Part shown: piece by piece, positions 1 through 36,537 of the stretch | How the letters are laid out: every line of letters begins with the position of its first letter | Numbering within the stretch: position 1 is the stretch's first letter | Virus record (IMG/VR): IMGVR_UViG_3300009488_000040 | Coordinates: 1 to 36,537 of that record | Source: a virus | DNA: 36,537 bases | Strand: one strand, 5' to 3' | Made by a program: the position numbers and the translations under genes | The notes under the pieces: model-generated | The model's input: the letters and a program-made list of their open reading frames with translations, nothing else | What the model was told of the DNA's origin: nothing | Database searches by the model: none

Positions 1-2
1 AT

Positions 3-92
3 GAGGACGGGATATACGAAGTTGATCCGGCTGAATATCTCGCATCTACCGGAGAAGTTGCAACCGAAATTGTATTAGTTATTTGCCGATAG
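3..92 (+). CDS. C-terminal end of an unknown gene (partial)
   Basis: Reading from base 3, 29 codons stay open to a TAG at 90-92, giving a peptide that begins EDGIYEVDPAEYL and ends VLVICR. The gene starts upstream of the window. It ends 14 bases before the next start codon, and the purine-rich run AAAGGGGAGA in that gap looks like the ribosome site of the next gene, so the two were probably in one operon. No family is recognised. The frame choice rests on this close spacing and on a protein-like composition. Confidence 0.5.
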   Translation, partial: EDGIYEVDPAEYLASTGEVATEIVLVICR

Positions 93-106
93 CAGAAAGG
101 GGAGAA

Positions 107-229
107 ATGAATGTCCTTCTGATGGACATAGATAGTAAGATTCCAAATCTCCCGTTGAAGAAGCTGGAAATCTACCATAAGAATGCTGGTCATAAGGGCA
201 AAGGCATCTGCAATTCGGAAAGGGTATAA
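107..229 (+). pseudogene. N-terminal remnant of a phage radical-SAM-like gene, cut by the IS
   Basis: An ATG at 107, preceded by AAAGGGGAGA, opens a 40-codon frame. Its first residues, MNVLLMDIDSKIPNLPLKKL followed by EIYHKN, resemble from memory the start of B12-binding or radical-SAM proteins common in phages of uncultured bacteria. The frame runs into the insertion sequence at 208 and stops at 227. If the IS and one target copy are removed, the frame rejoins at 1899-1906 and stops after only three more codons (GIDSH). The gene was therefore already a fragment before the IS landed, and the IS changed only its last residues. Family assignment is tentative; the truncation itself is seen directly. 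Confidence 0.5.
200..207. repeat. Target site duplication, left copy
   Basis: AAAGGCAT at 200-207 directly abuts the left inverted repeat of the IS. The identical 8 bases directly abut the right inverted repeat at 1899-1906. A perfect flanking direct repeat is the footprint of transposition. Confidence 0.9.
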
Positions 230-1898
230 ACCGGCGTCGGTTTGAAAACGTATATATATGTATGCGAGATATAGAAATACTGAATCAACATCCGAGAAAA
301 GTGTTAGATAAGCTGAAACTGGGTCAAGTGGATAGTATAGAGTATGGCGTAGAACAGATAACAGATGACTTCATGATTTATGGTTTACGCGGCGGTCTGA
401 TAGACGAATTGAGCAAGAGCTTTCCAGACCCCAGAAAGGAGTGTGAGATAACGGTCAAGCAGATACTGAGTGCCAGCATAGCTGGTCACTTTCAGGATAT
501 GTACGCCATAAGTCAGTCGCCATACGCGCTACACTCACCAATGCTCTTAGCGGAACTGGGTTTGAATGTGAAGGTATTAGTGGAAGGAGAAGGTATATCA
601 AGACGTGGAACACAGGAGAATGCGCCATTCAATGGCGATGTAATCCGCAAGATGCTGTATGACATGACTCCACAGGAGTTGCTGGATTGGTATAACCGCT
701 ATGTTGGTGGAGCATATCTTGGACAAGTAGACTATGCTCCATGCTTGCACATCCTGGACTGCACTAAGCTGGTGGTGAACTACGAGAATGAGAACTACGA
801 AGGTAGCGGAGTAGTTCTCAATGATGAAGACGAGTTGGAGCGTGGCTACAAGCTTGGCAGTCTTCGTAGCTTGCTTGATGATGGCGGGATAATCACATCC
901 ATGGCCTTTGGCGCCATTCAAGTGCATGATTTGACGCTTTGTAAGGACATAATGCTGAAGTCGCCACATCTGAAGCCAGGGGACATGCTCATAGTGGATA
1001 TGGGATACATAGATGGGAAGATCATGTCCACAATGAAGCTAAAGCGCAAAGTTGATACCCTTATACCCCTGCGCAGCGATATGAATGGTCATAAAGATGC
1101 CATAGAATCAGCGTATTACCATGATGATATTCCATGGGAGAAGCATCCCACAAGAGAACATCAACAGATAAAGCAGGTAGAGCATGTGGATTACTTCTGG
1201 GATGAATGCCGTGTTCCCCTGATTGGTTGCGTGGTAAGGGAGTTAGAAAAAGGCAAGGATGGCAGTGGTGGAAGGGAAGACTACAAGCATTGGGTGTTTG
1301 CCACTACCAAGCTTACTCTTACAGGCAAACGTATGATTCAGACGTACCAACTGCGGCCAGAGATAGAAGAAGACCACAGGCAGTGGAAGGATGGAGCATG
1401 GGATATGGCTGAGTTCACGTCTACCAACCAGGTACAGATTCTGTATCATATCATCTGTGTTCTTCTGGCATACAATCTCAGTGGGATATATTCCAACACT
1501 AGAAAAGGCCGGGAGTTTGCCAGAAAGACACTGCGACAGTTGACAAGGGAGCAAGCCAGAAATCATGAAGTGGCAGTTTTGGTATTTGTGGAGAACTACT
1601 ACGCTGTCTTTGAAGTTAGATACTTCACTGGCATTCTTATCAGGCTTTCGCCAGATGTTCTGATTCATCTGCGCAGTCATTTTCCTATACCAGAGATAGG
1701 ATTTACCTGACGCAACTGACTGACTGATGGCATCTCTGATCTGGCGCAACATCCAACAAGGGATTAGTCTGCCGCCATCGTCAGAATTACTTCGGTGGAA
1801 TGGCTTACATCCCTGTGATACAACCAAATATAACTTGACTTTTCAGAAAATAGTCAGTTTGTCGTATGTTGGGTGTCAGATACCTTTCCGAATCGCAG
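208..1898 (+). mobile_element. Complete IS4-like insertion sequence, 1691 bp
   Basis: The element is bounded by imperfect terminal inverted repeats. The left end, 208-227, reads CTGCAATTCGGAAAGGGTAT. The reverse complement of the right end, 1880-1898, reads CTGCGATTCGGAAAGGTAT, which differs by one substitution and one missing G. An 8-bp AAAGGCAT duplication flanks it on both sides. Its single gene (262-1710) encodes a DDE transposase with the IS4-family Y-R-E-K signature, and 8 bp falls within the range known for some IS4 subgroups. The transposase frame is intact and the duplication is perfect, so the insertion is probably recent. A small palindrome (AAACCG, 4-nt loop, CGGTTT) lies at 228-243 just inside the left end. 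The 188 bases after the transposase hold no convincing gene. Confidence 0.93.
262..1710 (+). CDS. IS4-family DDE transposase
   Basis: This 482-residue protein carries out cut-and-paste transposition of the surrounding element. The RNase-H-like DDE core is visible: the first aspartate sits in ILDCTKL (D166), the second in LIVDMGYIDG (D246), and the glutamate E369 lies in the IS4 signature Y362-x2-R365-x3-E369-x6-K376 within YQLRPEIEEDHRQWK. The roughly 110 residues between the second Asp and the Glu are expected to hold the beta-strand insertion domain usual in this family. Length and motifs are complete, so the enzyme may be active. The start is the first ATG after the left inverted repeat. 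No strong ribosome site precedes it, which is common for transposases. Confidence 0.92.
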   Translation: MRDIEILNQHPRKVLDKLKLGQVDSIEYGVEQITDDFMIYGLRGGLIDELSKSFPDPRKECEITVKQILSASIAGHFQDMYAISQSPYALHSPMLLAELGLNVKVLVEGEGISRRGTQENAPFNGDVIRKMLYDMTPQELLDWYNRYVGGAYLGQVDYAPCLHILDCTKLVVNYENENYEGSGVVLNDEDELERGYKLGSLRSLLDDGGIITSMAFGAIQVHDLTLCKDIMLKSPHLKPGDMLIVDMGYIDGKIMSTMKLKRKVDTLIPLRSDMNGHKDAIESAYYHDDIPWEKHPTREHQQIKQVEHVDYFWDECRVPLIGCVVRELEKGKDGSGGREDYKHWVFATTKLTLTGKRMIQTYQLRPEIEEDHRQWKDGAWDMAEFTSTNQVQILYHIICVLLAYNLSGIYSNTRKGREFARKTLRQLTREQARNHEVAVLVFVENYYAVFEVRYFTGILIRLSPDVLIHLRSHFPIPEIGFT

Positions 1899-1906
1899 AA
1901 AGGCAT
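1880..1906. repeat. Right inverted repeat of the IS and right target duplication
   Basis: Bases 1880-1898 are the inverted partner of 208-227, and 1899-1906 (AAAGGCAT) repeats 200-207. The IS therefore ends 9 bp before the -35 box of the promoter at 1916, leaving that promoter intact. Confidence 0.9.
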
Positions 1907-1915
1907 AGATTCTCA

Positions 1916-1944
1916 TTGACTTTACACTCACTTTATGCTATACT
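1916..1944 (+). promoter_or_regulatory. Sigma-70 promoter for the early or accessory block
   Basis: TTGACT at 1916-1921 and TATACT at 1939-1944 are separated by exactly 17 bp, and TG one base before the -10 makes it an extended -10 promoter. Each hexamer differs from consensus at one position. Transcription would start near 1951 and give a leader of about 137 nt before the HNH gene. The promoter lies just outside the IS, so it belongs to the phage. Confidence 0.85.
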
Positions 1945-2030
1945 AAATAGTGGAAATCAAGCAGTTGCCAAGCTGCTATTCACATCTCGTTGGCTTGCTA
2001 CCAGCGGGAGGCTTATTGCCTGGTCTTGTT

Positions 2031-2079
2031 GCTAGTGGGTGTCCTAAGTCACCCACTAGCTCAGACCGAACTTAGGAGG
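2031..2079 (+). promoter_or_regulatory. Leader hairpin with loop complementary to the ribosome-binding site
   Basis: Bases 2031-2041 (GCTAGTGGGTG) pair perfectly with 2050-2060, forming an 11-bp stem. The 8-base loop TCCTAAGT (2042-2049) is a perfect reverse complement of ACTTAGGA (2070-2077), which overlaps the AGGAGG ribosome site (2074-2079) of the ATG at 2088. This is an H-type pseudoknot layout with a 9-nt third loop. If the whole 8-nt loop paired there would be no first-loop base, so 6-7 bp of loop pairing is more realistic. Folding would hide the ribosome site. There is no U-run after the hairpin, so it is not an obvious terminator. Confidence 0.7.
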
Positions 2080-2087
2080 CTACTGAT

Positions 2088-2645
2088 ATGACTGACCAAC
2101 CAGAAGCAAAACCAAACCCTTTAGATGCAACATATCCAGATAGATATAAGCGTGTTTGCGTACTATTGGATAAATACATTCCAGGAAGCCGTTTATTCTC
2201 AGTGGCAGATGATCCTTCACAGCCATCTGATATTGCGGCAATAAACGAGTTTGGCAACCCGACGAATCCTTTTAGTCTTTTGAAGTCCGCACTAATAGCT
2301 TATGCACAAGTAGATCAGTTTAGAAAAGAATTAAAGATAAAATATCAAGAGACCATTGATGATGAAGCTTATCTATTCTGTCTAATAGATGCTTGTAAGA
2401 AACCCGGATTCTTTGGTGGATATTCATCATATACAGAATATCTAAATTCTGAATATTGGCAACAAGTTCGCGGTGAGGCTATAGAACGAGCCGGTAGTCG
2501 CTGTATGCTATGCAATAGAAATGATTTGCCACTCCATGTTCACCACAGAACCTATGAACGATTGGGATGTGAAGAGCCTATGGATGTGATTGTATTATGT
2601 AGTTCTGATCACGCAAAATTTCATGGAAAGGACGGAACTAAATGA
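2088..2645 (+). CDS. HNH endonuclease
   Basis: This is a 185-residue nuclease of the HNH (beta-beta-alpha metal) family. The C-terminal third holds the fold: C139-x2-C142, then HVHH (H150, H152, H153) as the catalytic histidine strand, and C171, H175 and H179 completing the zinc and metal sites. The first 120 residues are not recognised and may bind DNA or the operon partners. AGGAGG at 2074-2079, 8 nt before the ATG, fixes the start. That site is the target of the leader pseudoknot, so this gene is the first whose translation would be controlled. It could be a free-standing homing endonuclease or a nuclease used in replication; the position next to a replication protein does not settle this. 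Confidence 0.85.
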   Translation: MTDQPEAKPNPLDATYPDRYKRVCVLLDKYIPGSRLFSVADDPSQPSDIAAINEFGNPTNPFSLLKSALIAYAQVDQFRKELKIKYQETIDDEAYLFCLIDACKKPGFFGGYSSYTEYLNSEYWQQVRGEAIERAGSRCMLCNRNDLPLHVHHRTYERLGCEEPMDVIVLCSSDHAKFHGKDGTK

Positions 2646-3628
2646 ACGACCGTCCTTTTACATTGTTGGATGTTATGCTTGGCGTTTACAAGCATGGCCT
2701 GGCCTGCAAACTTTCTGAGGAGTCGTTCACGTTTCTAATTGGTCTTATTCTGGAACATAATGATAAAGGATTCAAGATGCCATTCGATCTCAACAACCAA
2801 CAGGCAATGGGTATAGGTGGTGGGAATACCCCAAAATCTGTACGCCGCAGACGCTTAACTTTATCCAAGTTCAAGATAGATGGAGAGCCTCTTTTGAAAT
2901 TTACCTCTGGAAACTACGGGCGTAGTACGTGTGCAAAGTACGAAATTAACTATAAAAAGCTGTTGCTTTACAAGGGCATGTGGACTGGGGAAATGGACTT
3001 ACCCGCCCAAATATGGGGCAGTAGTGGGCACAGTAGAGGACGGGTTGAGGGTACAGTAGGGGGTACAGTACCCGGCCCCATCCTAAGATCAGAGGAGGAT
3101 AAAGAAGATAATATAAGATCAGCCGATGATAATAATTTTGATGATAAATTCACAGATAAGGAATCAACCGTATCAAATATCAGTGATGATATAACCACAT
3201 TGGGAAAAGCCGTGTTATATAAATGGTCGCATCAACTGGCGGCAGAACCATCAGATAGCTGTTGCAGGCAGGCTCTTGAAGCCAAAGGCGTTGATGGTGA
3301 TATTGACAAGTTGCTGGAGGCTATAGATAGGGCACCGGCAATGTTAAAGGATCAGAATGGCAAGAAGCCAAATCCGATAGACGCACTAAGTTTTGTGGTT
3401 GATATTGCACAGCACCCGACGTGGTACGCAGAACAAAAAACAGTCACTCCGGGATCGCTATCGTATGATAGGCGCGACGCTTTCGAGAGGAAGCTGAAGG
3501 AGCTGGAAGAGCAGTATGCGGAATGGTCAGAGGCGGGTGATGAGCATTTCCCAGTTATGTCAAAGGCTGATTGTTTGCAGGACCTGGACACAGAGATGGA
3601 TCGGATACGGGGGATATTGGCAACATGA
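2642..3628 (+). CDS. DnaD-like phage replication initiation protein
   Basis: The 328-residue protein overlaps the HNH gene by an ATGA junction, so translation is probably coupled. Residues about 1-110 look like the winged-helix domain of phage replication initiators: hydrophobic helices, then the basic stretch KSVRRRRLTLSKF, then GRSTCAKYEI. An acidic, disordered linker of about 70 residues (EEDKEDNIRSADDNNFDDKF) follows. The C-terminal part, including DIDKLLEAIDRAP and PTWYAE, is helical as in DnaD-type helicase-loader proteins. The likely role is binding the phage origin and recruiting the host helicase. This rests on overall architecture, since no diagnostic catalytic motif exists for the family. 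No origin or iterons were recognised nearby. Confidence 0.6.
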   Translation: MNDRPFTLLDVMLGVYKHGLACKLSEESFTFLIGLILEHNDKGFKMPFDLNNQQAMGIGGGNTPKSVRRRRLTLSKFKIDGEPLLKFTSGNYGRSTCAKYEINYKKLLLYKGMWTGEMDLPAQIWGSSGHSRGRVEGTVGGTVPGPILRSEEDKEDNIRSADDNNFDDKFTDKESTVSNISDDITTLGKAVLYKWSHQLAAEPSDSCCRQALEAKGVDGDIDKLLEAIDRAPAMLKDQNGKKPNPIDALSFVVDIAQHPTWYAEQKTVTPGSLSYDRRDAFERKLKELEEQYAEWSEAGDEHFPVMSKADCLQDLDTEMDRIRGILAT

Positions 3629-4302
3629 CTGTAGTTGATCTATATTGCGGAGGAGGAGGCGCTTCATCCGGTATTATGCAAGCCGGAGCCAGTTGGGTAA
3701 CTGGTGTGGATATTCTGGATCAGACCGAATACCCGTATTGGTTTTTCCATGCCGACGTTGGCAGGCTTACCGGCGATTGGTTGAGCAGGTTTGACTTTGC
3801 CTGGGCATCTCCCCCATGCCAGGCGTATTCATACGCTGCGGCAAGATGGCGCAATAGCGGAAGGGAGTGGCCGGATCTTATAGCCATGACCAGGAGCAAG
3901 CTGCTTGAGTCAGGGATACCCTTTGTTATAGAGAACACTCCTGGAGCACCGCTGCGAAAAGACCTAATGCTATGCGGGGAGATGTTTGGCTTGAAGGTGA
4001 TCCGGCATAGGATATTTGAGATCCACGGCTTTGAATGCGCTCAGCTAGAACACATCAAGCATAGGGGCATGGTGAAGGATGGCTATTATGTCACTGTTGC
4101 AGGGAACGGAGGGGATTATGCCGGGCATAATTTCTGCAAGTTAAAAGGGCTTCCAGGCAGGAATCAACTGGAGACCTGGCAATATGCTATGGGAATTCCG
4201 TGGCTGACGCACAAGGCAACTTTGCGCGAAGCTGTGCCGCCAAAGTATTCTGAGTACATTTTCAGGCAATTTTTGGAAGGCCAGAAAGGAAATCATGGGT
4301 AG
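3625..4302 (+). CDS. Compact DNA (cytosine-5) methyltransferase
   Basis: The start is the ATG at 3625, which overlaps the stop of the previous gene as ATGA; this gives 225 residues. The conserved C5-methyltransferase motifs are in order: motif I (SAM binding) DLYCGGGGASSG at 5-16, motif IV PPCQ at 63-66 with catalytic C65, motif VI ENT at 103-105, motif VIII RHRIFEI near 127-133, and a motif X-like PPKYSEYI near 205-212. It should methylate cytosines in DNA, protecting the phage from host restriction or marking its own genome. It is far shorter than M.HhaI-like enzymes, and the target-recognition region between VIII and X is only about 70 residues. Paired HNH genes on both sides are suggestive, but neither is shown to be a cognate restriction enzyme. 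Confidence 0.87.
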   Translation: MTVVDLYCGGGGASSGIMQAGASWVTGVDILDQTEYPYWFFHADVGRLTGDWLSRFDFAWASPPCQAYSYAAARWRNSGREWPDLIAMTRSKLLESGIPFVIENTPGAPLRKDLMLCGEMFGLKVIRHRIFEIHGFECAQLEHIKHRGMVKDGYYVTVAGNGGDYAGHNFCKLKGLPGRNQLETWQYAMGIPWLTHKATLREAVPPKYSEYIFRQFLEGQKGNHG

Positions 4303-4777
4303 ACCAAAATATACCGAAAAAGAGCGAAAGCAGAATTTCTGGCGTCGAGTTGATAGGGGATATGATCTTCTGGGTTGCTGGGAATGGTGTGGGAGTTTGC
4401 GCACTGACGGCTATGGGCAAATGAGCGATAGGAATAGAAGATCAAAAGCGGCACATCGTTTCGCATGGTTCGCCACCTATGGAGAAATCCCGGAAGGAAT
4501 GCACGTTCTTCATAAATGCGATAATCGGATATGTGTTAATCCAGCACATTTGTATCTGGGAACACATGCTGATAACATGCGTGATAGATCGAGACGATCC
4601 AGGCAGGCGCGTGGCGAAACAAACGGCAGAGCTAAACTTTCCGAGGCCAACGTTATAGAGATTAGGATGCTGCTGTTGGAAGGTTGGTTACAGAAAAAAA
4701 TAGCCCCCAAATTTGGTGTTGACCTCAGAACTATCAGTGCCATCAAGCGTGGTCTTATTTGGAGCCACATTTCATAA
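4295..4777 (+). CDS. HNH homing-type endonuclease with C-terminal helix-turn-helix
   Basis: This 160-residue protein matches the HNH_3 homing nuclease pattern: CWEWCGSLRTDGYG, then HRFAWFATYGEIPEG, then the core HVLHKCDNRICVNPAHL and LGTHADNMRD. The last 45 residues, with AKLSEANVIEIRMLLLEG and IAPKFGVDLRTISAIKRG, form a helix-turn-helix that would contact the target site. Such genes spread by cutting alleles that lack them and often sit beside DNA-metabolism genes, here the methyltransferase it overlaps by 8 bp. The ATG at 4295 follows AGAAAGGAAAT, a moderate ribosome site. Confidence 0.88.
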   Translation: MGRPKYTEKERKQNFWRRVDRGYDLLGCWEWCGSLRTDGYGQMSDRNRRSKAAHRFAWFATYGEIPEGMHVLHKCDNRICVNPAHLYLGTHADNMRDRSRRSRQARGETNGRAKLSEANVIEIRMLLLEGWLQKKIAPKFGVDLRTISAIKRGLIWSHIS

Positions 4778-4853
4778 GTAGAATCAAAGAGCTTACGCAG
4801 CGTATATTTTTGAGCAGTTTTTACTCAGCAACGGAGAGGAGGTGAATAAGTAA

Positions 4854-5042
4854 ATGGCACAACCCAAATCAAAAGAACCGATCCAGATGGACATTGACTT
4901 TGGCGAGAAGTACAACAAGATAATCCTGAAGGAACACCAGAAAATCGAGGATAATCTATTGAAAATGTTTGCTAATCTCGGTATAAGCATTGAGACGGTC
5001 AATCAGGTCATGGCTATTCTCAAGGCTGAATTAGCAGGCTGA
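4854..5042 (+). CDS. Small hypothetical protein, 62 aa
   Basis: GAGGAGGTGA lies about 10 nt upstream of the ATG and is one of the best ribosome sites in the window. The product is charged, with an amphipathic helical segment (KYNKIILKEHQKIEDNLLKMF) and an Ile/Leu-rich C-terminal helix ending LKAELAG. A coiled-coil or helix-pair fold is likely. No function is recognised. Before it, 4778-4853 is non-coding. After it, 5043-5133 holds nothing clear beyond a few open codons without a start. Confidence 0.6.
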   Translation: MAQPKSKEPIQMDIDFGEKYNKIILKEHQKIEDNLLKMFANLGISIETVNQVMAILKAELAG

Positions 5043-5133
5043 ACGAACTTGTGAAAGTGGCGGCAGAGGCACTTGATGACGTGAAGTAAGCGGAGATGAC
5101 AATTATGGGCTGATAAGCAAGGAGGTGTTTCAA

Positions 5134-5286
5134 GTGACAAACGAGACATTTGAGAAGACAATAGCCAAGTTTCCAAAGATGCTGGATGAGGCTATTAAGC
5201 AGGAAAGAATTAAGCGGGCAATCAGGGCGGTAATAAAGCGTGCGATCAAGGCGGAGGTGAATGATGGCACAGAACCAGATGTATAA
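5134..5286 (+). CDS. Small basic protein, 50 aa, GTG start
   Basis: AAGGAGGTG at 5119-5127 sits 6 nt before a GTG that opens 50 codons ending in TAA at 5284-5286. The peptide begins MTNETFEKTIAKFPKMLDEA and continues with a strongly basic helix (KQERIKRAIRAVIKRAIKAE). Its end overlaps the following radical-SAM-like gene, so the two are probably translated together. A small nucleic-acid-binding or regulatory helix is possible, but no family is recognised. The strong ribosome site is the main reason to accept it. Confidence 0.6.
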   Translation: MTNETFEKTIAKFPKMLDEAIKQERIKRAIRAVIKRAIKAEVNDGTEPDV

Positions 5287-6025
5287 ATGGGTTGATAAAT
5301 GCGTCAATCCTTTAGCGGGTGAGTGTCAGCATAAATGTGTCTACTGCTATATGAAGGCCATGAAGCGGTTTCCGGTCAACAAAGAGAAATACTCCGGCGA
5401 ACCACGCATGGATGAGAAGGGGCTGGCGGAGATTAAGGGGGAGGACAAGAGGATTTTCGTATGCAGTGCGACAGATTTGTTTGCGGAGAATGTGCCTGAA
5501 AAATTGATTGCAACAATTCTCGACAAGTGCATAAAAGAGCCGTTCAACAAGTATTTGCTCCAGACCAAAAACCCATCAAGGTATCTAAATCTTTGGCAAC
5601 ATTTCCCCCACGGAGCGATTTTGGGCGCAACAATCGAAGGAACGGATGCTTGGAAATATAGCTTTGCCCCGTCCCCAAATACAAGAATTGATGCCATAAA
5701 AAAAGTAGGTTACTGGGTGAAGCAGATGAGGCAAGAATGTCATTTCAGGACGCATGTTTCGATTGAACCCGTAATCCGATGGGGGAATAGAACAATTCAA
5801 TGGCTACAAGAAGCTGACCCCGACATAATCTCCATCGGTGCAAACACAAGCAAAGTCAAACTTCCCGAACCGGATGCAAGCGAGTTGCTTGAACTGATAA
5901 CCAAGATGCGCCAGATAACCCCGGATTTGTGCCTCAAGCATAACCTGAAGCGTATACTGGGGGAAGAGAAGCTGGCGGAGTTGCAGGCGGAGATAGTGCC
6001 GATATGCTCCAGGGGAGGGGAATGA
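5264..6025 (+). CDS. Phage Gp37/Gp68 family (DUF5131) radical-SAM-like protein
   Basis: The protein is 253 residues from the second of two adjacent ATGs (5261 and 5264). The second is chosen because GGAGG just upstream is then better spaced. The N-terminus has a CxxxCxxC cluster (C21, C25, C28) in AGECQHKCVYCYM, which is the radical-SAM iron-sulfur signature. The rest follows the DUF5131 pattern: FVCSATDLFAENVP, KYLLQTKNPSRY, ILGATIEG, VSIEPVI and PDIISIGANTS. Members are widespread in phages, often beside a three-Cys-motif partner protein that I do not see here. The reaction is unknown to me; modification of DNA or a small molecule is the usual suggestion. The gene ends SRGGE-stop using the AGGGGAATGA junction that also serves the next gene. 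Confidence 0.85.
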   Translation: MAQNQMYKWVDKCVNPLAGECQHKCVYCYMKAMKRFPVNKEKYSGEPRMDEKGLAEIKGEDKRIFVCSATDLFAENVPEKLIATILDKCIKEPFNKYLLQTKNPSRYLNLWQHFPHGAILGATIEGTDAWKYSFAPSPNTRIDAIKKVGYWVKQMRQECHFRTHVSIEPVIRWGNRTIQWLQEADPDIISIGANTSKVKLPEPDASELLELITKMRQITPDLCLKHNLKRILGEEKLAELQAEIVPICSRGGE

Positions 6026-6525
6026 TGCCGAAGTTCTACACGATTGGTTACGGGATATTGGAAGGCACTCATAAGCAGAGAAGGACAGTTTTTCAACATA
6101 GGCTCTGTCGACTTAACACCCAAATTGGCGGTCAGGGATTGAGTATTGTTGACATAAGAAAACATGAGTGCGGATCGCGCAACGGCCAATTTTTCCGACA
6201 AGGTATTTATGGGATGGGTAGCCTTATCAATGGCACCTGGCCTGTTGCTACATATAACGAGTTGTCAGCCCTTTACAATCCCTTTGGTTCGACACAAGCA
6301 GGATTGCGACAGTACGCCACTGATTTCCGTAAGATTAAAGGGGCGGAATATTCATTTGGGATTCTATTGAAGTGGATAAGATCCGAAGGGCGTGCAATAA
6401 TCCTTCTTTGTGGATGTCACGATGCCCTCAAGTCCAACGGTACGTCCTGGCACTGCCACAGAGTTCCGCTGGCGCTGGAGTTGCTGGATGACTTACCTGA
6501 AGGCTGGGGGGTTGAGCATTTATGA
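6022..6525 (+). CDS. DUF488 family protein
   Basis: The protein is 167 residues, starting at one of two adjacent ATGs (6022, 6025) right after AGGGG. DUF488 hallmarks are present: the N-terminal strand FYTIGYG, the central VDIRKHECGSRNG, and the C-terminal pair IILLCGCHDA and WHCHRVPLALELL. The Cys and His residues of the latter are the usual putative active-site cluster. The biochemical role of DUF488 is not established; it often travels with DNA-modification and defence genes. It overlaps both neighbours (ATGA-type junctions), placing it in the same translational unit as the DUF5131 gene. Confidence 0.7.
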   Translation: MMPKFYTIGYGILEGTHKQRRTVFQHRLCRLNTQIGGQGLSIVDIRKHECGSRNGQFFRQGIYGMGSLINGTWPVATYNELSALYNPFGSTQAGLRQYATDFRKIKGAEYSFGILLKWIRSEGRAIILLCGCHDALKSNGTSWHCHRVPLALELLDDLPEGWGVEHL

Positions 6526-6827
6526 GCAACCATTGGAGATATTTTGTAGTGGAGATACGCAACGACACGCCACGTAAGAAGTGGATTGATGGCGCATTTC
6601 GAGATGTGATGCCAGAGAAAGAGGGATTGCTAGACATTTTGACCTTTAGGCACATGATCCAGGGATGGGTTAAAGTGGGTGCAAAAATTATCATTTGCCT
6701 AACGCGGAAAGTATCATTGCCCTCTTTGCGATATTCATTGGGTGAATTCCGCAAGCATTATCCTGACTGTGACGTTACCGAGGTTTTGTGTGAAGGAAGT
6801 AAAGTCGAGATGAGGTACTATCACTAA
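6522..6827 (+). CDS. Hypothetical protein, 101 aa
   Basis: It overlaps the DUF488 stop as ATGA and ends with TAA at 6825-6827. The sequence alternates predicted strands and helices (HWRYFVVEIRND, KVGAKIIICLTRKV, DVTEVLCEGSKVEMRYY), which suggests a small alpha-beta domain. There are no catalytic motifs, membrane segments or family I recognise. Tight coupling suggests it works with the DUF488 or DUF5131 protein. Confidence 0.6.
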   Translation: MSNHWRYFVVEIRNDTPRKKWIDGAFRDVMPEKEGLLDILTFRHMIQGWVKVGAKIIICLTRKVSLPSLRYSLGEFRKHYPDCDVTEVLCEGSKVEMRYYH

Positions 6828-6845
6828 TTGGGAGGTCGAGCATCT

Positions 6846-7193
6846 ATGAATCCAAAGTGGACTGACCAGGAGATAGAAATGCTCAGACTCTGGTGGCCGC
6901 GGTTGAGCGCCAAGTCTGTTGCCAGGAAAGTGGGGCGGTCATATCCTGCCACATATCAGAAGGCGCTGGCGCTGGCGCTGGAGAAGAGGCTGTCTCCGGA
7001 AAAGCAGGTCACTAATTGGGTGGATAGATATTTAGATATCTACCCACATGCTTGTTTATTGCATAAGCGCCGCGTGCCAATAGAAATCAGGACGCGCTGG
7101 ATGGGCGGCAGAGGTGAAGATAAGCGAGAGCAGTTCGCTATGTTTCGTATCTACCCGCGAAGGATTGAGAAGTATCGGGAAGAGTATGGGTAA
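6846..7193 (+). CDS. Small DNA-binding protein with SANT/Myb-like helix-turn-helix
   Basis: The ATG at 6846 is preceded by GGGAGG at 6829-6834; an upstream TTG in frame at 6828 is less likely. The 115-residue product opens WTDQEIEMLRLWWPRLSAKSVARKVGRSYPATYQKALAL. That is the tryptophan-rich three-helix pattern of Myb/SANT and GcrA-like DNA-binding domains found in phage regulators. The remaining 60 residues are basic and unknown. It is the last gene before the second promoter, so it may regulate the switch from this block to morphogenesis; this is inference. Confidence 0.65.
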   Translation: MNPKWTDQEIEMLRLWWPRLSAKSVARKVGRSYPATYQKALALALEKRLSPEKQVTNWVDRYLDIYPHACLLHKRRVPIEIRTRWMGGRGEDKREQFAMFRIYPRRIEKYREEYG

Positions 7194-7225
7194 TGACGAT
7201 ATTTGGCAAAAGCCAGTGATTTTTC

Positions 7226-7254
7226 TTGACGCTGCAGACAAAGTGTGTTATATT
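7226..7254 (+). promoter_or_regulatory. Sigma-70 promoter for the morphogenesis operon
   Basis: TTGACG at 7226-7231 and TATATT at 7249-7254 are separated by exactly 17 bp. Transcription would begin near 7261, giving a leader of about 75 nt. Downstream lie the terminase and all structural genes on the same strand, with no other equally good promoter noticed before the window ends. Confidence 0.8.
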
Positions 7255-7281
7255 GAAATATATAAAGCCTAACAGGTAGAA

Positions 7282-7333
7282 GGAGAAGGTCTGTGATATA
7301 CCCTCTGACCTTCTCCACCATAATTGAGGGTAT
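7282..7333 (+). promoter_or_regulatory. Leader hairpin with loop complementary to the ribosome-binding region
   Basis: GGAGAAGGTC (7282-7291) pairs perfectly with 7307-7316. Within the 15-nt loop, ATACCCTC (7298-7305) is the reverse complement of GAGGGTAT (7326-7333), which ends 1 nt before the ATG at 7335 and contains its only ribosome-site-like purines. The geometry is that of an H-type pseudoknot: 10-bp first stem, 6-nt first loop, 8-bp second stem, 9-nt third loop. The third loop has the same length as in the leader at 2031-2079. Confidence 0.7.
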
Positions 7334-7334
7334 C

Positions 7335-7373
7335 ATGACTTACCAGAAACCAAGATATTACAGCTATGGATGA
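7335..7373 (+). CDS. Possible 12-residue tyrosine-rich leader peptide
   Basis: The ATG at 7335 opens MTYQKPRYYSYG and a TGA at 7371-7373. Four of twelve residues are tyrosine. Its stop overlaps the ATG of the next frame (7366), so it could couple translation of that gene, which has no ribosome site of its own. GAGGG sits 4 nt upstream, a short spacing. It could be a real regulatory peptide or a chance frame; conservation would decide. Confidence 0.35.
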   Translation: MTYQKPRYYSYG

Positions 7374-7560
7374 AAAGAGAAAACGGCATACCTGTGGTGA
7401 ATGCCATAATGTGATGATTGATAAGTATTTGGCGAAGAGAGTTATATGCCGGGAGGGATACGGCTTCCGGCGGTTTACAGATAAAGCGTGTCATGCTTTC
7501 AAGGGGGAGGCCGAAGTCGGTGAATGCGAACCAAAAGAAATTTGTCAAGAATCGGATTAA
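7366..7560 (+). CDS. Small cysteine-rich protein, 64 aa
   Basis: The product begins MDEKRKRHTCGECHNVMIDKYL and has cysteines in CGEC and further on in VICREGYG, DKACHAF and EC/IC. A single zinc site is likely, as in the small zinc-ribbon proteins phages often carry. The last 41 bases overlap the chosen start of the small terminase in another frame. There is no ribosome site, so translation may depend on the short leader frame at 7335. Moderate confidence that it is expressed. Confidence 0.5.
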   Translation: MDEKRKRHTCGECHNVMIDKYLAKRVICREGYGFRRFTDKACHAFKGEAEVGECEPKEICQESD

Positions 7561-7918
7561 AGGCATGTCGAGGACAGAGGCATATATGGATGCCTATGGT
7601 ACTGAAGACAGGGTTTACGCACGTACAGCGGCATCCAGATTGATGAATACAAATGATCGCGTCAGAGAAGCCATGCGGAATTATCTGGATGGAGCTATTC
7701 AGGAAGCCCAGGAGTTGTTGGAAGCCGACTCTACCGAGGCAGCAGAAACCTTGATAGAATTGAGAAAAGACGGAAGCAAAGAGGACGGGGTGAGGATCAG
7801 GGCTGCTCAGGATATTCTTGACAGGGCGGGATTGAAGCCTGTTGAGAAGGCGGAGATTTTTGGCAGCCTGGACATCAGCGTTGAATTACCGGAGGGCGTA
7901 ACACTTGCCGACATATAG
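7520..7918 (+). CDS. terS: Terminase small subunit
   Basis: The start is GTG at 7520, 9 nt after AGGGGGAGG (7502-7510). An in-frame ATG at 7493 (26 codons after the upstream limit of the frame) lacks a ribosome site. The 132-residue product opens NANQKKFVKNRIKGMSRTEAYMDAYG, then YARTAASRLMNTNDRVREAM, the DNA-binding helix-turn-helix pattern of Terminase_2-type small subunits. An acidic helical stretch for oligomerisation follows (AQELLEADSTEAAETLIEL and DGVRIRAAQDILDRAGL). It recognises the packaging site and presents DNA to the large subunit, whose gene overlaps its 3' end. Confidence 0.8.
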   Translation: MNANQKKFVKNRIKGMSRTEAYMDAYGTEDRVYARTAASRLMNTNDRVREAMRNYLDGAIQEAQELLEADSTEAAETLIELRKDGSKEDGVRIRAAQDILDRAGLKPVEKAEIFGSLDISVELPEGVTLADI

Positions 7919-9131
7919 CACAACCATAAACCCCATATTTGTGCCACATCTGAAATGCCACGACAGGTTCCTGGTTGAGTATGGCAGTGCAGGTTCTGGC
8001 AAGTCCCATTTCCTGGTTCAGAAGTTCATCCTGCGTATCATCAAGGCCATGAAGCAGAACTATCAAGAGTTCTTCCTGGGATTGAGAAAGACACAGCCAG
8101 CAGTCAGGAAGTCGGTGTTTGACGTTGTTGGTAACTACATCCGAGCGTTTGGCCTGTGGTCGCGAACTAAGGTCAACAAGACCACGCTTTCCTATACCTT
8201 CCCGGGCGGATCGCAATTCTTCTGTATGGGGATGGACGATCCGGAGAAACTGAAGAGTATCGAGAACCTGACCAGCGTTTGGATGGAAGAGACAACCGAG
8301 TTCTCCTATCCAGACTTCATGCAGGTAGACCTCCGCCTCCGTGGAGAGACCCCATCCTACAAGCAGATCGCCATGAGCTTCAATCCGATCCTATCAAACC
8401 AGTGGATTCCTGAAGAGTTCTTTGATGGCGACAACCCCAAGACCGACCTCAAAGACACCACCATAATGCGCTCGACATGGCGTGATAACCTGATGCTGAA
8501 GGACGAGGTGTATACCAGCCGCTTGACGGGACTCAAAGAGAAAGACGAAACGCTCTGGAAGATATACTCTGAGGGACTGTGGGGCGTCCTGAAGCATATT
8601 ATATACAGCAATTATGATACCATAGATCCGAAGGACTGGCCGGCGGAGTTTGACGATGTGTGGTATGGGCTGGACTTCGGCTTCAATCATCCGACAGCAC
8701 TGACGGAGATCGGAAGCCTGGACGAAGAGTTGTTCGAACGGGAGTTGATATATGAGTCCGGGCTGGAAACGCCAGACGTCATAGAGCGGCTTATCTTCCT
8801 TGAGGTGCATCCTTCAGCGCCTATATATGCAGATCCGTCACGACCTGACATCATCTCGTGGATTCACAATTCTGGGTTCAACATCAAGCCAGCCAACAAC
8901 GCAGTCAAGCCGGGGATCGACTTCGTGAAAACTCACCATCCAAAGATATGTGGCGACTCGACTAACATACTGAAAGAGAAGAAGACTTATAAGCTCAAAG
9001 AAGACAAAGACGGGAATGTATTGCCGGCGGAGGTGCCGGTGAAGATATTTGATGACCTGATGGATGCGGAGCGGTATGCAGTCTATACGCACCTCAATCC
9101 AGAAGGTCAATCGAAAGTATGGTTTTTGTAG
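7905..9131 (+). CDS. terL: Terminase large subunit (packaging ATPase and nuclease)
   Basis: The protein has 408 residues from a TTG start; GGAGGG lies 8 nt upstream and no ATG occurs until well inside the ATPase domain. Walker A is GSAGSGKS (27-34) and Walker B is SVWMEE (124-129), with E128/E129 as the catalytic carboxylates. The C-terminal RNase-H-like nuclease has aspartates in YGLDFGFNHPTA (D257), YADPSRPD (D310, D315) and FDDLMDAERY (D383-D387). This matches the Terminase_3 or PBSX-type family. It pumps DNA through the portal and cuts the concatemer. It overlaps terS by 14 bp and ends at the first full GGGGGAATGA junction. Confidence 0.95.
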   Translation: MPTYSTTINPIFVPHLKCHDRFLVEYGSAGSGKSHFLVQKFILRIIKAMKQNYQEFFLGLRKTQPAVRKSVFDVVGNYIRAFGLWSRTKVNKTTLSYTFPGGSQFFCMGMDDPEKLKSIENLTSVWMEETTEFSYPDFMQVDLRLRGETPSYKQIAMSFNPILSNQWIPEEFFDGDNPKTDLKDTTIMRSTWRDNLMLKDEVYTSRLTGLKEKDETLWKIYSEGLWGVLKHIIYSNYDTIDPKDWPAEFDDVWYGLDFGFNHPTALTEIGSLDEELFERELIYESGLETPDVIERLIFLEVHPSAPIYADPSRPDIISWIHNSGFNIKPANNAVKPGIDFVKTHHPKICGDSTNILKEKKTYKLKEDKDGNVLPAEVPVKIFDDLMDAERYAVYTHLNPEGQSKVWFL

Positions 9132-9140
9132 GGGGAATGA
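9131..9140 (+). repeat. GGGGGAATGA junction repeat (type copy; listed with its other copies)
   Basis: Exact copies begin at 9131, 9732, 9965, 11727, 11908, 12300, 13238, 19748, 25595, 27197 and 33757. Near copies are at 6016 (AGGGGAATGA), 9564, 19932, 25397 (last base changed), 10290, 13895 and 21780 (TAG or TAA in place of TGA) and 21470. All are on the + strand at gene junctions. The G run serves as ribosome site for the following gene, although its pairing with the usual anti-Shine-Dalgarno needs a G-U pair. The same bases often give the previous gene its last codons, Gly-Glu-stop. Confidence 0.85.
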
Positions 9141-9143
9141 GCT

Positions 9144-9563
9144 ATGCCAAAAGTAAAGTTTGCTAATCTAGTAGGGCGGACGTTGGAGAAAGTCGAGAGA
9201 CAGAAAAGTCGTTATGGTGACAGCGACGAGATTTTATTCACCGCGAAGGGTGGACACACTGTCTGGAGAATGTATCATAGCAACGATTGTTGTGAGCATG
9301 TAGACATCGAAGAAGTCATAGGCGACTTCCAGGACTTGATCGGAACACCTATACTGAAGTCAACCGAACACGCGAATCAAGAGAAGCCGCCCAAAGATGC
9401 TAAATATGATGATCTTTGGCGCTGGACGTTCTATGATTTATCGACAATCAAGGGCACTGTCACTATCAGATGGTATGGCGCGAGCAATGGATATTACGGC
9501 GTGGCGGTAGACCTCAAGCGGATAAAGGGCCCGGGAGCCGATGATCGTGATGAGGGTTATTGA
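9144..9563 (+). CDS. DUF7448-like protein
   Basis: The protein is 139 residues, with GGGGGAATGA 3 nt upstream of the ATG. The central motifs GGHTVWRMYHSNDCCEHVDIEEVIGD and, near the end, TFYDLSTIKGTVTIRWYGASNGYYGVAVDL match from memory the DUF7448 domain of phages and their hosts. The function is unknown. The adjacent cysteine pair and nearby His/Asp could form a metal site. It is the first of three small genes placed between terminase and portal, each behind a junction repeat, and is probably accessory cargo rather than a head component. Confidence 0.7.
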   Translation: MPKVKFANLVGRTLEKVERQKSRYGDSDEILFTAKGGHTVWRMYHSNDCCEHVDIEEVIGDFQDLIGTPILKSTEHANQEKPPKDAKYDDLWRWTFYDLSTIKGTVTIRWYGASNGYYGVAVDLKRIKGPGADDRDEGY

Positions 9564-9576
9564 GGGGGAATGTGTT

Positions 9577-9741
9577 ATGATAGCAAAACTGCTTAATTTA
9601 GTCGCGTTCCTGTGTGGGGGAATCGTCTTTGGTATGGCGTATGAGCAACGCCGATTTAGTTTTATCGTTGTAGGGACTATCATCGTTGCGGCGAATGGTC
9701 TGCAATTGATCTACCGTCTTTGGAAAACACGGGGGGAATGA
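9577..9741 (+). CDS. Small two-helix membrane protein, 54 aa
   Basis: The start is the ATG at 9577, 8 nt after GGGGGA at 9564-9569; upstream in-frame ATGs at 9541 and 9550 are inside the previous gene. Two hydrophobic helices are clear, LLNLVAFLCGGIVFGMAY and FIVVGTIIVAANGLQLIY, joined by the basic turn EQRRFS. It should sit in the host inner membrane as a hairpin. A superinfection-exclusion role or an effect on the envelope is possible but unsupported; a holin would not be expected here. It ends TRGE-stop, written by the next junction repeat. Confidence 0.6.
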   Translation: MIAKLLNLVAFLCGGIVFGMAYEQRRFSFIVVGTIIVAANGLQLIYRLWKTRGE

Positions 9742-10299
9742 ATGATGAAAGCCGAAAGAATACGCAGGCTTTTCCAGAATGAGTGCAAAACAGAGGCCGA
9801 CCATGAAGACTGTGTATTTGAGTTTATGAGCCTTTTCCGTAGTACACACACTCGTTTGGTTGTCGATGATTTGGACACTCTGGACAAGCGGATAAAGCAG
9901 GGCTGTAAGCCCAGCGGATTGCATTTGGTTAGCGAAATAGTATCGGAAGTCCGCCAGGCAATAAGGGGGAATGAAATGAGTGGATTACCAAAGGAAATAA
10001 CCGAGTTTGAATGGTATAAGAACCTGCCCACCATAGAAAGCAGGTTGAAGCCGGGCATGGAGAAATACAGGGAAGAACTTGCGGAATGCGGCATTGATTT
10101 GGATGAGCTTGGAAGTTCCCGGCTTACGTTTTTACAGAGTTATTTAAGCCAACGCGGTGCCTATGGCAGTACGACTTTGAAGGAGGTAGCCGATAATCTC
10201 GACGCGCTGGTCAAAAGATATGACAGTTGTTTCGAGATGGGATTTGGTGATGTATCAATGAACACCAGCATTGCTATTAAGGAGATATTGGGGGAATAG
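9742..10299 (+). CDS. Hypothetical protein, 185 aa, possibly two fused cargo genes
   Basis: The start is one of two adjacent ATGs (9742, 9745) after GGGGGGAATGA. A second exact junction repeat lies inside the frame at 9965-9974, where it is read as Arg-Gly-Asn-Glu and followed at 9975 by an in-frame ATG (MSGLPKEITEFEWYKNL). Residues 1-75 and 78-185 look like two independent helical units. This suggests a fusion of two cassettes, or one gene with an internal start making a 108-residue product. Both halves are soluble and charged, with no recognised family. The end reads ILGE-stop. Confidence 0.55.
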   Translation: MMKAERIRRLFQNECKTEADHEDCVFEFMSLFRSTHTRLVVDDLDTLDKRIKQGCKPSGLHLVSEIVSEVRQAIRGNEMSGLPKEITEFEWYKNLPTIESRLKPGMEKYREELAECGIDLDELGSSRLTFLQSYLSQRGAYGSTTLKEVADNLDALVKRYDSCFEMGFGDVSMNTSIAIKEILGE

Positions 10300-10317
10300 G
10301 GGATATGAGGCTGTTAT

Positions 10318-11736
10318 ATGAAGGGAATCATAACTTGGGCAAAAGATATCCTTTTCAATGAGTGGGGCGGAAAGCAAATACAAGGGGACTCTAGCACAGG
10401 GGAGTTGGGATGGATCAACATGGACACTGCTGGCCTTACTGGAACGAAGGTCACTCCCAGCAATTACGAGTCCCAAATAGCCGCAAATAAAGGCCCTGTG
10501 CATTCGTCTCTGTCACTCACTGCCAAAAAAGTGGGGGCATCAGAACTCAGGATATACAGACCCAAAGGCAAGAGCAGGAAATCCATCCTCTATGTGACGC
10601 GGACCAGGGCCGTCCCGGAGCCACGAAGGACTGAGCTGTTGGAAAAAGCCGCCCCTGGCTCAGTCCTCTCGTTGGCTGATGACGTGGAGGAGGTTGTTGG
10701 CGGTCACAGGCTCATTGACGTGCTGACAAACGTGAACGCCTTCTATGATGCCTATCAGTTGAAGTATCTGACGGCAGCATATTTAGGTCTGACAGGGAAC
10801 TGCTACTGGGTGCTAATCAAAGACAGTCTTGGGATCCCGAACGCCATCTGGATAGCACCTGCGGAATACATGAGAGTGAAGCCTGATAAGAATTTGTTTG
10901 TGGGTGGATACGTTTACAAGCGGGGCAGCCAGACAAAGACGTTCGCTCCTGACGAGGTTGTGCATTTCAAGAGCCCGGCACCCGGAGCGAAGTTTCAGTT
11001 CTATGGACGCGGCGATCTTATGGGCGCTGCCGATGACTTCAACCTGCTCCAGAACATATATGCTTTTGAGGCGGCTATATTCAGGAACGGGGGGATACCA
11101 GCAACGTTTTTGAGTACCCAGGGAAGTTGGACGGAAAAGGAGAAGGAGTCCTATCTGAAGCAGTACAATGAAAAGTTTCGAGGCCCCAATAAAGCGGGCG
11201 GCACAATGGTCGGGGAAAACGTCAAGGTTGAATCGTTGGGCTTGTCTCCCAGAGAGATGGCCTACCAGGGCAGCCGAATACATTTGAAGGATGATATTGC
11301 CGCGAACATGGGCGTCCCGCCTGCCATGATAACCAACAAGATAAATAGCAGGATGGCGCTGGATGCAAGCATGACGCAGATCGAGATGTTCAGTATCGCC
11401 CCAATGCTCACTTTGATACAGCAGGCGTTGAACGCCCAGATGATTCCACTCTACAAGAAAGACCCGATTTATGTTGAGTTTGATGATCCGGTATCTAAGG
11501 ACAAAGAGTTTGAGCTGAAGCAGGATACGAACTTTGTGGAGTCTGGAATAGCCACCAGAAACGAGGTAAGAAAGAAACGGGGGCTTGAACCGATAGAGGG
11601 TGGCGACGTGGCTTATATTAACATGAACCAGGTGCCTCTGGGAACTGAAGTCTCCAGGCAGCCAACACAGACGCAGATTAGCGACATGGCAACAAAGGCA
11701 TTGGATGAAGCAAAGAGCAGAATGTGGGGGGAATGA
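10318..11736 (+). CDS. Portal protein (HK97 family)
   Basis: The protein has 472 residues; the ATG at 10318 follows GAGG with 7-nt spacing. Diagnostic stretches of the phage portal family are visible: a substrate-like region with YLGLTGNCYWVLIKD and IWIAPAEYM, then PDEVVHFKSPAPG, GRGDLMGAADDFNLLQNIYAFEAAIFRNGGIP, the MAYQGSRIHLKDDIAANMGVPPAMI segment typical of HK97-type portals, and MTQIEMFSIAPMLTLIQQALN. Twelve copies form the vertex ring through which DNA is packaged and the tail joins. The C-terminus ends in MWGE-stop at a junction repeat, which shows that the repeat has grown into, or been recruited as, the end of a core structural gene. Confidence 0.93.
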   Translation: MKGIITWAKDILFNEWGGKQIQGDSSTGELGWINMDTAGLTGTKVTPSNYESQIAANKGPVHSSLSLTAKKVGASELRIYRPKGKSRKSILYVTRTRAVPEPRRTELLEKAAPGSVLSLADDVEEVVGGHRLIDVLTNVNAFYDAYQLKYLTAAYLGLTGNCYWVLIKDSLGIPNAIWIAPAEYMRVKPDKNLFVGGYVYKRGSQTKTFAPDEVVHFKSPAPGAKFQFYGRGDLMGAADDFNLLQNIYAFEAAIFRNGGIPATFLSTQGSWTEKEKESYLKQYNEKFRGPNKAGGTMVGENVKVESLGLSPREMAYQGSRIHLKDDIAANMGVPPAMITNKINSRMALDASMTQIEMFSIAPMLTLIQQALNAQMIPLYKKDPIYVEFDDPVSKDKEFELKQDTNFVESGIATRNEVRKKRGLEPIEGGDVAYINMNQVPLGTEVSRQPTQTQISDMATKALDEAKSRMWGE

Positions 11737-11927
11737 TGAATATACTGGAACTGACTGAAGGCCTGGCGTGCCTTGATAGCAAAGAAGAACCAGAAAGGCA
11801 ACATGGTTGCTGGGGGGAAATGGCTAGAAGGATATCGGGATATTTACTTGATATACAAAATGGGATGTCACACGAAGATGCTATTCAGAAACGCAAAACT
11901 CCAGACAGGGGGAATGAAGATGCGTAA
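11733..11927 (+). CDS. Hypothetical protein, 64 aa
   Basis: The start is one of two ATGs (11733, 11736) directly after the repeat that ends the portal gene. The product begins MMNILELTEGLACLDSKEEP and ends TPDRGNEDA, the last residues being the next junction repeat read in a different frame. The segment HGCWGEMARR is encoded by GGGGGGAAATG, a further variant copy, so the gene may itself be a composite. A C-terminal amphipathic helix is likely. No family is recognised. Confidence 0.5.
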   Translation: MMNILELTEGLACLDSKEEPERQHGCWGEMARRISGYLLDIQNGMSHEDAIQKRKTPDRGNEDA

Positions 11928-12300
11928 AAAGAATTTTGATATGGAACGATGTGTGGGATGTAATAAGGAGATTTTGTTCGGGCAAAAGACGGGCATAAAT
12001 GGCTCATGGCACGCCCGTTGCTGGAAGGCCTCAGAGCAGGGCGCAGCCTCAGCGAAGAGCTATATAAATGACCTTCTGCTGTCGCTGGGTTATCCGTCAG
12101 TTGACGAGTTGCAGGCAAAGGTTGGCTTCTCCAGTGCGGTGATTATAGATGAGGCTGTGCCAATATCCGAAACTGAGTGGACAAAGATGGAAGCACTCAT
12201 GATGGGTGATGAGCAGATGCAAGGATACGATGGCGCGAAGCTTGTGCCCGCATTTGGGGAAGTGCCGGTCAAGAGGCCGCACGCTGTCCAGATAGCATAG
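11920..12300 (+). CDS. Small zinc-finger protein, 126 aa
   Basis: The ATG at 11920 is chosen because it sits 7 nt past the GGGGGA of 11908; the ATG at 11914 is too close and the longer frame upstream is a shadow. The N-terminus has one LIM-like treble-clef half-site: RCVGCNKEILF, followed by SWHARCWKAS (C-x2-C and H-x2-C). The rest is helical and acidic (SYINDLLLSLGYPSVDELQ). Such domains in phages usually mediate protein or nucleic-acid contacts. It is probably cargo between portal and the Mu F-like gene. Confidence 0.6.
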   Translation: MRKKNFDMERCVGCNKEILFGQKTGINGSWHARCWKASEQGAASAKSYINDLLLSLGYPSVDELQAKVGFSSAVIIDEAVPISETEWTKMEALMMGDEQMQGYDGAKLVPAFGEVPVKRPHAVQIA

Positions 12301-12312
12301 GGGGAATGAGTG

Positions 12313-12420
12313 ATGTGGCTGTATTGGCTCATAGCAATAATCTCATGGCAATGTGTTGGCGGGTATCTCATGGGCAGCTACCTCAAGCATTGTCGTGAGT
12401 ATTGTGAGAAGGGTGAATAA
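12313..12420 (+). CDS. Membrane microprotein, 35 aa
   Basis: The exact junction repeat at 12300-12309 precedes an ATG at 12313 that opens 35 codons, ending in TAA at 12418-12420. The product begins MWLYWLIAIISWQCVGGYLM and ends HCREYCEKGE. It is a single hydrophobic helix with a short Cys-containing cytoplasmic or periplasmic tail. Its stop overlaps the start of the next gene as TAATG. The ribosome site, coupling and membrane-helix composition support a real gene despite its size. It resembles phage one-helix exclusion or lysis-modulating proteins only in form. Confidence 0.6.
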   Translation: MWLYWLIAIISWQCVGGYLMGSYLKHCREYCEKGE

Positions 12421-13238
12421 TGGGCTTTGCGATACAGATACAGCATGAAATCATCAAGGGCGTTGCAGACGAATTGGAGATGACTCTGAGATGGAATCGC
12501 TTTGCCAAGACTACAGCCCAGCAGGAGCGCAAGTTCAAGCCGGTTCTCAGAGAAGCGTTTACTAAGCAAGAGACTGACGTACTAAAGCGTGTTAAGAAGA
12601 ACCCGCCCCCAGAGAAAGCGCCATCGGACATATATCAGCCCTGGTTGTTCGACCCTGATGAATGGCAGTTGATCCTTGAGGGGGCTGCAAAACCGTTTGT
12701 AGAGACCTCGATGGGGGAGGGCTGGGTTGCCAGCGTGAAGGATATTAACCACGCGCTGGGGGTAACGTTAGCCCTGGACTTCGACTTGAAGGATCCCAAC
12801 ATAGCGAAGATTATCAAAGACAAGCTCCACAAGTTCTCATTCGAGGTGAATAAGGAGACCACGAGGCTATTAAAGGCAGAGTTCGCAGAAGCCATCAAGG
12901 ACGGTGACAGCATCCCGGTTATCGAGCAGCGAGTCAAGAAAGTGTTTGGCTTCACGAAGAAGTCCAGGGTCAATACCATAGCCAGAACGGAGATTGGCGG
13001 CGTCTACAGTGCGGGGAATTTGGAGGCTATGGTTGCCAGCGGAGTTGTGGATACGAAGAAATGGATCGCCACGAGGGACAACCTGACGAGGGACACTCAC
13101 AGAGCTATTGACGGCGAGGTTGTTCCGCTAAAGGATGAGTTCAGCATTGGCGTTCGCTTTCCCAGGGATTGGAGCGGGCCGGCGGCTGAGGTGATAAATT
13201 GCAGGTGTTCAATGATGGCTCAGGATTTCGTAATATAG
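12420..13238 (+). CDS. Phage head morphogenesis protein (Mu F / SPP1 gp7 family)
   Basis: The 272-residue minor head protein overlaps the upstream stop by one base. The family's C-terminal signature is plain: VNTIARTEIGGVYSAGNLEAM, then WIATRDNLTRDTHRAIDGE, then FPRDWSGPAAEVINCRCSMMAQ, with the invariant His and CRC motif. Family members are packaged in few copies, often bound to the portal, and help prohead assembly or DNA ejection. The N-terminal 140 residues are helical and variable. The position between portal and protease is standard. Confidence 0.9.
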   Translation: MGFAIQIQHEIIKGVADELEMTLRWNRFAKTTAQQERKFKPVLREAFTKQETDVLKRVKKNPPPEKAPSDIYQPWLFDPDEWQLILEGAAKPFVETSMGEGWVASVKDINHALGVTLALDFDLKDPNIAKIIKDKLHKFSFEVNKETTRLLKAEFAEAIKDGDSIPVIEQRVKKVFGFTKKSRVNTIARTEIGGVYSAGNLEAMVASGVVDTKKWIATRDNLTRDTHRAIDGEVVPLKDEFSIGVRFPRDWSGPAAEVINCRCSMMAQDFVI

Positions 13239-13250
13239 GGGGAATGAATT

Positions 13251-13904
13251 ATGAGAATGAGAGTAGTAGATTGCAAAGAGTGTGACGCCTATCTCTATTG
13301 CTGCAAAGTGAAAAAAAATACCGCAGTGCTTTTGGCTTCGCCGGCGGCGGGGATGGCTCTGTGTGATATTTGTTACGGGGCGCGATATATAACAATCCGG
13401 CGTAGTCCACCAAACGAAGATAACATTGTGCGCTGCGGTCGTTGCAATGCGACCGGGTGGGTTAAGGTATCGAAAGACGAACCAGAAGGGGAAGAGGCAG
13501 CAGAAACATCAGGCGGCAATATTTTGTGTCGTCTACCTTGCGATCCCAGATGGTGTGAAATTGGCGAAATATGTGAGTCTCCAAACAAAAGGCCGGGCAA
13601 TCCGAACGAACCAGCAGATACAGAAGTCAAGCTCTGTGTCCACTGTGAAGCAAAGCAGGCGGTAATAGATAAGCTGGGGGCGGCAGTGAGAGAGATATAT
13701 CTGTTTTTGAAAACGAGGTCAGGGGAAATGGGTGCCGGGTCTATAGCGCATCTCGAATATATATGTAAAGAAACGGCCCGCGAAGCAGGGATTGACATTG
13801 AGGGGAAAGAGTCTGCCCAACACGGAGACGGATCGCATATCATGAGTGACGATGAAAAAATAGCTAGTATGAGAGCCAAAGATTTAGAGATACAGGGGGA
13901 ATAA
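13251..13904 (+). CDS. Cysteine-rich protein with DnaJ-like zinc motif, 217 aa
   Basis: GGGGGAATGA (13238-13247) precedes the ATG at 13251. Several zinc ligands occur. CKECDAYLYCC is at the N-terminus. CDICYGARYITI followed by VRCGRCNATGWV is a DnaJ-type CxxCxGx pair. Further on come LPCDPRWC and CVHCEAKQ. A helical C-terminus follows, ending EIQGE at a TAA variant of the repeat. The zinc modules suggest binding to unfolded protein or nucleic acid. It lies between two head-assembly genes but is bracketed by junction repeats, so it could be either an assembly helper or cargo. No full-length family is recognised. Confidence 0.6.
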   Translation: MRMRVVDCKECDAYLYCCKVKKNTAVLLASPAAGMALCDICYGARYITIRRSPPNEDNIVRCGRCNATGWVKVSKDEPEGEEAAETSGGNILCRLPCDPRWCEIGEICESPNKRPGNPNEPADTEVKLCVHCEAKQAVIDKLGAAVREIYLFLKTRSGEMGAGSIAHLEYICKETAREAGIDIEGKESAQHGDGSHIMSDDEKIASMRAKDLEIQGE

Positions 13905-13919
13905 CCAAAGGGTGACGTT

Positions 13920-16451
13920 ATGGCAGTAGTATTGGATAAGATGTTCGCGCAGACAAGGATTGAGAAAGGGTCGTTTGATGACGACGAACGAAGTTTTATA
14001 GCATGGGCGTCCCGTCCAGTGCTGGATCGTGACCATGAAATTATCGCTCATGACGCATGGGATTTGGAGAACTACGAGAAAAATAAAGTCCTTCTATGGG
14101 CGCATGACTACACGCGGCCGCCCATTGGGAAAGTGCTATGGCTGAAGCCACAGAAGAACGGCCTGAAGTTCAAGCCGCAGTTTGCAGATACAGCAATGGC
14201 GAAGGAAATCTATGAGCTATACAAGGACGGTTTCATGAGTACGTTTTCTGTGGGCTTCATCCCTAACGAGTGGAATGATGACGACGAGCAAGCAAAAGAC
14301 GGGGAGGCATTCAACAGGCCGCTCAGGACTTACACTGACGTGGAACTTCTAGAAATCTCCTGCGTACCCGTTCCTTCCTGTCCCGACGCTGTGGCAGAGC
14401 GATATGCAAATGGAGAGATAAGAACGAAAGGATTGAAGACAGCCATCGAGCATTCGGTTTCCAAAACCGTGATCCCCTTCAAGAAACACAGCCTGGCTCC
14501 AGAAGACACAGCATGGAACGGGCCGGCGGAGAGATCTGCCGCAGAGGTATCCGATCTCAAGCTCATGAGTACCTGGTACGACTCTGAGAATGCAGACGTG
14601 AAAGGATCATACAAGCTCCCACATCACAAGGCCAGTGGGCACAGCACAGTATGGCGTGGAGTTGCAGCCGCTATGGTCGCTCTATTGGGAGGCCGTGGCG
14701 GGGTTGCTATACCTTCAGGCGACAAGAAGGGCGTCTATAACCACCTTGCGAAGCATTACAAGGAATTTGACAAGCCTGTGCCGGAGTTCAAGGAATACGA
14801 GGACGCTGAACTGAAGGCACTCTTCAATGAAGAGGAATTGCGTGAACAGGTTGAAGATACGGAAACTATAGAGACGTCCGCCGGCGACGTTGCTGGAGGC
14901 TGGGAGCCTGTTGAGATAGAGGAGCGCGACCCCATAGAAGCCATGAGGCGCGAAGGGCTTGAGAAGGCTGAGGATGGTTTTATCCCGGTATCTGTGAGCA
15001 TGTGGAATGAGATGTGTTCAACCGTGAAGGTTGCCAGTGCAAAATCAGACGCCTATCTCCAGCAAGTGTATGGAGGCATTACTCCGCCAGATGGGAAGTG
15101 GAATAAAAGCCTGTCTGACGCATTCGACCTGCCGGTTCTGGAGGACGTAACCTCGTCGTTCAAATACACGCTATATGCTGATTATCTGAGTTGTGAGATT
15201 AAGAACATATACATGAACAGCTACGAGATTCCATCCCCATTGCTGGGTTCTTATATGGATGCTATCCAGAGACTGACTGCTGATTTCACCGTCCACGATA
15301 TTCGGCGCTTTTCCAGTAAAGGCGAAGAGACACCCCCTATCACTGATAAAATACAGTTGACCCGGGATGAGTATGGCGAATATCTCGTTAGCGGTACAAA
15401 GTTCTGCGAGGCTGATGGCTATAATATCATTCTAAACTTTTCGGCGAGTTGGTATGGCCTGGACTTCAGTGTGATTACGTCCGCAGAAAAAGCAGACGCA
15501 AATCGTGAAATTCTGAATGGGATTCATAAGGACGCGTCTGGAAACGTCATGATGAAGGGCGAGAAGTTTTCCCTCTCCGGTGAGTTCCTGGACCCCACGG
15601 ACGAGGTATGGGATGACGTTGTAATACCAGACGAAGACAAGACGGCTATCCGTAAGTCTATGAGCGTTCTGGAAGACGGCAAGAGCCGCGGGCTACTGAT
15701 GGTCGGCCCTCCAGGAACTGGCAAGACAATGACCGGGCGCATAATGATGAACGTCACAGAGTCAACCTACATCTGGGTAAGCTCCAGGGACTTCGGCTAT
15801 TCCGCTTCGTCGCGGATCATCAACCTGGCTTTCAACATGGCAAGACGGCTGGCTCCCACGATCCTATTCATGGAGGACATTGACGGGTGGCTGGGCGGCG
15901 GCTCTACTGATGCTATGAAGACAGAGATGGATGGCATTCGCGCCACAAAGGGGGTTATGAGCGTACTCACGACAAACTTCCCCCAGAGATTGCCGAAGGC
16001 CTTGATAGATAGGCCGGGACGTTTCCACCATGTCATACTCTTTGATCTCCCCGATGTTAAGCAGAGACATCAGATGCTTGCAACATGGACGGATGGCGTT
16101 GACAAAGAAACTCTGATCGACATAGCGAAAAAGACGGAAGGATTCTCAGGAGCGCATATACGGGAGCTGGTTGACTACGCTGAATTTATATCTGACGAGG
16201 AGGGCATCCCTACAGGGAAGGCTCTGGTTCGAAGCATGGAGAAATTGCAGGAACAGCGCGAACTCGTTGCCAGTTTCGATACTGAGAAAGGCCCGGCTCC
16301 TGATATGATCGAATACACCGACGAGGATTTTGACCTCATGGTTCAGCAGGAATTGAAAATAAAAAAGCAAGCCGAGGCGATAAAATCCCTTCGGCACGAT
16401 ATTGCAGTCCTCAACGCGAAAATGAGGGTTGCGCTAGGCGGGACTGGATAA
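13920..16451 (+). CDS. Prohead protease fused to an AAA+ ATPase
   Basis: This is an 843-residue fusion. Residues 1-165 are an HK97-type prohead protease: WASRPVLDRDHE, catalytic H62 in LLWAHDYTRPPIGK, S110 in MSTFSVGFIP, then ELLEISCVPVPS. Residues about 198-285 (AWNGPAERS, GSYKLPHH, GGVAIPSGDKKGVYNHLAKHY) are a domain often attached to phage proteases or minor head proteins. An unassigned region spans 330-580. Residues 590-780 are an AAA+ module: Walker A GPPGTGKT at 596-603, Walker B ILFMEDID at 648-655, sensor-1 LTTN, the RPGRF arginine-finger region at 698-702, and sensor-2 GFSGAHIRELV. The C-terminus is a helical coil. The protease should cut head proteins during maturation. The ATPase may unfold or feed substrates, as in FtsH or Lon. 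The frame is continuous with no sign of a sequencing join. Confidence 0.9.
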   Translation: MAVVLDKMFAQTRIEKGSFDDDERSFIAWASRPVLDRDHEIIAHDAWDLENYEKNKVLLWAHDYTRPPIGKVLWLKPQKNGLKFKPQFADTAMAKEIYELYKDGFMSTFSVGFIPNEWNDDDEQAKDGEAFNRPLRTYTDVELLEISCVPVPSCPDAVAERYANGEIRTKGLKTAIEHSVSKTVIPFKKHSLAPEDTAWNGPAERSAAEVSDLKLMSTWYDSENADVKGSYKLPHHKASGHSTVWRGVAAAMVALLGGRGGVAIPSGDKKGVYNHLAKHYKEFDKPVPEFKEYEDAELKALFNEEELREQVEDTETIETSAGDVAGGWEPVEIEERDPIEAMRREGLEKAEDGFIPVSVSMWNEMCSTVKVASAKSDAYLQQVYGGITPPDGKWNKSLSDAFDLPVLEDVTSSFKYTLYADYLSCEIKNIYMNSYEIPSPLLGSYMDAIQRLTADFTVHDIRRFSSKGEETPPITDKIQLTRDEYGEYLVSGTKFCEADGYNIILNFSASWYGLDFSVITSAEKADANREILNGIHKDASGNVMMKGEKFSLSGEFLDPTDEVWDDVVIPDEDKTAIRKSMSVLEDGKSRGLLMVGPPGTGKTMTGRIMMNVTESTYIWVSSRDFGYSASSRIINLAFNMARRLAPTILFMEDIDGWLGGGSTDAMKTEMDGIRATKGVMSVLTTNFPQRLPKALIDRPGRFHHVILFDLPDVKQRHQMLATWTDGVDKETLIDIAKKTEGFSGAHIRELVDYAEFISDEEGIPTGKALVRSMEKLQEQRELVASFDTEKGPAPDMIEYTDEDFDLMVQQELKIKKQAEAIKSLRHDIAVLNAKMRVALGGTG

Positions 16452-16598
16452 GTCCCCTTACGGTAGCGATGGTAGGTTTATGACCACTGGCGATAGTAAT
16501 GACGGCTTCGGTCGTCATGGCGCTATTAGGTGGGCATTGCTGGCGCCATTAGCCGACGGATAAGAAACAACGCAAATACGGCTAAGAGGTGAAGTACA
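16452..16598 (+). promoter_or_regulatory. Structured leader upstream of the major capsid gene
   Basis: This 147-base gap holds no gene. ATGACGGC (16499-16506) and GTCGTCAT (16511-16518) form an 8-bp stem with one G-U pair, closed by a C(UUCG)G tetraloop, an exceptionally stable hairpin. ATGGCGC (16517-16523) can alternatively pair with GCGCCAT (16543-16549), sharing two bases with the first stem, so the two hairpins compete at the edge. There is no U-run, so mRNA stabilisation or processing before the highly expressed capsid gene fits better than termination. No convincing promoter was seen. Confidence 0.6.
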
Positions 16599-17972
16599 AT
16601 GCCACAAGCAACACCGGAAGAACTGAAAAAGAAACTTGATGAGCAGGTTGATAAACTTAATAACAAGGAATACGAGACGCCCACTGAACTCATGGAAATC
16701 AAAAAGAAAATGGGCGTCAATACCGACGAGTTGTCACCCGACTCGATAGACCTTCTCGCTGCGGACGTTGATGAGATGAAGAAATCCCTCGACGACCTCA
16801 TTGAGAAGCAGAAGGAAGCTACTGGCGACCTCCCTGTGAAAGAGCCAGACCTTCTGGAGGGTGCTCATCTTGGCGGACTGTTCAAGGAACTTCGCGAAGC
16901 TACGCATTACGGCAAGGCTGAAGGGCCGATACTCAGGTCAATGGAATTGACGCCCGATCAGCTAAAATCTGATGGCGTGGTAGTCCCTGAGAAGCTAATG
17001 AGGGCATTTTGGAACTCCGCGCTTAAGACTACTGGCTATCTGGAAGAGGGTCAGGGGTCGTTAGGCGGCTTCACAGTCGCTGAACAGTTTGTGCCAACAC
17101 TGTTGTCGATCCCACTCCAGGAGCCAATCGTCCGGTCAAGAGCCTGGAACATACCTACAACCACCAACGTCATCAAAATCCCCCGCATAAATGACACCAC
17201 CCATGCCGAGAATGTGTATGGCGGTGTTACGGGAAACTGGACGGCTGAGGGCGCTTCAATAAGCGTCTCGAACCCGGCATTTGCTCAGTGTGTCCTCATG
17301 GCAAAGAAGCTGGCACTTCTGACTTATGCCAGCAATGAGCTGCTTGAGGATAACGCTGTGGGCCTCAACCAGGTTCTGACGAGGCTGTTCGCGGAAGCTC
17401 TGGGGTGGTTTGAGGATAAGGCGTTCATCAAAGGCTCCGGCGTGAATGAGCCGCTGGGTCTCCTGAATGCTCCCTGTCTGGATAGCGTAAGCATCGCAAC
17501 TGGCTCGGTGTTCCGCATCGAGGATGCTTGCAAGATGTATGCGAATCTGCTTCCAGGGTCTGAAGCCCGGGCAATCTGGATCATGAACCCCAGCGTCAAG
17601 CAAGCGTTGCCTCAGATGCTCACTCTGGGAAGTGCTACCGCAGGCGCTCCAAACATCTGGTATCCTGCTGCCCTGAGCATCAAGGATTCTCCAGAACCGT
17701 GGAGGCTCCTGGGCATTCCCATCTTTTGGTCAGAACATCTCGCGGCATTGGGTACTGACCAGGACGTAATTCTCACTGACCTGAGCTATTACATCCTGAT
17801 GAGCAGGCAAGGCATCAGGGCGTCTGTATCCACAGAATCGCGCTTTGCCAACGATGAGACTGGCTATAAGCTGACTGAGCGAACTGATGGGCAGCCGTGG
17901 CCATCTTCGACACTAACACTGGCGGATGGTGCAACCACCGTCTCCCCCATTGTGGCTTCTGATCATGCTTAG
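16599..17972 (+). CDS. Major capsid protein 1 (HK97 fold, with delta domain)
   Basis: The protein is 457 residues; AGAGGTGA at 16585-16592 lies 6 nt upstream of the ATG. Residues 1-135 are highly charged and helical (ELKKKLDEQVDKLNNKEYE, DEMKKSLDDLIEKQKE), the scaffolding delta domain that HK97-type proteases remove. The mature part begins near KTTGYLEEGQGSLGGFTV (143 onward) and has the HK97 features: N-arm, long helix region with LTYASNELLEDNAVGLNQVLTRLFAEALGWFEDKAFIKGSG, and the C-terminal P-domain end with LMSRQGIRASVS and ERTDGQPW. Hundreds of copies form the shell. It has no serine tail, unlike its paralog downstream. Confidence 0.93.
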   Translation: MPQATPEELKKKLDEQVDKLNNKEYETPTELMEIKKKMGVNTDELSPDSIDLLAADVDEMKKSLDDLIEKQKEATGDLPVKEPDLLEGAHLGGLFKELREATHYGKAEGPILRSMELTPDQLKSDGVVVPEKLMRAFWNSALKTTGYLEEGQGSLGGFTVAEQFVPTLLSIPLQEPIVRSRAWNIPTTTNVIKIPRINDTTHAENVYGGVTGNWTAEGASISVSNPAFAQCVLMAKKLALLTYASNELLEDNAVGLNQVLTRLFAEALGWFEDKAFIKGSGVNEPLGLLNAPCLDSVSIATGSVFRIEDACKMYANLLPGSEARAIWIMNPSVKQALPQMLTLGSATAGAPNIWYPAALSIKDSPEPWRLLGIPIFWSEHLAALGTDQDVILTDLSYYILMSRQGIRASVSTESRFANDETGYKLTERTDGQPWPSSTLTLADGATTVSPIVASDHA

Positions 17973-17979
17973 AGCATGA
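17963..17979 (+). promoter_or_regulatory. Hairpin with the capsid-1 stop codon as its loop
   Basis: TCATGCT (17963-17969) pairs perfectly with AGCATGA (17973-17979), and the three-base loop is the TAG stop codon of capsid 1 (17970-17972). The hairpin sits 12 nt before the GGGGG ribosome site of capsid 2. It could tune termination or the relative output of the two capsid genes. It could also be chance; the stem is only 7 bp. Confidence 0.5.
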
Positions 17980-18004
17980 CTCAACAACACAGGGGGTGAG
18001 TTTT

Positions 18005-19216
18005 ATGACTATGAAATTTGGCGAGTTTCTAAAGAATGTTTTTGAATACTCTAAAGGCAGCACTGACGCATCCAAAGCCTTAGAGGGCTATAGAGCTAAG
18101 ACCACCGGATACTTAGAGGAGGATCAAGGCTCGATGGGTGGGTTTACAGTGCCGGAGGAGACGTACAAAAGCATCATGGATCTCGCTTTGGAGAATAGTA
18201 TAGTCAGACCCCGCGCAACGATTGTGCAGATGGAGAGCAATGTGATCGGTATCTCCAGAATCGTAGATACTACACATGCGTCAAGTGTGCTGGGAGGCGT
18301 CACTGTAACGTGGACAAACGAAGGCGACGCTATGAGCGAAAGCAACCCGGCACTCGGGCAGCTAGTTTTAAGAGCGAAGGGACTGAAGGGACTCTGCTAC
18401 ACCTCCAGCGAATGGCTGGAGGATTCGGGAGTTCCACCGGAGGATCTGCTGAGACAAGCCTTTGGTCAGGCCATTGGCTTCTATGCAGATGACGAGTACA
18501 TTAACGGAACTGGGGTCACGAGGCCGCTGGGTATTCTAAACAGCGGTGCGCTGATCCCTGTGACCAGAGCCGGAACCGCCTTAGCGTGGGGAGACATAGT
18601 GAATATGGACGCCAGGCTGCTCCCCAGGTCGGAGAAGAAGGCAATCTGGGTCATGAACTCGGAGGCAAAGCCCAGTATCTATGGGCTGTCACCGGGTTCC
18701 GGCTGGGTTTCTGAAGGGAAGATACTCAACAAGGACTATGAAATCTCTGAAAAGCTGCCAAGCTGGGGTCATTCCGGCGACGTTCTTCTGGCAGATTTCA
18801 GTGAGTATTGCATAGGAGACAGGGACTTGATTATCCAGGCGTCCAGCGCGTATGCGTTTGCCACTGATAATATCGCCTGGAAGTTCATATTGAGGACTGA
18901 CGGAGCGCCAATTCCGGCGGCTCCGGTGACACCCAAGAACGGGTCAAGAACGCAGTCGCCGTTCATAATTTTGAGCGGTGGAGTGAGTTCTTCATCCGGC
19001 AGCGAATCTTCAAGCTCGACAAGTGAGAGTTCGTATTCGCTGAGTTCGTCATCGAGCAGTTCGTCAACATCTTCGAGCTCCTCCTCCTCGTCGTCATCCA
19101 GTTCTTCGGAATCGGTTTCAAGTTCCTCCTCATCGAGTTCAGAATCGGTGTCGAGTTCTAGCAGCTCGTCCTCCAGCTCTTCAAGCTCGTCTTCAAGTTC
19201 TAGCGCAGGGGCATGA
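18005..19216 (+). CDS. Major capsid protein 2: HK97-fold paralog without delta domain, with serine-rich tail
   Basis: The ATG at 18005 follows GGGGG by 8 nt (an in-frame GTG at 17996 overlaps that site), giving 403 residues. From residue 32 it is clearly homologous to capsid 1: KTTGYLEEDQGSMGGFTV, IVDTTHASSVLGGVTVTWTNEG, YTSSEWLEDSGVPPEDLLRQAFGQAIGFYADDEYINGTGVTRPLGILN. Only about 31 residues precede the homology, so the roughly 140-residue scaffolding domain of capsid 1 is missing. The C-terminus (327-399) is a tract with 62 serines in 73 residues, then AGA. It may co-assemble with capsid 1, or form vertices as gp24 does in phage T4, and display serine tails outward. Location and stoichiometry are inference. 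Confidence 0.9.
   Translation: MTMKFGEFLKNVFEYSKGSTDASKALEGYRAKTTGYLEEDQGSMGGFTVPEETYKSIMDLALENSIVRPRATIVQMESNVIGISRIVDTTHASSVLGGVTVTWTNEGDAMSESNPALGQLVLRAKGLKGLCYTSSEWLEDSGVPPEDLLRQAFGQAIGFYADDEYINGTGVTRPLGILNSGALIPVTRAGTALAWGDIVNMDARLLPRSEKKAIWVMNSEAKPSIYGLSPGSGWVSEGKILNKDYEISEKLPSWGHSGDVLLADFSEYCIGDRDLIIQASSAYAFATDNIAWKFILRTDGAPIPAAPVTPKNGSRTQSPFIILSGGVSSSSGSESSSSTSESSYSLSSSSSSSSTSSSSSSSSSSSSSESVSSSSSSSSESVSSSSSSSSSSSSSSSSSSAGA
18986..19204 (+). repeat. Serine-rich tail tract of capsid 2
   Basis: There are 73 codons, 62 of them serine, broken by Gly, Thr, Tyr, Leu and by Glu-Ser-Val units (SESVSSSS occurs twice). All six serine codons are mixed without a short DNA period, so selection acts on the amino acid sequence. 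The long acidic frame on the opposite strand is its shadow. Confidence 0.9.
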
Positions 19217-19238
19217 TACACAAATGAGGTGAAATACA

Positions 19239-19685
19239 ATGCCAAACAACAGGTTCAAGGAAAGAAGCAACGCACATGATGCCGTAACGACCTACGCGAT
19301 TGCAACTGCCGCACTGGGCGGAGAGAGTAGCGATGTCCTGAAACCCGCCGGGTTCTACGACATGGAGAACTACGACGCTATCCTGGGTCAGTGCGTCGCC
19401 AGTAACGTCGTCAATACCCATGTCCTGACCCTTACCATGTGGGAGGCTACAGATACCGATGGCGGGGGTTCACAGACCATAACCGGACGTACTGCGGTTT
19501 ATACTTCGTCGCAGGTAACTGATGTGTTTGCTCAGACCATCGAAGTGGATGCCGATATGCTGACCGACGGATATGACTACGTTGGAATGCAGGCGTCAAC
19601 GGATGATGCTGATGGGACAGAGGCTGTGACTTTGAGTTTGATCCCGACCTTTGGGAGATACCCGCAGGCCAGTCCTGTAGCATAA
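19239..19685 (+). CDS. Probable virion protein, 148 aa
   Basis: The gene follows capsid 2 and starts in a context (GAGGTGAAATACAATGCCA) almost identical to that of capsid 1, which implies strong expression. The product is acidic and strand-rich (NVVNTHVLTLTMWEATDTDGG, DVFAQTIEVDADMLTDGYDYVGMQAS), ending LIPTFGRYPQASPVA. A beta-sandwich head decoration or stabilising protein is a reasonable guess from position and expression signals, but no family is recognised. Confidence 0.6.
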   Translation: MPNNRFKERSNAHDAVTTYAIATAALGGESSDVLKPAGFYDMENYDAILGQCVASNVVNTHVLTLTMWEATDTDGGGSQTITGRTAVYTSSQVTDVFAQTIEVDADMLTDGYDYVGMQASTDDADGTEAVTLSLIPTFGRYPQASPVA

Positions 19686-19759
19686 GGAGATTGGGCGGCT
19701 GGTGGGACTGTCCAGTTCCATCTCCACCAGTCGCTCATCATTACACAGGGGGAATGAGT

Positions 19760-19948
19760 ATGAAAGACAAAGTGGAAGCCGCCAAAGACGATGAGATATG
19801 TCCTGTCTGCAACCGCGGCGAATTGACTGAGACTAAGTCGTGTATGCTCTGTGGCTGGACTATGATACTGGGGTTTCCAATGACAATGGAGGCGTACGCT
19901 AAACTTGTAGACGAAGACGCCTCTAACACCAGGGGGAATGGGGAATGA
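19760..19948 (+). CDS. Small zinc-ribbon protein, 62 aa
   Basis: GGGGGAATGA (19748-19757) precedes the ATG at 19760. Two CxxC knuckles, EICPVCNRGELT and KSCMLCGWTM, define a rubredoxin-like zinc ribbon. The C-terminal helix ends TRGNGE, encoded by a doubled repeat (GGGGGAATGGGGAATGA). It is probably a cargo protein that binds nucleic acid or another protein; there is no evidence for a structural role. Confidence 0.65.
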   Translation: MKDKVEAAKDDEICPVCNRGELTETKSCMLCGWTMILGFPMTMEAYAKLVDEDASNTRGNGE

Positions 19949-20322
19949 GATACAGAGTATATCACGGCGGAGAGATGATATATCCCGAAGCCCACGAAGG
20001 CTATGCGGTATATCAAGACGGCAAGGTTGTAAAAACAAAAACAGTGGCTAGTGGAAGGGTATATATAGATGGGGTTGCGAAGGGCGCGTTCACGATGCTT
20101 TCCCTGGACAAGAAGGACAAGAATGGCAAAGAAATCTTCATCGACGACATTCTCAAAGCAGAGGGCGAGAAAAAGTTGATCCATCTGGAGTCAATGGGAA
20201 GCATGGATGTGTCAATAACTTATAGCGGTATTTACTTGGGTGCGTTTGAGTCAAGCGAGCTTGAGGTCGTTGGCAACATCTATGAAAATCCTGAACTCAG
20301 AGAGGGGGCTGGAAGAGTATGA
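19945..20322 (+). CDS. YopX-like protein
   Basis: The 125-residue protein overlaps the previous stop as ATGA. The second half carries the YopX signature: LDKKDKNGKEIFIDDILKAEG, then the C-terminal VVGNIYENPEL. YopX proteins are beta-rich, common in phages of Firmicutes and others, and of unknown function. The N-terminal half (MRYRVYHGGEMIYPEAHEGYAVYQDGKVV) is an additional strand-rich segment. It ends against the first glycosyltransferase gene (ATGA overlap). Confidence 0.75.
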   Translation: MRYRVYHGGEMIYPEAHEGYAVYQDGKVVKTKTVASGRVYIDGVAKGAFTMLSLDKKDKNGKEIFIDDILKAEGEKKLIHLESMGSMDVSITYSGIYLGAFESSELEVVGNIYENPELREGAGRV

Positions 20323-21512
20323 ATTTACTCTGGCTCTCAGCCACTCCTGAATGCCACTCAGGATATGGCAACGCTACCAGGCACATGATTAGCTGGCTCA
20401 CAAAGCAGGGGCATTGGGTAGCTGCTGCAACGAAACATCCGGTTTCTATCAGATGGCGGATGTGGAACGTTCCAGGGACGGACAAACAGAGGCCGATACT
20501 GGCAGGGACTAACGTAAAAGTCATCAATAATGACATAATGGACAAATGGAAGCTCGACTGCTGTATAAGCATGTATGACGTATGGGCACTAAAGACTCCC
20601 ATCCATCGGCACATCCCCTGGATACCCATAGACACTCAGAACGTGAGTGAGAAGATCGTCAAGGTTGTGAAGGATACGCCCATGCAGATCGCCATGACTA
20701 AGCATGGGAAGAGGGAACTTGAGGCTAACGGCCTGTCTCCAGAATATGCTCCCATCGGCTTTGACCCTGAAGTATTCCATCCTAAGCCGGACAAGGCGCA
20801 GGAGTTCAGAGAGACACTTCTCTGGAAAGACGGCCTGAAGCCTGACGACATGTTTCTGATAGGATCGGTCGGCTTGAACTATCCAGACGACCGGAAGGGG
20901 TTTGTGATTCTCTTGCAGGCGTTCAGGGAATTCAGAAAGAAACACCCGGAGGCGCGGCTGTTCCTGCACACCCAGGCTCGTAAGGATCAGGGCACCAACT
21001 ACGCAAAGATTGCTCAAGAGCTTGGGGTCATGGACTACATCGGCTGGCCAGACCAGGCTCAGTTTTGGCTGGGCCAATACACCGCAGAAACTTTAGCCAG
21101 TATGTATTCAGGGATGGACGTGTTCTGTCTCCCAACGAGAGGCGAAGGATTTGGAATGCCTGTTGTGGAGGCTCAGGCGTGCGGAACTCCAGTCGTGGTG
21201 ACTGAGAACACCAGCGGGCCGGAACTCACAAGAAGTGGATGCCTGATCCATACTGATAGTGATGACTATGTATATACAGGCCTCAACACATGGCGGGTGC
21301 AGCCCAAGCCCAGTTCTGTAGTTCGGAGTTTGGCTCATGTGCGCTCGTTGACATGGATAGGGATGCGAAAGGAAATCTCCGCCGGTGTTCAGGAATACGC
21401 ATGGCCTAACGTCTGGGAGAATCACTGGGATCCAATCATTAAGAAGATCGAGGGAATGCTGCCAATAGAGGGGGAAAGCAATGGCAACAGTAGCGACGAC
21501 GAAGAAGTTTAG
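20319..21512 (+). CDS. GT4-like glycosyltransferase (GT-B fold)
   Basis: The protein has 397 residues and a typical two-Rossmann GT-B architecture. The N-terminal acceptor domain has the Gly-rich opening SGYGNATRHMISWLTKQGH. The C-terminal donor domain has IGSVGLNYPDDRKGFVILLQAF, then LASMYSGMDVFCLPTRGEGFGMPVVEAQACGTPVVVTENTSGPEL, which contains the EGFGMPVVEA (E-x7-E) nucleotide-sugar motif of GT4. It should transfer a sugar from a nucleotide donor to an acceptor in the host cytoplasm. It lies among virion genes, 1.1 kb after the serine-tailed capsid, so virion protein is a likely acceptor; host surface glycan or lipid are alternatives. The last 31 bases overlap the next gene. Confidence 0.88.
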   Translation: MNLLWLSATPECHSGYGNATRHMISWLTKQGHWVAAATKHPVSIRWRMWNVPGTDKQRPILAGTNVKVINNDIMDKWKLDCCISMYDVWALKTPIHRHIPWIPIDTQNVSEKIVKVVKDTPMQIAMTKHGKRELEANGLSPEYAPIGFDPEVFHPKPDKAQEFRETLLWKDGLKPDDMFLIGSVGLNYPDDRKGFVILLQAFREFRKKHPEARLFLHTQARKDQGTNYAKIAQELGVMDYIGWPDQAQFWLGQYTAETLASMYSGMDVFCLPTRGEGFGMPVVEAQACGTPVVVTENTSGPELTRSGCLIHTDSDDYVYTGLNTWRVQPKPSSVVRSLAHVRSLTWIGMRKEISAGVQEYAWPNVWENHWDPIIKKIEGMLPIEGESNGNSSDDEEV

Positions 21513-21789
21513 AATCAGAATGATAACGCCGTGGACTGGAATGATAGACGGCGTGGAGCGAACAGTGAGAGCCGGGGAAGAGGTTGACGTTGATATAGAC
21601 ACCTTCCGTGCCCTGGTCTTCATACATGGGAAAGCTGAGGCGGTAACTGTGGATGAGATCGTGGCGGACGCTAAGAAACCAAAGAAACCGAAGAAGTCCA
21701 AAGGGACAACAGCAAGCACTATTAAGGGCAGACGCACGCCCGATAAAGACAAGATGCTGAAGACTTCAACGCAGAAATCGGGGGAATAA
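21481..21789 (+). CDS. Hypothetical protein with lysine-rich C-terminus, 102 aa
   Basis: GGGGGAAA (21470 onward) provides the ribosome site for the ATG at 21481. Residues 1-65 form a strand-rich domain (KKFRIRMITPWTGMIDGVERTVRAGEEVDVD), of a kind seen in small head or tail proteins. Residues 66-102 are lysine- and threonine-rich (AKKPKKPKKSKGTTASTIKGRR), probably disordered and able to bind DNA. The product ends KSGE-stop at a TAA copy of the repeat. The function is not recognised. Confidence 0.6.
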   Translation: MATVATTKKFRIRMITPWTGMIDGVERTVRAGEEVDVDIDTFRALVFIHGKAEAVTVDEIVADAKKPKKPKKSKGTTASTIKGRRTPDKDKMLKTSTQKSGE

Positions 21790-22332
21790 GTGTGGCGGCG
21801 AATAGCCGTCATTCAGCGCGCTGAACTGTGGCAGGGAGAAGAAATTCCCCCATCCCTGCCGCTTATGGTGATGATAATGGCATTCACTCACAACATAATC
21901 GAAGTCAGGCCGTATCTGGATTCGTGGCTTGTTAATATCGAGATCACAGATACAGACACAGGCCGGATATACAATCGCCGATTTAATAGTGATCATAATC
22001 CATCTGCGCCAGAACAGGAAGCCTTTGCCGCTGTTGCAAAATTGCGAATACAGGCAGGGTTGGATTACGAAGCTAACGACCTGAATCTGACCTCTAATGA
22101 GGATGTTTTGCTCGAATACTATCGCGGAATCAAGACTGATGTTATTCTACGAATCCGGGAATATCCAGGAGCTAACCTGCAACAAGCCGCTGATTATATC
22201 TCAGGTAAGTATCCAACCTCTCCGCTCAACTTTACCGAATTATACAACCGGTGGCTTACTATAACAGACTCAGCAAGCTGGTCAGAGTTCAAGCAGTTCT
22301 GCATCAATCATAAATTCCAGGGAATCGACTAA
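21790..22332 (+). CDS. Hypothetical protein, 150-180 aa (start uncertain)
   Basis: The longest reading begins with GTG at 21790, 4 nt after GGGGGA. An ATG at 21880 (MAFTHNIIEVRPYLDSWLVN) is an equally plausible start, because bases 21790-21867 are unusually rich in inverted repeats. The body is alpha-beta with NIEITDTDTGRIYNRRFN and several helices, and it ends SEFKQFCINHKFQGID. No family is recognised. It is coupled to the beta-helix gene by a TAATG overlap and may be its partner or chaperone. Confidence 0.5.
   Translation: MWRRIAVIQRAELWQGEEIPPSLPLMVMIMAFTHNIIEVRPYLDSWLVNIEITDTDTGRIYNRRFNSDHNPSAPEQEAFAAVAKLRIQAGLDYEANDLNLTSNEDVLLEYYRGIKTDVILRIREYPGANLQQAADYISGKYPTSPLNFTELYNRWLTITDSASWSEFKQFCINHKFQGID
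21830..21860 (+). promoter_or_regulatory. Hairpin whose loop is complementary to the upstream ribosome site
   Basis: GGCAGGGA (21830-21837) pairs perfectly with TCCCTGCC (21853-21860). In the 15-nt loop, ATTCCCCC (21844-21851) is the exact complement of GGGGGAAT (21780-21787), the junction repeat ahead of the GTG start. This could pair over about 60 nt to limit initiation at 21790. TTCCCCC occurs elsewhere by chance, so support is modest. Confidence 0.4.
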
Positions 22333-23807
22333 TGGCTGACAGATACATCGACAATACAAAAGAATCAGGGACATTGACAGGCGCAAACTGGCAGTGTACC
22401 AATGGCTCTACTACGGTAACAGAAAGCGGTGCCGCTGGTAATGCTCTGGCGGAATTGTCAGCAGGCGACTATTTCCGTACTACTGGCGGGACTCAGTGGT
22501 ATAAAGTTGCATCTGTCACCGATAATGATAACTTTGAGATAGCTATAAACTTCCAGCAAGGCACAGTGACTGCGGCCGGTAAATTTAACAATGAGGACGG
22601 GTCAGCAGTTGGCCAGGAGTTTCCACATCTGAATGCCGCCACAACAGATGAGGTACGATCTGCTGGTGATATTGTTCGTGTACGCGGTGGCCAAACTCAT
22701 GTATACGCCGGCATAGATATTACATTTGATGAGAAAGCAACAGTCAACAATTATATTGAAGTGAGAGGTATTTATACGGCGGCTGGGGATGATAGCTGGG
22801 GAGATGGCGATACTACGAAACCTAGTATAGATTTCGATAACACAGCTTTTCAAATATTGGTAAATAACGATTATTACTGGAAATTCCTGAATCTTGATAT
22901 AAAGCAGTCTACTGATGCATTAGGTGCTATATACTTTAGTGCTGGAATGGGGGGCATAGTTGATAATTGCGATATTCACGATAATGGTAGTTCGGGGCTA
23001 AGAAGTTTCAATACGCCTATCCAGATATTAAACAGCACCTTTATGGATAATATAAGTCAGAACTTAATTGCGTCGAATTCGATTGCGATAATCAGGAACT
23101 GCACTTTTAACGGCGGCGCTGGCGGAACAACAATTGGATTGCTTTTGATAAGCACCATTGCGACAATCGTCGATTCTACGTTTGGAGTGACGACAGAACA
23201 TAGCTCTGGTGATATTTCATTAGGTCTAGGAGGTTGTCAGATTGCGGGTCGAAATGTAATCTTAGGGTCTACGGCGCAGGTAATTGGTCAGACTATAAAA
23301 GGTCAACAATTAAATTACGTCAGGATAGAAGACGACTCTCAAACCCATTTGGCATTTCAAGCGTGGTATTTCACAGGCAATGTTATCAGAACGACAGCGG
23401 TGGAGCGAAGCGGGGAGGGCGGAACCGACTGGTCAATATTGGGCGAACCGAACTCGAACTGCGGTAGCGAGCAACCTCTGTATATTATGGGTGATTGGAT
23501 TCGTGGCATGCCTATCTATCTGGATGGCACAGAGCAGACGATTACGGTATATGCCTATGCCGATTCAACTGGCGGTGGATGGACGCCAAATGCTAGTGAA
23601 TTCCGTATCGAGGTAGAGCATTATGAAGGCGCTGCTGATTGGGAGCTTGACGTATCTACAGATACTTTTGCCGCAGAAGATCAGTGGGAAGCCTTCTCCA
23701 TAACGTTGACACCAGGAGCAGCTGGGCCGGCATATCTGAGAGCAGTATTGAATGATTATGCAGCAGGTGGAAAGGTATATGTTGACCCGACACCGATTTT
23801 GAGTTAG
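22332..23807 (+). CDS. Parallel beta-helix (pectate-lyase-like) virion protein
   Basis: In this 491-residue protein, residues about 90-330 show the irregular repeats of a right-handed beta-helix: DIVRVRGGQTHVYAGIDITF, YWKFLNLDIKQS, GGIVDNCDIHDNGSSGLRS, IQILNSTFMDNIS, IAIIRNCTFNGG. Asn/Cys ladders and short turns fit the pectin-lyase fold of phage tailspikes and head fibres. The C-terminal 110 residues (YIMGDWIRGMPIYLDGTEQTITVYAY onward) look like a beta-sandwich, possibly carbohydrate binding. The position between capsid and connector genes is unusual for a tailspike and fits a head fibre or a surface decoration acting on glycans. No catalytic residues could be assigned. Confidence 0.75.
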   Translation: MADRYIDNTKESGTLTGANWQCTNGSTTVTESGAAGNALAELSAGDYFRTTGGTQWYKVASVTDNDNFEIAINFQQGTVTAAGKFNNEDGSAVGQEFPHLNAATTDEVRSAGDIVRVRGGQTHVYAGIDITFDEKATVNNYIEVRGIYTAAGDDSWGDGDTTKPSIDFDNTAFQILVNNDYYWKFLNLDIKQSTDALGAIYFSAGMGGIVDNCDIHDNGSSGLRSFNTPIQILNSTFMDNISQNLIASNSIAIIRNCTFNGGAGGTTIGLLLISTIATIVDSTFGVTTEHSSGDISLGLGGCQIAGRNVILGSTAQVIGQTIKGQQLNYVRIEDDSQTHLAFQAWYFTGNVIRTTAVERSGEGGTDWSILGEPNSNCGSEQPLYIMGDWIRGMPIYLDGTEQTITVYAYADSTGGGWTPNASEFRIEVEHYEGAADWELDVSTDTFAAEDQWEAFSITLTPGAAGPAYLRAVLNDYAAGGKVYVDPTPILS

Positions 23808-23815
23808 GATACGCA

Positions 23816-24205
23816 ATGGCAGTGACAGGCACAGTGATCGTAACTATAGACGGAGCATGGGTCGGCTTTGGGGTGCGGATTATAACCGATGTAGACGGTG
23901 TTGATGCCGCCTGGGAATCCGTGTCTTCCTCTAGTTCGTCAAGTTCGGAATCGGTGTCCTCGTCATCGAGTAGCCTTTCAAGCTCCTCATCATCTTCTGA
24001 GTCAGTATCTTCTTCCTCGTCTTCAAGCTCCAGTAGCCTCTCAGAATCGTCTTCATCTTTCGTCCCCTTATTACGCATTACTATTTTCCTTCTGGGAGAC
24101 AAGCATATAATCAAAAGCAGGGCTGATAAGCATATAATTACCAGCATGTCAGACAAGCACAAAATAACGAGGGCGCACAGGGTGGCCTTGCCCATAGCCG
24201 CATAA
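23816..24205 (+). CDS. Small protein with serine-rich middle and DKH repeats, 129 aa
   Basis: There are three parts. Residues 1-36 form a beta-rich start (MAVTGTVIVTIDGAWVGFGV). Residues 37-81 are serine-rich, with the same SESVSSSS units as capsid 2. Then comes a hydrophobic stretch, FVPLLRITIFLLG, and three 9-residue repeats (DKHIIKSRA, DKHIITSMS, DKHKITRAH). Unlike the other serine tracts in this window it is not C-terminal, so the part after it may be a late addition or frame-shifted extension. It follows the beta-helix gene by 8 bp and may anchor or extend that protein. No family is recognised. Confidence 0.55.
   Translation: MAVTGTVIVTIDGAWVGFGVRIITDVDGVDAAWESVSSSSSSSSESVSSSSSSLSSSSSSSESVSSSSSSSSSSLSESSSSFVPLLRITIFLLGDKHIIKSRADKHIITSMSDKHKITRAHRVALPIAA
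24098..24178 (+). repeat. Three tandem 27-bp repeats
   Basis: Units at 24098-24124, 24125-24151 and 24152-24178 each begin GAYAAGCAYA and encode DKH-initiated nonapeptides. The first two are closest; the third has diverged. They lie in frame at the end of the serine-rich gene. Confidence 0.75.
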
Positions 24206-24216
24206 AGGGATGGATT

Positions 24217-24528
24217 ATGCCCAGAAAAATAATAAAGAACAAAAAGAAGTATTCCAGGTTATTGATCACCGAAGAGGATGGCGAGAACATCACCGTCAGT
24301 AGCCCACTCATGGACGTGGTGAACTCTACGGGTACTGTGATTCAGGCGGAGGCAGCGGCATCTCTTGACGACAACGGGACTGCGGCTGTGACCATATATG
24401 GGCTGGTAGACACAACGCCGGCGACTTTCATTGATGGGGAATGGGTGAAGGCCAGGTTTACTTTCACAATAGGGGATGAGGTTCTGGGTGGGGTTGACCC
24501 CATAGAGATTGGAGAGGTGAAATTATGA
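24217..24528 (+). CDS. Hypothetical structural protein, 103 aa
   Basis: AAGGGATGG precedes the ATG at 24217. After a basic N-terminus (MPRKIIKNKKKYSRLLI) the sequence is strand-rich with an Ig-like or beta-sandwich feel: VSSPLMDVVNSTGTVIQAEAAASLDDNGTAAVTIYGL, then WVKARFTFTIGDEVL. It overlaps the head-tail connector gene and could be a small fibre or adaptor component. No firm family. Confidence 0.5.
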   Translation: MPRKIIKNKKKYSRLLITEEDGENITVSSPLMDVVNSTGTVIQAEAAASLDDNGTAAVTIYGLVDTTPATFIDGEWVKARFTFTIGDEVLGGVDPIEIGEVKL

Positions 24529-25397
24529 TTGCCGATCTGGATACCTTCAAGACCTTCATGGATATAGCGGAGACAGACGACAGCCAGAACGAGCTTCTGA
24601 ATCTCTTTCTCAACGCCGTGGATGGCCTGTTTAACGAGCTTTGTGACCGTGAGTTTGACAGCACGTCATACACGCATGAGATGCACAATGGGAAGGGTGG
24701 GCCGCGACTGTGGCTGAAGCACATCCCAGTCACAGCGATAGCGGAAATCTCCGCTTCAAGAATTCCTGCGCTGAAGATAAAGAACACGATCTCAGACGCC
24801 GCCAGATGCACAATAGACATGGACGTATCAGCGGAGACTCTATCCTGGGCTATTGTCGGTGGAGCCAGCGCCGCCAGTGACGACTTTGACCTGACAGCCG
24901 CAGCGTATGATACACTTGCAGAACTGGTTACTGGCATAAACGCGTTAGGCTCTGGATGGAGTGCGGAAGTATACGACACAGATCTCAACAGCATCCCATC
25001 GACGGAACTGCTGGAGGTCATGGGTCTCAACTGCGGCGTTCCCAGGGGCGGTGGAGATGCTACGTTCAAAGAGCTTGACATTCCAGGCACTCCGCTGGAT
25101 GGGTCATTCAGGATTGAGGATGCAGAGATGGGGATGATCTTCTATGCGCCCGGCTTCACAAAGGGCATCCAGAACGTCATGGCCTCATACACGGCCGGCT
25201 ATTCTGCGACAACAATGCCCAGCGATCTCAAGATGGGCGTGCTTGCCGGATCGCAGGCATTGTATCTCAGGAATGCAGAGGATGGCTTTGGAGCAAGTAG
25301 TTTTTCGGGCGGCGGTCTCAATATGCGCTATGGTGAATGGCTGCCGGATATAAGCCTCAAGATGATTGCTAAGTACATGCGTAAGACAGTAGGATAG
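24525..25397 (+). CDS. Head-tail connector (gp6-like adaptor)
   Basis: The 290-residue protein overlaps the previous stop as ATGA, with GGAGAGGTGA upstream. The N-terminal helices (DLDTFKTFMDIAETDDSQNELLNLFLNAVDGLFNELCDREF) and C-terminal helices after YTAGYSATTMPSDLKMGVLAGSQALYLRN are the hallmark of HK97 gp6 / SPP1 gp15 adaptors, which form a ring under the portal. A long central insertion (about residues 70-190) makes it much larger than the usual 100-150 residue adaptor. That insertion contains FDLTAAAYDTLAELVTGINALGSGW, a strand-helix module also found in other phage connectors. Confidence 0.8.
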   Translation: MIADLDTFKTFMDIAETDDSQNELLNLFLNAVDGLFNELCDREFDSTSYTHEMHNGKGGPRLWLKHIPVTAIAEISASRIPALKIKNTISDAARCTIDMDVSAETLSWAIVGGASAASDDFDLTAAAYDTLAELVTGINALGSGWSAEVYDTDLNSIPSTELLEVMGLNCGVPRGGGDATFKELDIPGTPLDGSFRIEDAEMGMIFYAPGFTKGIQNVMASYTAGYSATTMPSDLKMGVLAGSQALYLRNAEDGFGASSFSGGGLNMRYGEWLPDISLKMIAKYMRKTVG

Positions 25398-25409
25398 GGG
25401 GAATGCTTT

Positions 25410-25604
25410 ATGGACATAGACGATCTAAAGTGGATGCTTAGAGACTATGACGATGATGTTGAGGTTCTCGTAGAGGTGCCGGGGAGCGGACTCTATAACA
25501 TTGTGCGGACATCAGATATTGCGGATGCCCATACAATTACGTTGGTCTGCGAAAAAGCCATGAAGGAAGTGCCCGCGCAGGCAATAGAAGAAGAGGGGGA
25601 ATGA
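25410..25604 (+). CDS. Hypothetical acidic protein, 64 aa
   Basis: GGGGGAATGC (25397-25406) precedes the ATG at 25410. The sequence MDIDDLKWMLRDYDDDVEVLVEV followed by GLYNIVRTSDI resembles, loosely, small phage proteins with a beta-hairpin after a helix. It ends EEEGE-stop at the next repeat. It is bracketed by repeats on both sides, so it is a cargo cassette between two connector genes. The function is not recognised. Confidence 0.55.
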   Translation: MDIDDLKWMLRDYDDDVEVLVEVPGSGLYNIVRTSDIADAHTITLVCEKAMKEVPAQAIEEEGE

Positions 25605-25606
25605 TC

Positions 25607-25876
25607 ATGGGAGCATACGAAGCGATAGGGATGTTAAAAAAGATGGTGGAGCAGATTAAAGAAAGCCAGGGTTTCCACGCGCCTTCGGAAATGAATGATT
25701 TTCAAAAGCTCTTGGTTGTAGTTGATGCCGCTGTATTCATGATAGGCGAATTGAATGCCAAGATAAACAAACTAGAAAAAGAGGCATGTGATACAGGGAG
25801 CCGGACAACCTATATTATACAGCCCGGCTTATATCATCGCGGTGCGCGTTTGTCCGATGATCAAGAGGGCAGGTAG
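25607..25876 (+). CDS. Hypothetical helical protein, 89 aa
   Basis: The ATG at 25607 is 6 nt past the G run of the exact repeat at 25595; the ATG inside the repeat (25601) is too close. Two long helices are evident (AYEAIGMLKKMVEQIKESQ and FQKLLVVVDAAVFMIGELNAKINKLEKEA), then a short polar tail. A coiled-coil dimer is likely. It abuts the next connector gene. No family is recognised. Confidence 0.5.
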   Translation: MGAYEAIGMLKKMVEQIKESQGFHAPSEMNDFQKLLVVVDAAVFMIGELNAKINKLEKEACDTGSRTTYIIQPGLYHRGARLSDDQEGR

Positions 25877-26236
25877 ATGGCAGGCAGAAACGTCAAATGC
25901 AGACTGGAGCAGCCCATAGATACTCGCACGGCAACAGGCGGAAGGACGCGTTCATGGCCGAATCTGCCGGAGTTCGGGGGCAGTCTAAGCCCGCTATCCG
26001 CTAACGAACAGGAACTTTGGGAGCGGGATATTGAGGACGCTTCTTTGAAGCTAATGGTGATGGGCAGGGCTATTGCAGGGCAGCATCGGGACAAAGTGAC
26101 GTTCAAGAATCGAATCGTGATCCTGAATCGTAGGAATCCGCTGGATGAGGAAGTGTATGACATCATTGGAGTGAAACGTCATCGAAGGGCTGGCAGGCTC
26201 AGGCTATTCGAGATCATTCTGGGGAAAATAACGTAA
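25877..26236 (+). CDS. Head-tail joining protein (head closure)
   Basis: The 119-residue, basic, beta-barrel-like protein matches the phage head-tail joining family (SPP1 gp16 type). It begins with CRLEQPIDTRTATGGRTRSW, then LSANEQELWERDIEDASLKLMVMG, then RDKVTFKNRIVILNRRNPLDEEVYDIIGVKRHRRAGRLRLFEIIL, whose last half is the conserved core. It plugs the connector after packaging. Order after the gp6-like adaptor and before the gp10-like gene is conserved, supporting the call. Confidence 0.78.
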   Translation: MAGRNVKCRLEQPIDTRTATGGRTRSWPNLPEFGGSLSPLSANEQELWERDIEDASLKLMVMGRAIAGQHRDKVTFKNRIVILNRRNPLDEEVYDIIGVKRHRRAGRLRLFEIILGKIT

Positions 26237-26565
26237 TGTTCAAGATGCGATGGCATGGTGACGAATTTGAAAAGCACGTTGACAATGAAGTGGTGAAGCG
26301 GCTGGAAATCTCTGGCTTCATAGTCGGCGGAGAGATCAAGCGGGTCATCACCGACAAGGGGCTGATTCTCTCCGGCCTGTATCGGGATACCATCACCCAT
26401 GAGGTCATTCCGGCGGAACTGAAGGTGAAGATTGGCAGCCCTATCACGAACCCGCCATATCCACTGTTTCTGGAGGTGGGTACATCCAGGGGGATTCCGG
26501 CTCACGCTCCAATGAGGACGGGATTGGCAAACAGCAAGAGCAGGCTGCAGGCGGTGTGGAGATAG
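26236..26565 (+). CDS. HK97 gp10-like tail completion protein
   Basis: The 109-residue product overlaps the previous gene by one base (TAATG). It has the gp10 layout: an N-terminal helix EFEKHVDNEVVKRLEISGFIVGGEIKRVI, a central LYRDTITHEVI strand region, and the conserved end PPYPLFLEVGTSRGIPAHAPMRTGL. Proteins of this family join head and tail or cap the tail tube. The motif YPxFLExGTS...PxxPMRxA-like supports high confidence. Confidence 0.82.
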   Translation: MFKMRWHGDEFEKHVDNEVVKRLEISGFIVGGEIKRVITDKGLILSGLYRDTITHEVIPAELKVKIGSPITNPPYPLFLEVGTSRGIPAHAPMRTGLANSKSRLQAVWR

Positions 26566-26574
26566 GAGTTGGGC

Positions 26575-26760
26575 ATGTCTAAAAATAATGCAAGGGGGCA
26601 GAAAATATATCATTCTATGGCGGAAATAGAGAAGGACTTTTTCCCCTCGTTGTATGAAGAACGCATGGAAAGAAAACGAGAGAGTGAGTCTCCCGAAGAA
26701 ACGGGAACCCGGATCGTATCTGAAATACTTGAGGCCATTAGAGAGGAACTTAACAAATAA
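26575..26760 (+). CDS. Hypothetical charged protein, 61 aa
   Basis: The ATG at 26575 is preceded by AGGAG 10 nt upstream. The product is highly charged and helical (MAEIEKDFFPSLYEERMERKRESE, then GTRIVSEILEAIREELNK). It ends 2 nt before the tail terminator gene. No family is recognised; it may be cargo, or a small assembly factor for the head-tail joint. Confidence 0.5.
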   Translation: MSKNNARGQKIYHSMAEIEKDFFPSLYEERMERKRESESPEETGTRIVSEILEAIREELNK

Positions 26761-26762
26761 AA

Positions 26763-27197
26763 ATGGACACTTTTGGCGCAGTATTCACAGCGATAGAAAA
26801 CAAGTTCAAAGCGAATCCCACGCTGGTAGGCTTGCTGGGGGGAAGCACCGGAAGGAACGCATACAGACTGTATAACAAGCGCGCTGTGGAAGACCCGGCA
26901 TTTCCATACGTCGTTGTGTTCATCACCAATGCCACGCCAGAGGATACGTTTACAGAAGAGGGGGAAGTTCTCAACGTTCAGTTTAATATCTACGACTGGG
27001 ATCAGGACAGCCCCGATGACGATTCAACGGTCAACGCTGTTTACAGCGCACTGGATAACCTCTTCAATAAATGTGATTTGACGGTATCCGGGTATAACTT
27101 TATTTATATGCTACGCAGCAATATGATACCTGTTCGAACGACGGATGATACGCAACAGATAACTGTGAACTATGAGATCATGATACAGGAAAATTAG
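26763..27197 (+). CDS. Tail terminator (DUF3168 / gpU-like)
   Basis: The protein has 144 residues. The order helix (TFGAVFTAIENKFKANPTLVGLL), strand (FPYVVVFITN), strand (VLNVQFNIYDWD), helix (TVNAVYSALDNLFNKCDL), strand (YNFIYMLRSNMIPV), strand (ITVNYEIMIQE) is that of phage tail terminator proteins, which stop tube growth and bind the head connector. Position before the tail tube agrees. It ends at TAG joined to an exact junction repeat. Confidence 0.75.
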   Translation: MDTFGAVFTAIENKFKANPTLVGLLGGSTGRNAYRLYNKRAVEDPAFPYVVVFITNATPEDTFTEEGEVLNVQFNIYDWDQDSPDDDSTVNAVYSALDNLFNKCDLTVSGYNFIYMLRSNMIPVRTTDDTQQITVNYEIMIQEN

Positions 27198-27208
27198 GGG
27201 GAATGAAA

Positions 27209-27433
27209 ATGTCAACGGTATTGACCATTGAGGATGTAAGAAAGGCATTGGATAGTCTTATTGAAAAAAAACAGACCTTCGTGACTCCAAGACAGATGCT
27301 CTCTTTGTCTGGAATCACCTTCACAGATGAGCAATGGGAAAAACTGCAAAGTGACTGGCCAGATATGATGAAGGATGCCTGGGAGAGGGGGAAAGAAGAT
27401 GACGCTCGCAGCAGCAATGATGGTCAGGAATGA
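27209..27433 (+). CDS. Hypothetical protein, 74 aa
   Basis: The ATG at 27209 is 7 nt past GGGGGA (27197-27202). The product is helical: LTIEDVRKALDSLIEKKQTFVTP and RQMLSLSGITFTDEQWEKLQSDW. Its last 35 bases overlap the glycosyltransferase gene, whose ribosome site (GAGGGGG near 27385) is inside it, so translation of the two is likely coupled. No family is recognised. Confidence 0.5.
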   Translation: MSTVLTIEDVRKALDSLIEKKQTFVTPRQMLSLSGITFTDEQWEKLQSDWPDMMKDAWERGKEDDARSSNDGQE

Positions 27434-28598
27434 GGAGGTCTTACTTCCAGGATGTTTGAAATCCATACTGCCTGTGATCCCGAAAGAGCGGATCGCCGTT
27501 GTGGACACAGGCTCCACGGATAAGACACTTGCAGTGGCGTCAGATTTCGGGGTGAAGCTCTATCATCCCGGAATGGCAGACGTTCACGCGTGGCAGCATG
27601 ACTTCAGCTTCCACCGTAACCAGTCTTTTGATTATGTGTCTGAAATCCCTGGGGTGACTCACATCCTGGTTATAGATGCTGATGAGCGACTGAAGCCGGA
27701 GTCGGCAGGGAGGGTTCCATTCCTGCTGGACTTCATGGACAACAACGACCTCAACTTCGCCATCATGCAGATTGAGAATGAGCTGAGTGACGGCGGTATG
27801 GGTCTCCACATAATGCCCCGCATCTTCAGGAAGGGAACCGTGATCTTTCAGGGAGTGGTCCAGGAACAGCCCATCACAACAGGCAAGGGATATATGTCGA
27901 ATCTCTGTATCTCTCATCTTGGCTATGCGCTGGACGCGGAGGCTATGGATCAGAAGCTGAAAAGGCGGGAGGATCTGTTAAGGATGGCGCTGGACAAAGA
28001 GCCGTGGAACTCGCTTTACAGTCAAAGCCTTATCAAGAATCTGAGAGCGCAAGGGCAGTGGAAAGAATGTGCAAAGCTGGCGGATGAGCTGCTGGCTGGT
28101 GATACAGAGCTATCCCGGGCGCAGGAGCAAAGGGCCTCAGTGGATCGTCTGATAGCAGGAATGGCTACGGAAGACCCGCTGGCCTTCGTTACAGCTAAGA
28201 GGCTGGCAGAACAATTCCCTGAGAATCTGGACATTCAATACTATCTGGGTTCGCTGTGCCTGGATAATGATGATTTGGATGGCGCTATTGAAGCTATCAA
28301 GAGCTATCTTATGATCAGATTCACCATCCAGACCGTAGGGTTGCATGAGCCTCTGGTTCTGAACACATGGGGTTTGCAAGTTCTGGCATTCAATAATCTG
28401 GGGTTTGCTCAATGGAAGAAGGGCGATCTCATAGGCGCGCTGGAGTCTATGTTTTTAGGGAAGAGTTTGAACGGGAACATGGAAGGTCTCAATGAGAACA
28501 TGAGGCAGATAGTTAAGACACTGTTATTCAAAGAAGGGGAGATGCAAAAGTATTTCCCAGAATTGATGGGGGATTCGGGGGAAGAGGGAGTCGATTAA
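27399..28598 (+). CDS. GT2 glycosyltransferase with TPR-like C-terminal domain
   Basis: The protein has 399 residues from the ATG at 27399, 8 nt after GAGAGGGGG. The GT-A catalytic domain (1-200) has MMVRNEEVLLPGCLKSI, VVDTGSTDKTLAVA, the metal-binding DAD in LVIDADERLKPE, and a conserved QHDFSFHRNQSFD segment. This pattern belongs to the TPR-containing GT2 group that includes SunS, which glycosylates a peptide. The C-terminal half is helical repeats (NSLYSQSLIKNLRAQGQWKECAKLADELL, LDIQYYLGSLCLDNDDLDGAIEAIKSYL, NNLGFAQWKKGDLIGALESMF), suited to holding a polypeptide acceptor. It ends 1 bp before the serine-tailed tail tube gene, the strongest positional hint to its substrate. Confidence 0.88.
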   Translation: MTLAAAMMVRNEEVLLPGCLKSILPVIPKERIAVVDTGSTDKTLAVASDFGVKLYHPGMADVHAWQHDFSFHRNQSFDYVSEIPGVTHILVIDADERLKPESAGRVPFLLDFMDNNDLNFAIMQIENELSDGGMGLHIMPRIFRKGTVIFQGVVQEQPITTGKGYMSNLCISHLGYALDAEAMDQKLKRREDLLRMALDKEPWNSLYSQSLIKNLRAQGQWKECAKLADELLAGDTELSRAQEQRASVDRLIAGMATEDPLAFVTAKRLAEQFPENLDIQYYLGSLCLDNDDLDGAIEAIKSYLMIRFTIQTVGLHEPLVLNTWGLQVLAFNNLGFAQWKKGDLIGALESMFLGKSLNGNMEGLNENMRQIVKTLLFKEGEMQKYFPELMGDSGEEGVD

Positions 28599-28599
28599 C

Positions 28600-29028
28600 A
28601 TGGGTGCAGGCGCAAAAGCAGGATACGGAGGCGGCGTCACTCTAAGCGGTCTGACCGTAGGGGTCAAGACCTGGATTATCAATACTGTAAATGAGCCGCT
28701 GGAAACAACCACGCTGGCAGATGGTCAGACCAGAACTTTCATCCCGGGCCTGAATTCGTTTACAGGCTCTTTTGAAGGCAACTGGGATGCATCAAACACT
28801 ATCGCTGTTGGAGATACAGGACAAGCGACGTTCTACCCAGGAGAAGGAACGGCGCTGGCATATACGGGACACATAATCGTCAGTGGTCTGGACATTGAGG
28901 ATGCTCACGACGGAGTGATAAACGGTCCGATCACCTACCAGGGGTCTGGCACGCTGCCAACGCTGAGTAGTAGCTCCAGTTCGTCGACAAGCTCCTCATC
29001 CAGCAGCTCAAGTTCTGCATCAGCATAA
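28600..29028 (+). CDS. Probable major tail tube protein with serine tail
   Basis: The 142-residue protein begins MGAGAKAGYGGGVTLSGLTV. Its beta-rich body (VKTWIINTVNEPLETTTLADGQ, FTGSFEGNWDASNTIAVGDTGQATFY, YTGHIIVSGLDIEDAHDGVINGPITYQGSG) matches the single-domain tail tube fold, where hexamer rings stack along the tape measure. It ends in 16 serines broken by one threonine and then ASA (from 28966). Position just before the tail chaperones and tape measure supports the role. The serine tail would point outward from every tube subunit. Confidence 0.78.
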   Translation: MGAGAKAGYGGGVTLSGLTVGVKTWIINTVNEPLETTTLADGQTRTFIPGLNSFTGSFEGNWDASNTIAVGDTGQATFYPGEGTALAYTGHIIVSGLDIEDAHDGVINGPITYQGSGTLPTLSSSSSSSTSSSSSSSSSASA

Positions 29029-29046
29029 ACTAACGAGGGGGACATC

Positions 29047-29493
29047 ATGGGGGATAGTGTAGCGAACGCGGTGGGCAAAGGCCCGGCGCTGATATTAACT
29101 GTTGATGGGGAGGATTACATACTGGCTCCACTGAAGATGGAGGATCTGGCTGATGTGGAGCTTGAGGCAAAGAGGCGTCACAGGGCGGACGTTCTGGCGA
29201 TCATCAAAGACGCTGGGAATCTTCTAACACCAGAACATCGGTTGGAGATGTTCAAGGATCTTTCCATAGAAAGCCGCAGCGCACTGGATTTTCTGGGCAC
29301 TATGTCCGGTCTTGATTACCTCCTCACTCTGAGGATTCGGAGATCCTATCCAGATATGAGCGAGGAGGAAATAAAGTCGCTCGTAACTGTGCAGGCTATC
29401 AAGGATATGGAACGGGAAGTCGCGGAGCTTGTTGGCTTGGACAAATTTATAGGAGAAGATGAAGGTGATGCCAGCCCCCCGGACAGCGGATGA
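29047..29493 (+). CDS. Tail assembly chaperone, upstream frame (gpG-like)
   Basis: GAGGGGGACATC precedes the ATG at 29047. The 148-residue product begins with a strand-rich segment (ALILTVDGEDYILAPLKMEDLADVELEAKRRH) followed by helices (DYLLTLRIRRSYPDMSEEEIKSLV, QAIKDMEREVAELVGLDKF), as in tail chaperones that coat the tape measure during tail assembly. The next frame overlaps it by 4 bp in the -1 register, with a slippery run nearby, as for lambda gpG and gpGT. Confidence 0.75.
   Translation: MGDSVANAVGKGPALILTVDGEDYILAPLKMEDLADVELEAKRRHRADVLAIIKDAGNLLTPEHRLEMFKDLSIESRSALDFLGTMSGLDYLLTLRIRRSYPDMSEEEIKSLVTVQAIKDMEREVAELVGLDKFIGEDEGDASPPDSG
29475..29481 (+). promoter_or_regulatory. Candidate -1 ribosomal frameshift site, C CCC CCG
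   Basis: The heptamer CCCCCCG is in the exact X XXY YYZ register of the upstream chaperone frame (codons CCC 29476-29478, CCG 29479-29481). Slipping back one base continues without a stop into the next chaperone frame, giving a fusion of roughly 235 residues. It lies 10 bases before the upstream stop codon. Confidence 0.6.
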
Positions 29494-29756
29494 CGTGGGA
29501 GGAAACCTGCATAGTGTTGGAAAAATACTATGAGATCAGCCCTCTCGATATACCAAAGATGACGCTATATCAAGTCGCTTATCACATTGAAAAGGTCGGC
29601 TGGATAGAAGGCGAGCGTAAGAGCAAGGCAGGCTCCAGAACCATGTCATCCGCAGAGACAATCATGGGAGGCACGCCGGGCAACGTTCCATCAACGGCTG
29701 ACATCAGAGCGTTGGCCAGACAGATCAACACGAACATAGTCATCCCGGAGAATTGA
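29490..29756 (+). CDS. Tail assembly chaperone, downstream frame (gpT-like)
   Basis: This 88-residue frame overlaps the upstream stop as ATGA and lies in the -1 frame. It is made mostly or only as a C-terminal extension if the frameshift occurs; independent initiation at the ATG is also possible, though no strong ribosome site precedes it. The content EETCIVLEKYYEISPLDIPKMTLYQVAYHIEKVGW is helical and typical of the second half of such chaperones, which binds the tail tube subunit. The end sits 1 bp before the tape measure start. Confidence 0.72.
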   Translation: MTWEETCIVLEKYYEISPLDIPKMTLYQVAYHIEKVGWIEGERKSKAGSRTMSSAETIMGGTPGNVPSTADIRALARQINTNIVIPEN

Positions 29757-29757
29757 A

Positions 29758-32217
29758 ATGGCGCTACCGATAGCAGAGGCGTTCGTAGAGATACGAGGAA
29801 GGACTGCGAAATATAGGGCGAAGATTACTCAGGCGAAGCGACAAACGGAAGGTTTTGGAAAGTCGGCAGGCAAGTCGCTGAAGATGGTCACTTTGGGCCT
29901 TGCGGCTCTCGGAGCCGCTGCCGCTGTCACTGCCGCGGTTATCGCTGTCAAGCTCACTAAATCTATTATCCGCTTAGGCTCTCAAGCCCTACAAAGTTTT
30001 GCCCAGCTTCAGCAGGGAATGGCTGAAGTATCGACAATGATCAAAGGCAACTTTGGCCCTGCTCTTACTGCGCTAAGCACTGGGGTAAGAAAATTGTCGC
30101 TGGAGGTTCCTCATGCAACAGAGAGCCTAAGCACCGCCTTATATGATTTGCTATCCGCATCCGTACCTGTATCGGAATCACTGAAGGCGTTAAAAACTTC
30201 TAGTAGGGCGGCAGTAGCGGGTCTGAGTAGTGTTCAAACCGCCGCAAACTTAGGAACAGGCACGGCGAATGCTTTGAATATTGCCTATTCTGATATGGAT
30301 AAGATTTTCGATACTGCCTTTGCAACAGTGAGGATGGGGAAAATTACCTTTGGAGAACTTGCAGGATCATTGGGGCAGGCGCTTGCATCTGCCAAAAAAA
30401 TGAATGCCTCAATTGAGGAAGTCTATGGCTCTATTGCTTTCCTCACAAAAAACACGCTATCTGCGGATACTGCCAGCATCTCTTTTGGGCGAGCATTGGA
30501 TGGATTGGCGGATAAAGCTGATATTTTGGAGGATATGGGCGTTAAGGTTTTTGGTACTGAGGGTCAATATTTAGGAATACTCAAAGTAGTCGAGCAGATA
30601 GCTGAACAAATCAAGGGATTGACTGATCAGGCGAAGGTTAAAATTTTTGAAGAGATGGGATTTGACATTCGAGCTGCACGCGCTATTGTGATCATGTCCG
30701 AAAACGTGGAACAATTTAGAGACACCCTAGACGGGGTGACTGATTCCGCAGGAGACATGGAAATCGCCTATTCTCGCATGGCGGGCACTCTGGTCAATAA
30801 GTGGAAGATACTAAAGAACAGCGTTGCTGAACTTGGCCGAACCATAGTTGAAAGACTGGTAGGTGCTATGGGCACTTTGGTGGATTCCCTCACAATCATA
30901 ATACAGAAACTTTCCATTGTGATTAAGCGTTACAAAGACCACGGACTCGCAGCCGCCACTGTGTTCCGAGAGATAGCGAAAATCGCAGTAAGCACTACCA
31001 TAGAAATGTTCAAGGCTATAATCGAGCTGATAGCATCAGCGGCCAAGATTATGTGGGTGCCCCTGAAGTTCGGTTTTTTGACCGCGATGCGTGACATATC
31101 AGATAGTGCCGAAAAGACGATAATTGATGTTGTCAACTTTTTCAGACGCGGCGGCGACGAGATTGCCAAGTTGCAAAAACGAACTGTGGACACCAATCGC
31201 TTTACCTGGGATATGATTCGTAAGCAGCAAGAGAAAGCTGAATTTTCGTTGGTATTTGCAAAAGAATCGAAGAAGATACAAAAAACCGCGACGGAAGCAT
31301 TTGGTGTATTGATGGCTAATATCAAACAATCCATTTCAGTATTGGATGATTTTATCAAAACAACTGGCGGTGCCGAGGATGCGGTAGCAGAGATGGGGAA
31401 GGAAATGGCAGAGGTTGCGGAGCCGGAACGAATCAAAGCAATCAAAACTGAGTTTTCCGCCTGGGGCTTTGTCATTGATAACAATATAAAATTCCTGAAG
31501 CGTTTTGGTCGTGAAGCCAAAGTTGTTGCAAAAGATACCGGCCTGGCTTTCAGCCTCATTCCGCAGCAGATGGATATGGCCAAAATGATACTTGAACTCA
31601 ATAGAAGCAAGAAAGCCATCGAGGAATTCAAAGAAAAGGCGAAAGACACCGCTGATGCTATCAAGCCCGCTTTTGAGAACATGTTTGTCGGCCTGTTCAG
31701 TGGAAAGACGAAAGACCTGTGGACTCAGTTCTGGGATGACCTGAAGCAAATAGCAATCAGAAAACTGGCGGAGGTAGCCGCGACGAAGATATTCGAGAAA
31801 ATTATAAATGCTATTGCCAAAGAAAAGGAAGTGGCCACGACAGGCGGGGCGGTGAAGTCGGGAGTGAAGACGGGCGTTGGTGCAGGGATAGGGGCGTGGA
31901 TTGGTAGCTTGATCGCTCCGGGCGTGGGTACAGCCATTGGAGCCAATATCGGCGCAAACATTGGGGGCAGCTTTGCTGAGGGTGGAATAGTTCGCAAACC
32001 TACACTTGCTATGATTGGAGAGCGCGGCCCGGAAGCAATAATACCTCTAAACAGAGCGCAGCCATCCAGCATGGGTCGTCCTATTATCTTTAGCGGGAAC
32101 ATAGTTTTCAATGAGACGGACTTTGCAAACATGGACAGAACCAGGCTGGAGAAAGCAGTTAGACAACAGATTATGCCCATAATTCAGCAGGCGGCGGCGG
32201 ACGGGATTGGCGGATGA
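29758..32217 (+). CDS. Tail tape measure protein
   Basis: The 819-residue protein sets tail length; at about 1.5 angstrom per residue it implies a tail near 120 nm. The N-terminal region matches TP901-type tape measures: RAKITQAKRQTEGFGKSAGKSLK, a hydrophobic helix (GLAALGAAAAVTAAVIAVKL), then the conserved core VPHATESLSTALYDLLSASVP, SADTASISFGRALDGLADKADILEDMGVKVFG, MSENVEQFRDTLDGVTDSAGDMEIAYSRMAGTLVNKWKILKNSVAELG. More hydrophobic helices occur near 400-450. A glycine-rich membrane-active stretch (GVGAGIGAWIGSLIAPGVGTAIGANIGANIGG) lies near the end, followed by the common GERGPEAIIPL motif. It is probably ejected to help DNA cross the envelope. Confidence 0.93.
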   Translation: MALPIAEAFVEIRGRTAKYRAKITQAKRQTEGFGKSAGKSLKMVTLGLAALGAAAAVTAAVIAVKLTKSIIRLGSQALQSFAQLQQGMAEVSTMIKGNFGPALTALSTGVRKLSLEVPHATESLSTALYDLLSASVPVSESLKALKTSSRAAVAGLSSVQTAANLGTGTANALNIAYSDMDKIFDTAFATVRMGKITFGELAGSLGQALASAKKMNASIEEVYGSIAFLTKNTLSADTASISFGRALDGLADKADILEDMGVKVFGTEGQYLGILKVVEQIAEQIKGLTDQAKVKIFEEMGFDIRAARAIVIMSENVEQFRDTLDGVTDSAGDMEIAYSRMAGTLVNKWKILKNSVAELGRTIVERLVGAMGTLVDSLTIIIQKLSIVIKRYKDHGLAAATVFREIAKIAVSTTIEMFKAIIELIASAAKIMWVPLKFGFLTAMRDISDSAEKTIIDVVNFFRRGGDEIAKLQKRTVDTNRFTWDMIRKQQEKAEFSLVFAKESKKIQKTATEAFGVLMANIKQSISVLDDFIKTTGGAEDAVAEMGKEMAEVAEPERIKAIKTEFSAWGFVIDNNIKFLKRFGREAKVVAKDTGLAFSLIPQQMDMAKMILELNRSKKAIEEFKEKAKDTADAIKPAFENMFVGLFSGKTKDLWTQFWDDLKQIAIRKLAEVAATKIFEKIINAIAKEKEVATTGGAVKSGVKTGVGAGIGAWIGSLIAPGVGTAIGANIGANIGGSFAEGGIVRKPTLAMIGERGPEAIIPLNRAQPSSMGRPIIFSGNIVFNETDFANMDRTRLEKAVRQQIMPIIQQAAADGIGG

Positions 32218-33356
32218 ATGAGAACACCTTCAGACAGAATATCATCAAATCCGGGGTTAATATAAGGCGGAAGTTCGTTTACGATGGGTCTGATTATACA
32301 GACCTGCTTTTGAAAGATGGCATCGGTACTATCCGGCGCGACGTGAATCTCTCCGCAGGCACAGCCACAGTAGCTCTGGATAATTCTCGCAACACATGGA
32401 ACTTCCTGTGGGCTAGCGACACAGCCATAGGCGATTCGGTACAAATACAAGTATACATTGAAGACGATCCCGCCAATATCCTCACTTTATTTAATGGCAA
32501 GCTTGAGCGCGTGCAGTTTGATAAGGCTACTGTCATCTTGACGATACGCGATAAAGCCGGCGACTGGCTGGACAAGAAAATGGGGAGCAACCAGTCCCCC
32601 GCGAACTATCATGCAATGACCTGGAACGCCGATGATATGGTTTGGGATATTCTTCGAGACCACGCAGGGCTTGATGGCACCCCAAATCCCAGCAATCCTG
32701 ATATAGATTACACGTCATTTGCGGCGTGGCGCGATCAACACATCAGAGTGAAGGAATATACAATTCAGGCAAAACCAACAGGTCATACAATCAGCACGAT
32801 CCTGATGCTGATATGTCAGCATACCCATTCCTATATCTGGGTCAACAAGGATGGGAAAGTGGCCTTCGCTCCGCCATATCAACCTGGGTATATATATGAC
32901 GAAGGAAACACTAAAGGCGGCAGGAATCTATTGATCACCAGGGATAGAATTATAAACGCGACAAAAGTCATGTATGCTTACAGCTACACGGATGGTGACT
33001 GGGTATTTTTTACGCCGCCGGCAGGCATTGACAACTATCAAGTCGATCAAGTCAGTATTGACAGGTTTGGAGAGTTCAAGTTGATGGTGGAAAATAGGGT
33101 TGTTAGCCACATCGGGAGTAGTGGAGCAGGCGCACGAAATGACCGCGACGATACGCTTGCGGAATATGCTTATCCCCAGAAGTATTTTGAGATTAAGACC
33201 GGCCCTCCCGGAATCATGGAGGATGTGTGCAATCGAATCACGGTGAATGATTCGGTGAAACAGATCGTTGAGGCCGAACCCAAGATTGAGGAAATCAGCT
33301 ACAGTCTAAACCCCGGCGACTTTGGCGTTACTCTGAAAGCGAGGTGGGATTGGTAA
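32214..33356 (+). CDS. Distal tail / baseplate hub protein
   Basis: The 380-residue protein overlaps the tape measure stop as ATGA. The first part is strand-rich (IRRKFVYDGSDYTDLLL, GIGTIRRDVNLSAGTATVALDNS, GDSVQIQVYIEDD, LFNGKLERVQFDKATVILTIRDKAGDWLDKKMG), and a domain with WDILRDHAGLD and LICQHTHSYIWVNKDGKVAF follows. This is the pattern of gp27/gpD-like hub proteins: a Dit-type beta domain, then an insertion related to phage tail hubs. It would cap the tail tip. The assignment is by order and fold pattern, without a decisive motif. Confidence 0.62.
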   Translation: MNENTFRQNIIKSGVNIRRKFVYDGSDYTDLLLKDGIGTIRRDVNLSAGTATVALDNSRNTWNFLWASDTAIGDSVQIQVYIEDDPANILTLFNGKLERVQFDKATVILTIRDKAGDWLDKKMGSNQSPANYHAMTWNADDMVWDILRDHAGLDGTPNPSNPDIDYTSFAAWRDQHIRVKEYTIQAKPTGHTISTILMLICQHTHSYIWVNKDGKVAFAPPYQPGYIYDEGNTKGGRNLLITRDRIINATKVMYAYSYTDGDWVFFTPPAGIDNYQVDQVSIDRFGEFKLMVENRVVSHIGSSGAGARNDRDDTLAEYAYPQKYFEIKTGPPGIMEDVCNRITVNDSVKQIVEAEPKIEEISYSLNPGDFGVTLKARWDW

Positions 33357-33757
33357 TGCCGGAAAGAATGCAGCTCACAGATGGTGTGGATACGATAACC
33401 TTCTCGCCTTTAGTCTCCCCAGAATACGACCGCGACGACTCGCGATACAGGGGCGGTTTTGAGCCGGACAGTGGCGACATCCAGCTTTACGATCTGGGCG
33501 GGGCGCAGCGGCATAATCTGGCACTCAACGACCTATCAAAAGCTGATGCCGACCAGCTTAATCTGTGGTGGAGAAATATGACAAGATTGAGCTTCAAATC
33601 AGATCTCACAGGCGCACCGGGAACCGCAATACAGGTCAGAATACAGGGTACGCAAGCGCCTTTCCAGATGGACTTCCCTACAGGCTTTCAGGGAAGATAT
33701 GAAGGCGCTTTAACAATCCACGAAGTTAGCTCGTCAAGCTCCTCAAGCGGAGCGTAG
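33356..33757 (+). CDS. Distal tail protein with short serine tail, 133 aa
   Basis: The ATG at 33356 overlaps the TAA of the hub gene. The compact beta-rich body (DGVDTITFSPLVSPEYDRDD, RYRGGFEPDSGDIQLYDLGGAQ, ALTIHEV) ends in seven serines and GA (33728-33754). The tract is the same type as in capsid 2 and the tail tube, only shorter. Position after the hub suggests a tail tip or tube-associated subunit. The gene stops at TAG fused to an exact junction repeat, after which the methyltransferase cluster begins. Confidence 0.68.
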   Translation: MPERMQLTDGVDTITFSPLVSPEYDRDDSRYRGGFEPDSGDIQLYDLGGAQRHNLALNDLSKADADQLNLWWRNMTRLSFKSDLTGAPGTAIQVRIQGTQAPFQMDFPTGFQGRYEGALTIHEVSSSSSSSGA

Positions 33758-33769
33758 GGGGAATGAAAA

Positions 33770-34390
33770 ATGCCAGAGACTTTAGATCCTATTGATTACG
33801 AAGATATACTCAAAAGCTGCGGGGGAAGGCTGTCTATCAATGACGCCAGGATACTCTACAACACCGCCATAGAAATTGACGCTCAGAACATCGTTGAGAT
33901 TGGCTCTATGGATGGATGCTCCTCAATGGTGTTTGGCTATGTCTGCAAGCAAACTGGCGGACATCTCTACTGCTTAGAACCAAACCCCAGGACGAGATGG
34001 AAGGGAAACATGGACAGGCTGGGTCTTGCTGATTATGCCACTACTCTCATGAAGGCCTCTCCCTGGGTAATCCCGACAGATGTGAAATTGCCCATTGACT
34101 ATCTGCTGATTGACGGCGACCATCGGACCAGGTGGACGCTGGTGGATTATCACTACTGGGAGCCTTATGTGCGCCCGGGTGGACTGATTGCCTTCCACGA
34201 CTGGACGGGCGCTAACGGTGTGGGAGAGTGGGTACAAAGAGCCGTTGGGATCATCCTGGAGACTGATGAGCTTCAGGAAGTGGTCAGAAATGCCAGCAAG
34301 GACAGGGGCATTATAGTCTTCCGTAAGCCTATGGAGATTCTTGACCCCAAAGGCAGGAACGTCCCCAGCTTCTCCAGGAGGATGCAATGA
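33770..34390 (+). CDS. SAM-dependent methyltransferase, class I
   Basis: The 206-residue Rossmann methyltransferase is like the Methyltransf_24 / cephalosporin-hydroxylase group. Motif I is IVEIGSMDGCSSMVFGYV, the acidic strand is LYCLEPNP, and DYLLIDGDHRTRWTLVDYHYWEPYVRPGGLIAFHDW is the characteristic IDGxH...PGG...HD block. The acceptor is unknown; sugar O-methylation fits the neighbouring glycosyltransferases. Ribosome site is the repeat at 33757. It is coupled to the next gene by ATGA. Confidence 0.85.
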   Translation: MPETLDPIDYEDILKSCGGRLSINDARILYNTAIEIDAQNIVEIGSMDGCSSMVFGYVCKQTGGHLYCLEPNPRTRWKGNMDRLGLADYATTLMKASPWVIPTDVKLPIDYLLIDGDHRTRWTLVDYHYWEPYVRPGGLIAFHDWTGANGVGEWVQRAVGIILETDELQEVVRNASKDRGIIVFRKPMEILDPKGRNVPSFSRRMQ

Positions 34391-34932
34391 GAGCCATATC
34401 ATTCATATTGGACATTAAGAAAGAGGTGGGGGATAAGCCGCTGGTGGGCGTTGAGATAGGCGTCTATCGCGGCGAACATGCAGAACTGATGCTTCAGCAT
34501 CTGAATATACAAAGGCTCTATCTCATTGATCCATACGTGGATAACGATTCGGACTTTGAGGGGCACATGAAATCCAGCGTTCCGGCAGCGAAGGCGATAG
34601 CCAGGAAGCGATTGGAGCAGCCAGAGCCGTATGAGCAAATCATCTGGATAGAAAAGAAGTCGGAGGATGCTCTCCGGGAAGTTTGCCTTGCGCTGGACTT
34701 CGTATACATTGATGGGAACCACAGCTACAAGTATGTGATGCGGGATATGATATATTATGGACGAATGGTCAAAAGAGGCGGCTGGATCGGGGGTCATGAT
34801 TACATGATGCGCCGCAGCCCGCGTGTAGAGGTGAAGCAGGCTGTTGATGATTATGTTGTTCTGGCTATGACAAAAGGTCACGAGCTTCACGTTGGGGAGG
34901 GCAAGTTCCCAGACTGGTGGTTTAGAAAATGA
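34387..34932 (+). CDS. Second SAM-dependent methyltransferase
   Basis: The protein has 181 residues, with the same fold class but clearly different sequence from the preceding one: motif I LVGVEIGVYRGEHAELML, acidic strand LYLIDPYVD, then LDFVYIDGNHSYKYVMRDMIYYGRMVKRGGWIGGHDYMM. The IDGNH and GGHDY elements place it in the class I group often found in glycan-modification clusters. Both ends overlap neighbours, so three genes are translated as a unit. Confidence 0.85.
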   Translation: MRAISFILDIKKEVGDKPLVGVEIGVYRGEHAELMLQHLNIQRLYLIDPYVDNDSDFEGHMKSSVPAAKAIARKRLEQPEPYEQIIWIEKKSEDALREVCLALDFVYIDGNHSYKYVMRDMIYYGRMVKRGGWIGGHDYMMRRSPRVEVKQAVDDYVVLAMTKGHELHVGEGKFPDWWFRK

Positions 34933-35915
34933 GAATCCTATTCATCAGCGACCCGCTATTTACGGAGAGTGCGATCTATAACGAAGAGGGGTACGCGAAT
35001 CTTCCCATGCTCCAGTCTATGCCATGCGATCTTCTCGTGGCTACTACGGCAGATCAGGCGCGCCAGAGTATAGATAGCGCGGACGTTGTTCTGCTGGAGG
35101 CCATGCGCGGTGTCGCTTTCCGGGATGAGCTGAGCTTCATCAACAAGAGCAATGCCTTTGTGGGCGCTTTCTACTGTGACGTATGGCGCGCACCGTTCTG
35201 GTATCAGTCTGAGATTAGCATAGACCTCAACATCTGCGTCTACCGGAAAGGGGCGTTAAGGGTTCATACTTCGTGGACTGAAGGCGCAAACTTTCTGTGG
35301 CTGCCTCCCAGGGTGAAAACTGTTGACTACGTTGAGAAGCGCGATGTTGATATAGTAACCTGGGGAGCTATGGGTCGCGAGTATCCTTTCAGGAACTTCG
35401 CATACCAGGCATTGCTTCAGCAGTTGATAGGCGGTCCGCGCAGGAATGCCCAGCCTTTGAAGCTGGAACCAGGGTTGACTGAGAACACCATCCAGATCCG
35501 GAGCGAGAAGTATAAATGGCACAGCATAACTGGGAAGAGATTGCAGGGGCCTTTCTACGGCTCTAAGCTCATGGCCGCATTAAGCAGGTGTAAAGTCTGT
35601 CCTACTGGCCCGGTCCTTCAAAACGGTGTAGGGTCTGTGGTGGCTCGCTTCTTTGAGAATGCTGCTGCTGGGCTGGTATCTATCACTTCGCAAATGGACG
35701 ACGCTGACGCTCTCGGCTTCAAGCATGGGGAGAATATATGGTTCTCCAGCGGGGAGCGATTCTTCAGCGACCTTGATAGGCTTTTATTTGTGGATACGGA
35801 TCTGCGCTATGCAATATCAGAGAGTGCCCATCAGCTAATATCGGACAGGCACTCAGTTGAGGTGCGGGCGCTGGAGTTATACAACGCTCTGAAAGAGAAA
35901 ACGGGAGGAATATAA
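34929..35915 (+). CDS. Glycosyltransferase, GT-B type (CgeB-like)
   Basis: The protein has 328 residues. The N-terminal Rossmann-like part has MRILFISDPLFTESA and ADVVLLEAMRG. The C-terminal part has the diagnostic end of CgeB-type or Glyco_trans_1_2 enzymes: YGSKLMAALSRCKVCPTGPVLQNGVGSVVARFFENAAAGLVSITSQMDDADALGFKHGENIWF. There the FENAAAG segment and the following acidic loop bind the nucleotide sugar. It should add a sugar to an acceptor in the host cytoplasm. It belongs to the methyltransferase-glycosyltransferase operon immediately after the serine-tailed tail protein. Confidence 0.8.
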   Translation: MRILFISDPLFTESAIYNEEGYANLPMLQSMPCDLLVATTADQARQSIDSADVVLLEAMRGVAFRDELSFINKSNAFVGAFYCDVWRAPFWYQSEISIDLNICVYRKGALRVHTSWTEGANFLWLPPRVKTVDYVEKRDVDIVTWGAMGREYPFRNFAYQALLQQLIGGPRRNAQPLKLEPGLTENTIQIRSEKYKWHSITGKRLQGPFYGSKLMAALSRCKVCPTGPVLQNGVGSVVARFFENAAAGLVSITSQMDDADALGFKHGENIWFSSGERFFSDLDRLLFVDTDLRYAISESAHQLISDRHSVEVRALELYNALKEKTGGI

Positions 35916-36537
35916 TGGACGTATGCTTTTTCACTATGAGCAACAGCGAGATGCTGACGTGGGCACGTCGGCTGGTTTCATCCGGCGACATTGTAGATCG
36001 GCCAGTGTGGTTCTACAGAATACCGCCAGACCATCCAGATCCAAAGCGATACAAGCTGGATCTGCTGGCCGGGGATCTGTTGCCGCAAGCTGATAAGTAC
36101 GTCTACGTTGACGCTGACTGCATCTTCCAGAATCATGGAAAATGGGAGACTGACGAGTGGACGGGGGCAAAGCATGAGTCCTGGGACCCGCCCAACAGGT
36201 ATTCAGGAGCGTTCCCTGGTAAAGAGGGGTGGACGGACTTCGTTGAGATGTATAATAATTACGTTGAGGTCAATGGCGATTTTCCCCGTCTCAATTCCGG
36301 GGTCATTGCTATTCCAGCAGATATACGGAAAGATCTCGCTCACAGATGGTCGGAATGGAATGAGCTATTTGACGGACTGACAACGCAGAGAATCAAAGTC
36401 AGGGATCAGATTGGCTTTGGCTTTGCCGCCCACGAGTTTGGCATTGGCGCACTCCCTGACGGCATTGTGGGAGTACCCAAGCGGGAGGTCGTTGATGAGA
36501 GCTATTCACTTATCCACGCATCCGGCAGGCCAAACCC
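35915..36537 (+). CDS. Glycosyltransferase, GT-A type with DAD motif (partial, runs off the window)
   Basis: The ATG at 35915 overlaps the TAA of the previous gene, with GGGAGGA upstream. The 207 visible codons stay open to the window edge. The product begins MDVCFFTMSNSEMLTWARRL and contains KYVYVDADCIF (D66-A-D68), the metal and nucleotide-sugar site of GT-A enzymes. Then come RLNSGVIAIPADI, the GT8-type acceptor-side motif, and RDQIGFGFAAHEFGI. The GT8-like label rests on these two blocks. The rest of the cluster lies beyond 36537. Confidence 0.78.
   Translation, partial: MDVCFFTMSNSEMLTWARRLVSSGDIVDRPVWFYRIPPDHPDPKRYKLDLLAGDLLPQADKYVYVDADCIFQNHGKWETDEWTGAKHESWDPPNRYSGAFPGKEGWTDFVEMYNNYVEVNGDFPRLNSGVIAIPADIRKDLAHRWSEWNELFDGLTTQRIKVRDQIGFGFAAHEFGIGALPDGIVGVPKREVVDESYSLIHASGRPN

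Follow-up and report, generated by a model that had tools for sequence, protein, structure and literature searches.

Candidate Pseudoknots over the Shine-Dalgarno Sites of Two Gene Clusters in an Unclassified Tailed Phage

Introduction

Hiding the ribosome-binding site is a known device by which phages time the translation of their genes. The leader of an HNH endonuclease-like gene in a tailed-phage contig raises the question of whether such hiding can also be brought about by the loop of an upstream hairpin, which would pair with the Shine-Dalgarno (SD) segment and close a pseudoknot over it. The best reading that we can offer, probable though not assured, is that this leader and a second one in the same genome form H-type pseudoknots acting in cis as translational brakes, which would hide the SD at two gene clusters. 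The well-studied phage cases of SD hiding make use of simple hairpins, and a review of phages from 2010 contained one translational pseudoknot (PMC3014915). If the reading is correct, the genome would possess, in its two matched loop-to-SD pseudoknots, a compact and sequence-flexible means of delaying translation, and a search rule for finding more of them would follow: a strong hairpin after a promoter, with a loop complementary to the next SD.

The window, that is, the whole stretch of DNA analyzed, is a 36,537-base IMG/VR virus record derived from a tailed phage, in which terminase, portal, head morphogenesis, capsid and tape-measure genes are recognizable; the contig is unclassified. Both leaders and the genes behind them lie on the + strand. 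An insertion sequence (207–1899) with a 482-aa DDE transposase and 17-bp terminal inverted repeats precedes the first leader, flanked by a 6-bp target duplication (AAGGCA, at 201–206 and 1900–1905); transposase relatives were not found in genome_contigs. It splits a short ORF (from 107), perhaps a gene remnant, which amounts to only 37 codons when the empty site is read through. The −35 box at 1916 lies 10 bp past the target duplication and 16 bp past the end of the insertion sequence, which places the promoter on the phage side of the junction.

The Leader of the HNH Gene

The first promoter-like site (1916–1944) comprises TTGACT at 1916–1921, a 17-bp spacer and TATACT at 1939–1944, with TGC ahead of the −10 box (extended −10). 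If active, it would start transcription near 1951, giving a structured 5′ leader of about 137 nt (1951–2087) with several predicted hairpins ahead of the putative pseudoknot. Extended promoters scoring at least 10/12 number two on the + strand and none on the − strand, the shuffled expectation being 0.27 per strand; taken alone, the promoter of leader 1 is modest, good but not remarkable. The structure of interest begins with stem S1, whose 5′ arm GCTAGTGGGTG (2031–2041) and 3′ arm CACCCACTAGC (2050–2060) are perfectly complementary over 11 bp and enclose the 8-nt loop TCCTAAGT (2042–2049). This loop is the exact reverse complement of ACTTAGGA at 2070–2077, which lies across a 9-nt connector (L3, TCAGACCGA, 2061–2069) and covers the AGGA of the SD AGGAGG (2074–2079). 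An 8-nt spacer leads from there to the ATG at 2088. A sequence-only reading of this DNA had described this promoter, the 11-bp hairpin and the 8-nt complement of its loop, and direct reading bears out all three, with their coordinates, to the base. The gene so preceded (2088–2645) encodes 185 aa with an HNH domain at the C terminus (PHROGs, NCBIfam), and overlaps the next ORF by four bases (2642–2645); no relatives of the HNH protein were confirmed in viral_contigs or genome_contigs.

A Second Element Ahead of the Packaging Genes

The extended-promoter scan, which made no use of structure, also led to TTGACG-17-TATATT at 7226–7254, with an extended −10. Behind it stands a second element, recognized after the first was known, in which a 10-bp perfect hairpin is formed by GGAGAAGGTC (7282–7291) and GACCTTCTCC (7307–7316). 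Within its 15-nt loop (7292–7306), the segment ATACCCTC (7298–7305) is the exact reverse complement of GAGGGTAT (7326–7333), which follows a 9-nt connector (ACCATAATT, 7317–7325) and overlaps the SD-like GAGGG of the purine-rich site directly before the ATG at 7335, ahead of the packaging genes. This start codon opens only a 12-codon ORF (7335–7373), at a short SD-to-ATG spacing; its stop overlaps the start of an ORF at 7366–7560, which sits upstream of the terminase genes. Leaders 1 and 2 have in common a potential 8-bp second helix (S2) and the 9-nt connector, their sequences being unrelated and without similarity in connector or loop. Each motif is reached within 90 nt after one of the two extended promoters of at least 10/12, of which the window has no others. 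In this sense, the recurrence of the architecture with a different sequence is an independent replicate, read from sequence, and the nearest available thing to covariation evidence. The loop-to-SD pairing that the earlier reading had proposed for hiding the ribosome-binding site thus gains support from a second, sequence-different copy in the same genome; the small-molecule riboswitch that it had associated with this pairing is not supported, as discussed below.

The ORF at 7366–7560, between this leader and the terminase genes, encodes a 64-aa cysteine-rich protein (CxxC), for which tblastn gave no phage match. Small zinc-binding phage proteins, such as Com of Mu, are translational regulators, and by analogy it is conceivable that the 64-aa protein could serve as a trans factor for the pseudoknot leaders.

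Folding Energetics and Proposed Mechanism

The leader of the HNH operon would fold as an H-type pseudoknot, in which the loop of the 11-bp hairpin S1 pairs with ACUUAGGA by 7 or 8 bp (S2) across the 9-nt connector. With all eight S2 pairs, zero nucleotides are left for L1, and the 8-bp helix would be strained; without the U2042 pair, S2 keeps 7 bp, L1 gains 1 nt and the AGG of the SD is still covered, which appears more realistic and would make the pseudoknot only marginally favored at best. The geometry modelled for leader 2 (L1 of 6 nt, L2 of 1 nt, L3 of 9 nt) is comfortable. In an approximate calculation, based on Turner stacks and on loop penalties assumed to be 6–12 kcal/mol, the energy of the pseudoknot minus that of the nested ensemble is −3.4 to +2.6 kcal/mol for the 8-bp form of leader 1, −2.5 to +3.5 kcal/mol for its 7-bp form, and −5.0 to +1.0 kcal/mol for leader 2. 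In these estimates, which do not favor either state decisively, both are reachable, the open and the pseudoknotted form of leader 1 lying within a few kcal/mol of each other.

In the nested minimum-energy fold of leader 1, the SD is mostly open and a lower stem is formed between GGUCU (2023–2027) and AGACC (2063–2067). As this stem leaves a connector of 2 nt, it should on geometric grounds exclude the pseudoknot; the two compete, and leader 1 may therefore be a two-state switch, alternating between the lower stem with the SD open and the pseudoknot with the SD hidden. The latter state, by covering part of the SD, would reduce the access of ribosomes to the HNH gene, and since this ORF overlaps the following one by four bases, the overlapping stop and start may carry the block at the HNH start to the next gene. 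The brake could be released by ribosomes that come from upstream, by a trans-acting protein, or through simple equilibrium, and control of leader 1 by a phage protein, also suggested in the sequence-only reading, is possible. Given that the second element follows the other strong promoter and heads the packaging genes, the phage seems to use SD pseudoknots as general cis-acting translational brakes. A bolder extension, speculative and in our view more doubtful than not, is that both main operons are gated by translation via architecturally matched, sequence-unrelated SD pseudoknots. Their opening would be due to ribosomes, or else to a single phage factor acting on both and recognizing their fold, not their sequence.

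Opening by ribosomes would turn each leader into an attenuator, a particular form of the brake: a short upstream ORF would run through S1 and S2, and its translation would melt the pseudoknot and couple to the main start, the release being due to the translating ribosome, as in plasmid repZ or erm leader-peptide control. Short upstream ORFs are present in both leaders, from TTG 2016 to TAG 2075 and from GTG 7293 to TGA 7373, each with a purine-rich site ahead of it (GGAGG at 2007–2011, AAGGAG from 7280). The one in leader 1 (2016–2075, 19 codons) passes through S1 and has its stop inside the SD segment. It is a weak candidate. The starts of the two ORFs are TTG and GTG, only 4 nt separate the purine-rich site from the start codon in leader 1, the SDs of both are in or adjoining predicted stems, and short ORFs with purine-rich sites are common by chance. 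We regard this variant as unlikely. In plasmid ColIb-P9, a system attributed to Asano and Mizobuchi 1998 (a work listed in PMC10724649), the hairpin loop of repZ reportedly pairs near the start site of the gene, and the structures are overlapped by a leader ORF; that pseudoknot is said to activate translation, with an antisense RNA competing for it. Unlike this system, the pairing in the phage covers the SD, and antisense promoter-like sites were not found within 300 bp.

Chance Expectation of the Architecture

It could also be that the hairpins are ordinary stable 5′ structures, serving mRNA protection or spacing, and that the match between loop and SD is coincidental, with no regulation by a pseudoknot. 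Stable 5′ hairpins are indeed common, complements of an SD are easily found, and the nested fold of leader 1 is stable by itself. The frequency of the full arrangement nevertheless speaks against coincidence. When 1951–2069 was shuffled 80,000 times with the SD kept, a stem of at least 8 bp together with a loop:SD match of at least 6 nt arose 12 times (about 1.5e-4 for one leader), and a match of at least 7 nt 4 times. The hairpin of leader 1 is the only perfect one in the window with at least 11 bp and a loop of 5–10 (0 in 30 whole-window shuffles). Out of 787 starts preceded by an SD, taken from 379 kb made up of this window and other phage DNA, only that of leader 1 has a loop:SD match longer than 5 nt. 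Furthermore, of 809 segments of 140 nt, the one beginning at 1936 folds with the lowest energy and ranks second by z-score (−5.95); over 1951–2120 the z-score is −3.85. The arrangement of leader 1 is well beyond chance.

The second line of evidence against coincidence is that two such elements stand at the two best promoters of one genome. A mechanical scan of the whole window (perfect stem of at least 7, loop pairing of at least 7 nt, within 35 nt; thresholds chosen along the way) returned, for the + strand, just two pseudoknot motifs with perfect stems, of 10 and 11 bp; two further rows of its output were the same two repeats read in the opposite direction. In 100 shuffles, 0.39 motifs per strand appeared at a stem of at least 7 and 0 at a stem of at least 10. 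With SD overlap required and G-U pairs allowed, there were two on the + strand and 0 on the −, for a shuffle mean of 0.175. When applied to 506 kb of other phage DNA, the same scan yielded a single match, weaker and with an 8-bp stem, and the motif was not found in a further 105 kb of control DNA including two terminase relatives; the control is conservative, since part of it was fetched by a pattern favoring matches. Taken together, these frequencies leave the coincidental reading with a small probability. A third stem/loop match in the window, at 19689, needs G-U pairs and does not overlap an SD; located where a reading frame begins, it was taken as chance.

Alternatives Acting on Transcription or Through a Ligand

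The position of both structures directly after promoters would also be compatible with a transcription-level element, either an RNA acting on RNA polymerase, like the put antitermination RNAs of HK022, or a DNA palindrome serving as operator or origin, for which S1 of leader 1, a perfect 11-bp inverted repeat, would be suited. Against a site for one protein, leaders 1 and 2 have no sequence in common; against an operator, the only exact copies of the leader 1 half-site are the two S1 arms themselves, and interleaved ABA′B′ repeats ending on the SD would not be expected. This possibility is accordingly improbable. An intrinsic terminator or attenuator was rejected: neither stem is followed by a run of T, so that the stems are not terminators, and the + strand has no terminator-like site at 1700–2700.

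The least probable of the readings, and a very unlikely one, is a ligand-binding riboswitch of the small pseudoknot type. The preQ1, SAM-II and SAM/SAH riboswitches place the SD in the second pseudoknot helix (PMC11625349, PMC7367207), a sequence logic that is found at both phage elements as read from their complementarity. These elements differ, however, in having no aptamer sequence and no Rfam match: at E ≤ 10 no family rose above chance, the matches being of chance level, such as eukaryotic miRNAs. Leader 1 is almost devoid of unpaired nucleotides from which a pocket could be built, and the two elements have no connector or loop sequence in common. From the lack of shared unpaired sequence and of an Rfam match, a common sequence-specific ligand appears unlikely, and the riboswitch logic of the sequence-only reading is not sustained.

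Homologous leaders were not found in viral, phage or plasmid collections. The hairpin pattern of leader 1 gave no match in viral_contigs, and blastn with this leader against phages and plasmids returned short chance matches only. Searches of viral_contigs with the HNH protein, the ORF at 2642 and the terminase found no relatives; a capsid search there gave two fragments and one distant record, none of them carrying the leader, and the terminase relatives examined are without the pseudoknot motif. The looser pattern TCCTAAGT...ACTTAGGAGG had 13 matches in viral_contigs, none with the outer stem and most from one group. Several of the loci recovered in this way (L003, L004, L008, L011, L013–L015) are related, and each possesses TCCTAAGT...ACTTAGGAGG with more CTAAG/CTTAG repeats upstream of it, the whole standing immediately ahead of a start codon; to judge from the repeats, these look like the operator array of a regulator, overlapping an SD.

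Comparison With Known Systems

Broadly, the two elements would work as a cross of endonuclease SD hiding, the gene 32 pseudoknot and the SD-pairing riboswitches, and they lack one or more of the defining features tested for every type. The homing endonucleases of T4-like phages (I-TevI, I-TevII, I-TevIII, segB and mobE of Aeh1, the last an HNH gene with SD hiding) have their SD hidden by a stable leader RNA. There, the stem of a simple hairpin takes up the SD, which is left free in transcripts from a late promoter located within the structure (PMC2988022). The I-TevI leader, when refolded, also had its SD inside a stem. The likeness, judged from sequence, is that of a phage endonuclease-like gene whose SD may be hidden by a stable leader structure. 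Unlike in those cases, the predicted partner of the SD is here the loop of a hairpin that precedes it, the complementarity of leader 1 being exact and able to hide the SD only as a pseudoknot; the promoter is upstream of the whole structure, and the design also heads an operon that is not that of an endonuclease. A late promoter within the structure of leader 1 was not found, the sole promoter-like site on the + strand in 1700–2700 being that at 1916, in a search that would miss late promoters not of the sigma70 type. In seg43 of Aeromonas phage 25, a hairpin of great stability immediately precedes the SD of the endonuclease gene (PMC2988022); it was considered as a possible published sister and rejected, its loop GATAAA not being complementary to the SD.

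The pseudoknot in the leader of T4 gene 32, located 67 nt upstream of the start codon, nucleates the binding of gp32, and in 2010 was described as possibly the sole viral example in translational autoregulation (PMC3014915). It resembles the present elements as a pseudoknot in a phage mRNA leader controlling translation (here predicted), and differs from them in being formed without SD pairing, whereas S2 overlaps the SD here. The arrangement of gene 32, an SD-distant pseudoknot followed by an A+U-rich cooperative site, is not that of leader 1, in which the connector is TCAGACCGA.

Other Features of the Genome

Some further observations concern the structural genes of the phage. An 843-aa ORF (13920–16451) joins a head maturation protease-like N terminus to an ATPase-like C terminus. 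Two tandem major-capsid-like genes (16599–17972 and 17996–19216) match the same PHROG; the related fragments L016 and L017 also carry the two side by side. The second of these genes has a serine-rich C-terminal tail (18980–19216). No stretch of the genome has a better folding z-score than the 140 nt from 18901 (−5.97), which begin shortly ahead of this tail and extend into it.

Follow-up and report, generated by a model that had tools for sequence, protein, structure and literature searches.

The window, a 36,537-nucleotide stretch of viral DNA (positions 1 to 36,537 of IMG/VR record IMGVR_UViG_3300009488_000040), carries at positions 13,920–16,451 a single open frame of 843 codons with zero internal stops, whose product carries an S78 protease and, after it in order, an accessory domain, a middle domain with no family name and an intact AAA module. 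The gene sits in the head block, preceded by portal (from 10,318) and MuF (from 12,420) genes and followed by two major capsid protein (MCP) genes (from 16,599 and 17,996), with a minor-tail/tape-measure gene further along the window. The features, each with its evidence, are as follows.

7905..9131, plus strand: terminase large subunit (Pfam)
10318..11736, plus strand: portal protein (Pfam)
12420..13238, plus strand: MuF-like head morphogenesis protein (profile matches)
13920..16451, plus strand: fused prohead protease / middle domain / AAA ATPase ORF, 843 aa (Pfam, family HMM)
13938..14441, plus strand: S78 (HK97-type) protease domain, catalytic H62 and S110 (Pfam PF04586, family HMM, 49/52 conservation)
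14490..14834, plus strand: facultative accessory ('WYDSENAD') domain, residues about 191–305 (family HMM)
15096..15599, plus strand: middle domain, residues about 393–560, part of the predicted YjoB/Bcs1-like fold (fold comparison; no sequence families)
15600..16289, plus strand: AAA ATPase domain and lid, residues about 561–790 (Pfam PF00004, AF2 model)
15705..15728, plus strand: Walker A, GPPGTGKT, residues 596–603 (sequence and alignment)
15867..15884, plus strand: Walker B, FMEDID, residues 650–655, in E-D order (sequence and alignment)
16008..16025, plus strand: arginine-finger motif, DRPGRF, residues 697–702 (sequence and alignment)
16320..16433, plus strand: C-terminal helix, residues 801–838, at the position of the relatives' scaffold-like tail (family HMM, AF2 model)
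16599..17972, plus strand: MCP1, Phage_capsid with a long N-terminal region (Pfam)
17996..19216, plus strand: MCP2, Phage_capsid without the long N-terminal region and with a Ser-rich C-terminal tail (Pfam)

Elsewhere in the window we note a gene for a DDE transposase close to the left end of the contig (262–1707), three genes resembling glycosyltransferases that lie inside the structural block or past it (20319–21512, 27375–28598 and 34929–35915) and, at 18970–19213, a long Ser-rich end of MCP2 that is missing in other second capsid proteins.

The initial annotation had proposed that one uninterrupted frame joins an HK97-type protease (H62, S110) to an AAA+ module, and Pfam bears this out, with Peptidase_S78 matching residues 39–160 at 52.5 bits (cut-off 21) and AAA matching residues 592–709 at 68.9 bits (cut-off 21.2). 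Its division of the protein calls for two corrections: the accessory domain exists, but it is facultative, being common, by family HMM, to the AAA-less proteases L003 and L004 and placed after the AAA module in L029 and L037, and residues about 393–560 form a further conserved domain that had not been separated from the AAA module. For this middle domain, searches of Pfam, PHROGs and PDB sequences returned zero families. The scaffold-like tail of relatives (GRVLSxKNR...) was not detected in the window protein by family HMM, and no membrane helix was seen ahead of the middle domain on reading its sequence. Internal starts that might yield a separate AAA product are accompanied by weak Shine-Dalgarno matches only.

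Alignment of 52 family members reveals that the AAA residues K602/T603, E652-D653, sensor-1 N686 and R698/R701 are invariant (52/52), while the protease H62 and S110 are each kept in 49 of 52; judged from these counts, the predicted protease and ATPase activities are both under selection. The AAA motifs named in the initial annotation are thus present, with the qualification that Walker B reads F-M-E-D, in E-D rather than the usual D-E order. The aromatic-hydrophobic-Gly pore loop 1 is missing from the window protein and from 47 of the 52, and present in five.

A first scan of viral contigs with the whole protein recovered L001 and L002, which have identical domain order at about 40% identity. 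Two IMG/VR scans with middle-plus-AAA profiles, in which the AAA motifs were the only criterion and near-duplicates were removed, yielded at least 80 distinct proteins with the module among the matches listed, most of them on contigs that are fragments. Sixty-eight are fused in the order protease–AAA and one in the order AAA–protease (L197); in seven (L050, L051, L054, L056, L082, L087 and L177) AAA has a gene of its own, immediately preceding that of the protease; in two (L009 and L018) the protease lies just upstream in another frame; and two are cut by the contig end. Among the matches listed with readable context, all 78 therefore lie at an S78 protease, 69 fused and nine adjoining, the proteases of L050, L051 and L056 having been detected by a more sensitive search and Pfam. 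Generic AAA proteins formed a distinct and far weaker group in these scans, mostly matched over the AAA part alone. A physical and functional tie between the ATPase and the prohead protease is thus very likely.

Because the fusion recurs in dozens of independent contigs, we regard it as a family and not a chance event or chimera. An assembly join, frameshift product or annotation artefact might be suspected from L009 and L018, which break frame inside the fused gene; given the clean single frame in the window and the 68 different relatives, drawn from many samples, that carry the fusion among the matches listed, we consider the chance of this negligible. The initial annotation had itself raised the prospect of relatives with the domains on separate genes and a frameshift here: seven relatives do carry adjacent genes, AAA then protease, but the window has no frameshift and the fused form is dominant.

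Several members depart from the common layout. The breaks in L009 (1116–1162) and L018 (1601–1670), which fall inside the middle domain or between protease and AAA, leave the fused gene as overlapping frames and may be either frameshifts or sequencing errors. In L197 (4142–7354) AAA, S78 protease and Phage_capsid domains share one open frame of 1071 codons; its first 25 codons contain no ATG, GTG or TTG, so a frame break upstream is possible. The separate AAA protein of L082 (5281–7140) has an N-terminal, sub-threshold match to a DNA ligase domain (24.2 bits; cut-off 26.2).

No protein of this architecture turned up in 50,697 phage records when they were searched by tblastn with five full-length queries, or when the separate AAA gene of L082 served as the query. 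A genome collection gave no match to the window protein alone; a profile search of it returned one fused member, on a Cloacimonadota MAG contig (L090), and three generic AAA matches. No paper describing a protease–AAA fusion was found in the literature searched, most subscription journals lying outside that search. Missing from the phage records under five queries and from the descriptions searched, the family appears to occupy a blind spot of cultured-phage work.

Structure prediction offers a view of what the module might do. In a full-length AF2 model the protease and residues 412–790 are predicted with confidence, and the stretch separating them is disordered; modelled separately as a monomer, the middle domain and AAA reach a mean pLDDT of 89.7. 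Foldseek comparison of this model with the PDB places YjoB and Bcs1 in the top 11 positions, aligned over both domains (about 370–425 columns), and VIA-align likewise ranks YjoB first (Z 21.8, rmsd 8.7, 354 aligned residues), with proteasome and p97 chains aligning over fewer residues, mostly in the AAA part. The large rmsd to YjoB (about 8.7 Å) is perhaps due to domain orientation. A middle-domain profile retrieved no YjoB or Bcs1 chain up to an E value of 5, and no Pfam family; the assignment is therefore one of likeness of fold, not of membership. On the predicted model, the middle domain and AAA fold like YjoB and Bcs1 and probably work like them, and the fold together with the missing pore motif favours a chaperone of the cavity type over an unfoldase that threads its substrate.

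This bears on the likeness to FtsH or Lon drawn in the initial annotation, under which the AAA module would unfold scaffold or capsid segments and thread them into the linked protease. The module's sequence does place it in the same classical AAA class (Cdc48/FtsH matches), and it is covalently joined to a protease, but the nearest fold over both domains is that of YjoB/Bcs1, the pore loop is absent as described above, neither an FtsH nor a Lon protease domain is present, and near relatives manage without AAA; moreover, known S78 prohead proteases cut open segments without ATP. The likeness thus finds no support here, and we consider proteolysis of this kind improbable.

The tandem MCP genes of the window had suggested another role, in which AAA would be required for two capsid proteins to co-assemble and the fusion would co-occur with tandem capsid genes. 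After deduplication, the AAA loci include 18 with a single MCP and 15 with two; another 17 two-MCP loci are AAA-less. On an MCP1 tree of 68 loci, a quick tree whose deep branches are weak, the two-MCP state changes once and the AAA state at least 14 times; in the 12 independent pairs that differ in AAA, both partners always have the same MCP number. The tree refutes the expected co-occurrence, and a co-assembly requirement is barely credible.

Close pairs of loci differ in whether the module lies between their conserved parts. Both flanks of L021 match those of L105, and the 1.33 kb holding AAA in the former corresponds to 57 bases in the latter. Between L019 and the AAA-less L109, DNA identity of 91–93% starts just past AAA and covers both MCP genes; AAA itself falls outside the match. 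The MCP1 proteins of the two are 95.5% identical; the AAA-less L010 reaches 70% identity to L002 in the best segment. Where the tail is recognisable, AAA usually lies ahead of a scaffold-like tail common to AAA-less relatives. A search for a second AAA copy elsewhere in 21 AAA-less records, mostly fragments, found none, while recovering three of three positive controls; missing from close relatives and without a second copy in these records, AAA appears not to be essential for this head type.

Over 35 fused loci, conservation is stronger in the AAA module (mean identity 48%) than in the protease (36%) or MCP (30%), and the module's distances correlate less well with those of the protease (rho 0.42) and MCP (0.35) than the latter two do with each other (0.74). 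The window illustrates this: its AAA module is nearest, among the listed matches, to those of one-MCP phages (L031 and L012), and its MCP1 is nearest, among these AAA-bearing loci, mostly to those of two-MCP phages. As judged by these comparisons, the AAA module is a swappable cassette, exchanged partly independently of MCP and protease.

A further module comes and goes at this place: a zinc-ribbon-like insert (CECIKCG...GGEMRR.ERPGPGKE) lies between protease and tail in AAA-less proteases (L004, 3–980; L011, 923–2296; L105, 1344–3371), and also near the tail in some AAA-bearing proteins. Upstream of the AAA-less protease of L011 is a MuF-like head protein (2–784) whose C-terminal part looks ADP-ribosyltransferase-like by eye.

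Since among the matches listed the module occurs only with a prohead protease, fused in either order or adjoining, the most likely place of action of the ATPase is on the prohead or within it. We give nearly an even chance to its being a chaperone in an accessory role, driven by ATP and brought into the prohead through fusion to the protease: a role as chaperone for folded head proteins fits the YjoB/Bcs1 fold, and an accessory role follows from the near relatives that do without AAA. The position of the module between protease and scaffold-like tail, within a portal–protease–MCP block, also suggests such a chaperone. Under this reading, a true S78 prohead protease would carry a YjoB/Bcs1-type AAA+ chaperone module, whose AAA and middle domains would assemble into a ring driven by ATP and enclosing a cavity for substrate. 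Delivery of the ring to or into the prohead would fall to the protease part, in most relatives together with the scaffold-like C-terminal tail; there the ring would spend ATP on holding, rearranging or clearing folded head proteins around the protease step. Scaffold regions, MCP or portal are candidate substrates, and no unfolded chains would be threaded into the protease. The module would remain an accessory, many close relatives presumably maturing their heads without it.

The same mobility and high conservation admit a different account, the chief rival and a form of the cleaved-off ATPase raised in the initial annotation, in which AAA rides the protease and scaffold into the prohead as packaged cargo, is cut free by the protease, remains in the head, enters the next host with the DNA and acts on a host target, for instance in defence or takeover. 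High conservation combined with poor tracking of protease and MCP history fits a target outside the head equally well. Repeated gain and loss on the MCP tree, exchange partly independent of a less conserved carrier, a location flanked by two parts expected inside the prohead, and the coming and going of other domains at the same place would all suit such cargo. The seven members in which AAA is a separate gene yet still beside the protease, an arrangement unneeded for cargo, argue against it, and no delivered-effector family was recognised; we regard it as possible but rather unlikely. The chaperone and cargo readings both fit the same facts, especially the mobility and conservation of AAA.

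Maturation of the prohead ahead of packaging is regarded as an ATP-independent process. Coupling a motor to the protease would give maturation an energy-driven step, or else reveal a route for loading an ATPase into the virion; either way, these phages may draw on ATP in a previously unseen way when they mature capsids or load cargo. Returning to the chaperone, the broader proposal that an ATP-consuming chaperone step is built into the prohead protease of a large group of uncultivated tailed phages, as a cassette moving between different capsids, is one we hold tentatively, at somewhat less than an even chance. The near-identical pairs with and without AAA constitute a natural experiment.

Among known systems, the window protein shares with HK97-type prohead proteases (Peptidase_S78, PF04586; PHROG 80) the catalytic His and Ser, a gene position between portal and MCP and, in most relatives, a scaffold-like C-terminal tail, but differs in the middle domain and AAA inserted between protease and tail. 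Fusions of prohead proteases to scaffold or MCP are already known (NF045541, PHROG 617); their partners are structural, with no ATPase among them, unlike here. FtsH and Lon likewise join an AAA module and a protease in one chain, and the FtsH AAA can be aligned to that of the window at about 28% identity, but the window protease is unrelated (S78), the order is reversed (protease before AAA), the threading pore motif is lacking and the N-terminal domain is another. Pfam found neither the M41 zinc protease domain of FtsH nor the Ser-Lys protease domain of Lon in the window protein, and the FtsH NCBIfam model scores 83 against a cut-off of 600. Bcs1, the mitochondrial AAA translocase of the folded Rieske protein, belongs to the next-best Foldseek fold family over both domains, at a sequence identity of about 16%, and its Walker B is likewise in E-D order; it is membrane-anchored and heptameric, whereas the window protein has no visible membrane helix. 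Bcs1 is described as a mover of folded proteins (PMC11143374, PMC12219900). The best structural match to the middle domain and AAA is Bacillus subtilis YjoB (PDB 7w42, 7w46; Foldseek E 4e-19), with only about 20% identity and middle domains that sequence searches do not relate. YjoB reportedly prevents aggregation; it is encoded by the host, stands alone and has no protease, whereas the AAA module of the window is fused to one.

Follow-up and report, generated by a model that had tools for sequence, protein, structure and literature searches.

Do serine-rich tails on the virion proteins of a phage serve as acceptors for sugars, added by enzymes that the same phage encodes? The question is raised by an IMG/VR virus record of 36,537 nucleotides, analysed over its whole length and referred to here as the window. 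To our knowledge, glycosylation of phage virions is known from few isolates, and the acceptor sites look idiosyncratic. No description of polyserine tails on virion proteins was found in the literature searched, most subscription journals lying outside it, and repeated polyserine scaffolds on virions provisionally appear to be new. A megablast comparison of the window itself with 50,697 phage records (INPHARED) gave no match, and searching IMG/VR with its capsid and adaptor gave nothing useful. The explanation that we consider best, with a probability of roughly 0.6, is that phage enzymes glycosylate the polyserine tails of virion proteins.

Serine tracts and enzymes of the late operon

Positions 16599–36537 of the window form a single late operon, all on the plus strand, whose genes were read as structural and enzyme genes. 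Two HK97-type capsid genes are followed by a GT4 glycosyltransferase, a beta-helix protein, a protein with a serine tract, a head-tail adaptor and a terminator, and then by a GT2 glycosyltransferase with TPR repeats (GT2-TPR), the tube, the tape measure, the distal tail protein, two methyltransferases, a glycosyltransferase and a possible further glycosyltransferase (Table 1).

Table 1. Features of the late operon discussed in the text, with the evidence for each assignment.
Feature	Position	Strand	Evidence
Major capsid protein 1, HK97 fold family, without serine tail	16599..17972	+	Pfam Phage_capsid 1e-39; phrog_10 2e-48
Major capsid protein 2, GTG start, 62-Ser C-terminal tail	17996..19216	+	Pfam Phage_capsid 5e-33
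Serine tail of capsid 2	18986..19213	+	sequence, codons
GT4 glycosyltransferase, head module	20319..21512	+	PF13692 1e-17; phrog_2170 1e-37
Small protein, internal serine tract then triple DKH repeat	23816..24205	+	sequence; L002 counterpart
GT2 glycosyltransferase with TPR repeats, GmaR/SunS-like	27399..28598	+	PF00535 2e-7; TPR matches weak
Tail tube protein, C-terminal serine tail ending SASA	28600..29028	+	phrog_1407 1e-4 (weak, major tail protein); position before tape measure
Distal tail protein (by position), 7-Ser C-terminal tail ending SGA	33344..33757	+	position; sequence; no Pfam or PHROG match
SAM methyltransferase MT1 (Methyltransf_24)	33770..34390	+	PF13578 6e-20
SAM methyltransferase MT2 (Methyltransf_24)	34387..34932	+	PF13578 4e-13
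GT-B type glycosyltransferase-like protein (Glyco_trans_1_2)	34929..35915	+	PF13524 4e-9
Possible GT-A glycosyltransferase, cut by contig end	35915..36535	+	VDAD motif only

An earlier, sequence-only reading had placed serine tracts on capsid 2, the small protein, the tube and the distal tail protein, and the sequences confirm this, with three tracts strictly C-terminal and one internal. The capsid 2 tract closes in ...SSSSAGA, the tube ends in TLSSSSSSSTSSSSSSSSSASA and the distal tail protein in EVSSSSSSSGA. In the small protein, the tract covers approximately residues 34–81 of 129 and is followed by 48 non-serine residues; its counterpart, at positions 1–378 of the relative L002, carries a DRY/DQY/DQY repeat. 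Across the plus-strand genes of the window only 7% of residues are serine, so the tracts lie far beyond chance. The same reading held that serine had been selected as an amino acid, and this too was upheld, since all six codons are used as in the other genes of the window: among the 124 serine codons of the tracts each accounts for 15–21%, usage does not differ from that of the other genes (chi-square p 0.16) and there is no excess of identical codons side by side. Expansion of a DNA repeat or microsatellite is ruled out by this mixture of six codons in genome proportions.

The enzyme genes are packed closely against the tailed genes. The GT2-TPR gene ends 1 bp upstream of the tube gene, 12 bp separate the distal tail gene from the start of MT1, and MT1, MT2, the glycosyltransferase and the last ORF overlap successively by 1–4 bp; a serine-rich tract thus adjoins glycosyltransferase genes, as in serine-rich repeat glycoprotein systems. 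Family matches bear out the enzymes that had been proposed for the GT4 gene, the GT2-TPR gene, both methyltransferase genes and the glycosyltransferase gene at 34929. The proposed glycosyltransferase at 35915 was not confirmed: it matches no family in Pfam or PHROG, its predicted model is poor (pLDDT 36), and the VDAD motif is all that recalls such an enzyme.

Judged by its sequence, the GT2-TPR protein has its closest resemblance to glycosyltransferases acting on proteins and peptides. Sequence comparison with the PDB returned the flagellin O-GlcNAc transferase of Listeria, GmaR (2e-13), and the peptide S-glycosyltransferase SunS (9e-8), while Foldseek placed SunS and ThuS first, using a low-confidence model; identity to SunS, ThuS and GmaR is only ~25% over the glycosyltransferase domain. 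No viral relative of this protein was found by database search. The capsid gene of Pontimonas phage phiPsal1 and that of Microcystis phage Mae-JY09 are each followed directly by a homologue of the window GT4, accompanied by further GT2 or methyltransferase genes. Unlike the window, the head-module regions of these two phages have no serine tails, and glycosyltransferases without tails therefore exist.

Serine tails in other uncultured phages

IMG/VR was scanned with two mixed-codon polyserine patterns, and an ORF screen then removed antisense frames. Among the matches listed, strictly C-terminal polyserine tails occurred in at least about 30 contigs besides the window, which rules out the window as the sole phage of this kind. 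Many of these contigs encode 2–5 tailed proteins, which by PHROG match or position are decoration-like proteins after the capsid, tubes, proteins after the tape measure and, in contig G015, the capsid itself. The tracts of the collected proteins consist of 81% serine and 2% threonine, and the phages fall into approximately six lineages. Matches to the first tail-pattern scan were mostly antisense acidic runs. The scans also returned a separate class, the serine-rich baseplate proteins of T4-like marine phages, which end in SSSGYGGY and have no GT2 match.

Cultured relatives were also considered. Neither serine tracts nor annotated glycosyltransferases were present in the stretches seen of Paracoccus phage KLEP18-1 and Rhizobium phage RHph_Y1_10, which are relatives of the capsid lineage of G021, G039 and G044, or of Microcystis phage Mae-JY22, a relative of the lineage of G003 and G035. 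In a spring podovirus, TPR, FkbM-methyltransferase and GalT-like genes are present and tails absent.

Association of serine tails with sugar enzymes

Enzyme families were counted by Pfam cut-offs in non-redundant records about 15 kb or longer and compared by Fisher test. The controls were contigs matched by the same patterns in which the retrieved locus showed no serine tract in sense orientation, this screening covering that locus of each record only. GT2 alone was not enriched in the serine-tailed records relative to these controls. The other families were picked once the gene maps of some tailed genomes had been seen, and their p values, uncorrected for this choice, compare contigs that are fragments from about six lineages, not fully independent, with controls unmatched by host: heptosyltransferase-like GT9 was found in 5/16 serine-tailed records against 0/33 controls (p 0.002), any of GT2, GT4, GT9, Methyltransf_24 or epimerase in 10/16 against 5/33 (p 0.002), and Methyltransf_24 in 7/17 against 1/42 (p 4e-4). 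The last comparison follows the removal from the negatives, after the result had been seen, of four of the five Methyltransf_24-positive controls, which carried sense polyserine proteins; among all original controls, before this reclassification, the count was 5/50.

Sugar clusters adjoin tailed or polyserine genes in the window and in G039, G044, G021, G014, G111, G002, G038, G003 and G035. The cluster of G003 comprises an epimerase, Methyltransf_24, LicD and a cytidylyltransferase. That of G035 holds a nucleotide-sugar set (4,6-dehydratase-like, DegT aminotransferase, FdtA-like and sugar C-methyltransferase) as well as Methyltransf_24, and a 912-residue protein read as GT9-methyltransferase-GT4, in which the GT4 part alone has Pfam support, weak and via the G021 homologue. 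A related GT9/GT4 family is common to eight polyserine records. GT9 domains exceed the cut-off in G014, G025, G039, G044 and G111, are weak in G003 and are absent from the window; compared with the PDB, those of the serine-tailed phages gave no match to TibC. The tailed contigs G015, G022, G031, G034, G040, G041 and G043, most of them fragments, had no sugar-enzyme match.

These enzymes are common to phages with largely different structural genes. MT1 of the window is 48% identical to a methyltransferase of the serine-tailed phage G014, MT2 is 40% identical to one of G039, and the glycosyltransferase at 34929 is related to L279:8437-9411 of G038. A reverse search was made in which the methyltransferases of the window and G014, aligned with each other, served as the query against all viral contigs, serine being disregarded. 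It matched G014 itself, contig L310 (33% identical), which has no tails in its flanks, and the only new close match in IMG/VR, contig L309 (49% identical, the same value as to MT1). L309 encodes two C-terminally serine-tailed proteins, one of which immediately follows the tape measure and closes in SSSSAGA. Since its tape measure protein begins similarly, L309 seems to be part of the same structural lineage as G014, and the informative point is therefore that the window, which has little structural sequence in common with that lineage, shares its methyltransferase.

The sequence-only reading had expected tails and glyco-enzymes to co-occur, with GT2-TPR as the partner. The core of this expectation is supported, across several structural lineages and in the reverse search. 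GT2-TPR as an obligatory partner had to be given up, given that the tailed tube of L002 is not preceded by GT2-TPR, that no viral relative of the protein was found and that GT2 as a family is not enriched.

Proposed mechanism and alternative explanations

We infer an acceptor role for the tails, together with their exposure, a chemistry and an order of enzymes, as follows. The serine tails would be exposed, disordered scaffolds on head and tail subunits, to many serines of which phage transferases would add sugars and then extend them. In the window these transferases would most likely be the GmaR/SunS-like GT2-TPR, with the head-module GT4 and the glycosyltransferases after the distal tail gene, and Methyltransf_24 enzymes would methylate the sugars. 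The particle would thereby gain a glycan coat, which may act in shielding or adsorption.

This mechanism resembles two known systems, in either of which membership is putative. In mycobacteriophage Che8 and its relatives, glycans are reported at the capsid and tube C-termini, according to the part of PMC12619734 that cites Freeman et al. (2023), and the glycosyltransferases are phage-encoded, as in the window. Unlike those of the window, however, the Che8 capsid ends in ...VFNKTGS and the tube in ...QYSDGS, neither having a serine tract; the serine-tailed phages differ further in having polyserine tails on several proteins, tailed and untailed pairs, and clusters of methyltransferase, GT9, GT4 and nucleotide-sugar genes. 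In the serine-rich repeat glycoproteins of Gram-positive bacteria, a long serine-rich tract is O-glycosylated by neighbouring glycosyltransferases (PMC6973325, PMC7948813), but these adhesins are secreted and have an accessory Sec system, whereas the tracts of the window are on virion subunits. A further likeness is to TibC/AAH, given the GT9 enrichment: the autotransporter heptosyltransferase TibC modifies serine of adhesins and not threonine (PMC4358343). The composition of the collected tracts would suit such a serine-specific acceptor.

Several observations could be accommodated without any glycosylation of the tails. Polyserine linkers are known in enzymes of Saccharophagus and Teredinibacter (PMC2386152, PMC2699552), the T4-like baseplate ends are serine-rich with no GT2 match, and L002 lacks GT2-TPR beside its tailed tube; the tails might thus remain unmodified and act as flexible spacers or as an entropic brush, with the glycosyltransferase and methyltransferase genes as separate cargo. 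We regard this as unlikely, though it deserves to be taken seriously. Such linkers connect one domain to another, whereas in the window the protein ends with its tract in three cases out of four, and spacers of this kind would not account for the association of Methyltransf_24, GT9 and the union of sugar genes with tails, for sugar genes adjoining tailed genes, or for a methyltransferase search that led to the serine-tailed L309.

The sugar cluster might instead act on the phage DNA or on the envelope of the host, its co-occurrence with tails reflecting shared hosts or inherited gene order. LicD, epimerase and heptosyltransferase-like genes are found in envelope synthesis too, DNA-modifying phage glycosyltransferases appear in the reference list of PMC12619734, and the serine-tailed phages comprise few lineages. 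Yet the genes are situated within the late structural operon, adjoining the tailed genes, and the enzymes recur in phages whose structural genes largely differ, leaving this explanation rather improbable. We give very little credence to the idea that the tracts are targets of phosphorylation or acylation, or a biophysical device such as phase separation during assembly: serine is also a phosphorylation site, but the enrichment was seen for sugar enzymes, in counts that covered sugar-enzyme families.

If such tails are general acceptors, polyserine would be a modular peptide tag for glycosylation in vivo, and the role of virion glycans in adsorption, shielding or stability would become testable. 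The tails would then also be a signature in the sequence from which glycosylated particles could be predicted directly in metagenomes.

Tailed and untailed paralogues

The two capsids of the window, one tailed and one untailed, are 39.6% identical. G015 likewise has a tailed and an untailed capsid, and because each of these two copies has the other as its nearest relative (bootstrap 100), the capsid gene seems to have been duplicated, with one copy tailed, on two separate occasions. Such tandem paralogues, whether tailed and untailed or with unequal tails, could set the number of tailed subunits per capsid or tube and so control their dosage; their recurrence points to a general dosing of surface features on the capsid or tail. 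In its broadest form, the proposal is of a widespread and so far undescribed route to glycan-coated virions, in which several unrelated lineages of uncultured phages repeatedly furnished capsid, decoration, tube and distal tail proteins with polyserine acceptor tails, often on one duplicate to set dosage, and paired them with exchangeable glycosyltransferase, methyltransferase and nucleotide-sugar modules that glycosylate them. We hold the chances of this fuller account to be evenly balanced.

Beyond the capsids, L002 encodes one tailed and one untailed tube, the tailed one having a body 60% identical to that of the window tube. Decoration-like proteins occur in both forms in G003 and G035, and tandem copies with tails of differing length are found in G014, G043, L134, L234, L257 and G041.

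Genes of the serine-tailed phages and the window

The serine-tract protein of the window, which has its serine tract inside the chain, closes with a triple short repeat, DKH three times (window 24100-24180), and its counterpart in the window's relative, L002, ends likewise in a triplet, DRY/DQY/DQY (L002 290-370). This triple repeat was absent from all other ORFs of the loci examined. The gene with a weak beta-helix match lies between the head genes and the gene for the serine-tract protein.

Elsewhere, in two phages with C-terminal polyserine tails on virion proteins (L274 and L286), aminotransferase genes adjoin the genes for putative fusions of sugar enzymes. In another viral locus, L295, the gene for the 1585-residue protein with serine tracts is followed directly, with an overlap of about 10 bp, by one encoding a 748-residue GT9-like (heptosyltransferase-like) protein.

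Selected features of the window and compared loci
Location	Feature	Basis or remark
L274:8669-11407	Candidate GT9-like, methyltransferase and GT4 fusion	Tentative domain reading; 912-914 residues (with the L286 protein)
L286:3313-6057	Candidate GT9-like, methyltransferase and GT4 fusion	Tentative domain reading; 912-914 residues (with the L274 protein)
L295:11820-16577	1585-residue protein	Serine tracts across residues 25-1572
Window 262-1710	DDE transposase	PF01609, 6e-12; close to left end of virus contig
Window 13920-16451	Prohead protease (Peptidase_S78) with C-terminal AAA+ ATPase domain	Single 843-residue fused protein
Window 22332-23807	Protein that weakly matches a right-handed beta-helix family	Short of the cut-off (PF13229, 2e-5)

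Another serine-rich tail type

T4-like baseplate wedge proteins of L062, L077, L080, L110, L125 and L248 carry serine-rich ends terminating in GY or GYGGY, which are a different tail type; those of L062 and L077 match phrog_232 and phrog_219.
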